Made by a program: the position numbers and the translations under genes. This document shows, piece after piece, positions 1-64,000 of a stretch of 64,000 nucleotides of DNA. Numbering within the stretch: the stretch's first letter is position 1; every line of letters starts with the position of its first letter. The DNA lies in contig CP136066.1 of assembly GCA_032622095.1 (NCBI GenBank), forward strand, positions 202,638,978 through 202,702,977. Direction: 5' to 3'. The notes beneath the pieces were generated by a model. That model searched no databases. It was not told the DNA's origin and was given only the letters and a program-made list of their open reading frames with translations. Source of the DNA: Siphonodentalium dalli. Taxonomy: Eukaryota > Mollusca > Scaphopoda > Gadilida > Siphonodentaliidae.

Positions 1-47
1 TAAAGGAGTCGATTAATTAGGGCATTACTGTACACTACCTTTATATA
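1..47. mobile_element. Right-end fragment of H-family (mariner-like) MITE
   Basis: The first bases match the right arm of the H-family palindrome (GGAGTCGATTAATTAGGGCATTACTGTA) seen whole at 9991-10207. The rest of the element lies left of the window. The stretch from 48 to 308 shows nothing I recognise. Confidence 0.7.
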
Positions 48-308
48 TCCCGCTAATTGAAACCAATAAAGAATGTTCAAAGATGAGAATTGTATTTGCC
101 AGCTATTTGAAACACCAGCTGTCTACTAGTGAAAATTAAAACATTATGTTCTTCAATGAAACACACATTGGCAATTGTTTATGACCCATTATTATTATTA
201 ATGATAAAGTTGACATCACCAAAAGCCTTGTTTGATTCTGCCTCGATAGATCGCTAGGTTGTCAAATGAAATATATTTCAATCCAGATTGGTACTGATTA
301 TGTAGAGC

Positions 309-773
309 ATATGTGACCCACCATATCAAATCCAGTCGGAAGTCGGGATTATTTTACCCTGTGCCAATGCATTCTCTTATATATGCGAGTCGACCATAGG
401 TCGCCTCGCATATATAAGAGAATGCATTGGCCTAACAATTTTTTATCATGTTTTTTAAAATAAATGTTTCTTACAATTTTTAGGACATAAAATAAAAAAA
501 CATCCATTACCCTGCAGGGAGCCCCACACATATATAGAAGCACCTAGAAGAGTGTCGTCTGCTCATGTTTGTCTGGGGCTCTGTATGGGTGAAATTATAA
601 AATTGTTAAAGAATACAAGAACAAATTATTAAAATTGTAAAAATTGTTAGGCCAATGCATTCCCTTATATATGCGAGGCGACCTATGGTCGACTCGCATA
701 TATAAGAGAATGCATTGGCACAGGGTAAAAAAATCCCGACTTCCGACTGGATTTGATATGGCAGGTCACATAT
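309..773. mobile_element. A-family MITE, copy 1 (ATATGTGACCC ends)
   Basis: Long terminal inverted repeats begin ATATGTGACCCRCCATATC and run inward through CCAGTCGGAAGTCGGGA to ACCCTGTG. Inside each end sits a 67-nt palindrome (364-430 and about 653-719) with the stem CCAATGCATTCTCTTATATA. The centre holds a third inverted module, AGGGAGCCCCACAC...GGGGCTCTGTATGGGT. There is no coding capacity. Because ATAT is its own complement, it is unclear whether it belongs to the element or is the target duplication (TA or ATAT). Confidence 0.85.
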
Positions 774-817
774 GTCATCCAATGATCAGCAACGATTCAT
801 GTCATAACATCTGTTTT

Positions 818-1010
818 CAATGCCTGAGTTTAGTGTGACTGTCATTTGCAGAATGAGGTCACCTGAGGGTGAATTAAGTGACGCTATCCTGCATAGTGGG
901 CTAGCATCACTAAATTCACCCCCTGTGGGACCTTATTCTGCTTAGGCCCCATCTTCCCTGGAATGTTTCTTTATTATCAGATTTCTATAGAAATTTCTAT
1001 AGCGATAGAG
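818..1010. mobile_element. Partial G-family MITE (left half)
   Basis: It starts near GCCTGAGTTTAGTGTGACTG and carries the second shared palindrome module (GAATGAGGTCMCC...GGTGAATT...). It then enters the TTCTTTATTATCAGATTTCTATAG core seen at 9.66 kb. The right half is absent. The region 1011-1280 is unassigned AT-rich intron. Confidence 0.65.
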
Positions 1011-1281
1011 ATCATTAGGCTGTTCCCATAGCTACGTTCTGAACGTCAAATATCCCAGATTGATTGTGTGTATTGTTTTATTCCATAGTTATAAACGATA
1101 ATGAGTCTATTTAACGTCTATTTGTGACAAAATTACACAATAAAATTTCTGGTCTTTGTTAACATTAACCACTATTGTTCGTTAGCTAAACAACTACACC
1201 TTTTTAGACCAGAAAATATTTGAAATATAATCAATATTAATCGATAGAAGCATTTCCGGACAGGTGTCTTCAATTCATATC

Positions 1282-2213
1282 TACCCTGGTAACTATATAA
1301 CATGTTACAAAGAGATAGACCATCTTTATACCCCGGTAACTATATAACACATGTTACAAAGAGATAGACCATCTTTATACCCCGGTAACTATATAACACA
1401 TGTTACAAAGAGATAGACCATCTTTATACCCCGGTAACTATATAACACATGTTTATAAAGAGATAGACCATCTTTATACCCTGGTAACTATATAACACAT
1501 GTTACAAAGAGATAGACCATCTTTATACCCCGGTAACTATATAACACATGTTTATAAAGAGATAGACCATCTTTATACCCCGGTAACTATATAACACATG
1601 TTTATAAAGAGATAGACCATCTTTATACCCCGGTAACTATATAACACATGTTTATAAAGAAATAGACCATCTTTATACCCCGGTAACTATATAACACATG
1701 TTACAAAGAGATAGACCATCTTTATACCCCGGTAACTATATAACACATGTTACAAAGAGATAGACCATCTTTATACCCCAGTAACTATATAACACATGTT
1801 ACAAAGAGATAGACCATCTTTATACCCCGGTAACTATATAACACATGTTACAAAGAGATAGACCATCTTTATACCCCGGTAACTATATAACACATGTTAC
1901 AAAGAGATAGACCATCTTTATACCCCGGTAACTATATAACACATGTTACAAAGAGATAGACCATCTTTATACCACGGTAACTATATAACACATGTTACAA
2001 AGAGATAGACCATCTTTATACCCCGGTAACTATATAACACATGTTACAAAGAGATAGACCATCTTTATACCCCAGTAACTATATAACACATGTTACAAAG
2101 AGATAGACCATCTTTATACCCCGGTAACTATATAACACATGTTACAAAGAGATAGACCATCTTTATACCCCAGTAACTATATAACACATGTTACAAAGAG
2201 ATAGACCATCTTT
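1282..2213. repeat. 49-bp minisatellite, about 19 copies
   Basis: Tandem array of the unit GGTAACTATATAACACATGT + TACAAAGAGATAGACCATCT + TTATACCCC. A subset of units replaces TTACAA with TTTATAA, giving 50 bp. Units are nearly identical, which points to recent expansion. It ends about 20 bp before the TTAA element at 2235 and lies downstream of the last exon seen. Confidence 0.95.
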
Positions 2214-2234
2214 AATCAAAACAAGAATTATTTC

Positions 2235-2737
2235 TTAAAGATACGGGCGGCGTTGGCGGTGGGTATGCTGTTAAAATATTCAGCTCAGTCAAAAACCGCC
2301 ATAAACAGAAAGAATAGTAAAATATAGACAGACTTTGTTCTTATACCTTTCAGAAATATGACATAAACAGTATGTTATTGTCAAATGTTTTTCCTTTGTT
2401 ATGTAAACAAAAGCAAAAAACGTTACATAACCTAGCTTTTGTTTAGATCCTGATATGTTAAACATAAAGAGCATTATTTGTTACTGTTTTCCTCATATGG
2501 AAATAATAAAGAGCGTTTATATCATTTTTGTCTGATTAACCAATAGAAACAGAAGCAAAACTTCTGTAACACGAACAGGTTCTTGTTTATGAACACCATC
2601 TTGACGACAAAATACTATTTACACGCTGATTATGTTTGGCATATGAGCAAAACTATATATATTTTAATATTCCTTCTGTTGATGGCGATTTGAACAAATA
2701 TGAATATTTCTGCAACGAACGCCGCCCGTGCCTTTAA
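2235..2737. mobile_element. L-family TTAA-flanked element, copy 1
   Basis: It is flanked by TTAA on both sides, with terminal inverted repeats AG(G/A)YACGGGCGGCGTT (right arm CGCCGCCCGTGCCT). A second copy of the same length and diverged body is at 23613-24114. There is no transposase. The TTAA target suggests mobilisation by a piggyBac-like enzyme; Kolobok-type enzymes also use TTAA. Confidence 0.8.
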
Positions 2738-2786
2738 ACTTATCGCCAGGGACACATGGTAACATTTTTAGTCAGTTATAACTTAC

Positions 2787-2940
2787 CGTTGGACCCCTTA
2801 ACTTCTTTATAGTTACGAATATAAAATAGGTCCAGATAAAATGGAGTATTAGCAGGCAAATCATCAGTCCAATACAAAAGTCATATGCAGGAGAATAATG
2901 GCCACGCATAAACATATGCTCAACTGAACCTAGTATGCAC
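2787..2940 (-). CDS. CERS: Ceramide synthase, coding exon 9 (C-terminal TLC part; last exon seen)
   Basis: 154 nt, read on the minus strand. It begins with one base completing the codon split with the 12599 exon, then 51 codons (residues about 283-333), and ends in phase 0. The 3' splice site is TTTCTCCAG at 2941 after a CTTT-rich tract; the donor GTAAGT is at 2786-2781. The peptide starts CILGSVEH and contains the hydrophobic GLMICLLILHFIWTYFI, the last TLC membrane helix; LHIFW-like residues are conserved in ceramide synthases. It ends in basic residues KKLRG, on the cytosolic side. The acidic, phosphorylated C-terminal tail expected next is not found to the right of position 1, so the final exon is probably outside the window. 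Confidence 0.9.
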
Positions 2941-2979
2941 CTGGAGAAAGAAAGAAAGAGATGAGACATGTCCCTCGAT

Positions 2980-3233
2980 CAAGCCTTGAAATAGTGTGCC
3001 TGTCATTTGCAGAATGAGGTCCCCAGAGGGTGAAATTAGTGATGCTACCCCGCATAGCGGGTTAGCATCACCAAATTCACCCTCTGGGAACCTCATCCTG
3101 CTGAGTTGTAAGCAGAATGAGGTCCCCAGAGGGTGAATTTGGTGATGCTAGCCCGCTATGCGGGGTAGCATCACTAAATTCACCCTCTGGGGACCTCATT
3201 CTGCAAATGACAGACACACTATTTCAAGGCTTG
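2980..3233. mobile_element. E-family MITE, copy 1, with 8-bp target duplication
   Basis: 254 bp with terminal repeats CAAGCCTTGAAATAG. It consists of two palindromes arranged head to head, so the whole is a palindrome of palindromes. It is flanked by a perfect 8-bp direct duplication, CCCTCGAT (2972-2979 and 3234-3241), as in hAT transposition. The nearer duplication begins only about 30 bp upstream of the 3' splice site of the 2787-2940 exon. Confidence 0.92.
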
Positions 3234-3241
3234 CCCTCGAT

Positions 3242-4775
3242 TGGGCGGTAAACTCCAGGATTCAGCTAAACTTTGGGCTTGTTTGATGCACGACAGCTGC
3301 AGTTTTAATAAAGGGATTAAAATTAAATTATGCATGGATGTTTGTTAATTAATATCTATATTAGCGAACGTCTGCCTGTCTGTCCACTATAGGAACTGAT
3401 ATACAATGTATAACCATCTAAAATGACTCAAACGGCGTCTAACATAGGTGACTTGTATGAGGAATATAAGGGTGCAGGTTAAAACATTTCAAAAGGATGG
3501 GAAAGGGGATAGAAGCACCTGAATCAATTAAATGCTTTGACACCAATTTATAACATACTCATACGGAATCATCACCATGGTACATGGAATATAATGGTGT
3601 GTTTAACAATAGCGAAGTTGTGCCATTGAAGTCAGGGATGGATGTTGGCAAAGGGACGACAAATGTAATAAAGAAAATTAAATGTTGAATAGTCATATCC
3701 ATGATACGATATATTTATATGATAGTGCATTGGTGCACATGGGAGTCGGGACAGCATGCAAGTTATGGATACATGCAGGGTTTCCGCTAGGGGTTGGGGG
3801 AATGTGGCTGTATTTGGGAAGCACATACCCGGCTCCCTGTCAGGAGAAAATTTGGATGTTTATCACTGAATGTAGCCATTTCTTTGCATTTGAGACAACA
3901 AGCAGTAAACATTTGCTGACAAAGCATTACCCAGGATGGTGGAGACAAGTTCCGAGAACTGTGATGAACCAGGTGCAGGATTCCTTGCAATCTGATAATC
4001 TTCAGTGTCGGTGGTCACTCGTTCTGTGTAAAATGGGGGCTGAGCTAGGTCTGGCTATTTTTTGGTCAATATTAAGTCAAGGTTGGGGAGGGGAATGAGG
4101 CCGCTGGACGGCCGGCCTGCCATAGTAGTGGAAACCCTGATAAATGTTAATATTTAATATATTGAGTACACAGAATACTAAATAATTATAACTATTACTT
4201 AGGCGAGTATGTTGTTGTTTACTATGGGGTATACCCTAATAGTAATTACTTAGGCGAGTATGTTGTGTGTACTATGGGGTATACCCTAAAAGTTATTTCG
4301 TGGCAATAGTTCGATAGTACAACCCGTTTCTTAGAAATCGAAACTAAACCACGGGATGACCACCCTTGCCCTTTTGAAACCCAATAAAACATACATAAGA
4401 AACTGTTTCTTTGGTACAAAGTATTGTGGAATATAAACTACCAACATCAAAGTAAATAAAGACAGAGAAATGTTATGTGTTCAGGTGGAAGTGATAAATA
4501 AAGACAGAGAAATGTTATGTTTTCAGGTGGAAGTGATAAGTATTTTAACTGAACTAATAATGATTATATTTCTTGATGCATGGTGTGCTGTATGTTCTGC
4601 CTTGTTCATAAGTACATGTCCCTTTTTGATTCAAGAAACAGAAGGATACCTATGGATTTTCAAAAAATAAAAACAAGGGGTACGCATCTAAGATGCTATG
4701 TCGAGTTTATTGGCAGTCAAAAAAAACTTCTGCCAATAACTTGGCAATAAGGCCCACAAAAGGCCCAAAAAGTCG
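3242..4775. other. Intron without recognised gene; small tandem duplication
   Basis: No exon of the ceramide synthase is expected here. A 138-codon plus-strand ORF (3682-4098) has no recognisable domain and no sign of splice signals. Around 4195-4295 a roughly 60-bp unit (TTACTTAGGCGAGTATGTTG...GGGGTATACCCTAA) occurs twice in tandem. Confidence 0.6.
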
Positions 4776-5230
4776 GACAAACCTGGTTTTCGAACTCGTC
4801 TGAGATAGTATTGCAATAGAATTATATACCAAATATAAATTGAATGATTGGTTAATATCTCATAGAGTTATCGCGCTAATGGTGATAAAATTGCAAAAAA
4901 TTAACAAAGTAAGACCCCTAACGCCGGGGAACTTTTTGTGTGGACAAACCTGGTTTTTGAGCTCGTCCGAGATATTGTTGCAAGAGACTCATATATCAAA
5001 TATGGTTGGAATCAGTTAATATTTAATTGAGTTATCGCGCTAGCAGTGAAAAAAAATGCTAAAAATAGACAAACTAAGGCCCATAACTCCGGGGAAAATA
5101 TTCCGACAAACCTGGTTTTCGAACTCGTCTGAGATATTGTTTCAAGAGACTCATATATCAAATATGGTTGTAATCAGTTAATATTTTATTGAGTTATCGC
5201 GCTAACAGGTGATAAAATTGCAAAAAAGTC
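4776..5230. repeat. About 165-bp tandem repeat, three copies
   Basis: Copies start near 4776, 4942 and 5105 with GACAAACCTGGTTTTCGA. Each runs through CTCATATATCAAATATGGTTG to GAGTTATCGCGCTA. The wording resembles the other dispersed ATAACTC/GAGTTAT repeats at 28.9, 38.4 and 59.5 kb, but no (ACGG)n tail is present here. Confidence 0.75.
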
Positions 5231-5346
5231 ATTAAAGATGGATAACTCTTGTCAAAAAGTTCGGACGTGACCCATTTTCGACAGGCAGTAAATAGTCATT
5301 GGGAGCAACTCACATACCAAAATCAATAGATACCCCCATTTAAATA

Positions 5347-5550
5347 TAGTAATGCTCTAAATAATCGACCCCTTAACCACAGCAGAATTATGGGTAACTT
5401 TTCAGGATTTAGTCGGAAATATGGCTTGTTGCCATTCATCGGAAAGCTCTCGGGGAGTGCTTTCCGATGAATGGTAACAAGCCATATTTCCGACTAAATC
5501 CTGAAAAGTTACCCATAATTCTGCTGTGGTTAAGGGGTCGATTACTGTAG
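5347..5550. mobile_element. H-family palindromic MITE (mariner-like)
   Basis: Near-perfect palindrome. The left end is AGTAATGCTCTAAATAATCG, then GACCCCTTAACCACAGCAG; the arms meet at CGGAAAGCTCTCGGGGAG. The right arm stops at ATTACTGTA and lacks the expected GAGCATT, so this copy is slightly truncated. There is no coding capacity. A roughly 40-bp direct duplication (GAATTCACCCTAATAATAAA) follows at 5649-5730. Confidence 0.85.
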
Positions 5551-6059
5551 CTACGAACACCCACCCATATGAAATTCGAAGGAGAATAATAACAGCAGGG
5601 TGTTGGTCCATACCAACAATGGTGGGTATATAATTTGAGTTTCGACGAATTCACCCTAATAATAAATTACCTGTATGGGTATGGGATGAATTCACCCTAA
5701 TAATAAATTACCTGTATGGGTATGAGATGAATTTTGGCCCATTCCTTAGTACCGAAATCGAATGTCTTTCGTTATTCTTCACTTAATGTTTCTTAGCATA
5801 CTGTCATATCAGTATGCTTGATTGTCATATGTACTAATACCGCTAATCGCTCGGCATAAGTTAGTGAATACATATCATGGATATCACATTATGATATATA
5901 TTTCTGAATGGATGACAGGCAGAATCGTGTATCGTGAGGGTACCTGTGCGAGGAGCCATTATTTTTATATCTGATTTTATAACAGACATAATTGTTCTGA
6001 TATCAAACAGGTAATAATATATGTTATATATATTCTTTTGGTTACCTATTGGTAAACAC

Positions 6060-6506
6060 ATATGTGACCCGCCATATCAAATCCAGTCGGAAGTCGGGAT
6101 TTTTTTACCCTGTGCCAATGCATTCTCTTATAGGTCGCCTCGCATATATAAGAGAATGCATTGGCTTAACAATTTTTTATCATGTTTTTTAAATAAATGT
6201 TTCTTCCAATTTTTAGGACATAAAATAAAAATCATCCATTACCCTGCAGGGAGCCCCACACATATATAGAAGCACATAGAAGAGTGTCGTCTGCTCATGT
6301 TTGTCTGGGGCTCTGTATGGGTGAAATTATAAAATTGTTAAAGAATACAAGAACAAATTATTAAAATTGTAAAAAATTGTTAGGCCAATGCATTCTCTTA
6401 TATATGCGAGGCAACCTATGGTCGACTCGCATATATAAGAGAATGCATTGGCACAGGGTAAAAAAATCCCGACTTCCGACTGGATTTGATATGGCGGGTC
6501 ACATAT
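6060..6506. mobile_element. A-family MITE, copy 2
   Basis: It has the same architecture as 309-773: ATATGTGACCCGCC ends, two subterminal palindromes and the AGGGAGCCCC...GGGGCTCTG core. The left palindrome is shortened (its loop and part of one arm are missing near 6130), so only the right one folds fully. The right flank TATTACCACC...AAAGTGTTGTTCTTGG recurs beside copy 3 at 7560. Confidence 0.85.
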
Positions 6507-6567
6507 TTGTATTACCACCACAAGGGATACCAATTTCACTTGGCATTAAAGTGTTGTTCTTGGCAGT

Positions 6568-7141
6568 CAGGGTTCGCGCTGCCACTTGCCAAATTTGCCA
6601 ATGGCAAAAATAATTCACATTTGGCAAAAAATATTTTCATTTGGCAAAAGTTTTGACAAGTCACTTTTTAAGTCCTCAATAAAGTTGAAAAATATCGGTC
6701 AATGAATACCATTCATTTTTATATGGTTTCGGAAAAGTTAACACCTCCATCAAGATGCAGTTAATCTGGTAACATTATCGACGGGTGGATGGATTACTAG
6801 TATTTAGTGTGGTGGTGGTGTTTACATAGATAATCCTCTTGTGATGTAACTGATGTTCCCTTTTGATGAAGCAACTCTTCTACCATTGTATTGTTCGGTG
6901 ATTGGTTTATTGTTGTATGATAAACCACAATAGAGATGCGAGTATAATTACTAATAAACTGCTTTCCTATCGATATCAAATGTCATTCAAACCGCGAATG
7001 TCGAAAAAAAACTCAATGAAGGTTGCAGAAAATGATACTATCAGCGATAATATTTGGCAAATTCTAATAGAATTTGGCAAAAAATATTTTCATTTGGCAA
7101 ATTATTTGGCAAAAGTAAATTTCAGTCCGTCGCGGACCCTG
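6568..7141. mobile_element. hAT-like non-autonomous element
   Basis: Its ends are CAGGGTTCGCG and, inverted, CAGGGTCCGCG. Subterminal TTTGGCAAA motifs are repeated near both ends. The body (6780-6960) is related to inverted segments at 17.04-17.23 kb, and the left end to an inverted fragment at 18.18-18.26 kb. The expected right-hand 8-bp duplication is missing because the right end abuts a truncated A-family copy. No transposase was found. Confidence 0.7.
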
Positions 7142-7142
7142 T

Positions 7143-7558
7143 TTTTTACCCTGTGTCAATGCATTCTCTTATATATGCGAGTCGACCATAGGTCGCCTCG
7201 CATATATAAGAGAATGCATTGGCCTAACAATTTTTTACAATTTTAATAATTTATTCTTGTATTCTTTAACAATTTTATAATTTCACCCATACAGAGCCCC
7301 AGACAAACATGAGCAGACGACACTCTTCTATGTGCCTCTATATATGTGTGGGGCTCCCTGCAGGGTAATGGATGTTTTTTTATTTTATGTCCTAAAAATT
7401 GTAAGAAACATTTATTTAAAAAACAGGATAAAAAATTGTTAAGCCAATGCATTCTCTTATATATGCGAGGCGACCTATGGTCAACTCGCATATATAAGAG
7501 AATGCATTGGCACAGGATAAAAAACTTCCGACTGGATTTGATATGGCGAGTCAAATAT
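7143..7558. mobile_element. A-family MITE, copy 3, left end truncated
   Basis: Both hairpin modules and the core are present, in the opposite orientation to copies 1 and 2. The outer left repeat is lost up to TTTTTTACCCTGTG, exactly where the hAT-like element ends. The right end reads GATATGGCGAGTCAAATAT. Confidence 0.8.
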
Positions 7559-9555
7559 TTTTATTACCACCGCATTAAAGTGTTGTTCTTGGAAGTATCC
7601 CCTCTCCTTGATTCATAGTTGCGTGCTTCAATAGACCGTGTGTCAATATGCACATGTCTTGTTTGTTACAACTTACCATTGCAACTCCTTTTGTTGAATC
7701 AAGGAGCCAGGGAGTCTTTAATGCTATCTTCCTCGGCGGATATAAAGACTACTTCGTAATCCTTTCTTCTGTAACGAGACATGATTTCCCTCATTGATCA
7801 TGTTTCAGACAGAAAGGCCCATTCCAGTGGTCACATATAGCTTTGAGATGAAACTTATTTCTGGACCAAATGTGTCCCCGTATATATGATAGATATTTAC
7901 ATTGGACTTGTTTACATTATATAGGTTTAGGTTTATAATTGATGTGTTGTGTTGCAAAGAATGATCCCCTAGAAAAAAAGCTTACAACGTATTTAGGTAT
8001 ACTATAATACAGAGACAGATCGGGTCCATATTTGGGGACCGCCGGCCAACTTCCACCATATATAGCTATGACCCCATTTTGTTGGTATTCTCTCCCTTGT
8101 TCATCTCCGTGTGAGGGGTTTGGTGGGTTCAACTGCATTGGCTGGAATTTGGTCTGGAAATTTACTGGTCTAGTGAACGGGTTAAGTTCGGATTTGGAAT
8201 CCGCCCGACCAATTTTAACATGAGTTATACACCTTGTTGATTCGTTTCCGGCGAATATGCCACGTCATGAATAAAGAGCGTTTACGTTATTAGTTGGTTT
8301 TACACGAGAATATGATAAAGGGCGGTTAATCCAAGATAGTCTAGACTGTTATATTCTATGCTTTTGTTACTCTTATCATGACATTTGTAAACTGCCGCAA
8401 GGTAGACTGCTCTGGATACCATTAGTGATGTTCCACTACCGGAATCCAAGACAGGGGTGCCTCTACTGTGGAACCGGGATACGAGCATCCCTCTGCTCAT
8501 ATGTTATGGGTATCACAAAAACAAAAAAACAAAACAAAAAAGCTTACAACGTAAACCACATGTAACAGCAGATGAAGATCACAGCATAATTTTCTAGTTA
8601 AACACAAGAGCTGAACTTTGTGTGGACTCTCGATATGATGTGAATAAACTGACTGTCAAATGAATCGAGATTCTTTCCTAGTATCAATCCGAAAATTATA
8701 TAATCGTTCGCCGAAACTTGGCAACAATTGCATGGCGAGAAGCTGTCAAATACTTTTTTGCTGCCTCAAGTCAAGTAATTTATGACAATGAAGACCATCT
8801 TTATCCCAGGGGATCTATAACCCCGCGAAAAAGGACATTTCAAGGATGGCGACTTTAATTTTGTATGGAAATTTATACTTTCTTGTATTGGAAATGAATG
8901 ATATAACGATGACCTGATCTTGTAATGTTTTAGATGCAATTTGATTGAATAGACATCAATCGTTATGGCCATGGATATAGCTGTATAATTATTAAGAGTT
9001 CGAAGCTCTGTATAATCAATTCGCATGTATTATGTATGAATTCCTTATATCTGCAACATTGATAAGAAGTTTGTCGTGTATACAATCGTCATTATTTAAT
9101 TAGCTACAATGTACATGTAGTAGGATTCTCCGATCTTGTTGATAAATAAATGTATGTACAGTGAACCCGAGGTCGGTATGTTCACTCTAGAGTGGGATAT
9201 CAAGAGAGTCACCATTTCCTTTAGGTTGTTTCGTCGCAGATTCAGACTTGAGAATTACCTTAGGCCGGAGCCCTGAGCTCAGTGATCTGAACCCTCTTGA
9301 ACTCCTTGACTTGTTGGGAACCTCATTGGTACCAGGGGATCTCGTTCTGTGGCAAACATAGCATGTTTTAGGTTGTTTTTTATTTGAACAAATACAAATA
9401 CATTCTATATGTTACATTTTCCCATAGGGAGCCTAACATATATAAGAGAATACACTGGCACTGACAACTCATCATTGGTTATTATTCGTTATTGATTGTT
9501 ATCCATGGATGACATTAATAGTTGTGTCCTTCTCTCATGCAGTTCCCATCCTACT
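7559..9555. other. Intron without recognised features
   Basis: No exon with ceramide synthase similarity, tRNA or transposase was recognised on either strand. A decayed D-type hairpin fragment (CATAGGGAGCCTAACATATA) lies near 9425-9460. Confidence 0.5.
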
Positions 9556-9975
9556 AAAGCCTGAATTTATTGTGCCTGTCATTTTCAGCATGAGGTCCCC
9601 AGTGAGTGAATTTAGTGACGCTATCCCTCTGGGGACCCGATTCTGCTTAGGCCTAAACTTCTCTGGAAATTTCTTCATTATAAAATTTCTATAGCTTCTT
9701 TACATAGATTCTATTTCATTTTTTTAGTTCAGTTTCTCTATATCCCGAACTTGGTGTAATCGAGGTTCCCAATGGGTGTACATCACAATATTCACCATTT
9801 GGTAACTTCAATCTAAGCCCTAAGTCTATGTCTCCCATAACAGATGAGGCATTGCAGAATGAGGTCCCCAGAGGGTGAATTTGTTGATGCTAGCCAACTA
9901 TGTGGGATAGCGTCACTAAATTCACCCTCTGGGGACCTCATTCTGCAAATGACAGGTCCACTAAACTCAGGATTG
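9556..9975. mobile_element. G-family MITE
   Basis: Ends are AAGCCTGAATTTATTGTGCC and ...CCACTAAACTCAGGATTG. It carries the E/F/G shared module (TGTCATTTKCAGMATGAGGTCCCC) at both ends, around an AT-rich core (TTCTATAGCTTC...TTTCTCTATATCCC). The left module has lost part of its arm; the right one (9853-9950) is a complete palindrome. Confidence 0.75.
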
Positions 9976-9990
9976 ATCATACTTTGCAGC

Positions 9991-10207
9991 TACAGTAACG
10001 TTCTAATTAATCGACTCCTTAAACACAGTAGAATTATGGGTAATTTTTCAGGATTTAGTCGGAAATATGGCTTGTTGCCATTCATCGGAAAGCTCTACCC
10101 GAGAGCTTTCTGATGAATGGCAACAAGCCATATTTCCGACTAAATCCTGAAAAGTTACCCATAATTCTGCTGTGTTTAAGGAGTCGATTAATTAGAGCAT
10201 TACTGTA
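9991..10207. mobile_element. H-family MITE, complete 217-bp palindrome
   Basis: It begins TACAGTAACGTTCTAATTAA and ends with the inverse ATTAGAGCATTACTGTA. CAGT ends inside a TA dinucleotide are typical of Tc1/mariner targets. The two arms are almost identical from end to apex, with only a short loop (GGAAAGCTCTACCCGAGAGC). Confidence 0.88.
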
Positions 10208-10669
10208 TGCACTCTTGAATGGAGACATTGGCTTTGCAATAAATGATTCAAAACACAAAGTAACCATATAATTCGAGAAAAATGATTGTCCAAAAAAGTT
10301 ATCCTATTTCCTGGCACATGTTTGGGACCCCTGATCCTTAAAATCTGGAGAGAATCATTATCATGATTCTAAAAGCAGCTGATTTGCTGTAGAAATGCTA
10401 AATTTTAAGGCTTTCTCTTGGCTTGAGGATGTCGTTAGCATATGACCATAATAGCCTGTGTGTATGTAGTAAGCATGACTATAATCACTGTTATTCCTTT
10501 AGCCTTTGAATGCATAATTGACATTTCCAAATCTTGAAATTGGCTAGAGTCTGTTATTCGCCTTGAGTGTGCCTGACTAAACCCTCCTGTCTCCAGCCCA
10601 CATCATAACGGTGGACATACGCATATAGACTAGAGGGCCTTCAGCAGTTTTATTTGCAGCTTGCCATAC

Positions 10670-10914
10670 TTAACCCTTTCATGACGGGAGCTGCGCTAGT
10701 GCAACATTATTTATTCTGTGCCAGTACATTCTCTTATAAATGCGAGTCTTCCATATGGAACCTCCCATATATAATAAGATGCACTGGCTTACAATGTCAA
10801 GGTAAATATTGTTAGGCCAATGCATTCTCTTATATATGCGAGGCTCCCTCTGGGAGAGTTCATTGGCACATGGTTTTCGCAAAATTACAGGAAGCCCAGT
10901 CATGGAAGGGTTAA
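10670..10914. mobile_element. D-family TTAA element
   Basis: TTAACCCTTTCATGACGGGA on the left and CCAGTCATGGAAGGGTTAA on the right give TTAA target sites. Inside are diverged versions of the shared hairpin (TGCCAGTACATTCTCTTATA and CCAATGCATTCTCTTATATA) with loops of the CCATATGG / CTCTGGGAG type instead of CGACCATAGG. Confidence 0.85.
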
Positions 10915-10922
10915 TATCAAAG

Positions 10923-11169
10923 CAAGCCTTGAAATAGGGTGTCTGTCATTTGCAGAATAAGGTCCCCAGAGTGTGAATTTAGTTATGCTACCCCGCATAG
11001 CGGGGTAGCATCACCAAATTCACCCTCTGGGAACCTCATTCTGCTGAGGTGTAAGCAGAATGAGGTCCCCAGGGGGTGAATTTGGTGATGCTAGCCCGCT
11101 ATGCGGGGTAGCATCACTAAATTCACCCTCTGGGGACCTCATTCTTCAAATGACAGACACCCTATTTCA
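10923..11169. mobile_element. E-family MITE, copy 2, right tip lost
   Basis: Two inverted palindromes start with CAAGCCTTGAAATAG. The right end stops at CCTATTTCA, lacking AGGCTTG. It starts eight bases after the D-family element, so two different families are nearly adjacent. 11170-11990 is intron with a CTCCCT-rich patch (11810-11900) and no recognised gene. Confidence 0.85.
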
Positions 11170-11992
11170 GTTGCCATTGTTCCCTTAGCGGAACTGAATC
11201 TTAATCACGAATGTTTTGACACGCTGAAAACACGATGAGATGTTCGCATCTGTGTTGTTACTGACCATCGTGAGTATCACAAATAAATGTTTTAATTAAC
11301 TTAAAAGACCGCCGTCCCACTTTTCAGATATAAAACAATTACGACATTATCAGAGTATGTACCAGGTGCTTCGGAAGTTCGTTTCGGTAACGCGTCGGAC
11401 TTTTTGAAGAGACCGCGTCGGACTTTTTGAAGAGACCACTTCCGTAAATAAATGTCAAGTTTATTGCTTTAATCGGATTATACCAGTGATGTTGGCATTA
11501 ATTAAGGAGGCCATTAATTAACAAAAAGCTTTTGCAACTCCTTTGTTAGTTAGTCCTTATTGTTTATTTTAGCGGACACCCACATTACAGCCGTGACCAA
11601 ATTAAACTTACAAAGTTACATGCATCATGATTCAGACTGTACTAACGTATCTTCCAAGCTGCAGTCTAGAAAAATACAACTACTTTCATGTAGTTAAAAA
11701 CTACTAGTACTATTGTTTTTAGTTTTATTTCTTATTTTATCTTTTTTAAATTTTTATTGTCAGATGTTATAAAATAAAGCGATATTTGAAAATTGTCAAT
11801 TTTTGGTAGTCTCCCCACTTCTCCCTGTAGTCTCCCTAAATTTCCTTAAGTCTCCCTAAATTTCCTGGAGGGAGACTTCAAGTCTCCCTGTTCTGGACCC
11901 CTAAGCTGAGGCCTGTGTTATTACACGAAATTAGGGAAACGTCAAGTGTTCTTATGACATGTTAAAAGATTTCTTTCATCTTCAATCGAAGA

Positions 11993-12230
11993 TACAGTAA
12001 TGCCCTAAGTAATCGACCCCCTCAACCACAGCAGAATTATGGGTAATATTTCAGGATTTAGTCGGAAATATGGCTTTTTGCCATTCATCGGAAAGCTCTC
12101 CCCTTCATCGGAAAGCTCTCGGGGAGAGCTTTCCGATGAATGGCAACAAGCCATATTTCCGACTAAATCCTGAAATATTACCCATAATTCTCCTGTGGTT
12201 ATGGAGTCGATTAATTAGGGCATTACTGTA
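11993..12230. mobile_element. H-family MITE with enlarged loop
   Basis: TACAGTAATGCCCTAAGTAA to TTAGGGCATTACTGTA. The loop contains a second copy of CTTCATCGGAAAGCTCTC, making this member 238 bp. Confidence 0.88.
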
Positions 12231-12598
12231 CTTTATTTTCCCTCACTTATTTTGGAGTGTACTTAAATTCGGATAGTGAAGGATAAGAAAAGGGAAGATA
12301 AGCCTCGCACTCCGGCTTATATAGTCCCGTCACTGGAAGTGACATTTTACAAAATATAATACCGATATTGGACCATCGATAATATGTACCAATTTATGTT
12401 CAACCTTTGTGTACCGATGGCATAGGAGAGATGTCATAGGAGAGATAGATAGATATACCAGATAGTTTAGTTGATAGGAATTCTGTTAGTGGAGAATTTT
12501 TTGTGGAATAAAAATTAATAATAATTTTAAATTCCTCAATGACTCGATAGTTTCATCAGCTACTACAATATAACAATACCACAATGAAGATGACTTAC

Positions 12599-12705
12599 TT
12601 GATTGGGAAAAATATGAGCCGAGTAATGATCCAAACGACCATCAAAATCATGAGTGATGCTACAGCATAATCCATCTTGTTTAAATACTTCGCTAATTTA
12701 GCAAA
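12599..12705 (-). CDS. CERS: Ceramide synthase, coding exon 8
   Basis: 107 nt on the minus strand with no ATG near its start, so it is easy to miss. The acceptor is TCTTCACAG at 12706 and the donor GTAAGT at 12598-12593. It starts in phase 0 and ends in phase 2. It reads FAKLAKYLNKMDYAVASLMI and then LMVVWIITRLIFFPI (residues about 247-281): the SAKMxxY segment after the Lag1 motif, followed by a TLC membrane helix ending in ITRLxxFP, as in known ceramide synthases. Splicing to 15504 gives SDPFLE-FAKLAKY; splicing to 2940 gives FFPI-K-CILG. A C-family TTAA element starts only 72 bp upstream of the acceptor. Confidence 0.9.
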
Positions 12706-12776
12706 CTGTGAAGATAATGTCGAGAGAACAAAATTAGCAACCAAAATTTAATATAGCATTCTGTTCCAGAAACTGA

Positions 12777-13133
12777 TTAACCCTTTACCCAACAAACCGG
12801 CCAAATAAAGCTTCAACAGCCTAAAATATCTTCGGTCTGTCTCGATAGAACCATAATAATATGGATATCATTGGAACCGGCTCCTTGACCACATTGTGAT
12901 AGTTACAGTTATGCCCTGTGCCAATGCATTCTCTTATATATGCGAGTCTACCATAGGTCGCCTCGCATATATAAGAGAATGCATTGGCCTAAAAAAATCT
13001 TTTTTTAACACTTTTATAATTTTTAATGTGATAAGCCAATGCATTCTCTTATATATGCGAGGCGACCTATGGTCGACTCGCATATATAAGAGAATGCATT
13101 GGCACAGGGCCGTTCTGTTGGGTAAAGGGTTAA
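12777..13133. mobile_element. C-family TTAA element, copy 1
   Basis: Ends are TTAACCCTTTACCCAACAAA and TGTTGGGTAAAGGGTTAA. The left arm includes CGGCCAAATAAAGCTTCAAC and TCTTCGGTCTGTCTC. Two copies of the shared palindrome (about 12917-12987 and 13034-13104) face each other, followed by the common CACAGGGC. Confidence 0.9.
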
Positions 13134-13178
13134 TAACTATCAGCTGTTAAGTCAAGAAAGTCTGCAAATAGCATGTCT

Positions 13179-13266
13179 GACCCATAGAGAGCCCCATATA
13201 GACTAGAGCAGACGACACTCTGTACATAGTGCATGCTTCCATCTGTGTGAGGCTCCCTGTGGGTTA
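13179..13266. mobile_element. Solo copy of the A-family core module
   Basis: ACCCATAGAGAGCCCC...GAGGCTCCCTGTGGGTTA with GAGCAGACGACACTCT in the centre. It matches the centre of the A elements, without their hairpins or ends. This suggests the core is, or was, an independent element. Confidence 0.6.
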
Positions 13267-13319
13267 AGCATTAAAGTTTATTAGTGAGGTTTGAGATGGA
13301 TGTCTTATACATTACTGAC

Positions 13320-13736
13320 CAAGCCTGCAAATAGCGTGTCTGTCATTTGCAGAATGAGGTCCCCAGAGGGTGAATTTAGTGACGCTATCCCGCATAGTGG
13401 GCTAGCATCACTAAATTCACCCTCTGGGGACCTCATTCTGCTTAGGCCCTCAACTGCTATGGTAGACCTAGGATCAGATTGAAGTTCCCCAGTTGAAGTT
13501 GGTGATGATCACCCATTGGGCACCTCAATTATGAATTTTATCTTCTGCAAATTAGGGGATATAGAAACTTCCCAGATGGGAAAACGTAACTAAAAACGAT
13601 GTTAATTTGATACAATAAATACTTCCCAGAAGATGAGGCCTAAGCAGAATGAGTTCCAGAGGGTGAATTTGGTGATGCTAAATTCACCCTCTGGGGACCT
13701 CATTCTGCAAATGACAGACACACTATTTGCAGACTT
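13320..13736. mobile_element. F-family MITE, copy 1
   Basis: CAAGCCTGCAAATAGCGTGT at the left, then the shared E/F/G module and a core with CCCTCAACTGCTATGGTAGA and AGTTGAAGTTGGTGATG. The right module has an internal deletion. The right tip is CTATTTGCAGACTTG. No matching 8-bp duplication is left. Confidence 0.82.
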
Positions 13737-13808
13737 GAAGTCAAGAATTCATCTAGAAGTCAAGAATTCATCTAGAATTCATCTGTTAACGAATCTTATT
13801 TCTTTCAA

Positions 13809-14243
13809 ATATGTGACCCGCCATATCAAATCCAGTTGTAAGTCGGGATTTTTTTACCCTGTACCATAGGTCGCCTCGCATATATAAGAGAATGCATTGG
13901 CCTAACAATTTTTTACAATTTTAATAATTTTTTCTTGTATTCTTTAACAATTTTATAATTTCACAAATACAGAGCCCCAGACAAACAAGAGCAGACGACA
14001 CTCTTCTATATGCTTCCATATATGTGTGGGGCTCCCTGCAGGGTAATGGATGTTTTTTATTTTATGTCCTAAAAATTGTAAGAAACATTTATTTTAAAAA
14101 AATGATAAAAAATTGTTAGGCCAATGCATTCTCTTATATATGCGAGGCGACCTATGGTCGACTCGCAATATATAAGAGAATGCATTGGCACAGGGTAAAA
14201 ATATCCCGACTTACGACTGGAATTGATATGGCGGGTCACATAT
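13809..14243. mobile_element. A-family MITE, copy 4, one hairpin arm deleted
   Basis: Outer repeats are complete. The left palindrome has lost exactly one arm: TACCCTGT is followed directly by ACCATAGGTCGCCTCGCAT. The right palindrome is intact. Confidence 0.85.
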
Positions 14244-14679
14244 GGTTGATACATTATAGGCCATACAATGATTTAGGCAGTGTTTAAATGAGTTTCCACA
14301 AAGTAAATTTGGCTCACCAGACAAAAGTCAGTTACAATATGAAGGTTCGTGGACAAAACTAATAGATATATGATGTGTCTGATTGTGTGATAGAGGATTC
14401 AGGCTGTACGGTGGCAAAAACTACTGTACACAATCTTAAAAGGTGTATATTGATAAGATCACTATAACGTATAGAATGTATCTTAAACTAGTAGCTCAGA
14501 TCTAGCCACACCTAGCTAAACCCTGATAACTCGTCATAATCAGACCCTGCTGACCATCACTATCTATTTCAAATTTAACACCACTATAATGTAGCAAGGT
14601 CCATCCTAATGCCACACTGAGATTGCTGCCATTACTTACCATACACATGCCAACGTGTTAACACTAGAAGCCATTTGTG

Positions 14680-14931
14680 TTAACCCTTTGAGTGCCAGGT
14701 CCGATTTTTGTATCAACCCATATACCCTGCGCCAATGCATTCTCTTATATATGCGAGTCGACCATAGGTCGCCTCGCATATATAAGAGAATGCATTGGCT
14801 TAACAATTTTTTTTTTTTTTTTTTTTTATTACAATTTTTGACAATCTTAATATATTTTATTATATTCTTTAACAGACTTATTGTGTAGGTTTAGGGCCGA
14901 TAATATCGGCCCCTGGCACTCAAACACTTAA
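14680..14931. mobile_element. B-family TTAA element, copy 1
   Basis: The left end is TTAACCCTTTGAGTGCCAGG then TCCGATTTTTGTATCAACCC. The right end is a different subterminal sequence, GGGCCGATAATATCGGCCCC + TGGCACTCA, ending in a mutated CACTTAA. One shared palindrome (14732-14798) is followed by a long T tract. Confidence 0.85.
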
Positions 14932-14988
14932 ATATTAAAATACTGAATATAAAATATTTCCATTATAACGCCACTGATGATTGATCTG

Positions 14989-15105
14989 TGTAAGGGGGTG
15001 GCAGGAAGACAGCCTAGCCTGGCTATGCCACTCACGCGCAACACATATAACTTATAAGGGGGTGACAGGAAGACAGCCTAACCTGCTATGCCACTCCCGC
15101 ACAAT
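14989..15105. repeat. About 60-bp tandem duplication
   Basis: TAAGGGGGTGRCAGGAAGAC + AGCCTARCCTG...GCCACTC occurs twice in a row with a few substitutions. Confidence 0.75.
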
Positions 15106-15208
15106 AAATATGACTGACCTTTGAATTGTTTCGTATGCATTATTATATTGTAATATATTTATTGTGTAAATAAAACATCTATATCTACAATCAGTAATCG
15201 CTCAAGTC

Positions 15209-15462
15209 CAAGCCTTGAAATAGCGTGTCTGTCATTTGCAGAATGAGGTCCCCAGAGGGTGAATTTAGTGATGCTACCCCGCATAGCGGGCTAGCATCAC
15301 CAAATTCACCCTCTGGGGACCTCATTCTGCTTACACCTCAGCAGAATGAGGTTCCCAGAGGGTGAATTTGGTGATGCTAACCCGCTATGCGGGGTAGCAT
15401 CACTAAATTCACCCTCTGAGGACCTCATTCAGCAAATGACAGACACGCTATTTCAAGGCTTG
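15209..15462. mobile_element. E-family MITE, copy 3, with 8-bp target duplication
   Basis: It is a 254-bp head-to-head double palindrome with CAAGCCTTGAAATAG ends. The flanks are CTCAAGTC (15201-15208) and CTCAAATC (15463-15470), 7 of 8 identical. The near flank is about 33 bp from the donor splice site of the 15504-15632 exon. Confidence 0.92.
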
Positions 15463-15503
15463 CTCAAATCAATTTCATTCACATCCCACAAACTGAATCT
15501 TAC

Positions 15504-15632
15504 CTCTAAAAAGGGATCTGAAACATCATGCAAAATAATTATGATGCTCCCAATTCTAACTCCGTTTAGCAGCCAAGACATACTAATCAGCAGTATGGTA
15601 ACCAGATGGTGAATAATATTTTCATAAAAATC
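15504..15632 (-). CDS. CERS: Ceramide synthase, coding exon 7 (Lag1 catalytic motif)
   Basis: 129 nt, 43 codons, phase 0 to 0. The acceptor is TTTATTTCAG at 15633 and the donor GTAAGA at 15503. Residues about 204-246: DFYENIIHHLVTILLISMSW, then LLNGVRIGS and ILHDVSDPFLE. This is the core of the TLC/Lag1 domain. The adjacent His pair (about 211-212) and the HD of LHDxSD (about 238-239) match the residues known to be needed for N-acylation of sphingoid bases by ceramide synthases in the ER membrane. All invariant residues I can identify are intact, so the gene is probably functional. Confidence 0.95.
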
Positions 15633-16346
15633 CTGAAATAAACAGATATTTAAAGTGATATGAAACACTCCGATAGGGTGAAGACATAGAAATGGAGAAT
15701 ACTCTTGCTCAAAGTAGTTATTATATCCAAATTGAGAACAAACGCCGTCATTCTTACATATTAATTAAATGCAGTGACTCTCGATGATGAAACCGTTTGC
15801 GTTAGTTTATCGCCGATATTTGCGTCCCGAATCGAGAAGTAAATATTTACAATTGAAAGTAGTTCAGACGATGGTTTCTATGGAGTGGTACGGTTGATTT
15901 GCTTGATATTTTCGGCAATGTTAGTAGAATGCCACATTACTCCAGTTGGCATAGTGCCTGAATACTAACTGGTCAGTTTCACACACCCGAACAAGTACAT
16001 AATATGTCTTTAAAGCCCTGAAAGGTCTTTTGTAACATATTGAAATTCTTATCGAATCATGTTTACATTAGTAATATTCCTACCTACTTCGACCGTAGCG
16101 GTATGTCAATGCTTCTCTACTTGAAATGTATTTGTCATCAAAACTATGAGCTCTGGGTCAAGATTGCATAGATGGTACATAAATGTTGGTCGGAACATCA
16201 CATTATCAAATCGATCTCTACATTTTCATTCTGACATTTCCAGTTATTTGCAAAGAATTCACTCAATTCCATGCGTTTTTATTGGTTTGTCATTTGGTCT
16301 GGAATTGTTACTGAAAAATCATCCATTTTTCACCAGGCAATAACAA

Positions 16347-16560
16347 TTAACCCTTTCAGTGCCAAGGCCGATTTTTGTATCAACCCATATTTCCTTGATC
16401 ATTTTTCAAATTTATTGATTATAATAATGTGCTACATTAATGGAAAGAGCTCTTAGAGCTTTTCCATCAATTTATCACATTATTATAATCAATAAATTTG
16501 AAAAATGATCAAGAAAATATGGATTGATACAAAAATCGGACTTGGCACTGAAAGGGTTAA
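16347..16560. mobile_element. B-family ends on a different palindromic core
   Basis: TTAACCCTTTCAGTGCCAAG and its inverse ACTGAAAGGGTTAA enclose the usual GATTTTTGTATCAACCCATA. The interior is then a continuous palindrome (CCTTGATCATTTTTCAAATT...) with apex GGAAAGAGCTCTTAGAGCTT. The CCAATGCATTC hairpin is absent, so the same ends carry a different insert. Confidence 0.88.
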
Positions 16561-17249
16561 CACATAAAGTGAAACAAAGAGAATAAACATATCGCTTTAA
16601 TTATTTTCTCATATCCATTTCTTTCGTTGTTACGTAATGTCAAACTGTTCGAAAGTTATATGTACGTAATTATCACAAAATTTGGCGCTTAGAATTGTTC
16701 AATTTTACTCACTACTGTAATTACCCGATATTTTATGTAAAATGGTGCAAGTAATATTGTGAGTCGTCCGAGTCTACAGCTACAAACGGGTTAATAAGGG
16801 AACATACACCTCTCCATGTCGGATTATGAGCAATGGAATTTTGTCATGTTCATCAAATAGAGTAATTGCTCGTTGTTCGGTGGCATAATGGGATATCTTG
16901 AAAACCTGCAGTGTTTGTTGACATATTTCGCTTTACTGTAACAAAAGTGTACGTAAACACGATTCCTACACAGTGTTCCATAGGGAGCTTCCCATAGATA
17001 AGAGAATACAATGGGGGAACAATATTGATCGATATGAAAGCAGTTTGTTAATAATTATTCTCGCCACTCTATTGTGGTTTTAATTATCATACAACAATAA
17101 ATCAATCACCGCATAATAAAATTGTAGAATGGTTGTTTCATTGGAAGAGCACACAAAAAGAGGATTATAGCTATATAAACACCACATCCACAATAAATAC
17201 AGGAAATCCTCCCACCCGTCGATACTAATGCCATCAGATTAACTGCATC

Positions 17250-17504
17250 CAAGCCCCTTGAAATAGTGTGTCTGTCATTTGCAGAATGACGTCCCCAGAT
17301 GGTGAATTTAGTGATGCTACCCCGCATAGTGGGCTAGCATCACCAAATTACCCTTTGGGGACCTCATTCTGCTTACACCTCAGCAGAATGAGGTCCCCAG
17401 AGGGTGAATTTGGTAATGCTAGCCCACTATGCAGGGTAGCATCACTAAATTCACCCTCTGTGGACCTCATTCTGCAAATGACAGACACACTATTTCAAGG
17501 CTTG
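17250..17504. mobile_element. E-family MITE, copy 4, perfect 8-bp target duplication
   Basis: Flanked by ACTGCATC at 17242-17249 and 17505-17512. It has the double palindrome with CAAGCC...GGCTTG ends. To its left (17040-17230) lies an inverted relic of the 6.78-6.96 kb hAT-like body. Confidence 0.92.
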
Positions 17505-17559
17505 ACTGCATCATGATAACCTTATAAACCTTATAAACCTAAACCATATAAAACACCAC

Positions 17560-18060
17560 TAATCTATATATATATAAAAGAGTAGGATCTGTCTGTCCGT
17601 CCATCTGTCTGTCTGTCTCTGGATTTTTCTCCCAGACTGCTGGTCCGATTTCAATTAAATTTGGTGTATTGACTCGGGGTACCCTGGCGGAGGTTATATC
17701 GGCGTTAGTTTTTCAAAAAATTTATTTAAACAAATTTAATTAAATAAAGAAAACAAAATAATTTAAAATAAGCTCACTATGGGCATATTTCTGAATCAAA
17801 TAAATCCAATATGAACCTATTTTCACAAGGATGTGTTGTAGCATATACGTACGCTCTTTACATATGTGTTTTCACTGTGGCCCGCGCCATTGAATGGAAT
17901 AACGGGTTTAAGTCCACTATGTGCTTATTCCAGAATAAATAAAAAAATCCAATTTGAACCCATGCCAATATTTAGGACAATATGAACCTATTTGTACGAG
18001 GATATATTGAAGTAGCATAATAAATATCTATATATAAAAGAGTGGGATCCGTCTGTCATG
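17560..18060. repeat. Dispersed repeat fragments (CTGTCTGTCCGTCC type)
   Basis: Two fragments start ATATATAAAAGAGTRGGATC + TGTCTGTC (17568 and 18030). The first continues through GATTTCAATTAAATTTGGTG and TTAGTTTTTCAA, also seen at 28.67-28.74 kb and, in part, 59.3 kb. It is a member of an unnamed interspersed family. Confidence 0.55.
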
Positions 18061-18332
18061 TGCGCTTCACGCGCTGAATAAATGCTAAAACAATTATATA
18101 TTGTTAAGAGTTTCCCCCGATATGAATGGTAGTGACTGACCAATATTTTCCAATGTTCTTGATGAATTAAAATGTGACTTGCCAAAACTTTTGCCAAATG
18201 AAAATATTTGTTGCCAAATAGGAATTATTTTTGCCAGTGGAAATTTGGCGAGTGGCAGCGTGAACAATATAACATCATCACATAACATTTTTGTGCTTGG
18301 TGGTAAGAATTAAAGGTAGAGATGCACTCAAG

Positions 18333-18747
18333 CAAGCCTGCAAATAGCGTGTCTGTCATTTGCAGAATGAGGTCCCCAGAGGGTGAATTTAGTGACGCTA
18401 CACCGCATAGCGGGCTAGCATCACTAAATTCACCCTCTGGGGACCTCATTCTGCTTAGGCCCTCAACTGCTATGGTAGACCTACTGTAGGATCAGATAGA
18501 AGTTCCCCAGTTGAAGTTGGTGATGTTCACCCATTGGGCGTCTCGATTATGGATTTTATCTTCTGCAAATTAGGGGATATAGAAACTTCCTAGAAGGGAA
18601 ATGTAACTAAAAACAATGTTAATTTGATACCATAGATACTTCCCAGAAGATAAGGCCTAAGCAGAATGATATGCGGGATAGCGTCACTAAATTCACCCTC
18701 TGGGGGACCTCATTCTGCAAATGACAGACACGCTATTTGCAGGCTTG
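18333..18747. mobile_element. F-family MITE, copy 2, with 8-bp target duplication
   Basis: CAAGCCTGCAAATAGCGTGT...CTATTTGCAGGCTTG. Flanks are CACTCAAG (18325-18332) and CACTCATG (18748-18755), 7 of 8 identical. The left palindrome is intact; the right one has lost its outer arm near 18668. Confidence 0.9.
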
Positions 18748-19305
18748 CACTCATGTCATTTTATAGGTCAGTAATCGTTGCACTGGAGTGTGACATGAGG
18801 ATACCACAAGTCTGTATATAAAACAAAACGTTAACCCAGGGGGTGTCAAGAATACCAGCATTTTAGGTACCCACCACCACATTTTTAGAAGGAAATTTTG
18901 ATGGTGACCCACCCCTTTAATCCATTAGCAATTACATATCTGAGAATTCAATGGATACTTTTATGTACGAGACAACACGTTACCATCAATTAGGGACAGA
19001 GAACGAAATTCAGCCCACAGGCAATTGAATAAATCCAACATTTGAGACCCTTTCTTTACTGATTGAATTCTCCAGTTAGTTATAACTATTCATTCATTGG
19101 AATGGTATATGAATCATCTGGAAGGGTGTTCACGAAATATAAGCAGATCATAGAAGACAAACATATAATGCAGACGCAGTAGGATTGCTATACATTGATG
19201 AGAAATGTTCAGATAATAAGTTTGTTGAATTTATTAACTGAACATTTTCCTAAGGATTCTTCTCAGAAATATTCTATAGAAATTAGGTACAGTTCACATA
19301 TAACC

Positions 19306-19437
19306 TACAGTAATGCCCTAATTAATCGACTCCCTAACCACAGCAGAATTATTGGTAAATTTTCAGGATTTAGTCGGAAATATGGCTTGTTGCCATTCAT
19401 CGGGGAGAGCTTTCCGATTAATTAGGGCATTACAGTA
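19306..19437. mobile_element. Short H-family MITE inserted at the apex of another palindrome
   Basis: TACAGTAATGCCCTAATTAA...TTAGGGCATTACAGTA with an internally deleted right arm. The flanks are themselves inverted: about 43 bp (GAAATATTCTATAGAAATTA + GGTACAG...ATAACC) at 19264-19305 mirrors 19438-19480. The insertion splits a pre-existing hairpin at its central TA. Confidence 0.85.
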
Positions 19438-19618
19438 GGTTATGTGTGAGCTGTACCTAATTTCTATAGAATATTTCACCAATGAGTACTCAGTAAGGAA
19501 GCCTGATAATACTCACGTTTAATACACGAATATTCCAAGAATGTGCCTAAAGTTCCATACAGGTTTATAAGGGCAACCACTAAAAATATTCTTAATTACA
19601 TGGCAGCTGTATGGGCTA

Positions 19619-19835
19619 TACAGTAATGCCCTAAGTAATCGACCTCTTAACCAAAGCAGAATTATAGGTAACTTTTCAGGATTTAGTCGGAAATATGGCT
19701 TGTTGCCATTCATCGGAAAGCTCTCGGCGAGAGCTTTCCGATGAATGGCAACAAGCCATATTTCCGACTAAATCCTGAAAAGTTACCTATAATTCTGCTT
19801 TGGTTAAGAGGTCGATTACTTAGGGCATTACTGTA
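19619..19835. mobile_element. H-family MITE, complete palindrome
   Basis: 217 bp from TACAGTAATGCCCTAAGTAA to its inverse, ending ACTGTA. The two arms are practically identical, so it is young or has been homogenised. Confidence 0.9.
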
Positions 19836-20522
19836 TGTGCTTCTATGTTTCAAAGTTTTAAAATAAATTCAATGGTTGAAGATCGAGCAACAAACTTGAT
19901 TCATAATGTGATATTTTAGTGATGATTTCTGTTATATCCTTATTTTAATAGCAATTTACTATTACTCCTGAGCTGTTACTGTATCTGGTCTTACCATTGG
20001 CTAAGTACTTGATTCCATTGTTTCATTTGGAAGCATATAATCTCTCATTGCCCTTGGCCAGCACCTGTACAATTAAATGTGGGCCTGTACATTGTGTAAT
20101 ATGCCTTCTGAATTATGTACCACTCCTTGCCTTCAAGCGATTGTAGAACCCGCCTCCCCTCTTGACATAATACCCAAAAAAGTCACCAGCTGGAGGTTTG
20201 TTATCTTACTAGAACCAGTGGATGTCACTATACTACAACCATTTTCTCTCTCAAATCAATAAGTTATAATTTTAGACTACCCAAGCCAATGCGCATCGAT
20301 TCTTGTTGTGCAAATGTGACAAGTCGCCTTTTTCATGATGTCCATAAGTCCATAAATAAGCTCCAATGCTTTAACTATGAACTCAACACCCTCAAGTTTA
20401 TTCAGAAAAGTTAAATTCATAACTAAACGAACATAGAATTCCAGAACCATTTGGTTCAGTTATTTTAAAGAAAAATATACAAGGCCTGAAAAATTATGTT
20501 TATGGGCTGCTGAAGCAACAAC

Positions 20523-22720
20523 CAGACTTGTTTACTTTGAAAATCAGAAATAGGGAGATTCACCTTCAGAAATAGGGAGATTTGGATAAAAATAGGGAGA
20601 TTTTATCTTCGATGGTAAATTACTAAAACATCACGTATAGAAAGGAATTTATGGGCTACTGTAAATAAAGAATAAGTTATTATGATTATACCGGTATATG
20701 ATTTTATTTTATATATAAACTTAAAAATCAATAATAATATATTACAACATTAACAAAATAAATTAACAATATTCATCACATTCACAACTTACTTCTCACA
20801 TTCTGAAGAATGCTCTTTCACATAAGATTTGAGGGCTGATTTTGAAAGATTTAGCACATCCTGCGATGGCTGGTAATTAAAACAATCACCATTGTTGTTT
20901 ATTTTACAGGCTAGCAGAGCACACAATGTATCGTTGTTTAACTCTGATCTAAAGCTTGTCTGTATCTTTTTGCAAATTGAGAAAACACGTTCGCTGTCAG
21001 CATTACTGTTTGGAATGGATAACACCGTTTTAACAACTAGTCCTAGGTGTGGAAATCGCAACTGTCCTGTGCTAGTAACTTTGGTCAATATATTCATCCA
21101 ATACTCGTCGCTTCATTTGGTGGTCGTGCAAATGTTCGTTTATTCTTTGATCTTTGCCCCCGCTCTCAACATCACTGTGATTCTCGAAATAACCAATGAG
21201 GGCTGGCCATTGTTGGATAATTCTGCCGATACATTTTTCCAAACTTAACCACCGCGTTTTTGCATGTTTCAAGATTTTTGCTGTATCGATATCGGCGAAT
21301 TCAACGAACTTTTTGTACTCCTCTTTCCGCTTTGAGCTTTTATTAAAATGGGAATAGATGTCACATAGTAAATCCTCCACTGGAACGGTGAGAGATTTCA
21401 CTGCCTTCACGATACACAAGTTAGCAAGGTGACATATGCATCCCATATTAATAATATTCGGCTGAACCTCTTTTATTCTTGACATCACAGAGTTGTGTTT
21501 TCCCATCATCACGCTACAGTTGTCACTGGTAAACGAAACAACAGAATTCCAACTTATATTACGGGTCTTCAATGCAAGGTCTAATGCTTCAAATATTGAA
21601 TTAGCATTGCCGATATTGCATATTGGCATGTCCAGGAAACGAGTCACAGAACGACCAACCTTTTCGTCTGCATACCGAACTAGAATAACCGGCTGCTTTT
21701 CTGACCATAATCATTTGATTCGTCGATCAGAAGAGAAAATTTATCATTTCAGCAATGTTCGACAACACCCTGATTCAACGTTGGAGTGAGTGCCCGCTTT
21801 GTAATCATAGTTGATTTAAGTCTTCCACATGCGTATTTGTCGGCAATTTTACTATCAGGAAACATCTTTTTACAAAGTTTTGTGAAGTGATCGGCAACAG
21901 AGAATTGTAGGTTATGTTCAGCAATGAAATTAGTGAACATCACTTCCGCACATATTGTTTGTTGGTTGATATCTTCTCTGACAGATGTGAAAACACTTTT
22001 GACGGTCTGGTTGGTTTTGTTGACTTTTAACTGACTTTCGTGTTGTGTTGTCTTACTATGCTTGAGCAGATCGTTTCTCCCGCCATGAGCGATGGATATG
22101 TGAGTTCCACAAAATACACACAACGCAAATGTCGGTCCTCGGTCACTGGATCTCACCCATGGCATTTCAACTTTCCAGACGTCACGGAACTTTGAATCAT
22201 ATTTGCGTTTTTTACTTGGCGTATCGGACGAATCTAACTTGCGCTTTTTGGTCGGAGTTTCAGACATTGTGAACAGAGAGATTTAGACGTAAATGGTAGT
22301 AAATAAGTGATTTGTTATGACGAAAGAAAAATGTGTTTCGTTATATAGTCACACATAAGCTTGTAAGGAAATCCGCCGTTTATGATATTGACAAATACAG
22401 CTCAGTTTCCACTTACTCTTTCGTCACTTTCACAAAAGAATCAAAGCCGACATGAATACCAGTGTCGCTGGTAGGATTTATAGTCTAAATTGATTTATTG
22501 CACCCGCATGGCTTCATTGCGTGTGGTCAGCCGCCAGCTAATTGATTTTTGCGCCTGTTTTAGTCGCCACCGGGACAGCCTATTAATCACTGTAAAAAAA
22601 ATAATTTAATTCTGGTATTGACATTTGAAATCGGGAGATTCTGTTTCCGGATCGGGAGCGCGGGAAGAGACGATTAAAATCGGGAGTCTCCCGCGAAAAT
22701 CGGGAGGGTAAACAAGTCTG
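20523..22720 (-). mobile_element. hAT transposon with transposase remnant, perfect TIRs and TSD
   Basis: The terminal inverted repeats CAGACTTGTTTAC / GTAAACAAGTCTG are perfect over 13 bp. The flanks are a perfect 8-bp duplication, GCAACAAC (20515-20522 and 22721-22728). Length is 2198 bp. Subterminal regions contain repeated AGGGAGATT / CGGGAGTCTCCCG motifs, which could be transposase binding sites. The coding strand is minus (separate entry). The perfect target duplication points to a recent insertion, although the coding region is already broken. Confidence 0.95.
20789..22267 (-). pseudogene. hAT-family transposase, BED zinc finger type, broken
   Basis: The reading frame starts with ATG at 22267 (MSETPTKKRKLDSS, basic N-terminus). 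It shows a BED-type finger (CVFC with KHSKTTQHE), the RNase-H-like segment LLIDESNDYG and, near the end, the hAT dimerisation motif SIPNSNADSERVFS with NDTLCALLACKIN. Breaks: an in-frame TGA after GVVEHC (near 21750); a frameshift near 21705, with the other frame continuing QPVILVRYAD...VTRFLDMP; and a join near 21090 where the frame changes from DEYIDQ to WMNILTKV. The middle of the protein, where hAT enzymes have an all-helical insertion, is missing, so this is an internally deleted, non-coding copy. The family match is secure; the exact lineage is not. Confidence 0.9.
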
Positions 22721-22728
22721 GCAACAAC

Positions 22729-23612
22729 ACACAACTGCCCCAATTAACACAGCTATATTTGTATAGCAATGAGGAAATCTAGACACCATATGCTCTTATT
22801 CAAATTTGCATTACCTTCGTCATGATGAATGTCATAAAACCTCTGAATATAATGTTTGTAGATAACTGTAATGGTTTCTTATTATACTTCCATGTTTTTA
22901 AGGACGTATAATATTGTTATTCTGTTGGGCCATTTTTCTGTTAAATTGGAAATACTCAGAAACAACGTGCAGTAGGAAGCGAAATATCTAGGAATGGTAG
23001 ACCCCTAACTTGGCCCTAAGGACCACTGCTTATGAAGGCATCGCGACTCCGGCCAAACTTTGCATGGAGAAGTTATGGGCCTTTGTTCATTATTTTTCAT
23101 TATTATTATTTTACGGTATAATTTTACAAGACTTATATTTCGGAAGGTATGAGGAGTAGAAATCTAATACACGTACATGTTGGGGTTGATGAACTCTAGT
23201 CCATCATCATATACAGAACATTGTACATGTTTTCCCTGCCAAGTTATCTCCATTCATCTGAAGAAGTCCGTTTGTCAGATCTCGCATCATCCAAAATTGG
23301 CTTGTATGCACATCTGAGCATGCCGTATGGGCCACAAATATAAATTTTTGCCCACTGCAGAGTTATCGCCAAAAGTTAACTAACCTCAAATGTATTGTAC
23401 AATCTGTCCTCCCATATTATTCCAGATAACTTAATGTATTGTACCATCTGTCCTCCCATATCATTCCAGATAACTTTATTTTATGATGTTTTCACTTGTG
23501 TTGGTCGTTGCCAGTTCAGTGTGGAATCGATAATTGAACTGGGTCGGATTCATATTTTTAGATTGGGAGCGGGAAAAAACATTTTCAACAATTTTTTAAG
23601 ATTTCCATCTAT
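22729..23612. other. Intron without recognised gene; 46-bp duplication
   Basis: Nothing coding was recognised. At 23385-23475 a unit AATGTATTGTACMATCTGTC + CTCCCATATYATTCCAGATAA occurs twice in tandem. Confidence 0.55.
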
Positions 23613-24114
23613 TTAAAGGTACGGTTGGCCTTGGCGGTGGGTATCCTGTGAAAATATTTTCACCCGTCAAAAACCGCCACAAACAGAAAGAACAACAAAG
23701 TGTAGACAGACATTGTCCGCATGCAAATAAGAAATATCGCATAAACAGTATGTTATTGTCATATCTTTGACCATTGTTATGTAAACAAAAGCTTTAAAAG
23801 TTACTTTTCTGGTGTTTGTTTATATTATGATGGTAAACAAAAAGAGCGTTCTTTGTTGGTGAATTCCTGATATGGAACGAATAAAGAGCGTTTATGCCAT
23901 TTGTGTGTGATTAGCCAGCAGCATTGTGATGTCTTCTGTAACACAATCAAGCTCTTGCTTATGTAAAATATAGTAAATCTTTATGATAACATGCTGTTTA
24001 CGCGATGGTCATGGTATATATGAACGAAACTGTATGCGTTTTAATGTTTTTCTGTCTACGGTGATTGGAACAAATATGAATATTTTCGACAACTAAGGCC
24101 TCACGTGCCTTTAA
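23613..24114. mobile_element. L-family TTAA element, copy 2
   Basis: TTAA at each edge. Ends are AGGTACGG / CACGTGCCT and the body is collinear with 2235-2737 (GGCGGTGGGTAT, AAAACCGCCA, ATAAAGAGCGTTTAT). It is more diverged at the tips than copy 1. Confidence 0.78.
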
Positions 24115-24497
24115 GTCAATTTATTTCCGGATACGAACATGTACCTGAAACAATGGAGGTCATCGCATACTTCTACGCATCTGGAATAAAGTGCACTCGG
24201 TTTCACCAAATTTTGCAAGTGTCTGGGGAGGGGTCATCAGTGGGGACCAAAACATTTTTCGTTTCCAAATGGGATTAAATTTACAATATACTATCTACGA
24301 GATATAAGTTGTATTAATATTGTTCTAAGACTCAGAATTAATGCATACACATATAATTCCATAGCATAGAAGTAACCTGATTCCAATAGGAATAAGACCC
24401 TCTAGTTATTATTACTTTTTGTTACATTACAATGTGTGAATTACCTTGATTTCTCGAGTGATCATAAAAAATAATTTCACGAGTGACTTATGCCACT

Positions 24498-24927
24498 TTA
24501 ACCCTTTCAGTGCCAGGGGCCTATCTCATCGACCCTAATTTACAGTCTGTAAAATCGGCCCTAAAAATTTTGTGGTTATGCTTAAGCATGCTATAGAGAA
24601 TTTAAAAACAAACTGGATAAAACCTTAGGGGCATGTTAAACTCAAAACTAATACCAAGTATTGATAGTAATAATTTTGATGCCCATGAATAACGTAAGAT
24701 TCCCTGGCACTAAACCTACAAAATAAGTCTATTAAAGAATATAAGAACAAATTATTAAAATTGTAAAAAATTGTAAAAAATAATAACAAATGATGAAAAA
24801 TTGTTAGGCCAATGCATTCTCTTATATATGCGAGGCGACCTATGGTCGACTCGCATATATAAGAGAATGCATTGGCACAGGGTATATGGGTTGATACAAA
24901 AATCGGACCTGGCACTGAAAGGGTTAA
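24498..24927. mobile_element. B-family TTAA element, copy 3
   Basis: TTAACCCTTTCAGTGCCAGG on the left and CACTGAAAGGGTTAA on the right. The right half has the shared hairpin (about 24806-24872) followed by CACAGGGTATATGGGTTGAT. The left half carries extra unrelated sequence with an internal CCCTAA / TTAGGG pair. Confidence 0.85.
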
Positions 24928-25439
24928 CTACTGTGTTATGTATTCATGGTTATAGTGGCGCTATTATTCAGATTTCTGGTAAATCAGATATTTTCGTGGA
25001 ATATTCTAAACAGAATAGTCACTTGATTGAACTGGTGACGTGACATAATTCATTGGAGACGGACTATTTTCTGAAATACTTGAGCACAAAGCAATATCGT
25101 GTTTGTAGAATGACCTTGCCTCTTATGAATTATTTCACGTCACAAATTCAATCAAGAGATTACTCTACATATAAAATATATAATAATGTGTTATCTAGTC
25201 GAGAATTCCAACATGCTCCCCTTTTGGATATCAGAATTGTTCTCACACTATTCAAATGTGGTAATTCTTAACTCGAAACTGCTTCTTGTGCTGGATCACT
25301 TTTTCAGGTTTATTCTCTTGGCAAATCAGCCGTCAGCTTTGGTTTCGGAAGATAATAATTCTAATGCGGCCAGTCATGTAACACTGATCTACCCAGAGCA
25401 CACAGAAGTGGTTACGCTTATGATATGGTCATTCTCACA

Positions 25440-25687
25440 CTAAACACTTTCATAACTGGAGCTTCCTGAATTTGTTACGCAAACCCTGTGCCAATGCATT
25501 CTCTTGCATAAGTGAGATTCCCATATGGAGCCTCGTATATATAACAGAATTCATTGGCCTAACAGTATTTATCTTGAGTGCATCCTGTTATATGTGCGAG
25601 GCTCCCTATAGGAGACTCGCATATATGAGAATGCACTGGCCCATGATATTTAATGCACCAGCGCAGCTCCAGTCAGGAAAGGGTTAT
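25440..25687. mobile_element. D-family element, decayed ends
   Basis: Left TAAACACTTTCATAACTGGA and right CCAGTCAGGAAAGGGTTA. Two diverged hairpins have CATATGG and CTATAGG loops. The right end is about 27 bp from the donor splice site of exon 25720-25812. Confidence 0.75.
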
Positions 25688-25719
25688 CACTTAAATACTT
25701 CCGAGTCCCAAATACGTAC

Positions 25720-25812
25720 TTTTCTCTTGACATCGGAATACAGGGAAGACAGAAGTGAGATATAGAATCCTAGCTCAACCATATAGTAGAGGAACAAATC
25801 ATTGGTCACATG
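25720..25812 (-). CDS. CERS: Ceramide synthase, coding exon 6, with duplicated 3' splice site
   Basis: 93 nt, 31 codons, phase 0 to 0: HVTNDLFLYYMVELGFYISL then LSSLYSDVKRK (residues about 173-203). The YYMxEL.FY.SLL...SDVKRK sequence is a ceramide synthase signature just before the catalytic exon. The donor is GTACGT at 25719-25714. The acceptor TTTTTCAG lies inside a perfect 30-bp tandem duplication (25797-25826 and 25827-25856), so there are two identical acceptors 30 bp apart. Use of the distal one would start the exon at 25842 and add ten residues in frame without a stop. Confidence 0.93.
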
Positions 25813-25856
25813 CTGAAAAACAACACAATCATTGGTCACATGCTGAAAAACAACAC
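25797..25856 (-). promoter_or_regulatory. Tandem duplicated splice acceptor (2 x 30 bp)
   Basis: Two identical 30-bp units each contain a polypyrimidine tract, CAG acceptor and the first exon bases (minus strand TTGTTTTTCAGCATGTGACC). Both acceptors keep the reading frame. Confidence 0.9.
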
Positions 25857-26410
25857 ATTCAACAAAATTAGGGATGATAATGATAACTATGACACTGACA
25901 ACATCAGAAAGAGCCTTTCTAAATGTGAGGCATATCGGCATTTCTATTTGCATGGTTAAAGTTTTGGGTGATAATGAACAAGATCAGAAAAACAATTTGC
26001 TAGTGCTGGCGATGTACATGTATGTCATTTGTGGGGTAATGTTCAAATATCTCGCCCTGCCCATAAGAACAAAACATGTTGCACTATTCCTCCCAGAAGT
26101 AACATAGGGAAATATATAGAGAACATGATCAGACAAAAAAATCCTTTTTAGATCCCTCTTGTTACTTATCATGCAAAAACAGAGACAATAAAACTCTCAA
26201 TATTTGGTTTCCAAATAATGGTGCAAAAAGTGTCATTCATGGCGGATTACTTAAGACTGAACATTTAATTGTCCCCCAGAACATAAAAACTGGTATGGAC
26301 TGAGATCCAAACCGCTTAGGTGTTGGCCCCACGCAAGCCATAAGTAACATACCTCTCGATTACCTAGGAAACCCATTTACCAGATATTTTGCAAATTGTT
26401 TTTTTTTCAG

Positions 26411-26587
26411 TTAACCCTTTACCCAACAAATCGGCCAAAAACGCCCAAATAAAGCTTCAACAGCCTAAAATATCTTCGGTCTGTCTCAACAACACCATAG
26501 AAATATGGATGTATGCCCTGTGCCAATGCATTCTCTTATATATGCGAGTCGACCATAGGTCGCCTCGCATATATAAGATAATGCATT
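26411..26587. mobile_element. C-family element, right half lost (chimera)
   Basis: TTAACCCTTTACCCAACAAA through the first shared hairpin. It ends inside the hairpin's last bases (GATAATGCATTG) and passes directly into an E-family element. Confidence 0.85.
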
Positions 26588-26761
26588 GTGGGCTAGCATC
26601 ACCAAATTCACCCTCTGGGGACCTCATTCTGCTTACACCTCAGCAGAATGAGGTTCCCAGATGGTGAATTTGGTGATGCTAGCCTATGCGGGGTAGCATC
26701 ACTAAATTCACCCTCTGGGAACCTCATTCTGCAAATGACAGACACCCTATTTCAAGGCTTG
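26588..26761. mobile_element. E-family element, left third lost (chimera partner)
   Basis: It starts within the first palindrome's loop (TGGGCTAGCATCACC) and is complete to CAAGGCTTG. The junction with the C-family element shares only TG. Confidence 0.85.
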
Positions 26762-27379
26762 ATTGTATAACAATATTGTTTGCATACCTCTGAATTATTC
26801 ATTTTGAAAAACAAATTGACCAGTTGGCTTCTAGAAATTAATATATTGGCCTCATAACCTTGCATTTAAAAGTGTTTTTTCTTAGATTTAGCATGCTACA
26901 ATATTTAAAAAGAACGAGAGGCCGATCACAATCGGCAGATGTTAACCCATCCCTTGGCGATAAAAAATTAATATGATCGGATAAATGAGAGTTTTGGTGT
27001 TGAGTTATAGAGTATACTGTTATGTACTATTATAGACAAATGTACATAACACAAATTATTGGAATTTATGGGTCACTGGCATTTATATAAGAGAATGCAC
27101 TGGTACAGGATCTATAATGCTAAACCACCACAGCCAGCAAGCCCATGGGTTAAATGTGTAGGTGTGACCTGGACATGGAATACTTGGGTTAAGAGAGTCC
27201 AATTTAAGTTTACAACAAGAGATGGACTGTCGTCCGGTGCATACCCCCTCGTGGCATACCGCCTAGTGTGGGCACATCTATAACTTATGATGGCTATACT
27301 CAGACATATGGACCCAGAAATCAGCATTTTCATATAAACAAAGATGAACAACTATAGAACAAAAAACCAAAACAGACAT

Positions 27380-28266
27380 TTGAATGTGCCATTAAATGTC
27401 CTCATAGTGGTGAACATCCATACAAAATTTCATTGAGATCCGAGCATTACTGTTCAAGTTATGAGCTGAACAGACATCGAATGGATCAAACAGCCAACAT
27501 TTCCAGATAAACAAAGATGAATTACTCTAGAATGGAAAAGCAGAACAGAACAATGGAACCCCCTATTGAATGTCCTCATAGCAGTGAACATCTATACCAA
27601 ATTCCATTGAGATCCCAGCACAACTGTTGAAGTTACGACATGAACAGACACCAGACGAACCAAAAAGCCAACATTTCCAGATGAACAAAGATGAATAACT
27701 CTAGAATGGAAAAGCGGAACAAAACGATGGAACCCTCTTTTTAATGTCCTCATAGTAGTGACCATCCATACCAAATCCCATTGAGATCCCAGTACAACTG
27801 TCGAAGTTACGACATGAACAGACACCAGACAAACCAAAAAGCCAACATTTCCAGATGAACAAAGATGTATAACTCTAGAATGGAAAATCCGAACAAAACG
27901 CTGGAACACTCTATTGAATGCCCTCATAGTAGTGAACATCCATACAAAATTTCATTGAGATCCGAGCACTACTGTTCAGGTTATGACATGAACAGACACC
28001 AGATGGACCAAAAATCCAACATTTCAAGATAAACAAAGATGAATAACTCTAGAATGGAAAATCCAAACAAAACGATGGAACCCTATATTTAATGTCCTCA
28101 TAATAGTGAACATCCATACCTAATTTCATTGAGATCCGAGCACTACTGTTCAAGTTATGACACGAACAGACATCGTACGGACTCACGGACGCACGCACAG
28201 ACGGACGCACGGACGGACGGACAGGTGCAAAACAGTATACCCCCCTTTTTTTTTAAAGGGGGTATA
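27380..28266. repeat. Tandemly built repeat with (ACGG)n and terminal hairpin, type 1
   Basis: About 150-240-bp subrepeats (GAATAACTCTAGAATGGAAA, CATTGAGATCC, GTTATGACATGAACAGACA) are repeated several times. Then come ACGGACGGACGGACAGG and a hairpin GTATACCCCCC..T-run..GGGGGTATA. The ORFs across it follow the repeat period and are not genes. The segment at 26762-27379 has no recognised gene. Confidence 0.75.
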
Positions 28267-28908
28267 ATAATAATGTGACCTAGTATACAGATAAGCAACC
28301 TCACCACTGACCCATTAATATCAATTATAAAGCACAGCTGTCAAAATATCACAGGAATTGTTTATGTTGAACACTGACCTCTCTATTAAACCAATAACAA
28401 TTATAATGATATCAGACCATCAGAAGATATAACTCTGCAGCAGAGATGTCTACTGTTAATATTATGTGATGTTTATTGTTGAATATTTATTTTAAATTAG
28501 ATACCATAGCCTTCTTTATCAGATTATTTGCACATTGGCATAAGAGACATCAGAAAATAATATAGCCTTATCAATAGCTAAGTAGTCCAAAGGCAATTGG
28601 TGAATTGGATTTAATGTTGTTCCAAACAGACTTACCGGTACATAACACAATATTTTGGACTGATTTAATAAAATTTGGTGTGGTGATTCGGGGTACACTT
28701 GGCAGAGTTATAATGGTGTTAGTTTTTCAATTTTTTTTAACTTAAAACAAAAAATTGTTTTTAATTATTTAAAAAAATTAAAGGGTCACATTGGAAATCT
28801 TTTTATCAACTTTTATCATAATCATCAATATCTAAATGAAAACAAATGACAATGTCAATGACATTTTTTTTATTATTATTATAAAAGTTAAAAATAAATT
28901 TTTTTTGT

Positions 28909-29306
28909 TGAAAAAGGGTCATAACTCCTTTAAAATTAATCAGATCAAACCCATATTCGAACTCGATCTGTATTTTGGGCTCTGAAACTCGCATACCAAA
29001 TTTGGTTCCGATCAGTTAAAAATTGTTCGAGTTATGACAGCATGCGTGAATTTGAGGTCGAAAAAGGGCCATAACTCCGTAAAACAAATTCGGATCAAAC
29101 CCATATTTGAACTCAATCTGTATTTTGGTCTGAGAAACTCATATACAAAATTTGGTTCCGATCGGATAGAAAATTCTTGAGTTATCGCACCATGCGTAAA
29201 GTGTCTACGGACAGACAGACGGACGGACGGACGGACAGACACACGACGAGTGGTCAATCAGGACGTCGACATTATGTTTACCATACTATGGTATTTGTAA
29301 ACATAA
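28909..29306. repeat. Repeat with (ACGG)n and terminal hairpin, type 2, copy 1
   Basis: Two subrepeats (GGGTCATAACTCC...TCGGATCAAACCCATATT...AAATTTGGTTCCGATC) are followed by GTGTCTACGGACAGACAGAC + GGACGG and the inverted pair ATGTTTACCATACTATGGTA...GTAAACAT. Related copies are at 38340 and 59456. Confidence 0.78.
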
Positions 29307-29636
29307 AAAGTTGTAATTTTATTCAACGGGAGAATCACCCTGTACATCTATAGATGAGTCAGTATATACAAAACAGTTCAAACGCCTAGATACATCGGAT
29401 TTCTAGAATATAAAGCGAAAGAAACTGCTTTGCTTACTGGAACAACATTGATGTGTTAGCGTGATTTTCTGTGTCTTCAATGGTGGCCGAATATTTATAG
29501 GAAAACCGTAAAACCATAACTTGACTCTTGATAATCAGCCACAATTAGTGTATCATCCTATAACCAAATTTCACCAAAAAGCGATAATTAAGCGATGAGT
29601 TGTAAATTAAACTATTATGCAAAGAATGGAATAAAA

Positions 29637-30009
29637 AATTAATCACTATAAATATTAATCTTATTAAATATAAATTAAATTAATCACTATAAATATTAAT
29701 CTTATTGAATATAAATTAAATTAATCACTATAAATATTAATCTTATTAAATATAAATTAAATTAATCACTATAAATATTAATCTTATTGAATATAAATTA
29801 AATTAATCACTATAAATATTAATCTTATTGAATATAAATTAAATTAATCACTATAAATATTAATCTTATTGAATATAAATTAAATTAATCACTATAAATA
29901 TTAATCTTATTAAATATAAATTAAATTAATCACTATAGATATTAATCTTATTAAATATAAATTAAATTAATCACTATAGATATTAATCTTATTGAATATA
30001 AATTAAATT
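29637..30009. repeat. 41-bp AT-rich minisatellite, about 9 copies
   Basis: Unit TAAATTAATCACTATAAATA + TTAATCTTATTGAATATAAAT. The main variation is TTGAA versus TTAAA. Confidence 0.93.
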
Positions 30010-30205
30010 CATATTTATGCTATTACATCCAGCTTATCACAGGCTATGTTGAACTTGTAGATAACTAAATTGAACCGCTATTTTCTAGCTGACTCGTGAA
30101 AGTAAGCAAGTCAATTGGGCGTGAAAACAAGAGATAATATCATGCTCAATAAGTGACAAACAAATTTTAAACATAAAATAAATAATAATAATTGATCTAT
30201 AAAAT

Positions 30206-30469
30206 TTAATCCTTCCATGACTCTGGAGCTTCCTGAAATTTTGCGAAAACGCTGTGACAATGCATTCTCTTATATATGCAAGTCTCCTATAGGGAGCCTG
30301 GCATATATAAGAGAATACATAAAAAAAACAATATTTACATTGACCCTGTAAGCCAGTACATTCTCTTATATATGCGAGGCTCCCTACGGGAGACTTGCAT
30401 ATATAAGAAAATGCACTGGCACAGGGTCTTTAAAGCAGCATCATCGCACCTCCGTCATGAACGGGTTAC
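30206..30469. mobile_element. D-family element beside a micro-exon
   Basis: Ends are TTAATCCTTCCATGACTCTG and CTCCGTCATGAACGGGTTA. Two palindromes are present: TGCATTCTCTTATATATGCA with CTCCTATAGGGAGCC, and its inverted partner. Its right end is about 31 bp from the donor of exon 30507-30557. Confidence 0.82.
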
Positions 30470-30506
30470 CGTCAAACTTCCATTACGAGACTATACTAAT
30501 GCTCAC

Positions 30507-30557
30507 CTGGTGGGCCATTTCACTCCACATCTCATCTGAATCGAATAACCAAGTTTT
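30507..30557 (-). CDS. CERS: Ceramide synthase, coding exon 5 (51-nt micro-exon)
   Basis: On the minus strand, the acceptor TTTATTTCCACAG precedes 17 codons, KTWLFDSDEMWSEMAHQ, followed by the donor GTGAGC (30506-30501). Phase is 0 at both ends and fits both neighbours: YILWD before, HVTND after. The sequence corresponds to the KPW(L/F)WD...CW..YP loop between the first two TLC helices of ceramide synthases. The K, W, D and second W positions agree, but the usual proline after K is threonine. Residues about 156-172. Mobile elements lie 37 bp (D-family) and 84 bp (A-family) away on its two sides. Confidence 0.85.
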
Positions 30558-30641
30558 CTGTGGAAATAAAATTCAATATTATAATGAGAGGTGTAACTGT
30601 TCCAATGTGACTATGGAAGCCCTCACCCACATGTTACTCAC

Positions 30642-31106
30642 ATATGTGACCCGCCATATCAAATCCAGTCGTAAGTCGGGATTTGTTTTACCCTGTGCCA
30701 ATGCATTCTCTTATATATGCGAGTCGACCATAGGTCGCCTCGCATATATAAGAGAATGCATTGGCCTAACAATTTTTTATCATGTTTTTTAAATAAATGT
30801 TTCTTACAATTTTTAGGACATAAAATAAAAAACATCCATTACCCTGCAGGGAGCCCCACACATATATAGAAGCATATAGAAGAGTGTCGTCTGCTCATGT
30901 TTGTCTGGGGCTCTGTATGGGTGAAATTATAAAATTGTTAAAGAATACAAGAACAAATCATTAAAATTGTAAAAAATTGTTAGGCCAATGCATTCTCTTA
31001 TATATGCGAGGCGACCTATGGTCGACTCGCATATATAAGAGAATGCATTGGCACAGGGTAAAAAAATCCCGACTTACGACTGGATTTGATATGGCGGGTC
31101 ACATAT
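30642..31106. mobile_element. A-family MITE, copy 5, complete
   Basis: 465 bp, with both hairpins and core intact and the same layout as 309-773. It is flanked by ATAT on both sides and lies 84 bp upstream (transcript sense) of the 51-nt exon. Confidence 0.9.
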
Positions 31107-31111
31107 TGTAT

Positions 31112-31335
31112 TTAACACTTCCATGGCTAGAGTTTTCTTAATGTTTGCAAAAATCCTGTGCCAATGCATTCTCGTATATGCGAGTCAACCATAGGGAACC
31201 TCGCATATGCATGTGTATACGAGAATACATTGGCCTAACCATATTTATCTTGACCATGTAAGCCAGTGCATTATCTTATATATACGAGGCTCGCTGTGGG
31301 AGAATCGGATATATAAGAAAATGCACTGGCACAGG
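31112..31335. mobile_element. D-family element, right end replaced by G/F material
   Basis: TTAACACTTCCATGGCTAGA at the left, then two diverged hairpins. After CACTGGCACAGGAAAG it runs into the G-type core (TTTCTTTATTATAGATTC), so the D right end is lost. Confidence 0.75.
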
Positions 31336-31904
31336 AAAGTTTCTTTATTATAGATTCTATTTCTTTTTTATTTTAGTTTCTCTATATCCCCAAATTGTCA
31401 GACGACACATTGCATAATCGAGGTTCCCAATGGTGCGGGATAGCATCACTAAATTCACAATCCAAGCCTGCAAATAGCGTGTCTGTCATTTGCAGAATGA
31501 GGTCCCCAGAGGGTGAATTTAGTGAAGCTATCCCGCATAGTGGGCTAGCATCACTAAATTCACCCTCTGGGGACCTCATTCTGCTAAGGCCCTCAACTCC
31601 TATGGCAGACCTAGGATCAGATTGAAGTTCCCCAGTTGAAGTTGGTGATGTTCACCCATTGGGCACCTCAATTATGAATTTTATCTTCTGCAAATTAGGG
31701 GATATAGAAATTTCCTAGAAGGGAAATGTAACTAAAGACAATGTTAATTTAATACTACAGATACTTCCCAGAAGATGAGGCCTAAGCAGAATGAGGTCTC
31801 CAGAGGGTGAATTTGGTGATGTTAGCCCACTGTGGGGTAGCATCACTACATTCACCCTCTGGGGACCTCATTCTGCAAATGACAGGCACACTAAACTCAG
31901 GCTT
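31336..31904. mobile_element. F-family MITE, copy 3, joined to a G-type fragment
   Basis: 31336-31462 is G-type core and a half palindrome. CAAGCCTGCAAATAGCGTGT starts at 31463. The right end is of G type (ACTAAACTCAGGCTTG) while the left is F type, so the two families have exchanged ends. Confidence 0.78.
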
Positions 31905-32035
31905 GTGTATCTTGTTGGAATTAAATCAAACTAGAGGTGTGACTGTCCCAATGGGACTAAGGATACCCCCCGTGTTTTTAAAATACTAAGATGTTTCACA
32001 TGTCAGTAAACATTTAGTTAAAATAATAAAATAAC

Positions 32036-32535
32036 AGTTCCCATTGCAGGTGCACAACCCTAACCCTAATCTTAAACCTATTGCCGAAAAATGTAGGAAT
32101 AAAAGCTCGGACAAAATTATGCATGTTGTGAAAATGTTCTAAGTCGAAAAAGGGGAATAACTCCACACAAAAAAGTCGGACAGACATCATAATCGCAGGT
32201 GCACAGGTTCCCATGGTAATAAATATCAGTGCCAAGATTAAAAAACATTGACCTAAAAATGTAGGAATAAAAGCTCGGACAAAATTATGCATGTTGCAAA
32301 AAAAATTCTAAGTCGAAAAAGTGGGGATAACTCCACCAAAAATGTCCGACAGACATCATAATCGCAGGTGCACAGGTTCCCATGGTGGTTTGATGTCTGT
32401 GCCAAGTTTCAGGGAAATTGATCAAAAAACGACTGAGAAAATCTCCGAACAAATTTGTGTCCACGGCTCGACGGACGGACGGACAAGCTGATTCCAGTAT
32501 AACCCCCCTATCTTCGTTGCGGGGGGTATAATTAA
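32036..32535. repeat. Repeat with (ACGG)n and terminal hairpin, type 3
   Basis: Subrepeats carry CGCAGGTGCACAGGTTCCCA and TAAGTCGAAAAAG (about three copies), then CTCGACGGACGGACGGACAA and a hairpin ATAACCCCCC..TTCG..GGGGGGTAT. The order of parts is the same as in types 1 and 2, but the sequence differs. Confidence 0.72.
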
Positions 32536-33131
32536 ATTCAAATTTCTCACAGGCAATCAGGAAGATAATTTATATATATATCGAAAAGAATGAAAAGGGT
32601 ATATTTTTTATAATTTTAGTCGATGAAACGGGCATCAATGCCTGGAGTGCCGAATGGTATCATTAATAATTATTTAAATTCGGCTAACATTATTTTATGT
32701 GATTTTGGTAATACGTAAATGACGTGGTGCATGTTTTCTGGACTTGTTAGCCATGTGAACATACTGTGTGCATGGGTACACAAGTGATCAAACACAATTG
32801 ACCACTTCATAGTCGTGTGACCTCTTCAGCTTACAGTCTGGCCTAGACCAGTTGGGTATGGTTCGAACCCCGACATGGGCCAAATCGGGATAGGTTTTCA
32901 AGCTTGACTGAGTAGAGGGACATATCAACGTGCCACTACGATTGGTGCATGGTAATTGCAATAAGAAATTGCCATATATCAATAGTAGTGGTAAATATTG
33001 TTCGTGTGCATATGTTCAGCCTTTGTTCAAAAGAAAGTCATGTAGGTGTGAAACTGCACATGTGAATCCAAGATAGTTCTCCTGCATATGGAGATAAACA
33101 TTGCATGAATGATTCACTATTCTATACTTAC

Positions 33132-33189
33132 ATCCCACAGTATATACACGCCTAATAGTAGTAGAGAAACATATACAGTAAATCGCCAC
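33132..33189 (-). CDS. CERS: Ceramide synthase, coding exon 4, with duplicated upstream acceptor
   Basis: 58 nt. On the minus strand, CTACTTTCAG precedes G + 19 codons, WRFTVYVSLLLLGVYILWD, and the donor GTAAGT (33131-33126). The first G completes the Leu codon split with exon 39151. This is the WRF.(F/Y)Y helix right after the homeobox-like segment, residues about 137-155. A partial copy of the exon start lies immediately upstream: TTTCAGGTGGCGGTTTACTG with its first base at 33235. That acceptor is 46 bp away and would shift the frame, although no stop appears before the donor. Confidence 0.88.
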
Positions 33190-33374
33190 CTGAAAGTAGA
33201 GCAACAATACTGCAACATACACAGTAAACCGCCACCTGAAAGGTTCATACAATGAACGTGATTGTAAGAAACCATATCGTAAGCATGTATTATGATAGCT
33301 TCCATTGTTCATTGAATTGAATTGTTTATTTGCAAAGTCAACATCGAAGTTGCAACATGCTACCACATATATAC

Positions 33375-33530
33375 ATATATACAAAACAAACAATACATAA
33401 CATGTATGTACATCTATAAATTCTTCCATCATATTGTATGGTATTAATAATGACAAACAATACATAACATGTATGTACATCAATAAATTCTTCCATCATA
33501 TGTATGGTATTAATAATAAAGGCAAATAAA
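33375..33530. repeat. About 67-bp tandem duplication
   Basis: ACAAACAATACATAACATGT + ATGTACATC...ATTCTTCCATCATA...TATGGTATTAATAAT is present twice. Confidence 0.75.
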
Positions 33531-33678
33531 GCTAATACATTCGGGAATGTTTCTTGAGCGGTATATAAGTCATAAATATTTATTTTATATATAGTATACT
33601 ATAATACTAGCGTCATGGTAACTTTTTAAATGCCAATTTTAAGAAAATGCTCACTCTTTCAATATACTGATATTTAGC

Positions 33679-34063
33679 TAGTGTTGAAACGATTAGCGAT
33701 TTTAAGGAATCGACTAGTCGCCAGAGGTAATCGACTACTAGTCGACTAGTCGGACCCCTTCTAAGAGTTCCCGTTTCTATGCCCATGTGACGTATAAAAT
33801 GGGCCTTGTGGCATCGCAGTTTCGAGTATCCAACTCTTCCGTGTCAGAACGTTCAAACGGAAAGCACGTGAACTATGTAATCTCCGTTTTGCCCGTGAGT
33901 CTCACAATTTGATGTATTAAACCTGGCTCTCCTGCAACCTCCATATAATCTCACGGTTTGGGGAATGCAGGTAATAAATAGGCAAGTCTTGTTCGTAAGT
34001 CTTGCTAACGAGATGTCGGGTGTGTTCTATTGATTGTCTCTCTGAATTGTGCCTCATGTGTCG

Positions 34064-34095
<32 letters not shown>

Positions 34096-34627
34096 GATTG
34101 TTGGTGGGGGTATGGGTATAAGAATGATCTAGAATTTATTCAGTTACTGAGTTGGCTTTACCAGCTTGACTTGTCGCGAATTATGTTTCATATATCATTG
34201 AAGCCATTTTGTTGCATCATTACTCTAGTATTACACGTGCGACAGTGAGAAGTTACCACTGGTCAATTGCGGTCCCATGGAACTAGACAGTGTTCAGTCG
34301 GCAGCGACACTTTGAACATGTCTTTGATGATCAACATAAAAGAAACTGCGCCTACACGTGCATACATTGGGTTCAGTTCAGGTCATGGAGTTCACCGCCC
34401 TTGCATGACTGGCAGTGGCATCGTTAAAGGAACAATGCAATAAGGCTTTAAGAAGTTAATATGTGTTAACTGTTACAGATTACATGATAATATGGCCGTG
34501 TAATGGCACTGCTGTCATGATAGCACATAGGTACTGCTTTTTCCCCGACTAGTCGACTAGCAGATTTCGGGATCGACTAATTTAATAATCGCATCGATTT
34601 CGACTAGTCGATTAATCGTTTCAACAC
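33679..34627. mobile_element. hAT-like non-autonomous element with TSD
   Basis: The ends are (TA)GTGTTGAAACGATTA and, inverted, GTGTTGAAACGATTAATCGA; subterminal GACTAGTCGACTAGTCG palindromes occur on both sides. It is flanked by the identical ten bases GATATTTAGC (33669-33678 and 34628-34637); a hAT enzyme would make 8. The interior (949 bp in all) has a run of 30 G (34065-34094) and no recognised transposase. Confidence 0.82.
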
Positions 34628-35060
34628 GATATTTAGCAGCGACAACAATCTGTAGAATTTATTTTTGTTAGGATTTTCCCAGTAATACTTCGGGATATAG
34701 ATTTCTCGCAGGTCGTTAAGTTCTGTACACAAAATAACAAATGGTATTCATCAGACATTTTCGCCACATAACGGGCATTTCGTGTCTAGTATATATATAA
34801 TAGTCAGAAAATGTAGAGGTAACTTTATTATGCATATACATCTGATATAAAAAATACATTGTGATACTAGGATATAACACAGGGATTACCTATAATTTTA
34901 TAATTCCCATGACTATTCGCTATTGTTATTGTTGTCTATATATTGACACATCTACATTGTAACATGTGATCCTAAATTTCCTCCAATGCCTTCCAATTGT
35001 TCTGGAGTTACAATTAGTAGACCAGACTATGATGACCAGCTAATCATTTTCTTCAATGTA

Positions 35061-36760
35061 GTCATCTATTTAATGTTCTATGTCACTATATGTATATCCA
35101 TGATAGTCAATCTTCACACAATACACAGAGATATATTTATAGTTCATGTATTTAATGTTCTATGTCACTATATGTATACTCCATGATAGTCAATCTTCAC
35201 ACAATACACAGAGATATATTTATAGTTCATGTATTTAATGTTCTATGTCACTATATGTATATCCATGATAGTCAATCTTCACACAATACACAGAGATATA
35301 TTTATAGGTCATGTATTTAATGTTCTATGTCACTATATGTATATCCATGATAGTCAATCTTCACACAATACACAGAGATATATTTATAGGTCATGTATTT
35401 AATGTTCTATGTCACTATATGTATACTCCATGATAGTCAATCTTCACACAATACACAGAGATATATTTATAGTTCATGTATTTAATGTTCTATGTCACTA
35501 TATGTATATCCATGATAGTCAATCTTCACACAATACACAGAGATATATTTATAGGTCATGTATTTAATGTTCTATGTCACTATATGTATATCCATGATAG
35601 TCAATCTTCACACAATACACAGAGATATATTTATAGGTCATGTATTTAATGTTCTATGTCACTATATGTATATCCATGATAGTCAATCTTCACACAATTC
35701 ACAGAGATATATTTATAGGAGTCAATCTTCACACAATACACAGAGATATATTTATAGGTCATGTATTTAATGTTCTATGTCACTATATGTATATCCATGA
35801 TAGTCAATCTTCACACAATACACAGAGATATATTTATAGGTCATGTATTTAATGTTCTATGTCACTATATGTATATCCATGATAGTCAATCTTCACACAA
35901 TACACAGATATATATTTATAGGTAATGTATTTAATGTGTTATGTCACTATATGTATATCCATGATAGTCAATCTTCACACATTACACAGAGATATATTTA
36001 TAGGTCATGTATTTAATGTTCTATGTCACTATATGTATATCCATGATAGTCAATCTTCACACATTACACAGAGATATATTTATAGGTCATGTATTTAATG
36101 TTCTATGTCACTATACATGTATGTATATCCATGATAGTCAATCTTCACACATTACACAGAGATATATTTATAGGTCATGTATTTAATGTTCTATGTCACT
36201 ATATGTATATCCATGATAGTCAATCTTCACACAATACACAGAGATATATTTATAGGTCATGTATTTAATGTTCTATGTCACTATATGTATATCCATGATA
36301 GTCAATCTTCACACATTACACAGAGATATATTTATAGGTCATGTATTTAATGTTCTATGTCACTATATGTATATCCATGATAGTCAATCTTCACACATTA
36401 CACAGAGATATATTTGTAGTTCATGTATTTAATGTTCTATGTCACTATATGTATATCCATGATAGTCAATCTTCACACAATACACAGAGATATATTTACA
36501 GGTCATGTATTTAATGTTCTATGTCACTATATGTATATCCATGATAGTCAATCTTCAAACATTACACAGAGATATATTAATAGTTCATGTATTTAATGTT
36601 CTATGTCACTATATGTATATCCATGATAGTCAATCTTCACACATTACACAGAGATATATTTATAGGTCATGTATTTAATGTGCTATGTCACTATATGTAT
36701 ATTCATGATAGTCAATCTTCACACATTACACAGAGATATATTTATAGGTCATGTATTTAG
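35061..36760. repeat. 82-bp minisatellite, about 21 copies
   Basis: Unit TCATGTATTTAATGTTCTAT + GTCACTATATGTATATCCAT + GATAGTCAATCTTCACACAA + TACACAGAGATATATTTATAGG. Variants (ACAATAC/ACATTAC; TAGTTC/TAGGTC) are interspersed. One unit near 35720 is truncated. Short ORFs across it follow the period and are not genes. Confidence 0.95.
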
Positions 36761-38339
36761 CAACTAATGCTCAATATGAAGGACATAATTTTTTTTTTAC
36801 TTTTTACTTTATTTTTGTCAAAATATAAACAACGAGAGGCCGATCACGATCGGCAGATGTTTAACCCATACCCGGGCGATAGCGATTAGCTATAACTGAT
36901 AATTTATCAAAGATATGAACACAGGTATCCATATATCAGCACCATCTTGAATTCAATAGCTCAAATAATTTGTCTTAAGAAGGGGTTAAAGTATTTGTGG
37001 TTGCGAAGTGGGGGGGGGGGGGGGGTGTTCTAAATCTAATAACTCTATCCTTATTCATCCAAGGACCTATCTATGTGAGATCCAAGGGTTTAGTTATTTC
37101 TGAGGATATGTTTATAAGTTGAAGTTAGCTCATTGGAAACAAAACTACCAGCTATTCAAATCTCATTCACTTCTAAAGAGAAATTATAATTAGTTGACAA
37201 GCCAGACTGCATAGAACAACATGTGGGATTCCATCTCATATTTAATTTGAACTTTAATGACCCCCCCCCCCCTTCCCAGTTGTTATTTGTTTATCAATCA
37301 TGTCAAAAATGCATGTAGTTTATACAGTATAATTCAAAAATGTTATCTATATAATGTTATACAGCCATGTTATACAGCCATTATATGGTGCGGATGCTGG
37401 CCCCAATGATCCCTAAATCGAAAAGATTACCATAGTTAATATAAAGGAATGTAACACTGAATCAAAGGGTTTCAAGACATAACAATATTTTACAAGTAGC
37501 TTGCAGACTAAAACACATATCCTTCACTGTTAATCTTTTAAGCACTCTGTGGTCCCCAAAATTCAGTCAACCATGACAATATGAACAGATGGGAAAATAA
37601 GGTTCCTGGCAATATTATCTGCCATATTGATTTTCAAAATAATGCATCACCTATAATCTGTAAGCATATTCAATTGGTGTCTTATTGAACGTTCATTAAC
37701 TAATGAACCTGATTCAAAAAGAGGGTTCATTTAATATGTTTCTGCATAATACAAACAATAATGAAGATTTATCTGCTTGTAACCTATTGCATATAACAAT
37801 TATATTGGCTATTAGCCATTATTTTAATGTAATATCAAAAGAATGTGTCTGAAGGGTTAATATATTTTTCAAAAATCAATTAATCAATTCCACAATCCAT
37901 AGAAGTTAATAGTGTGAAGATAACCCAAGATAAGACATATGAGGAAGAGCCCATGTGCATTAAAGCATAAATCTGTTGGAAACTTGGAAAGGGTTAATTA
38001 TTTTCTAAGCATATCAATGGAATATGCAGACAATTGTGTAGGTCATGGGTCAATTATCAGGCAGCCTGTCATGAAATTTCAAAATTAGATAAACAAGAGC
38101 CTGGTGTCATTTATCAAATTTGACAATTAACCAGCCATCAGTATAATATTGTTTGTTTATCTTGGTATCCATCTAACCACTTGGCCATAGCTAAATAGCA
38201 ATTAATCATTTCATGAGCTGTTTACAATCTACATGGGCATACACCAGGGAATGTTATCATTATATTTCCAATAGAGTTGTCCACCATTCGACCATATACC
38301 AGTGTATTTCATGGAACTACATTATAAGTCACTTGAATT
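36761..38339. other. Intron without recognised gene
   Basis: Near 36830 there is a GAGAGGCCGATCACGATCGG + CAGATG fragment that also occurs at 26.92 kb. A G-run at 37010-37026 and a C-run at 37261-37272 are present. No exon was found. Confidence 0.5.
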
Positions 38340-39050
38340 ATAAAGGGCCATAACTTTGTTAAAATATATCGGATCAAACCCAAATTTGAACTTGATCTGT
38401 ATTTTGGGGTGAGGACCACATGTACCAAATTTGGTGCAGATCAGATGAAAAATGTTTTGAGTCATAGCAGCTTGCGTGAGTTCTAAGTAAACATTAAGAG
38501 TGAAAAGGGTTAATTAAATGATACCAAAAACCATACAGATGAAGACCGTGCTAAGAAAAACCTAGGTAAGAAATATGAGGCAGATCAGAAGATATATGTT
38601 CAACTTATTACATTGGATAGCATGTGTGTGAAGGGTTAATTATTTTCTAAACTGATCAACTAATCGATACCAAAAACTATACAGGTGAGGGGTGTGTCAT
38701 CATAAACCTACATATCAAATATGAAAACAATCAGACAAAAAATACTTTGGTTATAGCATCGGATAGCTCATGACTATGTGCGGATGCAAAGTGTTAATAA
38801 TTTCTAAACCGATCAACCGATCGATACCAAAAACTATACAGGTGAGGAGTGTGTCATCATAAACATGCACATAAAATTTGAACAAGATCCGATAAAAAAT
38901 ATTCGAGTAAATGAATCGGATAGCAAGTGTCTACGGACAGACGGACAGACGGACAGACAGACAGACGGACAGACGGACGGACGAACGACGGATGGTTGAT
39001 CCGGGCGTCGGCATTATGTGTACCATACATGGTATGGGTACACATAAAAA
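38340..39050. repeat. Repeat with (ACGG)n and terminal hairpin, type 2, copy 2
   Basis: Opening AAAGGGCCATAACTTTGTTA...GATCAAACCC, then three subrepeats with GATACCAAAAACTATACAGG, then GTGTCTACGGACAGACGGAC and the pair TGTGTACCATACATGGTA...GTACACA. It ends about 100 bp from the donor of exon 39151-39257. Confidence 0.75.
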
Positions 39051-39150
39051 TGGAAATAAATGTCCAGTACGGGCCATTTATTTCAATGCGGCGGTGTCTG
39101 AGACTCAAAAAAATGTATTTGGCCTAATTAATTATTTTGTTCATACTTAC

Positions 39151-39257
39151 AGGCTTTCCACAAATTTTTTCATGGTTGTTGCACTGTCAAGTTTCCTTCG
39201 TAGCCTGAACCATGTTGTAATCTGTTTCTGCGTCATGTCTGTCTGTTTGCTTATTTG
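39151..39257 (-). CDS. CERS: Ceramide synthase, coding exon 3 (homeobox-like segment)
   Basis: 107 nt; the acceptor is TTTTTCTACATCAG and the donor GTAAGT (39150-39145). Phase is 0 at the start and 2 at the end. Residues about 101-135: QISKQTDMTQKQITTWFRLR then RKLDSATTMKKFVES. WFRxRRK matches the third helix of the truncated homeobox found in CerS2-6 of vertebrates and in insect Schlank, but not in CerS1. The (S/T)..Q(I/V)..WFR pattern and the KKF.ES run leading into WRF are conserved. This places the gene in the homeobox-containing group. Confidence 0.93.
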
Positions 39258-39818
39258 CTGATGTAGAAAAATATAAATAAAATAGTATAGCTCTAAATAT
39301 GACCCTATGTAAATTTCATGAAAAAAGTGGGATAGATAGTTTGTACAGTGATCTATAGTCACACAAGACACATAGAGACATTCACGATTGTGAACGTGGT
39401 GAGGCCAAAATAAATTGAATTAAGCTGTATTTCCCCTAACAGGTGCAGATATCATCGATTACCCATCGAGACTGGTTTTTGAGATAATATCGATAGATCA
39501 AAGAGATATCGCAAAATATGCAACACCGATGCTATCGGTGACAAATGTATCATTATTTGACGAAATGCACTGTGCATGACACATTTAGCAGACAATACTT
39601 ACCTACTGATTTAACAAACGACCCTATAGCCTCTTTACATTTAAAACTTTCAGTTGAACTCAAGAAATATGGTAACCTTACACAAGCTCGGCGACACTAA
39701 GAAATGTACGAACATAATCCAACTGTTTCACCGTCCACCTTATCTCATTTAACTTATGTTCTCCAAAATATAACGCTATGCTGACATGTATAATACTATT
39801 ATATACATCCTCTATTAT

Positions 39819-40183
39819 CAGGGGCGCCGGAAGCATCCAAGGGCAAGGAGGGCAGAGCCTACAAAAAGGGCACTTTTCCGCAAAAAAGGGCATTTTCTCC
39901 GCAAACTCGGGAAAATAACCATAAATTCATTGTGGCAAAAATCCCTATTTTAATGATATTTGTCGGTTTTTATGGCCGTTTTGTGATAAAATTGACAAAA
40001 AATTAATATTCCTTGTGAAATTGGTGGTATTTGGACCAAAAAAGTCACATTTTGCTATAAAAACACGAGATTAAACACACAAAAAGCATTTTCTGTCTCC
40101 AGAAAAGGGGCAAGTCCTGCCCCCGCTCGCTCAAGGGCAGGGGGTCAGCTGCCCCCCTCTGCCACCCTCTTCCGGCGCCCCTG
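39819..40183. mobile_element. hAT-type MITE with perfect TIR and TSD
   Basis: 365 bp. TIR CAGGGGCGCCGGAAG / CTTCCGGCGCCCCTG. Perfect 8-bp duplication TCTATTAT at 39811-39818 and 40184-40191. Short GGGCA/TGCCC motifs lie inside both ends. No coding capacity. Confidence 0.93.
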
Positions 40184-40300
40184 TCTATTATGTATACATA
40201 TATAACCTTGCCAACCTGTATTAAGTGTCAAAGTAGACACAAACGCATGGAGACTATAAGTTCTCGCTTTATTTCTGTACCTCTGATATCATAAACATGT

Positions 40301-40542
40301 TTAAACCCTTTGAGTGCCAGGGGCCGATATTATCGGCCCTAAACCTACACAATAAGTCTGTTAAAGAATATAATAAAATATATTAAAATTGTAAAAAATT
40401 GTAAAAAAAAATAAATTGTTAAGCCAATGCATTCTCTTATATATGCGAGGCGACCTATGGTCGACTCGCATATATAAGAGAATGCATTGGCACAGGGTAT
40501 ATGGGTTGATACAAAAATCGGACCTGGCACTCAAAGGGTTAA
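40301..40542. mobile_element. B-family TTAA element, copy 2 (inverted relative to copy 1)
   Basis: TTAAACCCTTTGAGTGCCAG + GGGCCGATATTATCGGCCC on the left, one shared hairpin (about 40421-40487), and GACCTGGCACTCAAAGGGTTAA on the right. It is almost the reverse complement of 14680-14931. Confidence 0.9.
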
Positions 40543-41218
40543 GAGAGTGTTTAAATGATCTGAATCTGAACCTATAGCAGGCCCAAAAAATTTAGGTCGC
40601 ATTTTATTTTCTTGTTTAAAATTCCCACAATTCGTTTCCAAATGCTTCTGGATACAATCAAATAGATAACATTTGAGATTAAACACATTGATGTTCATTG
40701 CTATATTTATCTATTGAAAAGAATAAAAAAAAACATTCACAATTCATTAGTTATTGTTCAGAACATGCGAAACCAAAAACGAAAGCATGTGTTTCCGTTC
40801 GGGAGCAAGGAAACAATAACTCAACTTTCACTATACAGTGCATCACCCCATTCTGGACTCATCGACCTTTGATCTGGAATTAGTCACCACTATATAGCCG
40901 ACGTTAAGTGTAAAATAGTCCAATTACGTGTATTGTTATTTGACGACTTAACTGATATAACTGGGTATAGTTCGTGTACTTTGATCACCAAATATGTGGA
41001 AACATGAGCCACCCAACCGATATGAATGGCATTGATGGCACCTATTCAAGTGGTCTGTTATTATACAGTCTGTCTCGTAAATGGCTTTATCATATCATTG
41101 TTGTCACCTCGCAACACAGTTGTGGTATTTGACGGTCTACAAATGTCAATTTAGGCCATGCGGTAATTAATATAGATATTTTTGAGACCATTATTTATCT
41201 ATTGACTAGTGTGCTATT

Positions 41219-43230
41219 AGTGTGGTCGTGGGAGAGTTGAACCTGGAAGAAATTGGATACAAGCTGATTTTGGTGTAATTCGACGCGGAAAAACACCAGG
41301 AACAACATATCCAAAATCCGCAAAAATCCGCGCATGGGAAAATTCAGGATCTAAGATGGCGTCCATAATATATGTTTTTACCGGAAAATACTGAATTCTG
41401 CAGCAGGTGCTCCAATAAATGCCAAATTCGTAATAAATTGAAATATACACAAACAATGCTTAGTCGTAAACCATATCAGTAGAATGTTTTTCCCCAAAAT
41501 GGCCGCCAAAATGGACAAAATCGAATGAAATTTACATTTTGTGCAAAATTGAATATCTAGTCCTATATGAGTGAATTATGTGAGGAAGAATGACTGCAGA
41601 GTATAAGAGAATATTTTGATTTTAGAGCTGTACGAATTCCCTCTAATGTATCTCATGAGAGAGCAAGTGAAATCAGGGTCTTATGGAACGGTTAAATATT
41701 GGACTTTTGGGCTCCCAGAAACGGAAAAATGATGCAGTTTTATCTGTACTGCTAATTTTGAATCCTGTGATATATGTGTAATTAAACAACTAAACTGGAT
41801 TTAGTAGGGATGTATTGACTATGCAGCCATTCTCTAGAAGCAGAAATACGTGTACTCAGAGCAGTCTCACGAATGTGACCGATCACCATTTATTTTGATA
41901 TATACGGCATAAAACCTTAAAAAATTAACTTCTATAAAACGGTATGAATTATGTTCATATTGTACTGGGTAAAATGCGTAGATCCTATTGTCTGTGTCCC
42001 AAAATAGTAGTTATTGTTGCCTCAGATCAAGTGATAAAACACGAATATTTTGCTTTTATCACAATAATGCATGATGGTATACCATGAACTAAATTTATAA
42101 AAAATACAAAGGAGTACCATAGACTGTCTTCAATAAATTCCAAACTTGACCAAAATTGCTTACATACTCTGTGACAGAAACTGTGTTTATACCTGGAAAT
42201 TATATTTGGTTTAATTCACCAAGGCCACATCTACGCGAAACTTACTACATTTTCTTTAACCGCATCACCGCGTTTACCCCTTCTCCCTAATATTACACAT
42301 GTCTGCTGCACACAGAACCACAACTAACACTGATCACCTGATATTTAGCACGATTACGTGGGTGGTAATTGTAAGATATTTTCAACAAAAATATACTGAA
42401 AACTAATAGTGTCAATTGCGTGGTAGCTTATTCCAGTTGTAAAGTGGCGACTGAAGCTATTTTAACACAATTGTCTACTAAGAAACCGGTTTGGTAGCAG
42501 CATGAAAATTAGTCTTACATGCAATGTGCGATGTGCCGTCTCTTTGATCTGGTGAGATGCGGTGCTAATCTATTGAAGATATGAGTTTTTCTTTAAAGGA
42601 TAATACGCACTGCAACATACGTGTGTGGTATATTATCACCGGGAGTGTTGACAATAATGAAACTACCATGCACTGTGATGCGAAACATTAGTTCGTGTGT
42701 TGCATGCTCAAAATAATATTTTTGGCCTGAAAGTTAAGACGTAAATCATTGGGGGGTTTGACTTGCGGTGCAGTGGCCAATAAATGATCCAGATTGATCT
42801 GTTTTAATGATGTGTGTACCTTTAAAGATATTTAATAACCGACTTGTATATTACCAATACGCATTTCACTCTTATGTGGTTATCCAATATGTTGCTTTCT
42901 TCGTGGTATGGCTTGGAGTTGCGGCCATTTTAACAGCCATTTCATGGCCACGATTTCTGTCCGTGTCACTCTACTCGCTCCCGTACTCTAATTTAACAAA
43001 ACTGATATAACGGCGTAATTCCGATGCCACTATATATCGAATAATGACTTATTTCGAGAACTGATGTAGTCTAGACAACCATGTTGGACGCCGTCTTGGA
43101 TAACAAAGTTTCCCGGAAGCGAATTTTTGATATGTTGTTCCGGAGGCTTTTCCGTGTCGAATGACACCAAAATTAGCTTGTATCCAATTTCTTCCGGGTT
43201 GATCCCCAAATTCTGCTTCAACTACCACAC
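41219..43230. repeat. Inverted repeat pair enclosing about 1.7 kb
   Basis: The segment at 41219-41390 (GGAAGAAATTGGATACAAGC, ATTTTGGTGT, GGAACAACATATC, AAGATGGCGTCC) recurs inverted at 43050-43230 with about 80-85% agreement by eye. Both outer ends begin TAGTGTGGT. I could not define a target duplication. It may be the two ends of an old transposon, or an inverted duplication. Confidence 0.55.
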
Positions 43231-45600
43231 TATAACTTCAATTTGATTGGTCGATAGCTACACATGATAAACCCGTATTACATGGTCAACATCGAACCCC
43301 ATGATATTTCTGGGAACCACACATACTTTTTTCCGTATCGTGTAGATACCTCGATTCCTGAATATCATATTGTCGCTTACGTCACAACGCGGAAGTAAGT
43401 CCCATAATATTTCTGGGAACCACACAGCATTTTTGTTCGTATTATTTGTCAAACAAAGGAGAGGAATTATTTCAGATTCAATCTCAGTCAAGAGTGTGAT
43501 ATTATTTTTTATTTGTTGATATTTGTAACAATTAAATTTTCTTTCCAGTTATTTATGGTGAAATCTGTTATGGGAAAAATATCAGAGTACATGAATTTTA
43601 ATTTACTCTTTTTGTAATTCAAACTGAACAAATACTGAAACATTAGGTTTAATTAGGTTTATTAATTTCTATATAGGAGAAAGAAGGGATATGCTGATTT
43701 GAATCTACTGTTACGGTCAATAGATAAAATCGTCACCCCGTGGCTGTTCATGTATAGTACGGGTTTGTACCTATCCTCAGCCAGCCCTATCCAAATCTGC
43801 ATTCGGCCTCATGTGATATATATGCCTGGCTTCGTGTAGGTAAAAACCCGTCTTACGTGTTGGGCCAACATACAATTAACAACGATGTATTAATGATGGG
43901 TTCAAGTTTAATAGTCAAATACCCGAGGGTATCATGCACCAAACCCGAGAATTGCGGTTTTGATAAATGAACATATCTTCCCTCAGATGAAGCTATATAT
44001 CTCCCAGTTAAATGGTGATATCCACTATTCAAAACATAATTTCGCAAATCAGAATGTTCCCTCAATGGGATAGCCACCATAGCTTGCTCTCACCCCAATA
44101 AATTTAATAGAAATTCCGACTCATTTCCGATTTGATCATAAATAGACACTTTTTGACTTTAGGTAGTTGGTTTGAAACATAATTATCAGTTATTGATGGC
44201 AGATAATGCGTGTATCAATAGAAAAATATATGTTTAATAAACCATAGAATTGTCTAGCCTGCAGAGCGGTTCGCAAAAATTCCATATGCGTCCAAGTGTG
44301 GGTACCCACCATAATTTTGGGTATCAACGCCGCAGATCGAGATGTCGCCAAACTCAGATCTGGGATGTCAAAGATGCCAATGATATACTTCACATTTGGA
44401 CACGTTCTACTTGAAAATATCCCAATTATCATTCAGACAGGCCGGCACTTGGATCATCTTTAGGGCGGGGGTGCATGTGCAAGGGTGAAAACGTACCAAG
44501 GCATCGTGAGTATTTCCTTACACACTCTGACGCATAGGCAAGCATTCTGAGCTTAAATACCTTAAATATTAATTATCTTTCTCTAAGAAACCATATCACT
44601 ATAATAGTCAAATATTTGATGCCACAAAGACAATTTATATATATAGATGTTACTATCCCCATGCTACACGCGTCAATGATTATGTTGAATGCGGCAATGT
44701 TGATGGTCCGTGCATTGATGTCGCCGACTTGCGCGTTTGTACGCAGTGTGCATATCCAGAATGAAGGTTTTGAAAGAGTCTGAAGTACTCTTCAGTCAAT
44801 TTTTTTAAATATGTGAACTTGTGCAGCAAACTAATCAGTGTTGTTAACCAGATATTAAACTGTTATTACCCTAAGAAGAGATAATATATGCGTGACGCTT
44901 GATTCACCCGAAGCGTCAGAAAGACGTAATTTTGTTGAGTACTGTTGTCATATATATCATCGGACTATATTACCAATTTACCTGTGCCATTTAGTTAAAT
45001 TAGTTAACTTTGTTTGCAAATGCAAACATTATCAAACATATAACAATATGGTGCTTCATTCTAAATTGTGATTTGAATAAGTACTATCCCACAACAACAT
45101 TACCAGCTAATCTACCAGTGTGACAAACAGGCAGCCAGGGCGAGCATTCGTTCACAAGAAAACCATAGTCAGAAATGGTAACGCGCTCAAGATCATGTAT
45201 GATATACCCATGTATAGAATCTTTTTCATTTCTGTTATTTGTAATTGGCATAGCTTATCACAAACCAAAAATCAACATTATTGACATAATGTAAATGCCA
45301 ATAAACGAAATTGAAATTATCAACTACACCTTTTACCGAGCTCGGCCTCGGGGTCGCACTACAACTTTTAATGTGTTCCAATAATTAACATTCTATAAAT
45401 AGAACCCCCATGCGCTATGGCAGGGCCCAGGCGAAACAATAATTTGTACATTAGTATACACGCGGCGCGCGTAATAAACAATGTAACATGACATTTAGCC
45501 AATCCACCAAACAATATGCCTGCAGAATAGAGTTGATAGGATCAGTTCACTGTCATGTTATACTGTTTATAAACACATACTGACCCTAGTTGTATACGTT
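43231..45600. other. Intron without recognised gene
   Basis: No conserved coding exon was recognised. GATATTTCTGGGAACCACAC occurs twice (43300 and 43408) as part of a roughly 105-bp diverged duplication. The remainder appears unique. Confidence 0.5.
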
Positions 45601-45621
45601 CACATCTTCATGTAAAACATA

Positions 45622-45757
45622 TAAACACAGAATGACACGGTGTGTAAATGGGTTTGTCGATACGGCACGAGTGCAAGCGCCTCGAGGTCTATCCTTCCGC
45701 GACAGAAAGAGTGCCGTATCGACAAACCCATTTACACATCGTGTCGTTCTGTGTTTA
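45622..45757. mobile_element. Palindromic MITE
   Basis: Arms of about 46 bp (AAACACAGAATGACACGGTG + TGTAAATGGGTTTGTCGATA) mirror each other around a 40-nt loop (GAGTGCAAGCGCCTCGAGG...). The few mismatches are GGTG/GATG-type. It is flanked by TA on both sides. Confidence 0.8.
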
Positions 45758-47326
45758 TTACACGCTTCGCATCCTAGAATCAGTGCATTGAATACAGACT
45801 TAAAAGGTTTATTTAGGCACATAGAGGGCGTGTTTTGTCATGTGTGATGATGCTTTTATTTTATAGTTGCGGTTTCATGGTTGAGGCGAATGTCATGTAC
45901 GTCAACGAGATGCGTATGGAACGTATGTTCCATACGTATTTGTAAATATGGAACAGCAATAACACTGTACTTATGGGAACAAGCGTGTAATAAAATATTG
46001 TATAATCGCCTTACTGCATACAGTGAGTCTTTGTCACCATGCAGAGACAGACAATGCTGTACACAATCGCCATACATTGTATATGCACTTATTGCGAATC
46101 AGTAAACAATATGTTTTTATATACAGAGTATCATGTTTGAGCATTCATTAACATATAAGTGGAACGGACTGCATTGGACCGGTCTATTCATGGGTTCCAC
46201 GGTACTGGACTGGAGATTGGCCGGTCCGGTCCTCATCACTACTCTCCTTCCACAGCCCCCCCCCCCCCCCCCCCCCGATATGGCTACTTTGCACGAATTT
46301 CAAATTCGATTATCTCTCTCTACCACCTGCCATCTGGTGAAATCAGCTACTATCGATTTGGCAGCCAATCGTATACATGTATCTCCCAATTTTCTTTGAT
46401 CGGCGGCATTACGACATTAGTAGAACAGATAAAGCAGATAGTGTCAGTTTTGAAAGTTATTTTCACAAAGTAATAAAGTTAACCAGGTTGCGGAGAATTG
46501 TGATAAAGTTACCCAGGTTAATCAAATTTCGTGTTTATCCATCTGGTTTATCAACGAAATATTCATATTTTGCGATAAAAATAACCATCTCAGTACTAAT
46601 ATCTCGCAATGTGTGCTTAATGAGGGCAATTAATTGCCAAAACTGAATAGAATTTCTCTCACTCAGTCACTTTTAAATCGCGTTCAAATGGTGAGATTTA
46701 CTTAACCAGTGTAACTTTATCACAATTCTCTCCAACCTGGGTAACTTTATCACAATTTCTGGAACCTGGTAACTTTGTCACACAAAACAAACATAAGTGC
46801 GACCAATTTAGGCACAGTAATAAGCTCAGTGCGTGAGTTTTTTGTTTTTGTTTTGCAATATTATTACGATTCTTGGTTAGGTAGCCCAGTATTTTGGGGA
46901 AATGTGTATTATTTGACGAAAATTTCATCCAAATCGACTGGACAAGGATATTAACACCCTAGTATTACAAATCTAACTTGCTTTCTCAAAAACCTGGCTA
47001 TAGGCGTTTGGCACAATATATATGTTTATTTAATCTTCTAAGTCCTAACCTCTAACTCAAGATTATTTCAGATATCTCCAATTCTCAGAAAAAGCATTAT
47101 TTCCCGTCTGAACTATACCACTCCTTTACATATGCATATTGGGGATGGGGCATGTAGTCAAATGGAAGAGGACTTCATATAAGCCCTCGGGTTTGTTGTC
47201 GTTTCCATATATTAACACTTCCATTTTGCATATTGTATATTGTATACATATATTGTAGCAACAAAGCGTTTCGATAACCAATTTAAAAACAAAAATATAT
47301 TCACAAGGAAGGACTGCAAATTGCTT
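45758..47326. other. Intron without recognised gene
   Basis: Contains a C-run (46257-46276) and diverged repeats of GGTAACTTTATCACAATT, present in inverted sense at 46480-46515. No exon is expected or seen. Confidence 0.5.
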
Positions 47327-47786
47327 TAAAGGCCCACTTAATTTTCGAGTCTCAGATTATTTTGTTTTTAGTGACTTGATATACGGTTTTAATAACAATC
47401 TATGCCATAAAATATGATTAAAATACTATAATTCATCACTATTTGAAACATCTGTGTCTCATAAGATGCCCACAGAGAAATAGAAAACTGCTGAAGACTT
47501 CCCCCCTCCGAAACCCATAATGCAACAGAATTCAAACTTTTTCAATGAAAGGGGAAGAACTCTATCTTTAATATATACTAGTAGAGTTATTCCCCCTGCA
47601 TTGAAAATAATACTATTTTTACTTCAATCTTGATGACAAAACTCAACAAAAATAACATGTTCACAGTTTATAACACCGGATAAGTTAATAATACAATGTT
47701 TTGGATCTTCCTCTTTCAAATGGTATATAATACGGCATATTTTATATAATGTAATCTGGGGCTTCGAAAGTCAAGTGGGCCTTTAA
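47327..47786. mobile_element. M-family TTAA element sharing its TTAA with the next element
   Basis: TTAAAGGCCCACTTAATTTT at the left and AGTCAAGTGGGCCTTTAA at the right. Its right TTAA (47783-47786) is also the left TTAA of the C-family element that follows. Confidence 0.82.
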
Positions 47787-48172
47787 CCCTTTACCCAACA
47801 AACCGGCCAAAACCGGCCAAATAAAGCTTCAACAGCCTAAAATATCTTCGGTCTGTCTCAATAGAACCATACAAATATGGATATCATTGGAACCGGCTCC
47901 TTGACCACATTGTGATAGTTACAGTTATGCCCTGTGCCAATGCATTCTCTTATATATGCGAGTCGACCATAGGTCGCCTCGCATATATAAGAGAATGCAT
48001 TGGCCTAAAAAAAATCTTTTTTTACCATTTTTTCTTACATTCTTTAACAATTTTATAATTTTTAATGTGTTAAGCCAATGCATTCTCTTATATATGCGAG
48101 GCGACCTATGGTCGACTCGCATATATAAGAGAATGCATTGGCACAGGGCCCTTCTGTTGGGTAAAGGGTTAA
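47783..48172. mobile_element. C-family TTAA element, copy 3
   Basis: 390 bp. TTAACCCTTTACCCAACAAA to GTTGGGTAAAGGGTTAA, with two intact shared hairpins facing each other. Nearly identical to copy 4 at 57601. Confidence 0.92.
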
Positions 48173-48347
48173 TAGTATATTATGAACTAGGCAGTTTAGT
48201 AATCTACTTACGCCACAACTCAACCACCAGTTCTCTATGTTTGATTTACCGCGTGTACTGCCTTCCAGAGCAGCTGACATACACTTAACTAACATATATA
48301 TATATGATGACAACACCCATTTGCACAAAACCCTGCTACGACATTAA

Positions 48348-48771
48348 TTAAAGGTACCCAATCCGATCAGACGATCCCCATATCATCAAGATACAACAAC
48401 AACAACATTTCTTCAAAATACGCTTTAGTTATCGGAATCGATTTATTGCAATGAAATAATGTTAAATTTCCCAAAACTTGTTATTTATCAACATTTTGTT
48501 CAACAAAATATGGCCATATTATCACTTAATTAATACTTAATTTTAGAGTTATCCATCTTCATCCGCAATTTTGTCCGAGACCTTCCGTTTGACCACGTGT
48601 TTCTGGGTCACATATTATTACACATCTCGAGAAATAACAAACTTCAAAAATCGATATCTGATCACTCTGAGCTTTGATGGGTGGGTTCCTCGACTCGATT
48701 CAAATATTTTGTACCCCCGAAGCCAAAGAAATAGTAATTTAGGAGCGTCTGATCGGAATGAGTACCTTTAA
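48348..48771. mobile_element. N-family TTAA element
   Basis: TTAAAGGTACCCAATCCGAT + CAGACG and, inverted, TTAAAGGTACTCATTCCGAT + CAGACG. It is 424 bp and non-coding. The AAAGGYAC start resembles the L-family, but the rest does not. Confidence 0.82.
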
Positions 48772-49087
48772 TACGAACAAAGAATCACACATTCTCCACC
48801 AAATGTTATCGCTACCAAATCAACCATAACCCGTATAGCATTAAGCTCTGGAATGCACCATAAAATCATGCATGTAAATATGTTCAGCTGTCATCTTGTA
48901 AAAATTTGTATCCTTAATCCCGTATATTGGCAGAGGGGCTTCATAAGATGAAAAAACTTGTGCCCCGATCCCTTTTGCATTATATGCAAATACAATATAT
49001 GTTTCAAGTCAAGTCTATTTTGCATTATGTGTAATATGTAGTTCGTGTTACTCGTTTGGATTTGGAAATAAAAATGTTTCCACTAAC

Positions 49088-49214
49088 CTCTAACTTAAGA
49101 TTGCTCGGAGCTGTTCTAGTCTGAAGATAATACTGTTCGAGTTCTTTGATATCCTCCGGTTTCTTACGCACATGTTCTTTCACGGTCCATTTAGCTATTG
49201 GAATAGCTATGCAC
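49088..49214 (-). CDS. CERS: Ceramide synthase, coding exon 2
   Basis: 127 nt. The acceptor TTTATTTCTCCAG is followed by G, completing the Lys codon from exon 60229, then 42 codons: CIAIPIAKWTVKEHVRKKPE, DIKELEQYYLQTRTAPSNLKLE (residues about 59-100). Donor GTTAGT (49087-49082), phase 0. It matches the region of ceramide synthases between the first membrane segment and the homeobox: (A)xPLA..L..K...R.PP....LE.(F/Y)YL......P. The product is an ER membrane enzyme and this part faces away from the TLC core. Confidence 0.93.
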
Positions 49215-49319
49215 CTGGAGAAATAAAAGATTATGATCACACAATTGTAACTAGGACTAAAACTTATCTTTTTCATAGGATGTTGAACAAAATAATGTGT
49301 CTTGGTTACCATGCGTATG

Positions 49320-49430
49320 TAGGAGGTGTCACCCCTCAATCTTGAATACCAGGTGACAGAGGGATGAATACTGAATACCAGGTGACAGATTGATGAATAC
49401 TGAATGCCGGTTAACAGAGAGGGGCGAATA
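49320..49430. repeat. Short GAATACTGAATACCAGGTGACAGA repeats
   Basis: Three imperfect units of about 33 bp (TTGAATACCAGGTGACAGAG / TACTGAATACCAGGTGACAG / TACTGAATGCCGGTTAACAG) lie just upstream of exon 2. Confidence 0.7.
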
Positions 49431-49647
49431 CTGAAACTAACACATGTTCATAGTGTAAACTGGAATAACACTCCCGGATTATTTGATTAAATAAAAAATG
49501 CCATATTTCTTGGGACACCCACCTTTAACATGCATATATAGGTCAGTATTCCCAGGAAATATAAAATGTCCAGATTGTTCTCAATGGTACCCTTTAGAGC
49601 TCTCGAATAGTAGACCAGTCCTTGCCATATGGCCTATGATTCATGTT

Positions 49648-50790
49648 CAGACATGTCAACCCTCCCGATTTCGGCGGGAGTCTCCCGATATTGGGCACCA
49701 TCTCCCGGGCTCCCGATCGGGAGATGGAATCTCCCGATATCACGCACCCCCGTAAATAAAAACGAGAGTGCCTACGATTGTATGGCCTATCGCTAACACA
49801 AAGTGCAGGAAGTTATCTGCTTGTTATAATCTCCGATTGCAATTAGCCCTGAGTCAATTAAACAGGTCTTCATTGTCAAAGCATGCATATCATTCGACCA
49901 CCGTAATTGCGGCGATGCATAGTAAACAAAGGCGCCATTGTTTACTGGCCGTCGCTTCAACAGGGGATTACCAAATGACTGGCGACTCAGGGATGCCAAA
50001 ACAGATTACATACGGCTATATAAGTCAGAGTGTCCGTGGAAAGTGGCAAAGTGTATGTGTTTATCGTTTAGCTATGTCGAAAAAACGTAAATGTGATTCT
50101 CCAGAAACACCTAGTAAAAAGAAGAGATATGATTGTTGAACATCCATGGCTTAAACGTAATGATCATGGACAAACGGATGCATTTTGTACTTTGTGTAGC
50201 ATTCATTTTACTATCAGCCATGGTGGAAAGAACGATGTTAGCAAACATAGTAAGACTTCAACGCACCTCGACCGTTTAAAAGAAAACAAAACCAACACCA
50301 GCGTAAAAAGTTTCTTTACCGCTACCAGAGACGACATTTCGCAACATACCATCAGTGCAGAAGTCAAGTTTGCGAACTTTGTAGCAGAAAATAACATTCC
50401 ATTTGCAGTAGCTGATCATTTCACTAAACTGTGTAAAGCGATGTTTCCTGACAGTAACATCGCCAGTCATTATTCATGTGCACGGACAAAAATAACAATG
50501 ATTACGAAACGAGTCATAGCTCCATCGTTGAACAAGGCAGTCGTAAACAAATGCCAATCACAACAGTTTTCACTTCTGATAGATGAATCCAATGACTATG
50601 GCTCTGAAAAACAGTTAGTTATTCTGGTGCGCCTTGTTGATGATAAACAGGGCAAGGCAGTGACAAGATTTCATGATATGCCAGTGTGTAATGTGGGAAC
50701 TGGCAAGACAATTTTCGAAGCAGTGGATAAAGCGCTCAGTGACCGTGGTTTGAATCATGTTATCAGTCATTATTATATGCAATTATAAAT
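49648..50790 (+). mobile_element. Second hAT copy, 3' part lost at a satellite border
   Basis: It starts CAGACATGTCAACCCTCCCG, closely matching the inner-sense end of the 20523-22720 element (CAGACTTGTTTACCCTCCCG). It has the same CTCCCG/CGGGAG subterminal motifs. The coding strand is plus. The element stops shortly before the satellite; no right end or target duplication was found at 57.45 kb. Confidence 0.85.
50074..50788 (+). pseudogene. hAT transposase N-terminal half, frameshifted and truncated
   Basis: It starts MSKKRKCDSPETPSKKKRYD at 50074. A roughly 25-bp deletion then shifts the frame (stop after RYDC). The other frame continues VEHPWLKRNDHGQ with the BED finger (CTLC, KHSKTSTH) and LLIDESNDYG. 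In this copy the segment LLIDESNDYGSEKQLVILV is uninterrupted, whereas the 21.7-kb copy has a stop and frameshift there. The coding part ends at ISHYYMQL*, before the dimerisation domain. By eye the two copies are clearly related but well diverged, so they represent different insertions. Confidence 0.88.
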
Positions 50791-50825
50791 AATGGTCGAT
50801 CTTGATAATGTGGCACAAATAGGTC

Positions 50826-53800
50826 GAACACCGGCCTGTACCAGTCATCTTAGTAAGGGAAGCGAACACCGGCCTGTACCTGTCATCTCAGTAACACTGG
50901 CCTGTACCAGTCATCTCAGTAACACCGGCATGTACCAGTCATCTCAGTAAGGGAAGTCGGGCATGGAACACCGGCCTGTACAAGTCATCTCAGTAAGGGA
51001 AGTCGGGCATGGAACACCGGCCTGTACCAGTCATCTCAGTAAGGGAAGTCGGGCATGGAACACCGGCCTGTACCAGTCATCTCAGTAAGGGAAGTCAGGC
51101 ATGGAACACCGGCCTGTACCAGTCATCTCAGTAAGGGAAGTCAGGCATGAACACCGGCCTGTACCAGTCATCTCAGTAAGGGAAGTCAGGCATGAACACC
51201 GGCCTGTACCAGTCATCTCAGTAAGGGAAGTCGGGCATGGAACACCGGCCTGTACCAGTCATCTCAGCAAGGGAAGTCAGGCATGGAACACCGGCCTGTA
51301 CCAGTCATCTCAGTAAGGGAAGTCGGGCATAGAACACCGGCCTGTACCAGTCATCTCAGTAAGGGGAGTCGGGCATGGAACACCGGCCTGTACCAGTCAT
51401 CTCAGTAAGGGAAGTCGGGCATGGAACACCGGCCTGTACCAGTCATCTCAGTAAGGGAAGTCAGGCATGGAACACCGGCCTGTACCAGTCATCTCAGTAA
51501 GGGAAGAGAACACCGGCCTGTACCAGTCATCTCAGTAAGGGAAGGCGGGCATGGAACACAGGCCGGTAACAGTCATCTCAGTAAGGGAAGGCGGGCATGG
51601 AACACAGGCCGGTAACAGTCATCTCAGTAAGGGGAGTCGGGCACGGAACACCGGCCTGTATCAGTCATCTCAGTAAGGGGAGTCGGCATGGAACACCCGC
51701 CTGAACCAGTCATCTCAGTAAGGGAAGTCGGGCATGGAACACTGGCCTGTACCAGTCATCTCAGTAAGGGAAGCGAACAACTGCCTGTACCAGTCATCTC
51801 AGTAAGGGAAGCGAACACCGGCCTGTACCAGTCATCTCAGTAAGGGGAGTCGGGCATGGAACACCGGCCTGTACCAGTCATCTCAGTAAGGGAAGTCGGG
51901 CATGGAACACCGGCCTGTACCAGTCATCTCAGTAAGGGAAGCGAACACCGGCCTGTACCAGTCATCTCAGTAAGGGGAGTCGGGCATGGAACACCGGCCT
52001 GTACCAGTCATCTCAGTAAGGGAAGTCGGGCATGGAACACCGGCCTGTACCAGTCATCTCAGTAAGGGAAGCGAACACCGGCCTGAACCAGTCATCTCAG
52101 TAAGGGAAGTCGGGCATGGAACACTGGCCTGTACCAGTCATCTCAGTAAGGGAAGCGAACACCGGCCTGTACAAGTCATCTCAGTAAGGGAAGCGAACAC
52201 CGACCTGTACCAGTCATCTCAGTAAGGGGAGTCGGGCATGGAACACCGGCCTGTACCAGTCATCTCAGTAAGGGGAGTCGGGCATGGAACACCGGCCTGT
52301 ACCAGTCATCTCAGTAAGGGAAGTCGGGCATGGAACACCGGCCTGTACCAGTCATCTCAGTAAGGGAAGCGGACACCGGCCTGTACCAGTCATCTCAGTA
52401 AGGGGAGTCGGGCATGGAACACCGGCCTGTACCAGTCATCTCAGTAAGGGAAGTCGGGCATGGAACACCGGCCTGTACCAGTCATCTCAGTAAGTGAAGT
52501 CAGGCATGGAACACCGGCCTGTACCAGTCATCTCAGTAAGGGAAGAGAACACCGGCCTGTACCAGTCATCTCAGTAAGGGGAGTCGGACATGGAACACCG
52601 GCCTGTACCAGTCATCTCAGTAAGGGAAGCGAACACCGGCCTGTACCAGTCATCTCAGTAAGGGGAGTCGGGCATGGAACACCGGCCTGTACCAGTCATC
52701 TCAGTAAGGGAAGTCGGGCATGGAACACCGGCCTGTACCAGTCATCTCAGTAAGTGAAGTCAGGCATGGAACACCGGCCTGTACCAGTCATCTCAGTAAG
52801 GGAAGCGAACACCGGCCTGTACCAGTCATCTCAGTAAGGGGAGTCGGACATGGAACACCGGCCTGTACCAGTCATCTCAGTAAGGGAAGTCGGGCATGGA
52901 ACACCGGCCTGTACCAGTCATCTCAGTAAGGGGAGTCGGGCATGGAACACCGGCCTGTGCCAGTCATCTCAGTAAGGGAAGTCAGGCATGGAACACGGCC
53001 TGTACCAGTCATCTCAGTAAGGGAAGTCAGGCATGGAACACCGGCCTGTACCAGTCATCTCAGTAAGGGAAGCGAACACCGGCCTGTACCAGTCATCTCA
53101 GTAAGGGGAGTCTGGCATGGAACACCGGCCTGTACCAGTCATCTCAGTAAGGGAAGTCGGGCATGGAACACCGGCCTGTACCAGTCATCTCAGTAAGGGA
53201 AGTCGGGCATGGAACACCGGCCTGTACCAGTCATCTCAGTAAGGGAAGTCAGGCATGGAACACCGGCCTGTACCAGTCATCTCAGTAAGGGAAGTTGGGC
53301 ACGGAACACCGGCCTGTACCAGTCATCTCAGTAAGGGAAGTCGGGCATGGAACACCGGCCTGTACCAGTCATCTCAGTAAGGGGAGTCGGGCATGGAACA
53401 CCGGCCTGTACCAGTCATCTCAGTAAGGGAAGTCCGGCATGGAACACCGGCCTGTACCAGTCATCTCAGTAAGGGAAGTCGGGCATGGAACACCGACCTG
53501 TACCAGTCATCTCAGTAAGGGAAGTCAGGCATGGAACACCGGCCTGTACCAGTCATCTCAGTAAGGGAAGTCGGGCATGGAACACCGGCCTGTACCAGTC
53601 ATCTCAGCGAGGGAAGTCAGGCATGGAACACCGGCCTGTACCAGTCATCTCAGTAAGGGAAGCGAACAGCGGCCTGTACCAGTCATCTCAGTAAGGGAAG
53701 GCGGGCATGGAACACAGGCCGGTAACAGTCATCTCAGTAAGGGGAGTCGGGCACGGAACACCGGCCTGTATCAGTCATCTCAGTAAGGGGAGTCGGCATG

Positions 53801-56800
53801 GAACACCGGCCTGAACCAGTCATCTCAGTAAGGGAAGTCGGGCATGGAACACTGGCCTGTACCAGTCATCTCAGTAAGGGAAGCGAACACCGGCCTGTAC
53901 TAGTCATCTCAGTAAGGGAAGCGAACACCGGCCTGTACCAGTCATCTCAGTAAGGGGAGTCGGGCATGGAACACCGGCCTGTACCAGTCATCTCAGTAAG
54001 GGAAGTCGGGCATGGAACACCGGCCTGTACCAGTCATCTCAGTAAGGGAAGCGAACACTGGCCTGTACAAGTCATCTCAGTAAGGGGAGTCGGGCATGGA
54101 ACACCGGCCTGTACCAGTCATCTCAGTAAGGGAAGTCGGGCATGGAACACCGGCCTGTACCAGTCATCTCAGTAAGGGAAGCGAACACCGGCCTGAACCA
54201 GTCATCTCAGTAAGGGAAGTCGGGCATGGAACACTGGCCTGTACCAGTCATCTCAGTAAGGGAAGCGAACACCGGCCTGTACCAGTCATCTCAGTAAAGG
54301 AAGCGAACACCGACCTGTACCAGTCATCTCAGTAAGGGGAGTCGGGCATGGAACACCGGCCTGTACCAGTCATCTCAGTAAGGGGAGTCGGGCATGGAAC
54401 ACCGGCCTGTACCAGTCATCTCAGTAATGGAAGTCGGGCATGGAACACCGGCCTGTACCAGTCATCTCAGTAAGGGAAGCGAACACCGGCCTGTACCAGT
54501 CATCTCAGTAAGGGGAGTCGGGCATGGAACACCGGCCTGTACCAGTCATCTCAGTAAGGGAAGTCGGGCATGGAACACCGGCCTGTACCAGTCATCTCAG
54601 TAAGTGAAGTCAGGCATGGAACACCGGCCTGTACCAGTCATCTCAGTAAGGGAAGCGAACACCGGCCTGTACCAGTCATCTCAGTAAGGGGAGTCGGACA
54701 TGGAACACTGGCCTGTACCAGTCATCTCAGAAAGGGAAGCGAACACCGGCCTGTACCAGTCATCTCAGTAAGGGGAGTCGGGCATGGAACACCGGCCTGT
54801 ACCAGTCATCTCAGTAAGGGAAGTCGGGCATGGAACACCGGCCTGTACCAGTCATCTCAGTAAGGGAAGTCAGGCATGGAACACCGGCCTGTACCAGTCA
54901 TCTCAGTAAGTGAAGTCAGGCATGGAACACAAGCCTGTACCAGTCATCTCAGTAAGGGAAGTCAGGCATGGAACACCGGCCTGTACCAGTCATCTCAGTA
55001 AGTGAAGTCAGGCATGGAACACCGGCCTGTACCAGTCATCTCAGTAAGGGAAGCAAACACCGGCCTGTACCAGTCATCTCAGTAAGGGGAGTCAGGCATG
55101 GAACACCGGCCTGTACTAGTCATCTCAGTAAGGGAAGTCGGGCATGGAACACCGGCCTGTACCAGTCATCTCAGTAAGGGAAGTCGGGCATGGAACACTG
55201 GCCTGTACCAGTCATCTCAGTAAGGGAAGTCAGGCATGGAACACCGGCCTGTACCAGTCATCTCAGTAAGGGAAGTCGGGCATGGAACACCGGCCTGTAC
55301 CAGTCATCTCAGTAAGGGAAGTTGGGCATGGAACACCGGCCTGTACCAGTCATCTCAGCAAGAGAAGTCAGGCATGGAACACCGGCCTGTACCAGTCATC
55401 TCAGTAAGGGAAGCGAACACCGGCCTGTACCAGTCATCTCAGTAAGGGAAGTCGGGCATGGAACACCGGCCTGTAACAGTCATCTCAGTAAGGGGAGTCG
55501 GGCATGGAACACCGGCCTGTAACAGTCATCTCAGTAAGGGGAGTCGGGCATGGAACACCGGCCTGAACCAGTCATCTCAGTAAGGGAAGTCGGGCATGGA
55601 ACACTGGCCTGTACCAGTCATCTCAGTAAGGGAAGCGAACACCGGCCTGTACCAGTCATCTCAGTAAGGGAAGTGAACACCGGCCTGTACCAGTCATCTC
55701 AGTAAGGGGAGTCGGGCATGGAACACCGGCATGTACCAGTCATCTCAGTAAGGGAAGTCAGGCATGGAAAACCGGCCTGTACCAGTCATCTCAGTAAGTG
55801 AAGTCAGGCATGGAACACCGGCCTGTACCAGTCATCTCAGTAAGGGAAGTCAGGCATGGAACACCGGCCTGTACCAGTCATCTCAGTAAGTGAAGTCAGG
55901 CATGGAACACCGGCCTGTACCAGTCATCTCAGTAAGGGAAGCGAACACCGGCCTGTACCAGTCATCTCAGTAAGGGGAGTCAGGCATGGAACACCGGCCT
56001 GTACCAGTCATCTCTGTAAGGGAAGTCGGGCATGGAACACCGGCCTGTACCAGTCATCTCAGTAAGGGAAGTCGGGCATGGAACACCGGCCTGTACCAGT
56101 CATCTCAGTAAGGGAAGTCAGGCATGGAACACCGGCCTGTACCAGTCATCTCAGTAAGGGAAGTCAGGCATGGAACACCAGCCTGTACCAGTCATCTCAG
56201 TAAGGGAAGTCGGGCATGGAACACCGGCCTGTACCAGTCATCTCAGTAAGGGGAGTCGGGCATGGAACACCGGCCTGTACCAGTCATCTTAGTAAGGGAA
56301 GTCGGGCATGGAACACCGGCATGTACCAGTCATCTCAGTAAGGGAAGTTGGGCATGGAACACCGGCCTGTACCAGTCATCTCAGCAAGAGAAGTCAGGCA
56401 TGGAACACCGGCCTGTACCAGTCATCTCAGTAAGGGAAGCGAACACCGGCCTGTACCAGTCATCTCAGTAAGGGAAGTCGGGCATGGAACACCGGCCTGT
56501 AACAGTCATCTCAGTAAGGGGAGTCGGGCATGGAACACCGGCCTGTAACAGTCATCTCAGTAAGGGGAGTCGGGCATGGAACACCGGCCTGAACCAGTCA
56601 TCTCAGTAAGGGAAGTCGGGCATGGAACACTGGCCTGTACCAGTCATCTCAGTAAGGGAAGCGAACACCGGCCTGTACCAGTCATCTCAGTAAGGGAAGT
56701 GAACACCGGCCTGTACCAGTCATCTCAGTAAGGGGAGTCGGGCATGGAACACCGGCATGTACCAGTCATCTCAGTAAGGGAAGTCGGGCATGGAACACCG

Positions 56801-57446
56801 GCCTGTACCAGTCATCTCAGTAAGGGAAGCGAACACCGGCCTGTACCAGTCATCTCAGTGAGGGAAGCTAACACCGGCCTGTACCAGTCATCTCAGTAAG
56901 GGAAGCGAACACCAGCCTGTACCAGTCATCTCAGTAAGGGGAGTCGGGCATGGAACACCGGCCTGTACCAGTCATCTCAGTAAGGGAAGTCGGGCATGGA
57001 ACACCGGCCTGTACCAGTCATCTGAGTAAGGGAAGTCTAGCATGGAACACCGGCCTGTACCAGTCATCTCAGTAAGGGGAGTCGGGCATGGAACACCGGC
57101 CTGTACCAGTTATCTCAGTAAGGGAAGTCGGGCATGGAACAACGGCCTGTACCAGTCATCTCAGTAAGGGAAGTCGGGCATGGAACACCGGCCTGTACCA
57201 GTCATCTCAGTAAGGGAAGTCGGGCATGGAACACCGGCCTGTACCAGTCATCTCAGTGAGGGAAGCGAACACCGGCCTGTACCAGTCATCTAAGTAAGGG
57301 AAGCGAACACCGGCCTGTACCAGTCATCTCAGTAAGGGAAGTCGGGCATGGAACACCGGCCTGTACCAGTCATCTCAGTAAGGGAAGTCGGGCATGGAAC
57401 ACCGGCCTGTACCAGTCATCTCAGTAATGGAAGTTGGGCACGGAAC
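50826..57446. repeat. 6.6-kb satellite of 46-bp and 38-bp units with higher-order structure
   Basis: The long unit is GGAAGTCGGGCATGGAACAC + CGGCCTGTACCAGTCATCTC + AGTAAG (46 bp). The short unit lacks eight bases in GTCGGGCATG and reads GGAAGCGAACACC... (38 bp). I estimate nearly 150 units. Variants (TCAGGC, GGGGAGTC, AGTGAAGTC, GTAACAG) occur in ordered blocks. Blocks recur 2110 bp apart (51586 to at least 52753 against 53696 to 54863) and 1026 bp apart (55236-55522 against 56262-56548). Every 46-bp unit has TAA in one frame, so the many 65-97-codon ORFs are a by-product of the period. Confidence 0.96.
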
Positions 57447-57600
57447 AAGCCCGTCGCGAAGCATATCACACCACGGGTATTCTTAGGTTATGCAGAACAT
57501 ATACAATTGAACAAGTGCGGGAGCTGATAGGGTACCACAGCTCCTCATCAGGACTTAACTTCACAGCACTCTTTGTTTTCCTTGTTATATCCCTCAACTT

Positions 57601-58000
57601 TTAACCCTTTACCCAACAAACCGGCCAAAACCGGCCAAATAAAGCTTCAACAGCCTAAAATATCTTCGGTCTGTCTCAATAGAACCATACAAATATGGAT
57701 ATCATTGGAACCGGCTCATTGACCACATTGTGATGGTAACAGTTATGCCCTGTGCCAATGCATTCTCTTATATATGCGAGTCGACCATAGGTCGCCTCGC
57801 ATATATAAGAGAATGCATTGGCCTAAAAAAAATCTTTTTTTAACACTTTTTACCATTTTTTCTTACATTCTTTAACAATTTTATAATTTTTAATGTGTTA
57901 AGCCAATGCATTCTCTTATATATGCGAGGCCGCCTATGGTCGACTCGCATATATAAGAGAATGCATTGGCACAGGGCCCTTCTGTTGGGTAAAGGGTTAA
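57601..58000. mobile_element. C-family TTAA element, copy 4
   Basis: 400 bp, TTAA to TTAA, with two shared hairpins. The right hairpin has GGCCGCCTATGG instead of GGCGACCTATGG. It starts about 155 bp after the satellite ends. Confidence 0.92.
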
Positions 58001-59455
58001 GCAATGTTAAACACATATGATGGTCCCTCTCAGTTCAGTTTCAAAGTTCTGCCCGATTACTTTAAAACCATGGCCAGAATCCCCAAAAGAAGTTTTCGGC
58101 ACAATTCCACACTGCATACTTTAAAATGAATTTGACATGCCTCATAAGATACTGGGACACCAGAATATAATATGTAGTTGATGGTTGATTAAGTTGCATG
58201 TTTATTAACCAAGTCAGTCACACTTCGCTACATTTTCGGAACAGCAGAGAATGTTTGGGATATGTTTGAAAATTTATTTTTTGTCAAATTTGATTGTCAT
58301 TTTGGAAGCCATCTTGAGTAATTTGGTATGTAAATACCTCAGTTTGACACATTTAAGATATATAAAAACATTAAACACCTTTCAAACCAAAGATAATTAC
58401 ATTTTACTTGGAAAAATGGTTCAAACGTGAAAAGTGAATTTTTGCCGATATTTATGTCAAGGTTGTGAGAGAAAAATCAAAGATGCATCAGTGATGTTAG
58501 TATTCAATGCACAGAAGACAAACTAGTTAATTTATACATTAACCACAACTTGTAAGCGATCGAAGGGCACGCTGTGGCAATATCTGCAATTTTCCATATT
58601 TTGACGGCCATTTTGAGCCAACAATTTAATGTCAATTTTGGTTACAATAAGTTGGAATATACATGGGTAGTGGTATGCATCATTTATATTACACAGTTCT
58701 GCTCATTTCTTGATGAAATATAACTAGAGTCCAAATTGAGAATTTGATGCCGCATTCTGTAAAATAAAAATTTTGAGGAATCGGAAGGGGATAGGATCCC
58801 AAGAATTGCATGTTTCATTGCTCCGAAAATCAGTTCAAAAATACAAAATAAAGTCACTATTCTCAACCAGTTACAAACAGCGGAATCTGATCTAGTAGAT
58901 ATTAGTGAAAAAACGTCATATTTCCCACTTCTGGTGGCCATTTTGGCGGCCATCTTGGATGGGGAGTTCCAATTTTGCCCTACAAAGTTAGCATTATATG
59001 TCTTAGCTTCCCAAAATATATATACAGTTGTATACATTTGACAAGATTTTCCAGCTATAATTTGCATCAAAGTGACTTGGTGCCTGGTCTTATACATGGT
59101 GGGCACCAGCTTGTCTGGTGTCTACATGGTCACATTTTGTTCGTGTTACATCGCTTAAAAGTTGGGGGACATAACAAGTAAGAAAATGAGTGGGCGAGGT
59201 TAAGTCCTGGGGGTACAGTGGTACCATATCAGCTGTCAGACTGTCAGCTGCCATGACATCAGTCTAACCACCTGTAGAGTGATATACTCAGCTGTATTAG
59301 TTTTTCAAATTTTGTTAACTTTAAAAAAAATAAAAATTATTATTTTTAAAAAAATATTTGAATATTACATTTTTTTTTTTCATTTTTTTTTTCTTACATT
59401 GAGCAAGGAATTCAATCTAATTTTTTTTTATTTTTTTTTATTTAAGAGTGAATAT
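58001..59455. other. Intron 1, no recognised gene
   Basis: A 140-codon minus-strand ORF (58684-59106) has no recognisable domain. CATTTTGGCGGCCATCTTGG-like phrases are common in intronic repeats of such genomes. No exon with a family match was found. Confidence 0.5.
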
Positions 59456-59672
59456 TTTTTCGAAAAAGGGCTATAACTCAGTTAAAAATAGCCGGATCAA
59501 ACCCATATTCGAACTCGATCTGTCTTTTGTACTGATAAATTCATATACAAAACTTGGTTCCTATCAGATAGAAAATATTTTAGTTATCGCACCATGCGTA
59601 AAGTGTCTACAGACAGACGGACGGACGGACTAACGACGACACTATGTTTACCATACTATAGTATGGGTAAAC
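59456..59672. repeat. Repeat with (ACGG)n and terminal hairpin, type 2, copy 3
   Basis: CGAAAAAGGGCTATAACTCA, CGGATCAAACCCATATTCGA, GTGTCTACAGACAGACGGAC and the pair TGTTTACCATACTATAGTAT...GTAAACA. It is shorter than the copies at 28.9 and 38.3 kb and lies 20 bp from the duplicated exon's donor. Confidence 0.8.
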
Positions 59673-59691
59673 ATAAAAATGAATTCCATAC

Positions 59692-59927
59692 CTTTCAAAT
59701 GCTAGTCGCAAAATAACAAACCCCACTCCAAAATAGAGTAAGCCAAAAGGCTGTGGTCGTTCAAGCCCATCATCAGAGTTGGTAAAATGGCCACTTTGAG
59801 TGGTTAGATCGGACACCTTTGTATACCAATTAAAATAGCTAGAATAACCACATGAGGTTGAATGCTTATAACTACCCAAAGGTAGTTGTAAGATTAACAA
59901 CCCATAGGTAGCAAAAATTCCAACCAC
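59692..59927 (-). CDS. Duplicated first coding exon of ceramide synthase (alternative or relic)
   Basis: The 3' part reads NSDDGLERPQPFGLLYFGVG then FVILRLAFE + AG and a donor GTATGG (59691-59686). It parallels exon 60229-60401: NSNDGIYRPQPVGLLYSFYF then GVGFIILRMAFE + AA. The donor position and phase are the same, so it could splice to 49214 and give ER-CIAI. The only length difference is two codons. Upstream similarity fades; the EWFWLPENLTW part is not recognisable, but the frame stays open to an ATG at 59927. It may supply an alternative N-terminus, or be a dead duplicate. Confidence 0.6.
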
Positions 59928-60228
59928 CCGCAGGTGGCAAAATTAACCACAGGGTAGTTCGTATTCATCCTTCTACCCAAAGTAGTTAAAATTTAGCCTC
60001 GTGTTGGGGAGTTAAATGTACTAACTTGGTGGTAAATTTAACTACCAAAGGTATATGAATTTTTAACTACCCACCTGGTGTCAGACAAAAACAAATAACC
60101 TCCCAAGGCACAGGGATGAATACGAACTACTCAAATTAGTAAATGTTTACAATTTACTTATAAGTTAATTTAGAAACTTTGAATTTAGTGTGTAAACTAA
60201 ATATTAATTAAATAATTATAGTACATAC

Positions 60229-60401
60229 TTTTCAAATGCCATTCGCAGAATAATAAACCCCACTCCAAAATAGAATGAATATAGTAAGCCAACAGGCTGT
60301 GGTCGATAAATCCCGTCATTAGAATTCTTCACGTCCTCCCATGTGAGGTTCTCAGGAAGCCAGAACCACTCGTTAAATACAATATTAGATATCTTCTCCA
60401 T
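60229..60401 (-). CDS. CERS: Ceramide synthase, first coding exon
   Basis: It starts with ATG at 60401: MEKISNIVFNEWFWLPENLT, W, then ...NSNDGIYRPQPVGLLYSFYF and GVGFIILRMAFE + AA (residues 1-57 and two bases). Donor GTATGT (60228-60223). The FW..FWLP.N.TW.D pattern, with an N-glycosylation sequon in ENLT (about residue 18), is the conserved N-terminus of ceramide synthases. The following hydrophobic stretch is the first membrane helix. A 3' splice site (TCTATTCCAG, exon edge about 60423) lies 22 bp upstream of the ATG, so a non-coding first exon probably sits further right. Confidence 0.94.
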
Positions 60402-60800
60402 CTTATATATTTATATTATAAACCTGGAATAGAAATAATTGCAGTTGTTATGATACAGTGCATGAACATAATTTATACCATAATTGGCTATGCTATTGTG
60501 TGTATAACACTTATTTTGTAAATTTCATCTTTACACCCTACTGAGGGTATAAAGATTCTACTGTTGGTATAAATTTCGACTGTGGTGTAAATGTTCCAAC
60601 GGCACTTTAAGTGTTAAACGTTTATACCCATAGTAGAACGACCCGTCATTTGACCTCTGGCGACCTCGCTGTCGAAATTTAGCCCAATTTTCGTCACGCC
60701 CGCTTCGCGAACTATATCCACAATTTTTCCGACTCAAAACGCTCTGAAATGCGATAAGTGGTCTAAACACAGAGATATATACTATCCAATTCCATTTACT
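60402..60800 (-). promoter_or_regulatory. 5' flank of the coding start, copy a of three
   Basis: Contains repeated ACTRTGGGTATAAA-like phrases (60535-60640) and continues into a GC-richer patch. The same order of phrases (TTATACCATAAT...TTTACACCCTACTGTG...TTTATACCCATAGTAGAAC...TGACCT) recurs at 62.6 and, in part, 63.54 kb. No TATA box or start site can be assigned with confidence. Confidence 0.55.
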
Positions 60801-61163
60801 GGGTTTACTTGTCGAAAAATGACAGATAAAAGTTAGTTTAAAGATGTTTTATGCTAGATGCACCGACAAAGTACACGTTTTATATAGGTCCGCGATAGCT
60901 GTTGAAAATCTAAACAAAAACAAACGCACGTGTTCGTCTGCCTTTCATTGTTCAAAGCGAACGACGGCTTACATTTTTTACAAGAACATATAGATTGTTA
61001 ATGGTATCTGCAATGTGGGAAATATGAATGTGTGTTCATATCAGCTGACTGATGCCCAAGAAAGTGGCGGATCACCGAATTAAGGCGAATTTCCTAGAAA
61101 TATGTATTACTACGTGTGACCCACATTTATGATAGCTTAACATAATTGGGTCAATCGGTGCAC

Positions 61164-62318
61164 TAGTCCAAGTCTTCTCGTACTAAAACCGGCTAAGATA
61201 TTGGGATGGAGGTGCCGGTCTTTAGTCCGAGTTCCAGGCCCATGCATTCTTATGACACGACTTAAGCGTTAGTGACCCGCTCAAATAAAACCACAATTAT
61301 ATGAAATAAAATATCACAATTGCGACAATAAACGGATATTTTCCGCAGAAGACATGCTATTTTATCTGAAACCCACATCAGTTGTGAATTTAAAACGGTA
61401 ATTTAATGCGAAAAGAGACATTTACCTCAAGTATGCGAACTCGGTTGACCTCGCGAACTGTGTTCGGCATTTTCCGTTGAAAATATTCCGTAGATTTTGG
61501 ACAACAACGCAAATTACGATGAATTCTCCATTGTAATCGTAATTATGTGTGTCAATAAATAAAATAATAAATAGATTAATTAAACATTGGAGATATAAAT
61601 GTAATACACTAAATAAATGAACCTTAAGTTTGAAAAGTCCCACTAAAACGGAAGAACTATATTTCGAAACTGTGTGATTCGGTTCTCCGATTATTTTATC
61701 AACACAGATGTCAAAATGCACATCACACGCATGGCAACTTGGCAAGTCAGACACAAGAGTTCTAATTTGCTCCAATTTTGACAAGTTGCTTGCGAAAATT
61801 GTCAACAAAACTACCGTTCTGATCCTCCATTATGTCATTAAGTTTTTAGTGCGGGAATTGTTCTGAAAGCACATAGAAAACTGGACTTTCGGGCGATCGG
61901 TTTTCGCCATTTTTGTTCGGAAAACCCGCGCTATATATAGAAACGGAAAGTAGAATTCCCAGAACAAACAGCGGATTATGCCGAACTTATTCGGACCACT
62001 TCGGCTTTCGGTTAAAACGTAAACAAACAGAGAAACAAATCGATGTTTGTGTCAATCAACCGGAATATTCTATGTGTAATTTAACATTAAAGTTAGATTA
62101 TTATACACCATTATGACCATAAGATGTAAGCCTTTCCGATGTATATAGCATCATGTATTGATTTGCTAGGTAAATCGAGTAAAATACACCACAAATTCCC
62201 GCCACAGATCGTGGGCGTAAGTCGTGTCATAGGATTGGTATACAAGCGGTCTTGGACTAAAGACCGGCACCTCCATCCCAATATCTTAGCCGGTTTTAGT
62301 ACGAGAAGACTTGGACTA
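61164..62318. mobile_element. Element with perfect 65-bp TIRs and 9-bp target duplication (MULE-like)
   Basis: The left arm TAGTCCAAGTCTTCTCGTAC + TAAAACCGGCTAAGATATTG + GGATGGAGGTGCCGG... (61164-61228) is exactly mirrored at 62254-62318. It is flanked by the identical 9 bp TCGGTGCAC (61155-61163 and 62319-62327). Long TIRs with a 9-bp duplication fit Mutator-like elements. The 1-kb interior has no recognisable transposase. It holds minus-strand frames, for example MEDQNGSFVDNFRKQLVKI just upstream of a longer overlapping frame (61422-61808), that could be captured host sequence. It interrupts the region between the duplicated 5' flanks. Confidence 0.85.
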
Positions 62319-62404
62319 TCGGTGCACATGCATGTTAACAGTCACCAACAAAGTAGGAATACATTTACGAAGCGTCCGAAGAATAATAATTATGTTATAA
62401 ACAA

Positions 62405-62545
62405 AATACACCCATAGTAGCCGACAATAACAAATTTTCACCACTCGTGGAATTGTGGTTTTAACCACTCGCCAAAGGCTCGTGGTTAAAACCACAATAC
62501 CACTCGTGGTGAATTTTTTTTATTCTCGGCTACTATGGGTGTATT
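62405..62545. mobile_element. Foldback element P, copy 1
   Basis: A 141-bp palindrome: AATACACCCATAGTAGCCGA...TTTCACCACTCGTGG...TTAACCACTCG, loop CCAAAGGC, and back. It sits in the second copy of the 5' flank, between TTATAAACAA and CTATATTTAAA. Confidence 0.85.
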
Positions 62546-62930
62546 CTATATTTAAATACTGTGTAAGCTGTGCATGTGAGGTTCTCTGGAAGTCAGAACC
62601 ATTCATTTAAAAAATACAATTATTTATACCATGACTCCCTATTGTACTGTGTACAAACATGCTATATAATAAATTTGTTCTGTACACCCTACTGTGTGTG
62701 AACAGGAGTACGACCGTGGGTAACACGTTTCTACTGTGGGTAACACGTTTGAATGGCATTTCAGTGGTTAAGGTTTATACCCATAGTAGAACTACATCCG
62801 TGTTGACCTTTCATTAACCTTCCGTGACCTCGATCAAAATGACTCTATTTTTAAAATGTAGCGCCTCGCGATGAAAACAATTTGATACTTTCGATTCAAT
62901 TGAATATTATACTCACTAATGCGATAAAAA
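62546..62930 (-). pseudogene. Second copy of 5' flank with exon-1 relic
   Basis: On the minus strand it encodes NEWF*LPENLT (62562-62595), matching codons 10-20 of the first coding exon but with TGG changed to the stop TGA. The following exon part and the donor are gone. The upstream phrases (TACACCCTACTGTGTGTGAA, TTTATACCCATAGTAGAACT, GACCTCGATC) match the flank of the real exon in order. Confidence 0.8.
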
Positions 62931-63391
62931 CGAACAGTTAATTCCGTGGAAATCACATCCAGATCAACAAATTGAACATATATTTCAAGAAATAGACGTA
63001 AAAATCTCGAACAACAAACGGTGAATTTCAAAATGACTTTCGTGGTTTCCTGTTGACTGTACGGCGGAGAAAAAAAGTTCCCGCAATGTGTTATATTTAT
63101 ATTCATTAAATTCGTATTCCCATATATATTCGTGTTGTTTATTTATGGCGGTTTCATTACAGTTTATTGTGAATTGGATACAATGATACCATATTCGTAC
63201 AATTGAATGTTGACCTAATTCAATGTATCAATACGCCTTATCAGCTGTGATAGTGTACGTCGATGTACGGCCAAGTGTGAGGAACACAACGGGGATGATT
63301 GTGAATGGTGCGACAGAATCATCTTAATTTAAGTGGGTTTATTTCGATTTCATAGCATTTTTTGCTCCTGTACCGGTCATGGTATAAACAA

Positions 63392-63533
63392 AATACAAAC
63401 GTAGTGTTTCTGAATACCAAATTTACACCACTCGTGGGATTGATGATTTACCACACTCGCTAAAGCTCGTATGGTAAATCATCAATCCCACTCGTGGTGT
63501 AAATTTGGTATTCAGAAACACTACGTGTGTATT
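63392..63533. mobile_element. Foldback element P, copy 2
   Basis: A 142-bp palindrome: AATACAAACGTAGTGTTTCT...TTTACACCACTCGTGG...ATTTACCACACTCG, loop CTAAAG, and back. The outer bases and ACCACTCGTGG are shared with copy 1; the middle differs. Confidence 0.85.
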
Positions 63534-63710
63534 CTATATTTATACCATAATTGCCTATTCTATTGTGTATATAACACGTATTTTGTAAACTTCATCTTTA
63601 CACCCTACTGTGTGTATACAGATTCCTACTATGGGTAAAAAAATCTACTGTGTGTGTAAATGTACAAACGTAATTACATGTGTTAAGTTCCTATGTCACA
63701 CTCATTTATA
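63534..63710 (-). repeat. Third partial copy of the ceramide synthase 5' flank
   Basis: TTATACCATAATTGCCTATT, GTATATAACACGTATTTTGT and CATCTTTACACCCTACTGTG closely follow 60472-60545. No exon sequence remains. 63711-64000 shows nothing further recognisable. Confidence 0.75.
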
Positions 63711-64000
63711 ATTGGAGATTGTTGTGATATCAATAGGATATGAGGAAAATTGCTTGCATTTCAATCAAATGAAACATTCTAGTGTTATATGAACTAGGAA
63801 ACACATGAAAGGTAATATCAAGTAACTGATGGCTCGGAAACAGGCCGACGTCATGGTGTAACTCTGTATCATTACGCGTGACGCACATTCATTACAGCTT
63901 CGTGTTTGTGTCTCTTGTTGAGGATACACATTAATATTAAACAGCGGAGTAGTTGATTTCGCGGTACAAATCAAAAATAATAATTATGGCATAAATAAAA

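Follow-up and report, generated by a model that had tools for sequence, protein, structure and literature searches.

The usual definition of a MITE family rests on its ends, and the interior is treated as debris of the parent element. The closest described system is that of the Acropora coral CMITE families I-VI (Wang et al. 2010), which are TTAA MITEs whose TIRs differ but enclose a common 75-base interior; this interior is more conserved than the TIRs, and a search of the paper's text found neither a palindrome nor a hairpin or secondary structure mentioned (PMC2872659). Among the matches listed in the open-access literature, this is the only report of different TIRs around one interior. Other systems offer partial parallels. 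Galileo/Foldback elements of Drosophila have long inverted repeats and form chimeras that join the TIRs of one subfamily to the interior of another, but this exchange stays among subfamilies of one element (PMC3573991), whereas the arms described below are unrelated. The V domain of a SINE found in the MER6 MITE is likewise a short interior module present across elements of different origin; there, a SINE domain lies in a mariner-derived MITE (PMC6887750), whereas our case concerns a hairpin spread across several MITE families.

In this report, we examine a window of 64,000 nt from Siphonodentalium dalli (CP136066.1), and all counts come from this one 64-kb stretch. The set of elements it holds resembles the CMITEs by its TTAA target, its piggyBac-like tips and its several TIR families sharing one conserved interior. 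It differs in that CMITEs are about 100 bp long with TIRs of 13-14 bp and are all TTAA-ended (PMC2872659), whereas here the interior is an inverted hairpin pair, the measured arms are 24-147 bp long, and a TTAA plus CC(C/T)T tip is not found in every family, carrier A having ATAT/TA and GTGACCC. The view in the preliminary description of this DNA, that no named family has an exchangeable interior, is contradicted in kind by the coral elements.

Results

The preliminary description had placed a 67-nt palindrome, preceded by CCCTGTG, just inside the ends of four MITE families, A to D. An iterated profile search of the window bore this out, with 31 hairpin copies or relics; the count leaves out two weak one-strand matches (E 0.09 and 3.7), both within a second module, X, which on such scores we do not claim as a diverged hairpin. 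The 20-mer hairpin arm CCAATGCATTCTCTTATATA has 36 exact sites in the window, 40 at up to one mismatch and 54 at up to three, and the absence of any site, at zero or at three mismatches, from 10 dinucleotide-type shuffled windows rules out a chance origin of these repeats. In the predicted fold of the 67-nt hairpin, a T.C mismatch separates a 27-bp stem from a 5-bp one, which is closed by a 3-nt loop, with a DNA folding energy of about -36 kcal/mol; folding z-scores, computed on one copy each, are -13.8 to -14.9 for the A, B and C hairpins, and those of two D hairpins are -7.5 and -9.9.

When the flanks were read by eye, at least one recognised outer arm was found around 29 of the 31 copies (10 in A, 3 in B, 7 in C, 8 in D and 1 in E), the other two being degenerate relics. 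The elements are the following:

309..773, + strand: A1, 48-bp arms, two hairpins, module X in the spacer
6060..6506, + strand: A2, like A1, with an internal deletion in the left hairpin
7142..7557, - strand: A3, two hairpins, no left arm, part of the right arm; inverted, as judged from module X
13809..14243, - strand: A4, left hairpin with one stem arm mostly lost; inverted, again as judged from X
30642..31106, + strand: A5, two hairpins, consensus 67-mer
14680..14931, + strand: B1, single hairpin beside a right-type arm, far end degenerate
24498..24927, - strand: B2, single hairpin, both ends TTAA
40301..40542, - strand: B3, single hairpin
16347..16560, no strand assigned: hairpin-less B-armed palindromic element
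12777..13133, + strand: C1, two hairpins, ends TTAACCCTTTACCCAAC
47783..48172, + strand: C2, two hairpins
57601..58000, + strand: C3, two hairpins
26411..26588, + strand: C4, left arm and one hairpin, with a truncated G-family hairpin fused on at about 26588
10670..10914, + strand: D1, older hairpin pair, end TTAACCCTTTCATGAC
25441..25687, + strand: D2, diverged hairpin pair
30206..30468, + strand: D3, diverged hairpin pair
31112..31336, + strand: D4, diverged hairpin pair, no right arm recognised
26942..27153, - strand: E, TTAACCCAT..ATGGGTTAA, half-hairpin relic at 27068-27107
9398..9461, no strand assigned: degenerate hairpin relic, carrier not recognised
16972..17018, no strand assigned: degenerate half-hairpin relic, carrier not recognised
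13180..13267, - strand: copy of module X not in A, next to a stretch resembling a G-family arm

No known RNA family matched at gathering scores, and no Pfam family matched any of six ORFs at E 0.001. Searches for further copies of the cassette described below gave no match for five patterns in viral contigs and two in genome contigs, and positions 357-725 likewise had no match among plasmids; all these collections are viral or prokaryotic and thus of little bearing on an animal genome.

To the four outer end types first described (A-D) our survey adds a fifth (E), present in one old relic with the tip TTAACCCAT, as well as the element without hairpin, which follows the B arm for 44 bp and then diverges. 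E may be a diverged D. The claim that the outer parts differ completely stands for the arms, which show no significant likeness between families once the TTAA tip is removed, except in two weak pairs; it does not stand for the tip TTAACCCTTT, common to B, C and D. Exact TTAACCC occurs on both ends of B2, the hairpin-less B-armed element, C1, C2, C3, D1 and E, and is decayed at one end of B1 and B3. B, C, D and E thus resemble piggyBac-type MITEs, with a TTAA and CCC tip, inverted, at both ends. The TTAA target is also used by other superfamilies, for example Kolobok. For A, which does not end in TTAA, all four two-armed copies (A1, A2, A4 and A5) are compatible with a TA or ATAT target duplication. 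Neither a parent transposase nor an autonomous piggyBac element was recognised within the window, and no donor, or hairpin-less A or C, was found in its 64 kb.

The hairpin is indeed shared, as first proposed, but the repeated unit is a cassette, CCCTGTG-hairpin-spacer-inverted hairpin-CACAGGG, of which A, C and D carry both hairpins and B only one (a half cassette). Alignment of the flanks identifies CCCTGTG as the edge of between-family homology, agreement dropping to background just outside it. This outer boundary is found in A, B, both C arms and those D arms that still show a boundary. In A, a TA lies on either side of the cassette, central in a near-perfect palindrome; no direct repeat or target duplication was seen by eye around the cassette in C or D, a TA one being possible in A, and no junction overlap longer than the TA common to A and B was seen. 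Scars centred on the hairpin consist of the deletions in the left hairpins of A2 and A4, and of the fusion of C4 to a G hairpin.

Mean hairpin identity between families (A-B 99.3%, A-C 98.5%, B-C 99.3%) equals that within them (A-A 98.5%, B-B 100%, C-C 98.5%), and an identical 67-mer is present in 11 of the 17 aligned A/B/C hairpins. The D hairpins, only 73.6% identical among themselves, are a diverged, older version, a distinction to be added to the original picture of one shared module.

Similarity extends in part to the spacers. The right half of the A spacer is matched by those of B2 (50/53), B3 (45/50) and C3 (53/61), and not by that of D4 (p=0.26). To the left half, the C2 spacer has no match (p=0.95), and B2 has one (45/53, p=0.010) that is weaker than its right-half match and whose score equals that of the best shuffle. 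Module X is common to A and to a stretch adjoining a hAT-like arm (86/101), and this arm belongs to an element with 8-bp duplications; X is shared in the same way as the hairpin cassette.

Discussion

Interiors are shared, arms are unrelated, the boundary is common, B carries half a cassette and the hairpins bear scars. Because identity among A, B and C is the same between families as within them, arms are unrelated, the boundary is common and one B-armed element has no hairpin, the proposal that a single module travelled between elements whose ends are unrelated, already made in the preliminary description, is well supported by sequence comparison. Our leading interpretation, to which we give a probability of about 0.45, is that the cassette is interior cargo handed between non-autonomous DNA transposon families, most likely by repair synthesis or template switching. 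Each family would be moved by a transposase recognising its own outer arm: B, C, D and E, with their TTAACCC ends, most likely by one of the piggyBac type, and A by some other enzyme whose target is TA or ATAT. The cassette would be amplified together with its carrier. A gap inside one element would be filled from another, with switch points near the hairpin base. A, B and C would have taken up the same recent version of the cassette, and D and E carry an older one. The repair mechanism, the transposases and the direction of transfer are inferred here. Gap filling with template switching has been described for animal TIR transposons (PMC8277862). In favor of transfer by repair we count the scars, the partial spacer matches, the shared X and the lack of a direct repeat around the C and D cassettes. 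Counted against it are D, with which ordinary descent is compatible, and the constant CCCTGTG boundary, which is unexpected under random switching, barring a strong switch point at the base of the hairpin. Against it, too, are the shortness of the overlap at the junctions and, in this one 64-kb window, the lack of a donor and of any hairpin-less A or C.

It is possible, though less probable, that the cassette is a present or recent independent hairpin MITE, with CCCTGTG/CACAGGG ends, that inserted into older MITEs and was amplified with them as composites. Such an origin would fit the meeting of seven distinct outer arms (one each for A, B and E, and a left and a right one for both C and D) with the same cassette end or its decayed form, as well as the TA-flanked position of the A cassette in the middle of a near-perfect palindrome, and the composite coral CMITE-IN, formed by MITE insertion, provides a precedent (PMC2872659). 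However, C and D have no direct repeat, B has only half a cassette, and clear solo insertions number 0 of 31 copies in the 64 kb, the two unassigned copies being degenerate.

We consider it unlikely that the hairpin was repeatedly acquired or kept for a benefit to its carrier, be it as a transposase-binding palindrome, as a cruciform aiding synapsis or through a small-RNA effect. Published work does describe transposase-bound palindromes in piggyBac and piggyBat ends (PMC11707139) and an effect of interior sequence on mPing mobility (PMC9921582), and the hairpin is present in six of the seven pairs that have TTAACCC ends and a perfect TIR of at least 9 bp; a B-armed element, on the other hand, does without it. 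The distance from tip to hairpin is 41-49 bp in the measured arms of A, B, D and E, but C breaks this spacing, with 24 and 105-147 bp. Hairpins have fewer substitutions than arms (9 in 1259 sites vs 18 in 950, p=0.017), and 16 stem cells are changed on both sides vs 6.3 in shuffles, although relatedness inflates both kinds of count; pairs with double-sided change, three in all, show no excess (373 of 500 shuffles are as high).

Far less probable is a hairpin-ended hyperparasite, recognised as a folded single strand, that hops between transposons without target duplication and crosses transposase superfamilies. The ends of IS200/IS605 are recognised as a folded single strand.

Finally, descent of all families from a single ancestor with only the ends diverging, which would account for the TTAACCCTTT tip of B, C and D and would have undone the preliminary proposal, is rejected for A, B and C because their hairpins are near-identical (98.5-99.3% between families), their arms are unrelated to the point of being unalignable and homology ends at CCCTGTG. 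As a whole it has almost no probability; for D, age alone would allow it.

In this set the interior is the inherited part and the ends the exchangeable one, across TTAA-ended carriers and one carrier with a TA/ATAT target, and module X extends the exchange to the neighborhood of an arm whose element has 8-bp duplications. If true genome-wide, the coral CMITE case would be extended beyond TTAA elements, the set would constitute a natural experiment for asking whether a subterminal hairpin increases transposition, and interiors, not TIRs, would trace some MITE histories.

Recurrence and structure of the hairpin

The preliminary description held that a 67-nt palindrome recurs across four families of MITEs (A to D, named by their outer arms), and this holds: a 20-mer from the hairpin arm has 36 exact matches in the window and none in 10 shuffles, and a profile search recovered 31 hairpin copies or relics. 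The stem comprises 27 bp and 5 bp flanking a T.C mismatch, whose T is on the outer side in 17/17 hairpins aligned from A, B and C; an element with two hairpins thus carries them as inverted copies, in a cassette of the form CCCTGTG-hairpin-spacer-inverted hairpin-CACAGGG. The whole of element A5, folded as RNA, reaches -301.5 kcal/mol (z -36). A palindrome at 19618-19836 (perfect 109-nt arms, 1-nt centre) gave no match in the hairpin-module profile search. The carriers, assigned by sequence reading and short BLAST matches of their flanks, are as follows.

Carriers of the hairpin
A: 5 elements, arms ATATGTGACCC.. of 48-49 bp (left arm absent in A3)
B: 3 elements, a single hairpin apiece
C: 4 elements, 3 complete and 1 truncated
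D: 4 elements, diverged
E: 1 relic

Exact TTAACCC is present at both ends of B2, C1, C2, C3, D1, E and a B-armed element lacking the hairpin (16347-16560), and B1 and B3 each have one decayed end. All four A copies with both arms are compatible with duplication of TA or ATAT. The hairpin unit starts 48-49 bp from the tip in A, 45 in B, 43 in E and 41-44 in D (4/8 D arms measured), spacings that fit the idea that the arm is what the transposase needs. It starts at 24 and 105-147 bp in C, so the distance from tip to hairpin is not fixed.

A shared interior between unrelated arms

Hairpin identity was calculated on 25 of the 31 copies, excluding six partial, truncated or unassigned ones. Mean identity is 98.5% (A), 100% (B), 98.5% (C) and 73.6% (D) within families, 99.3% (A-B), 98.5% (A-C) and 99.3% (B-C) between them, and 79.4, 79.9 and 80.0% for D against A, B and C. 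Nine arms (36 pairs) were compared twice, once in full and once with 10 bp trimmed from the tips of the TTAA arms, on 300 shuffles per comparison. Pairs drawn from B, C, D and the hairpin-less B element often exceeded chance when the tip was kept, via TTAACCC(TTT). Once it was trimmed, just two pairs of different families fell below 0.05, uncorrected for 36 pairs: A/B-right (0.027) and D-left/hairpin-less B (0.033). Position by position, the consensus arms of A, B, C-left and C-right have no sustained agreement outside CCCTGTG. The earlier statement that the outer parts differ completely is therefore to be softened at the TTAACCC(TTT) tip, common to B, C and D, and stands for the rest of the arm.

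In its right half, the A spacer is matched by those of B2 (50/53), B3 (45/50) and C3 (53/61), but not by that of D4 (p=0.26). Its left half is matched weakly by B2 (45/53, p=0.010) and not by C2 (p=0.95). Together, hairpin identities, unrelated arms and spacer matches indicate that one source gave the cassette to A, B and C, B having received only half.

The hairpin-less element has B-right arms at both ends (44 bp, 95%), and its match to B stops at CCCATAT, one base before the position of CCCTGTG in B. We rejected it as a simple empty site of B1-B3, since its two arms, both right-type, form a palindrome, whereas B1-B3 have a different second arm.

Stem changes

Three stem pairs are altered on both sides in D compared to A-C (AU to GC, GC to UA, AU to CG). 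Stem cells altered on both sides (16 versus 6.3 in shuffles) and the covariation score (0.101 versus 0.066) were equalled in 0/500 shuffles each; the three pairs changed on both sides (373/500 as high) and the 15 stem pair types (344/500) were not above shuffles, and a control with the partner slid by -1 gave four such pairs. These values lend weak support to upkeep of the stem, through selection or template correction within the hairpin. Hairpins carry 9/1259 substitutions versus 18/950 in arms (Fisher p=0.017); because shared changes were counted more than once, better conservation of hairpins is suggestive only. Taken separately, A falls below 0.05 (p=0.019) and B and C do not (1.0 and 0.33).

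Other modules and repeats

The centre of A (495-600) holds a second interior module, X, with GAGCAGACGACACTC. A separate double-hairpin family, G, has a hAT-like CAAGCC.. arm, a hairpin starting GCAGAATGAGG, a short or long spacer and an inverted hairpin.

Module X and family G
13180-13267 (-), within 13140-13300: X (86/101), adjoining a G-arm-like stretch (22/25)
839-944, 2980-3233, 9576-9623, 9854-9955, 10930-11169, 13329-13728: G
15209-15462, 17250-17506, 18331-18747, 26590-26754, 31472-31885: G, further copies

Among four G copies with inspected ends, 8-bp target duplications are exact in two (CCCTCGAT, ACTGCATC), and the other two show 8-bp repeats that differ at one position; none was seen at 31472-31885. 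Duplications of 8 bp are typical of hAT elements. In C4, the hairpin passes into a truncated G hairpin.

The window does not look prokaryotic: it has a GC content of 38.6% (24728/64000), no tRNA was found in it, and its longest stop-to-stop ORF among those listed is 238 aa. Repeats like GGGCCATAACTCC are frequent in molluscs.

Tandem arrays and transposase-like ORF pieces
1282-2214: tandem array, 49-bp unit
29636-30009: tandem array, 41-bp unit
35061-36759: tandem array, 82-bp unit
50921-57447: tandem array, 6.5 kb, 46-bp unit, 148 copies
21072-22282 and 50072-50788: transposase-like ORF pieces

Neither ORF piece had a Pfam match at E 0.001. At the same threshold the second piece has 40 relatives, of which two, from a sea urchin and an annelid, have an organism in the listed name; its relatives carry PF14291 (DUF4371). 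At 27391-28224 and 28910-29245, ACGG-type microsatellites come after tandem repeats (174 and 150 bp), an arrangement that may resemble bivalve pearl/Helentron-type elements; 38933-38992 is an ACGG-type microsatellite alone.

How the cassette may have moved

We tentatively favor transfer between elements by repair copying (probability about 0.45), which would account for the half cassette in B, the absence of direct repeats and of clear solo copies, the hairpin scars, and X. That the cassette is a discrete mobile unit is rather unlikely, but would explain its constant outer boundary better than repair copying does. Compatible with either, a hairpin function favoring its carriers seems improbable: the hairpin is present in 6/7 TTAACCC-ended pairs with TIRs of at least 9 bp, but this count is biased, as the window was chosen for the hairpin module.

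Among known systems, chimeras are described for Galileo (PMC3573991), gap filling for TIR elements (PMC8277862), internal control for mPing (PMC9921582), palindromes in piggyBac and piggyBat ends (PMC11707139), a V domain in MER6 (PMC6887750), and KolobokP as a composite element abundant in bivalves (PMC9587614). Coral MITE families, as described by Wang et al. 2010 (PMC2872659), have different TIRs around a highly conserved 75-base interior, with TTAA targets, piggyBac-like tips and one composite formed by insertion. They are the same kind of system as the cassette carriers, which in kind contradicts the initial remark that no named family is known with such an exchangeable inner palindrome. 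The coral families are all TTAA-ended, whereas carrier A is not, and neither palindromes nor hairpins, stems or secondary structure are mentioned in the text of that paper. The cassette is most plausibly cargo and, with X both in A and beside a G-like arm, and a C4-G junction, interior exchange is not limited to one hairpin.
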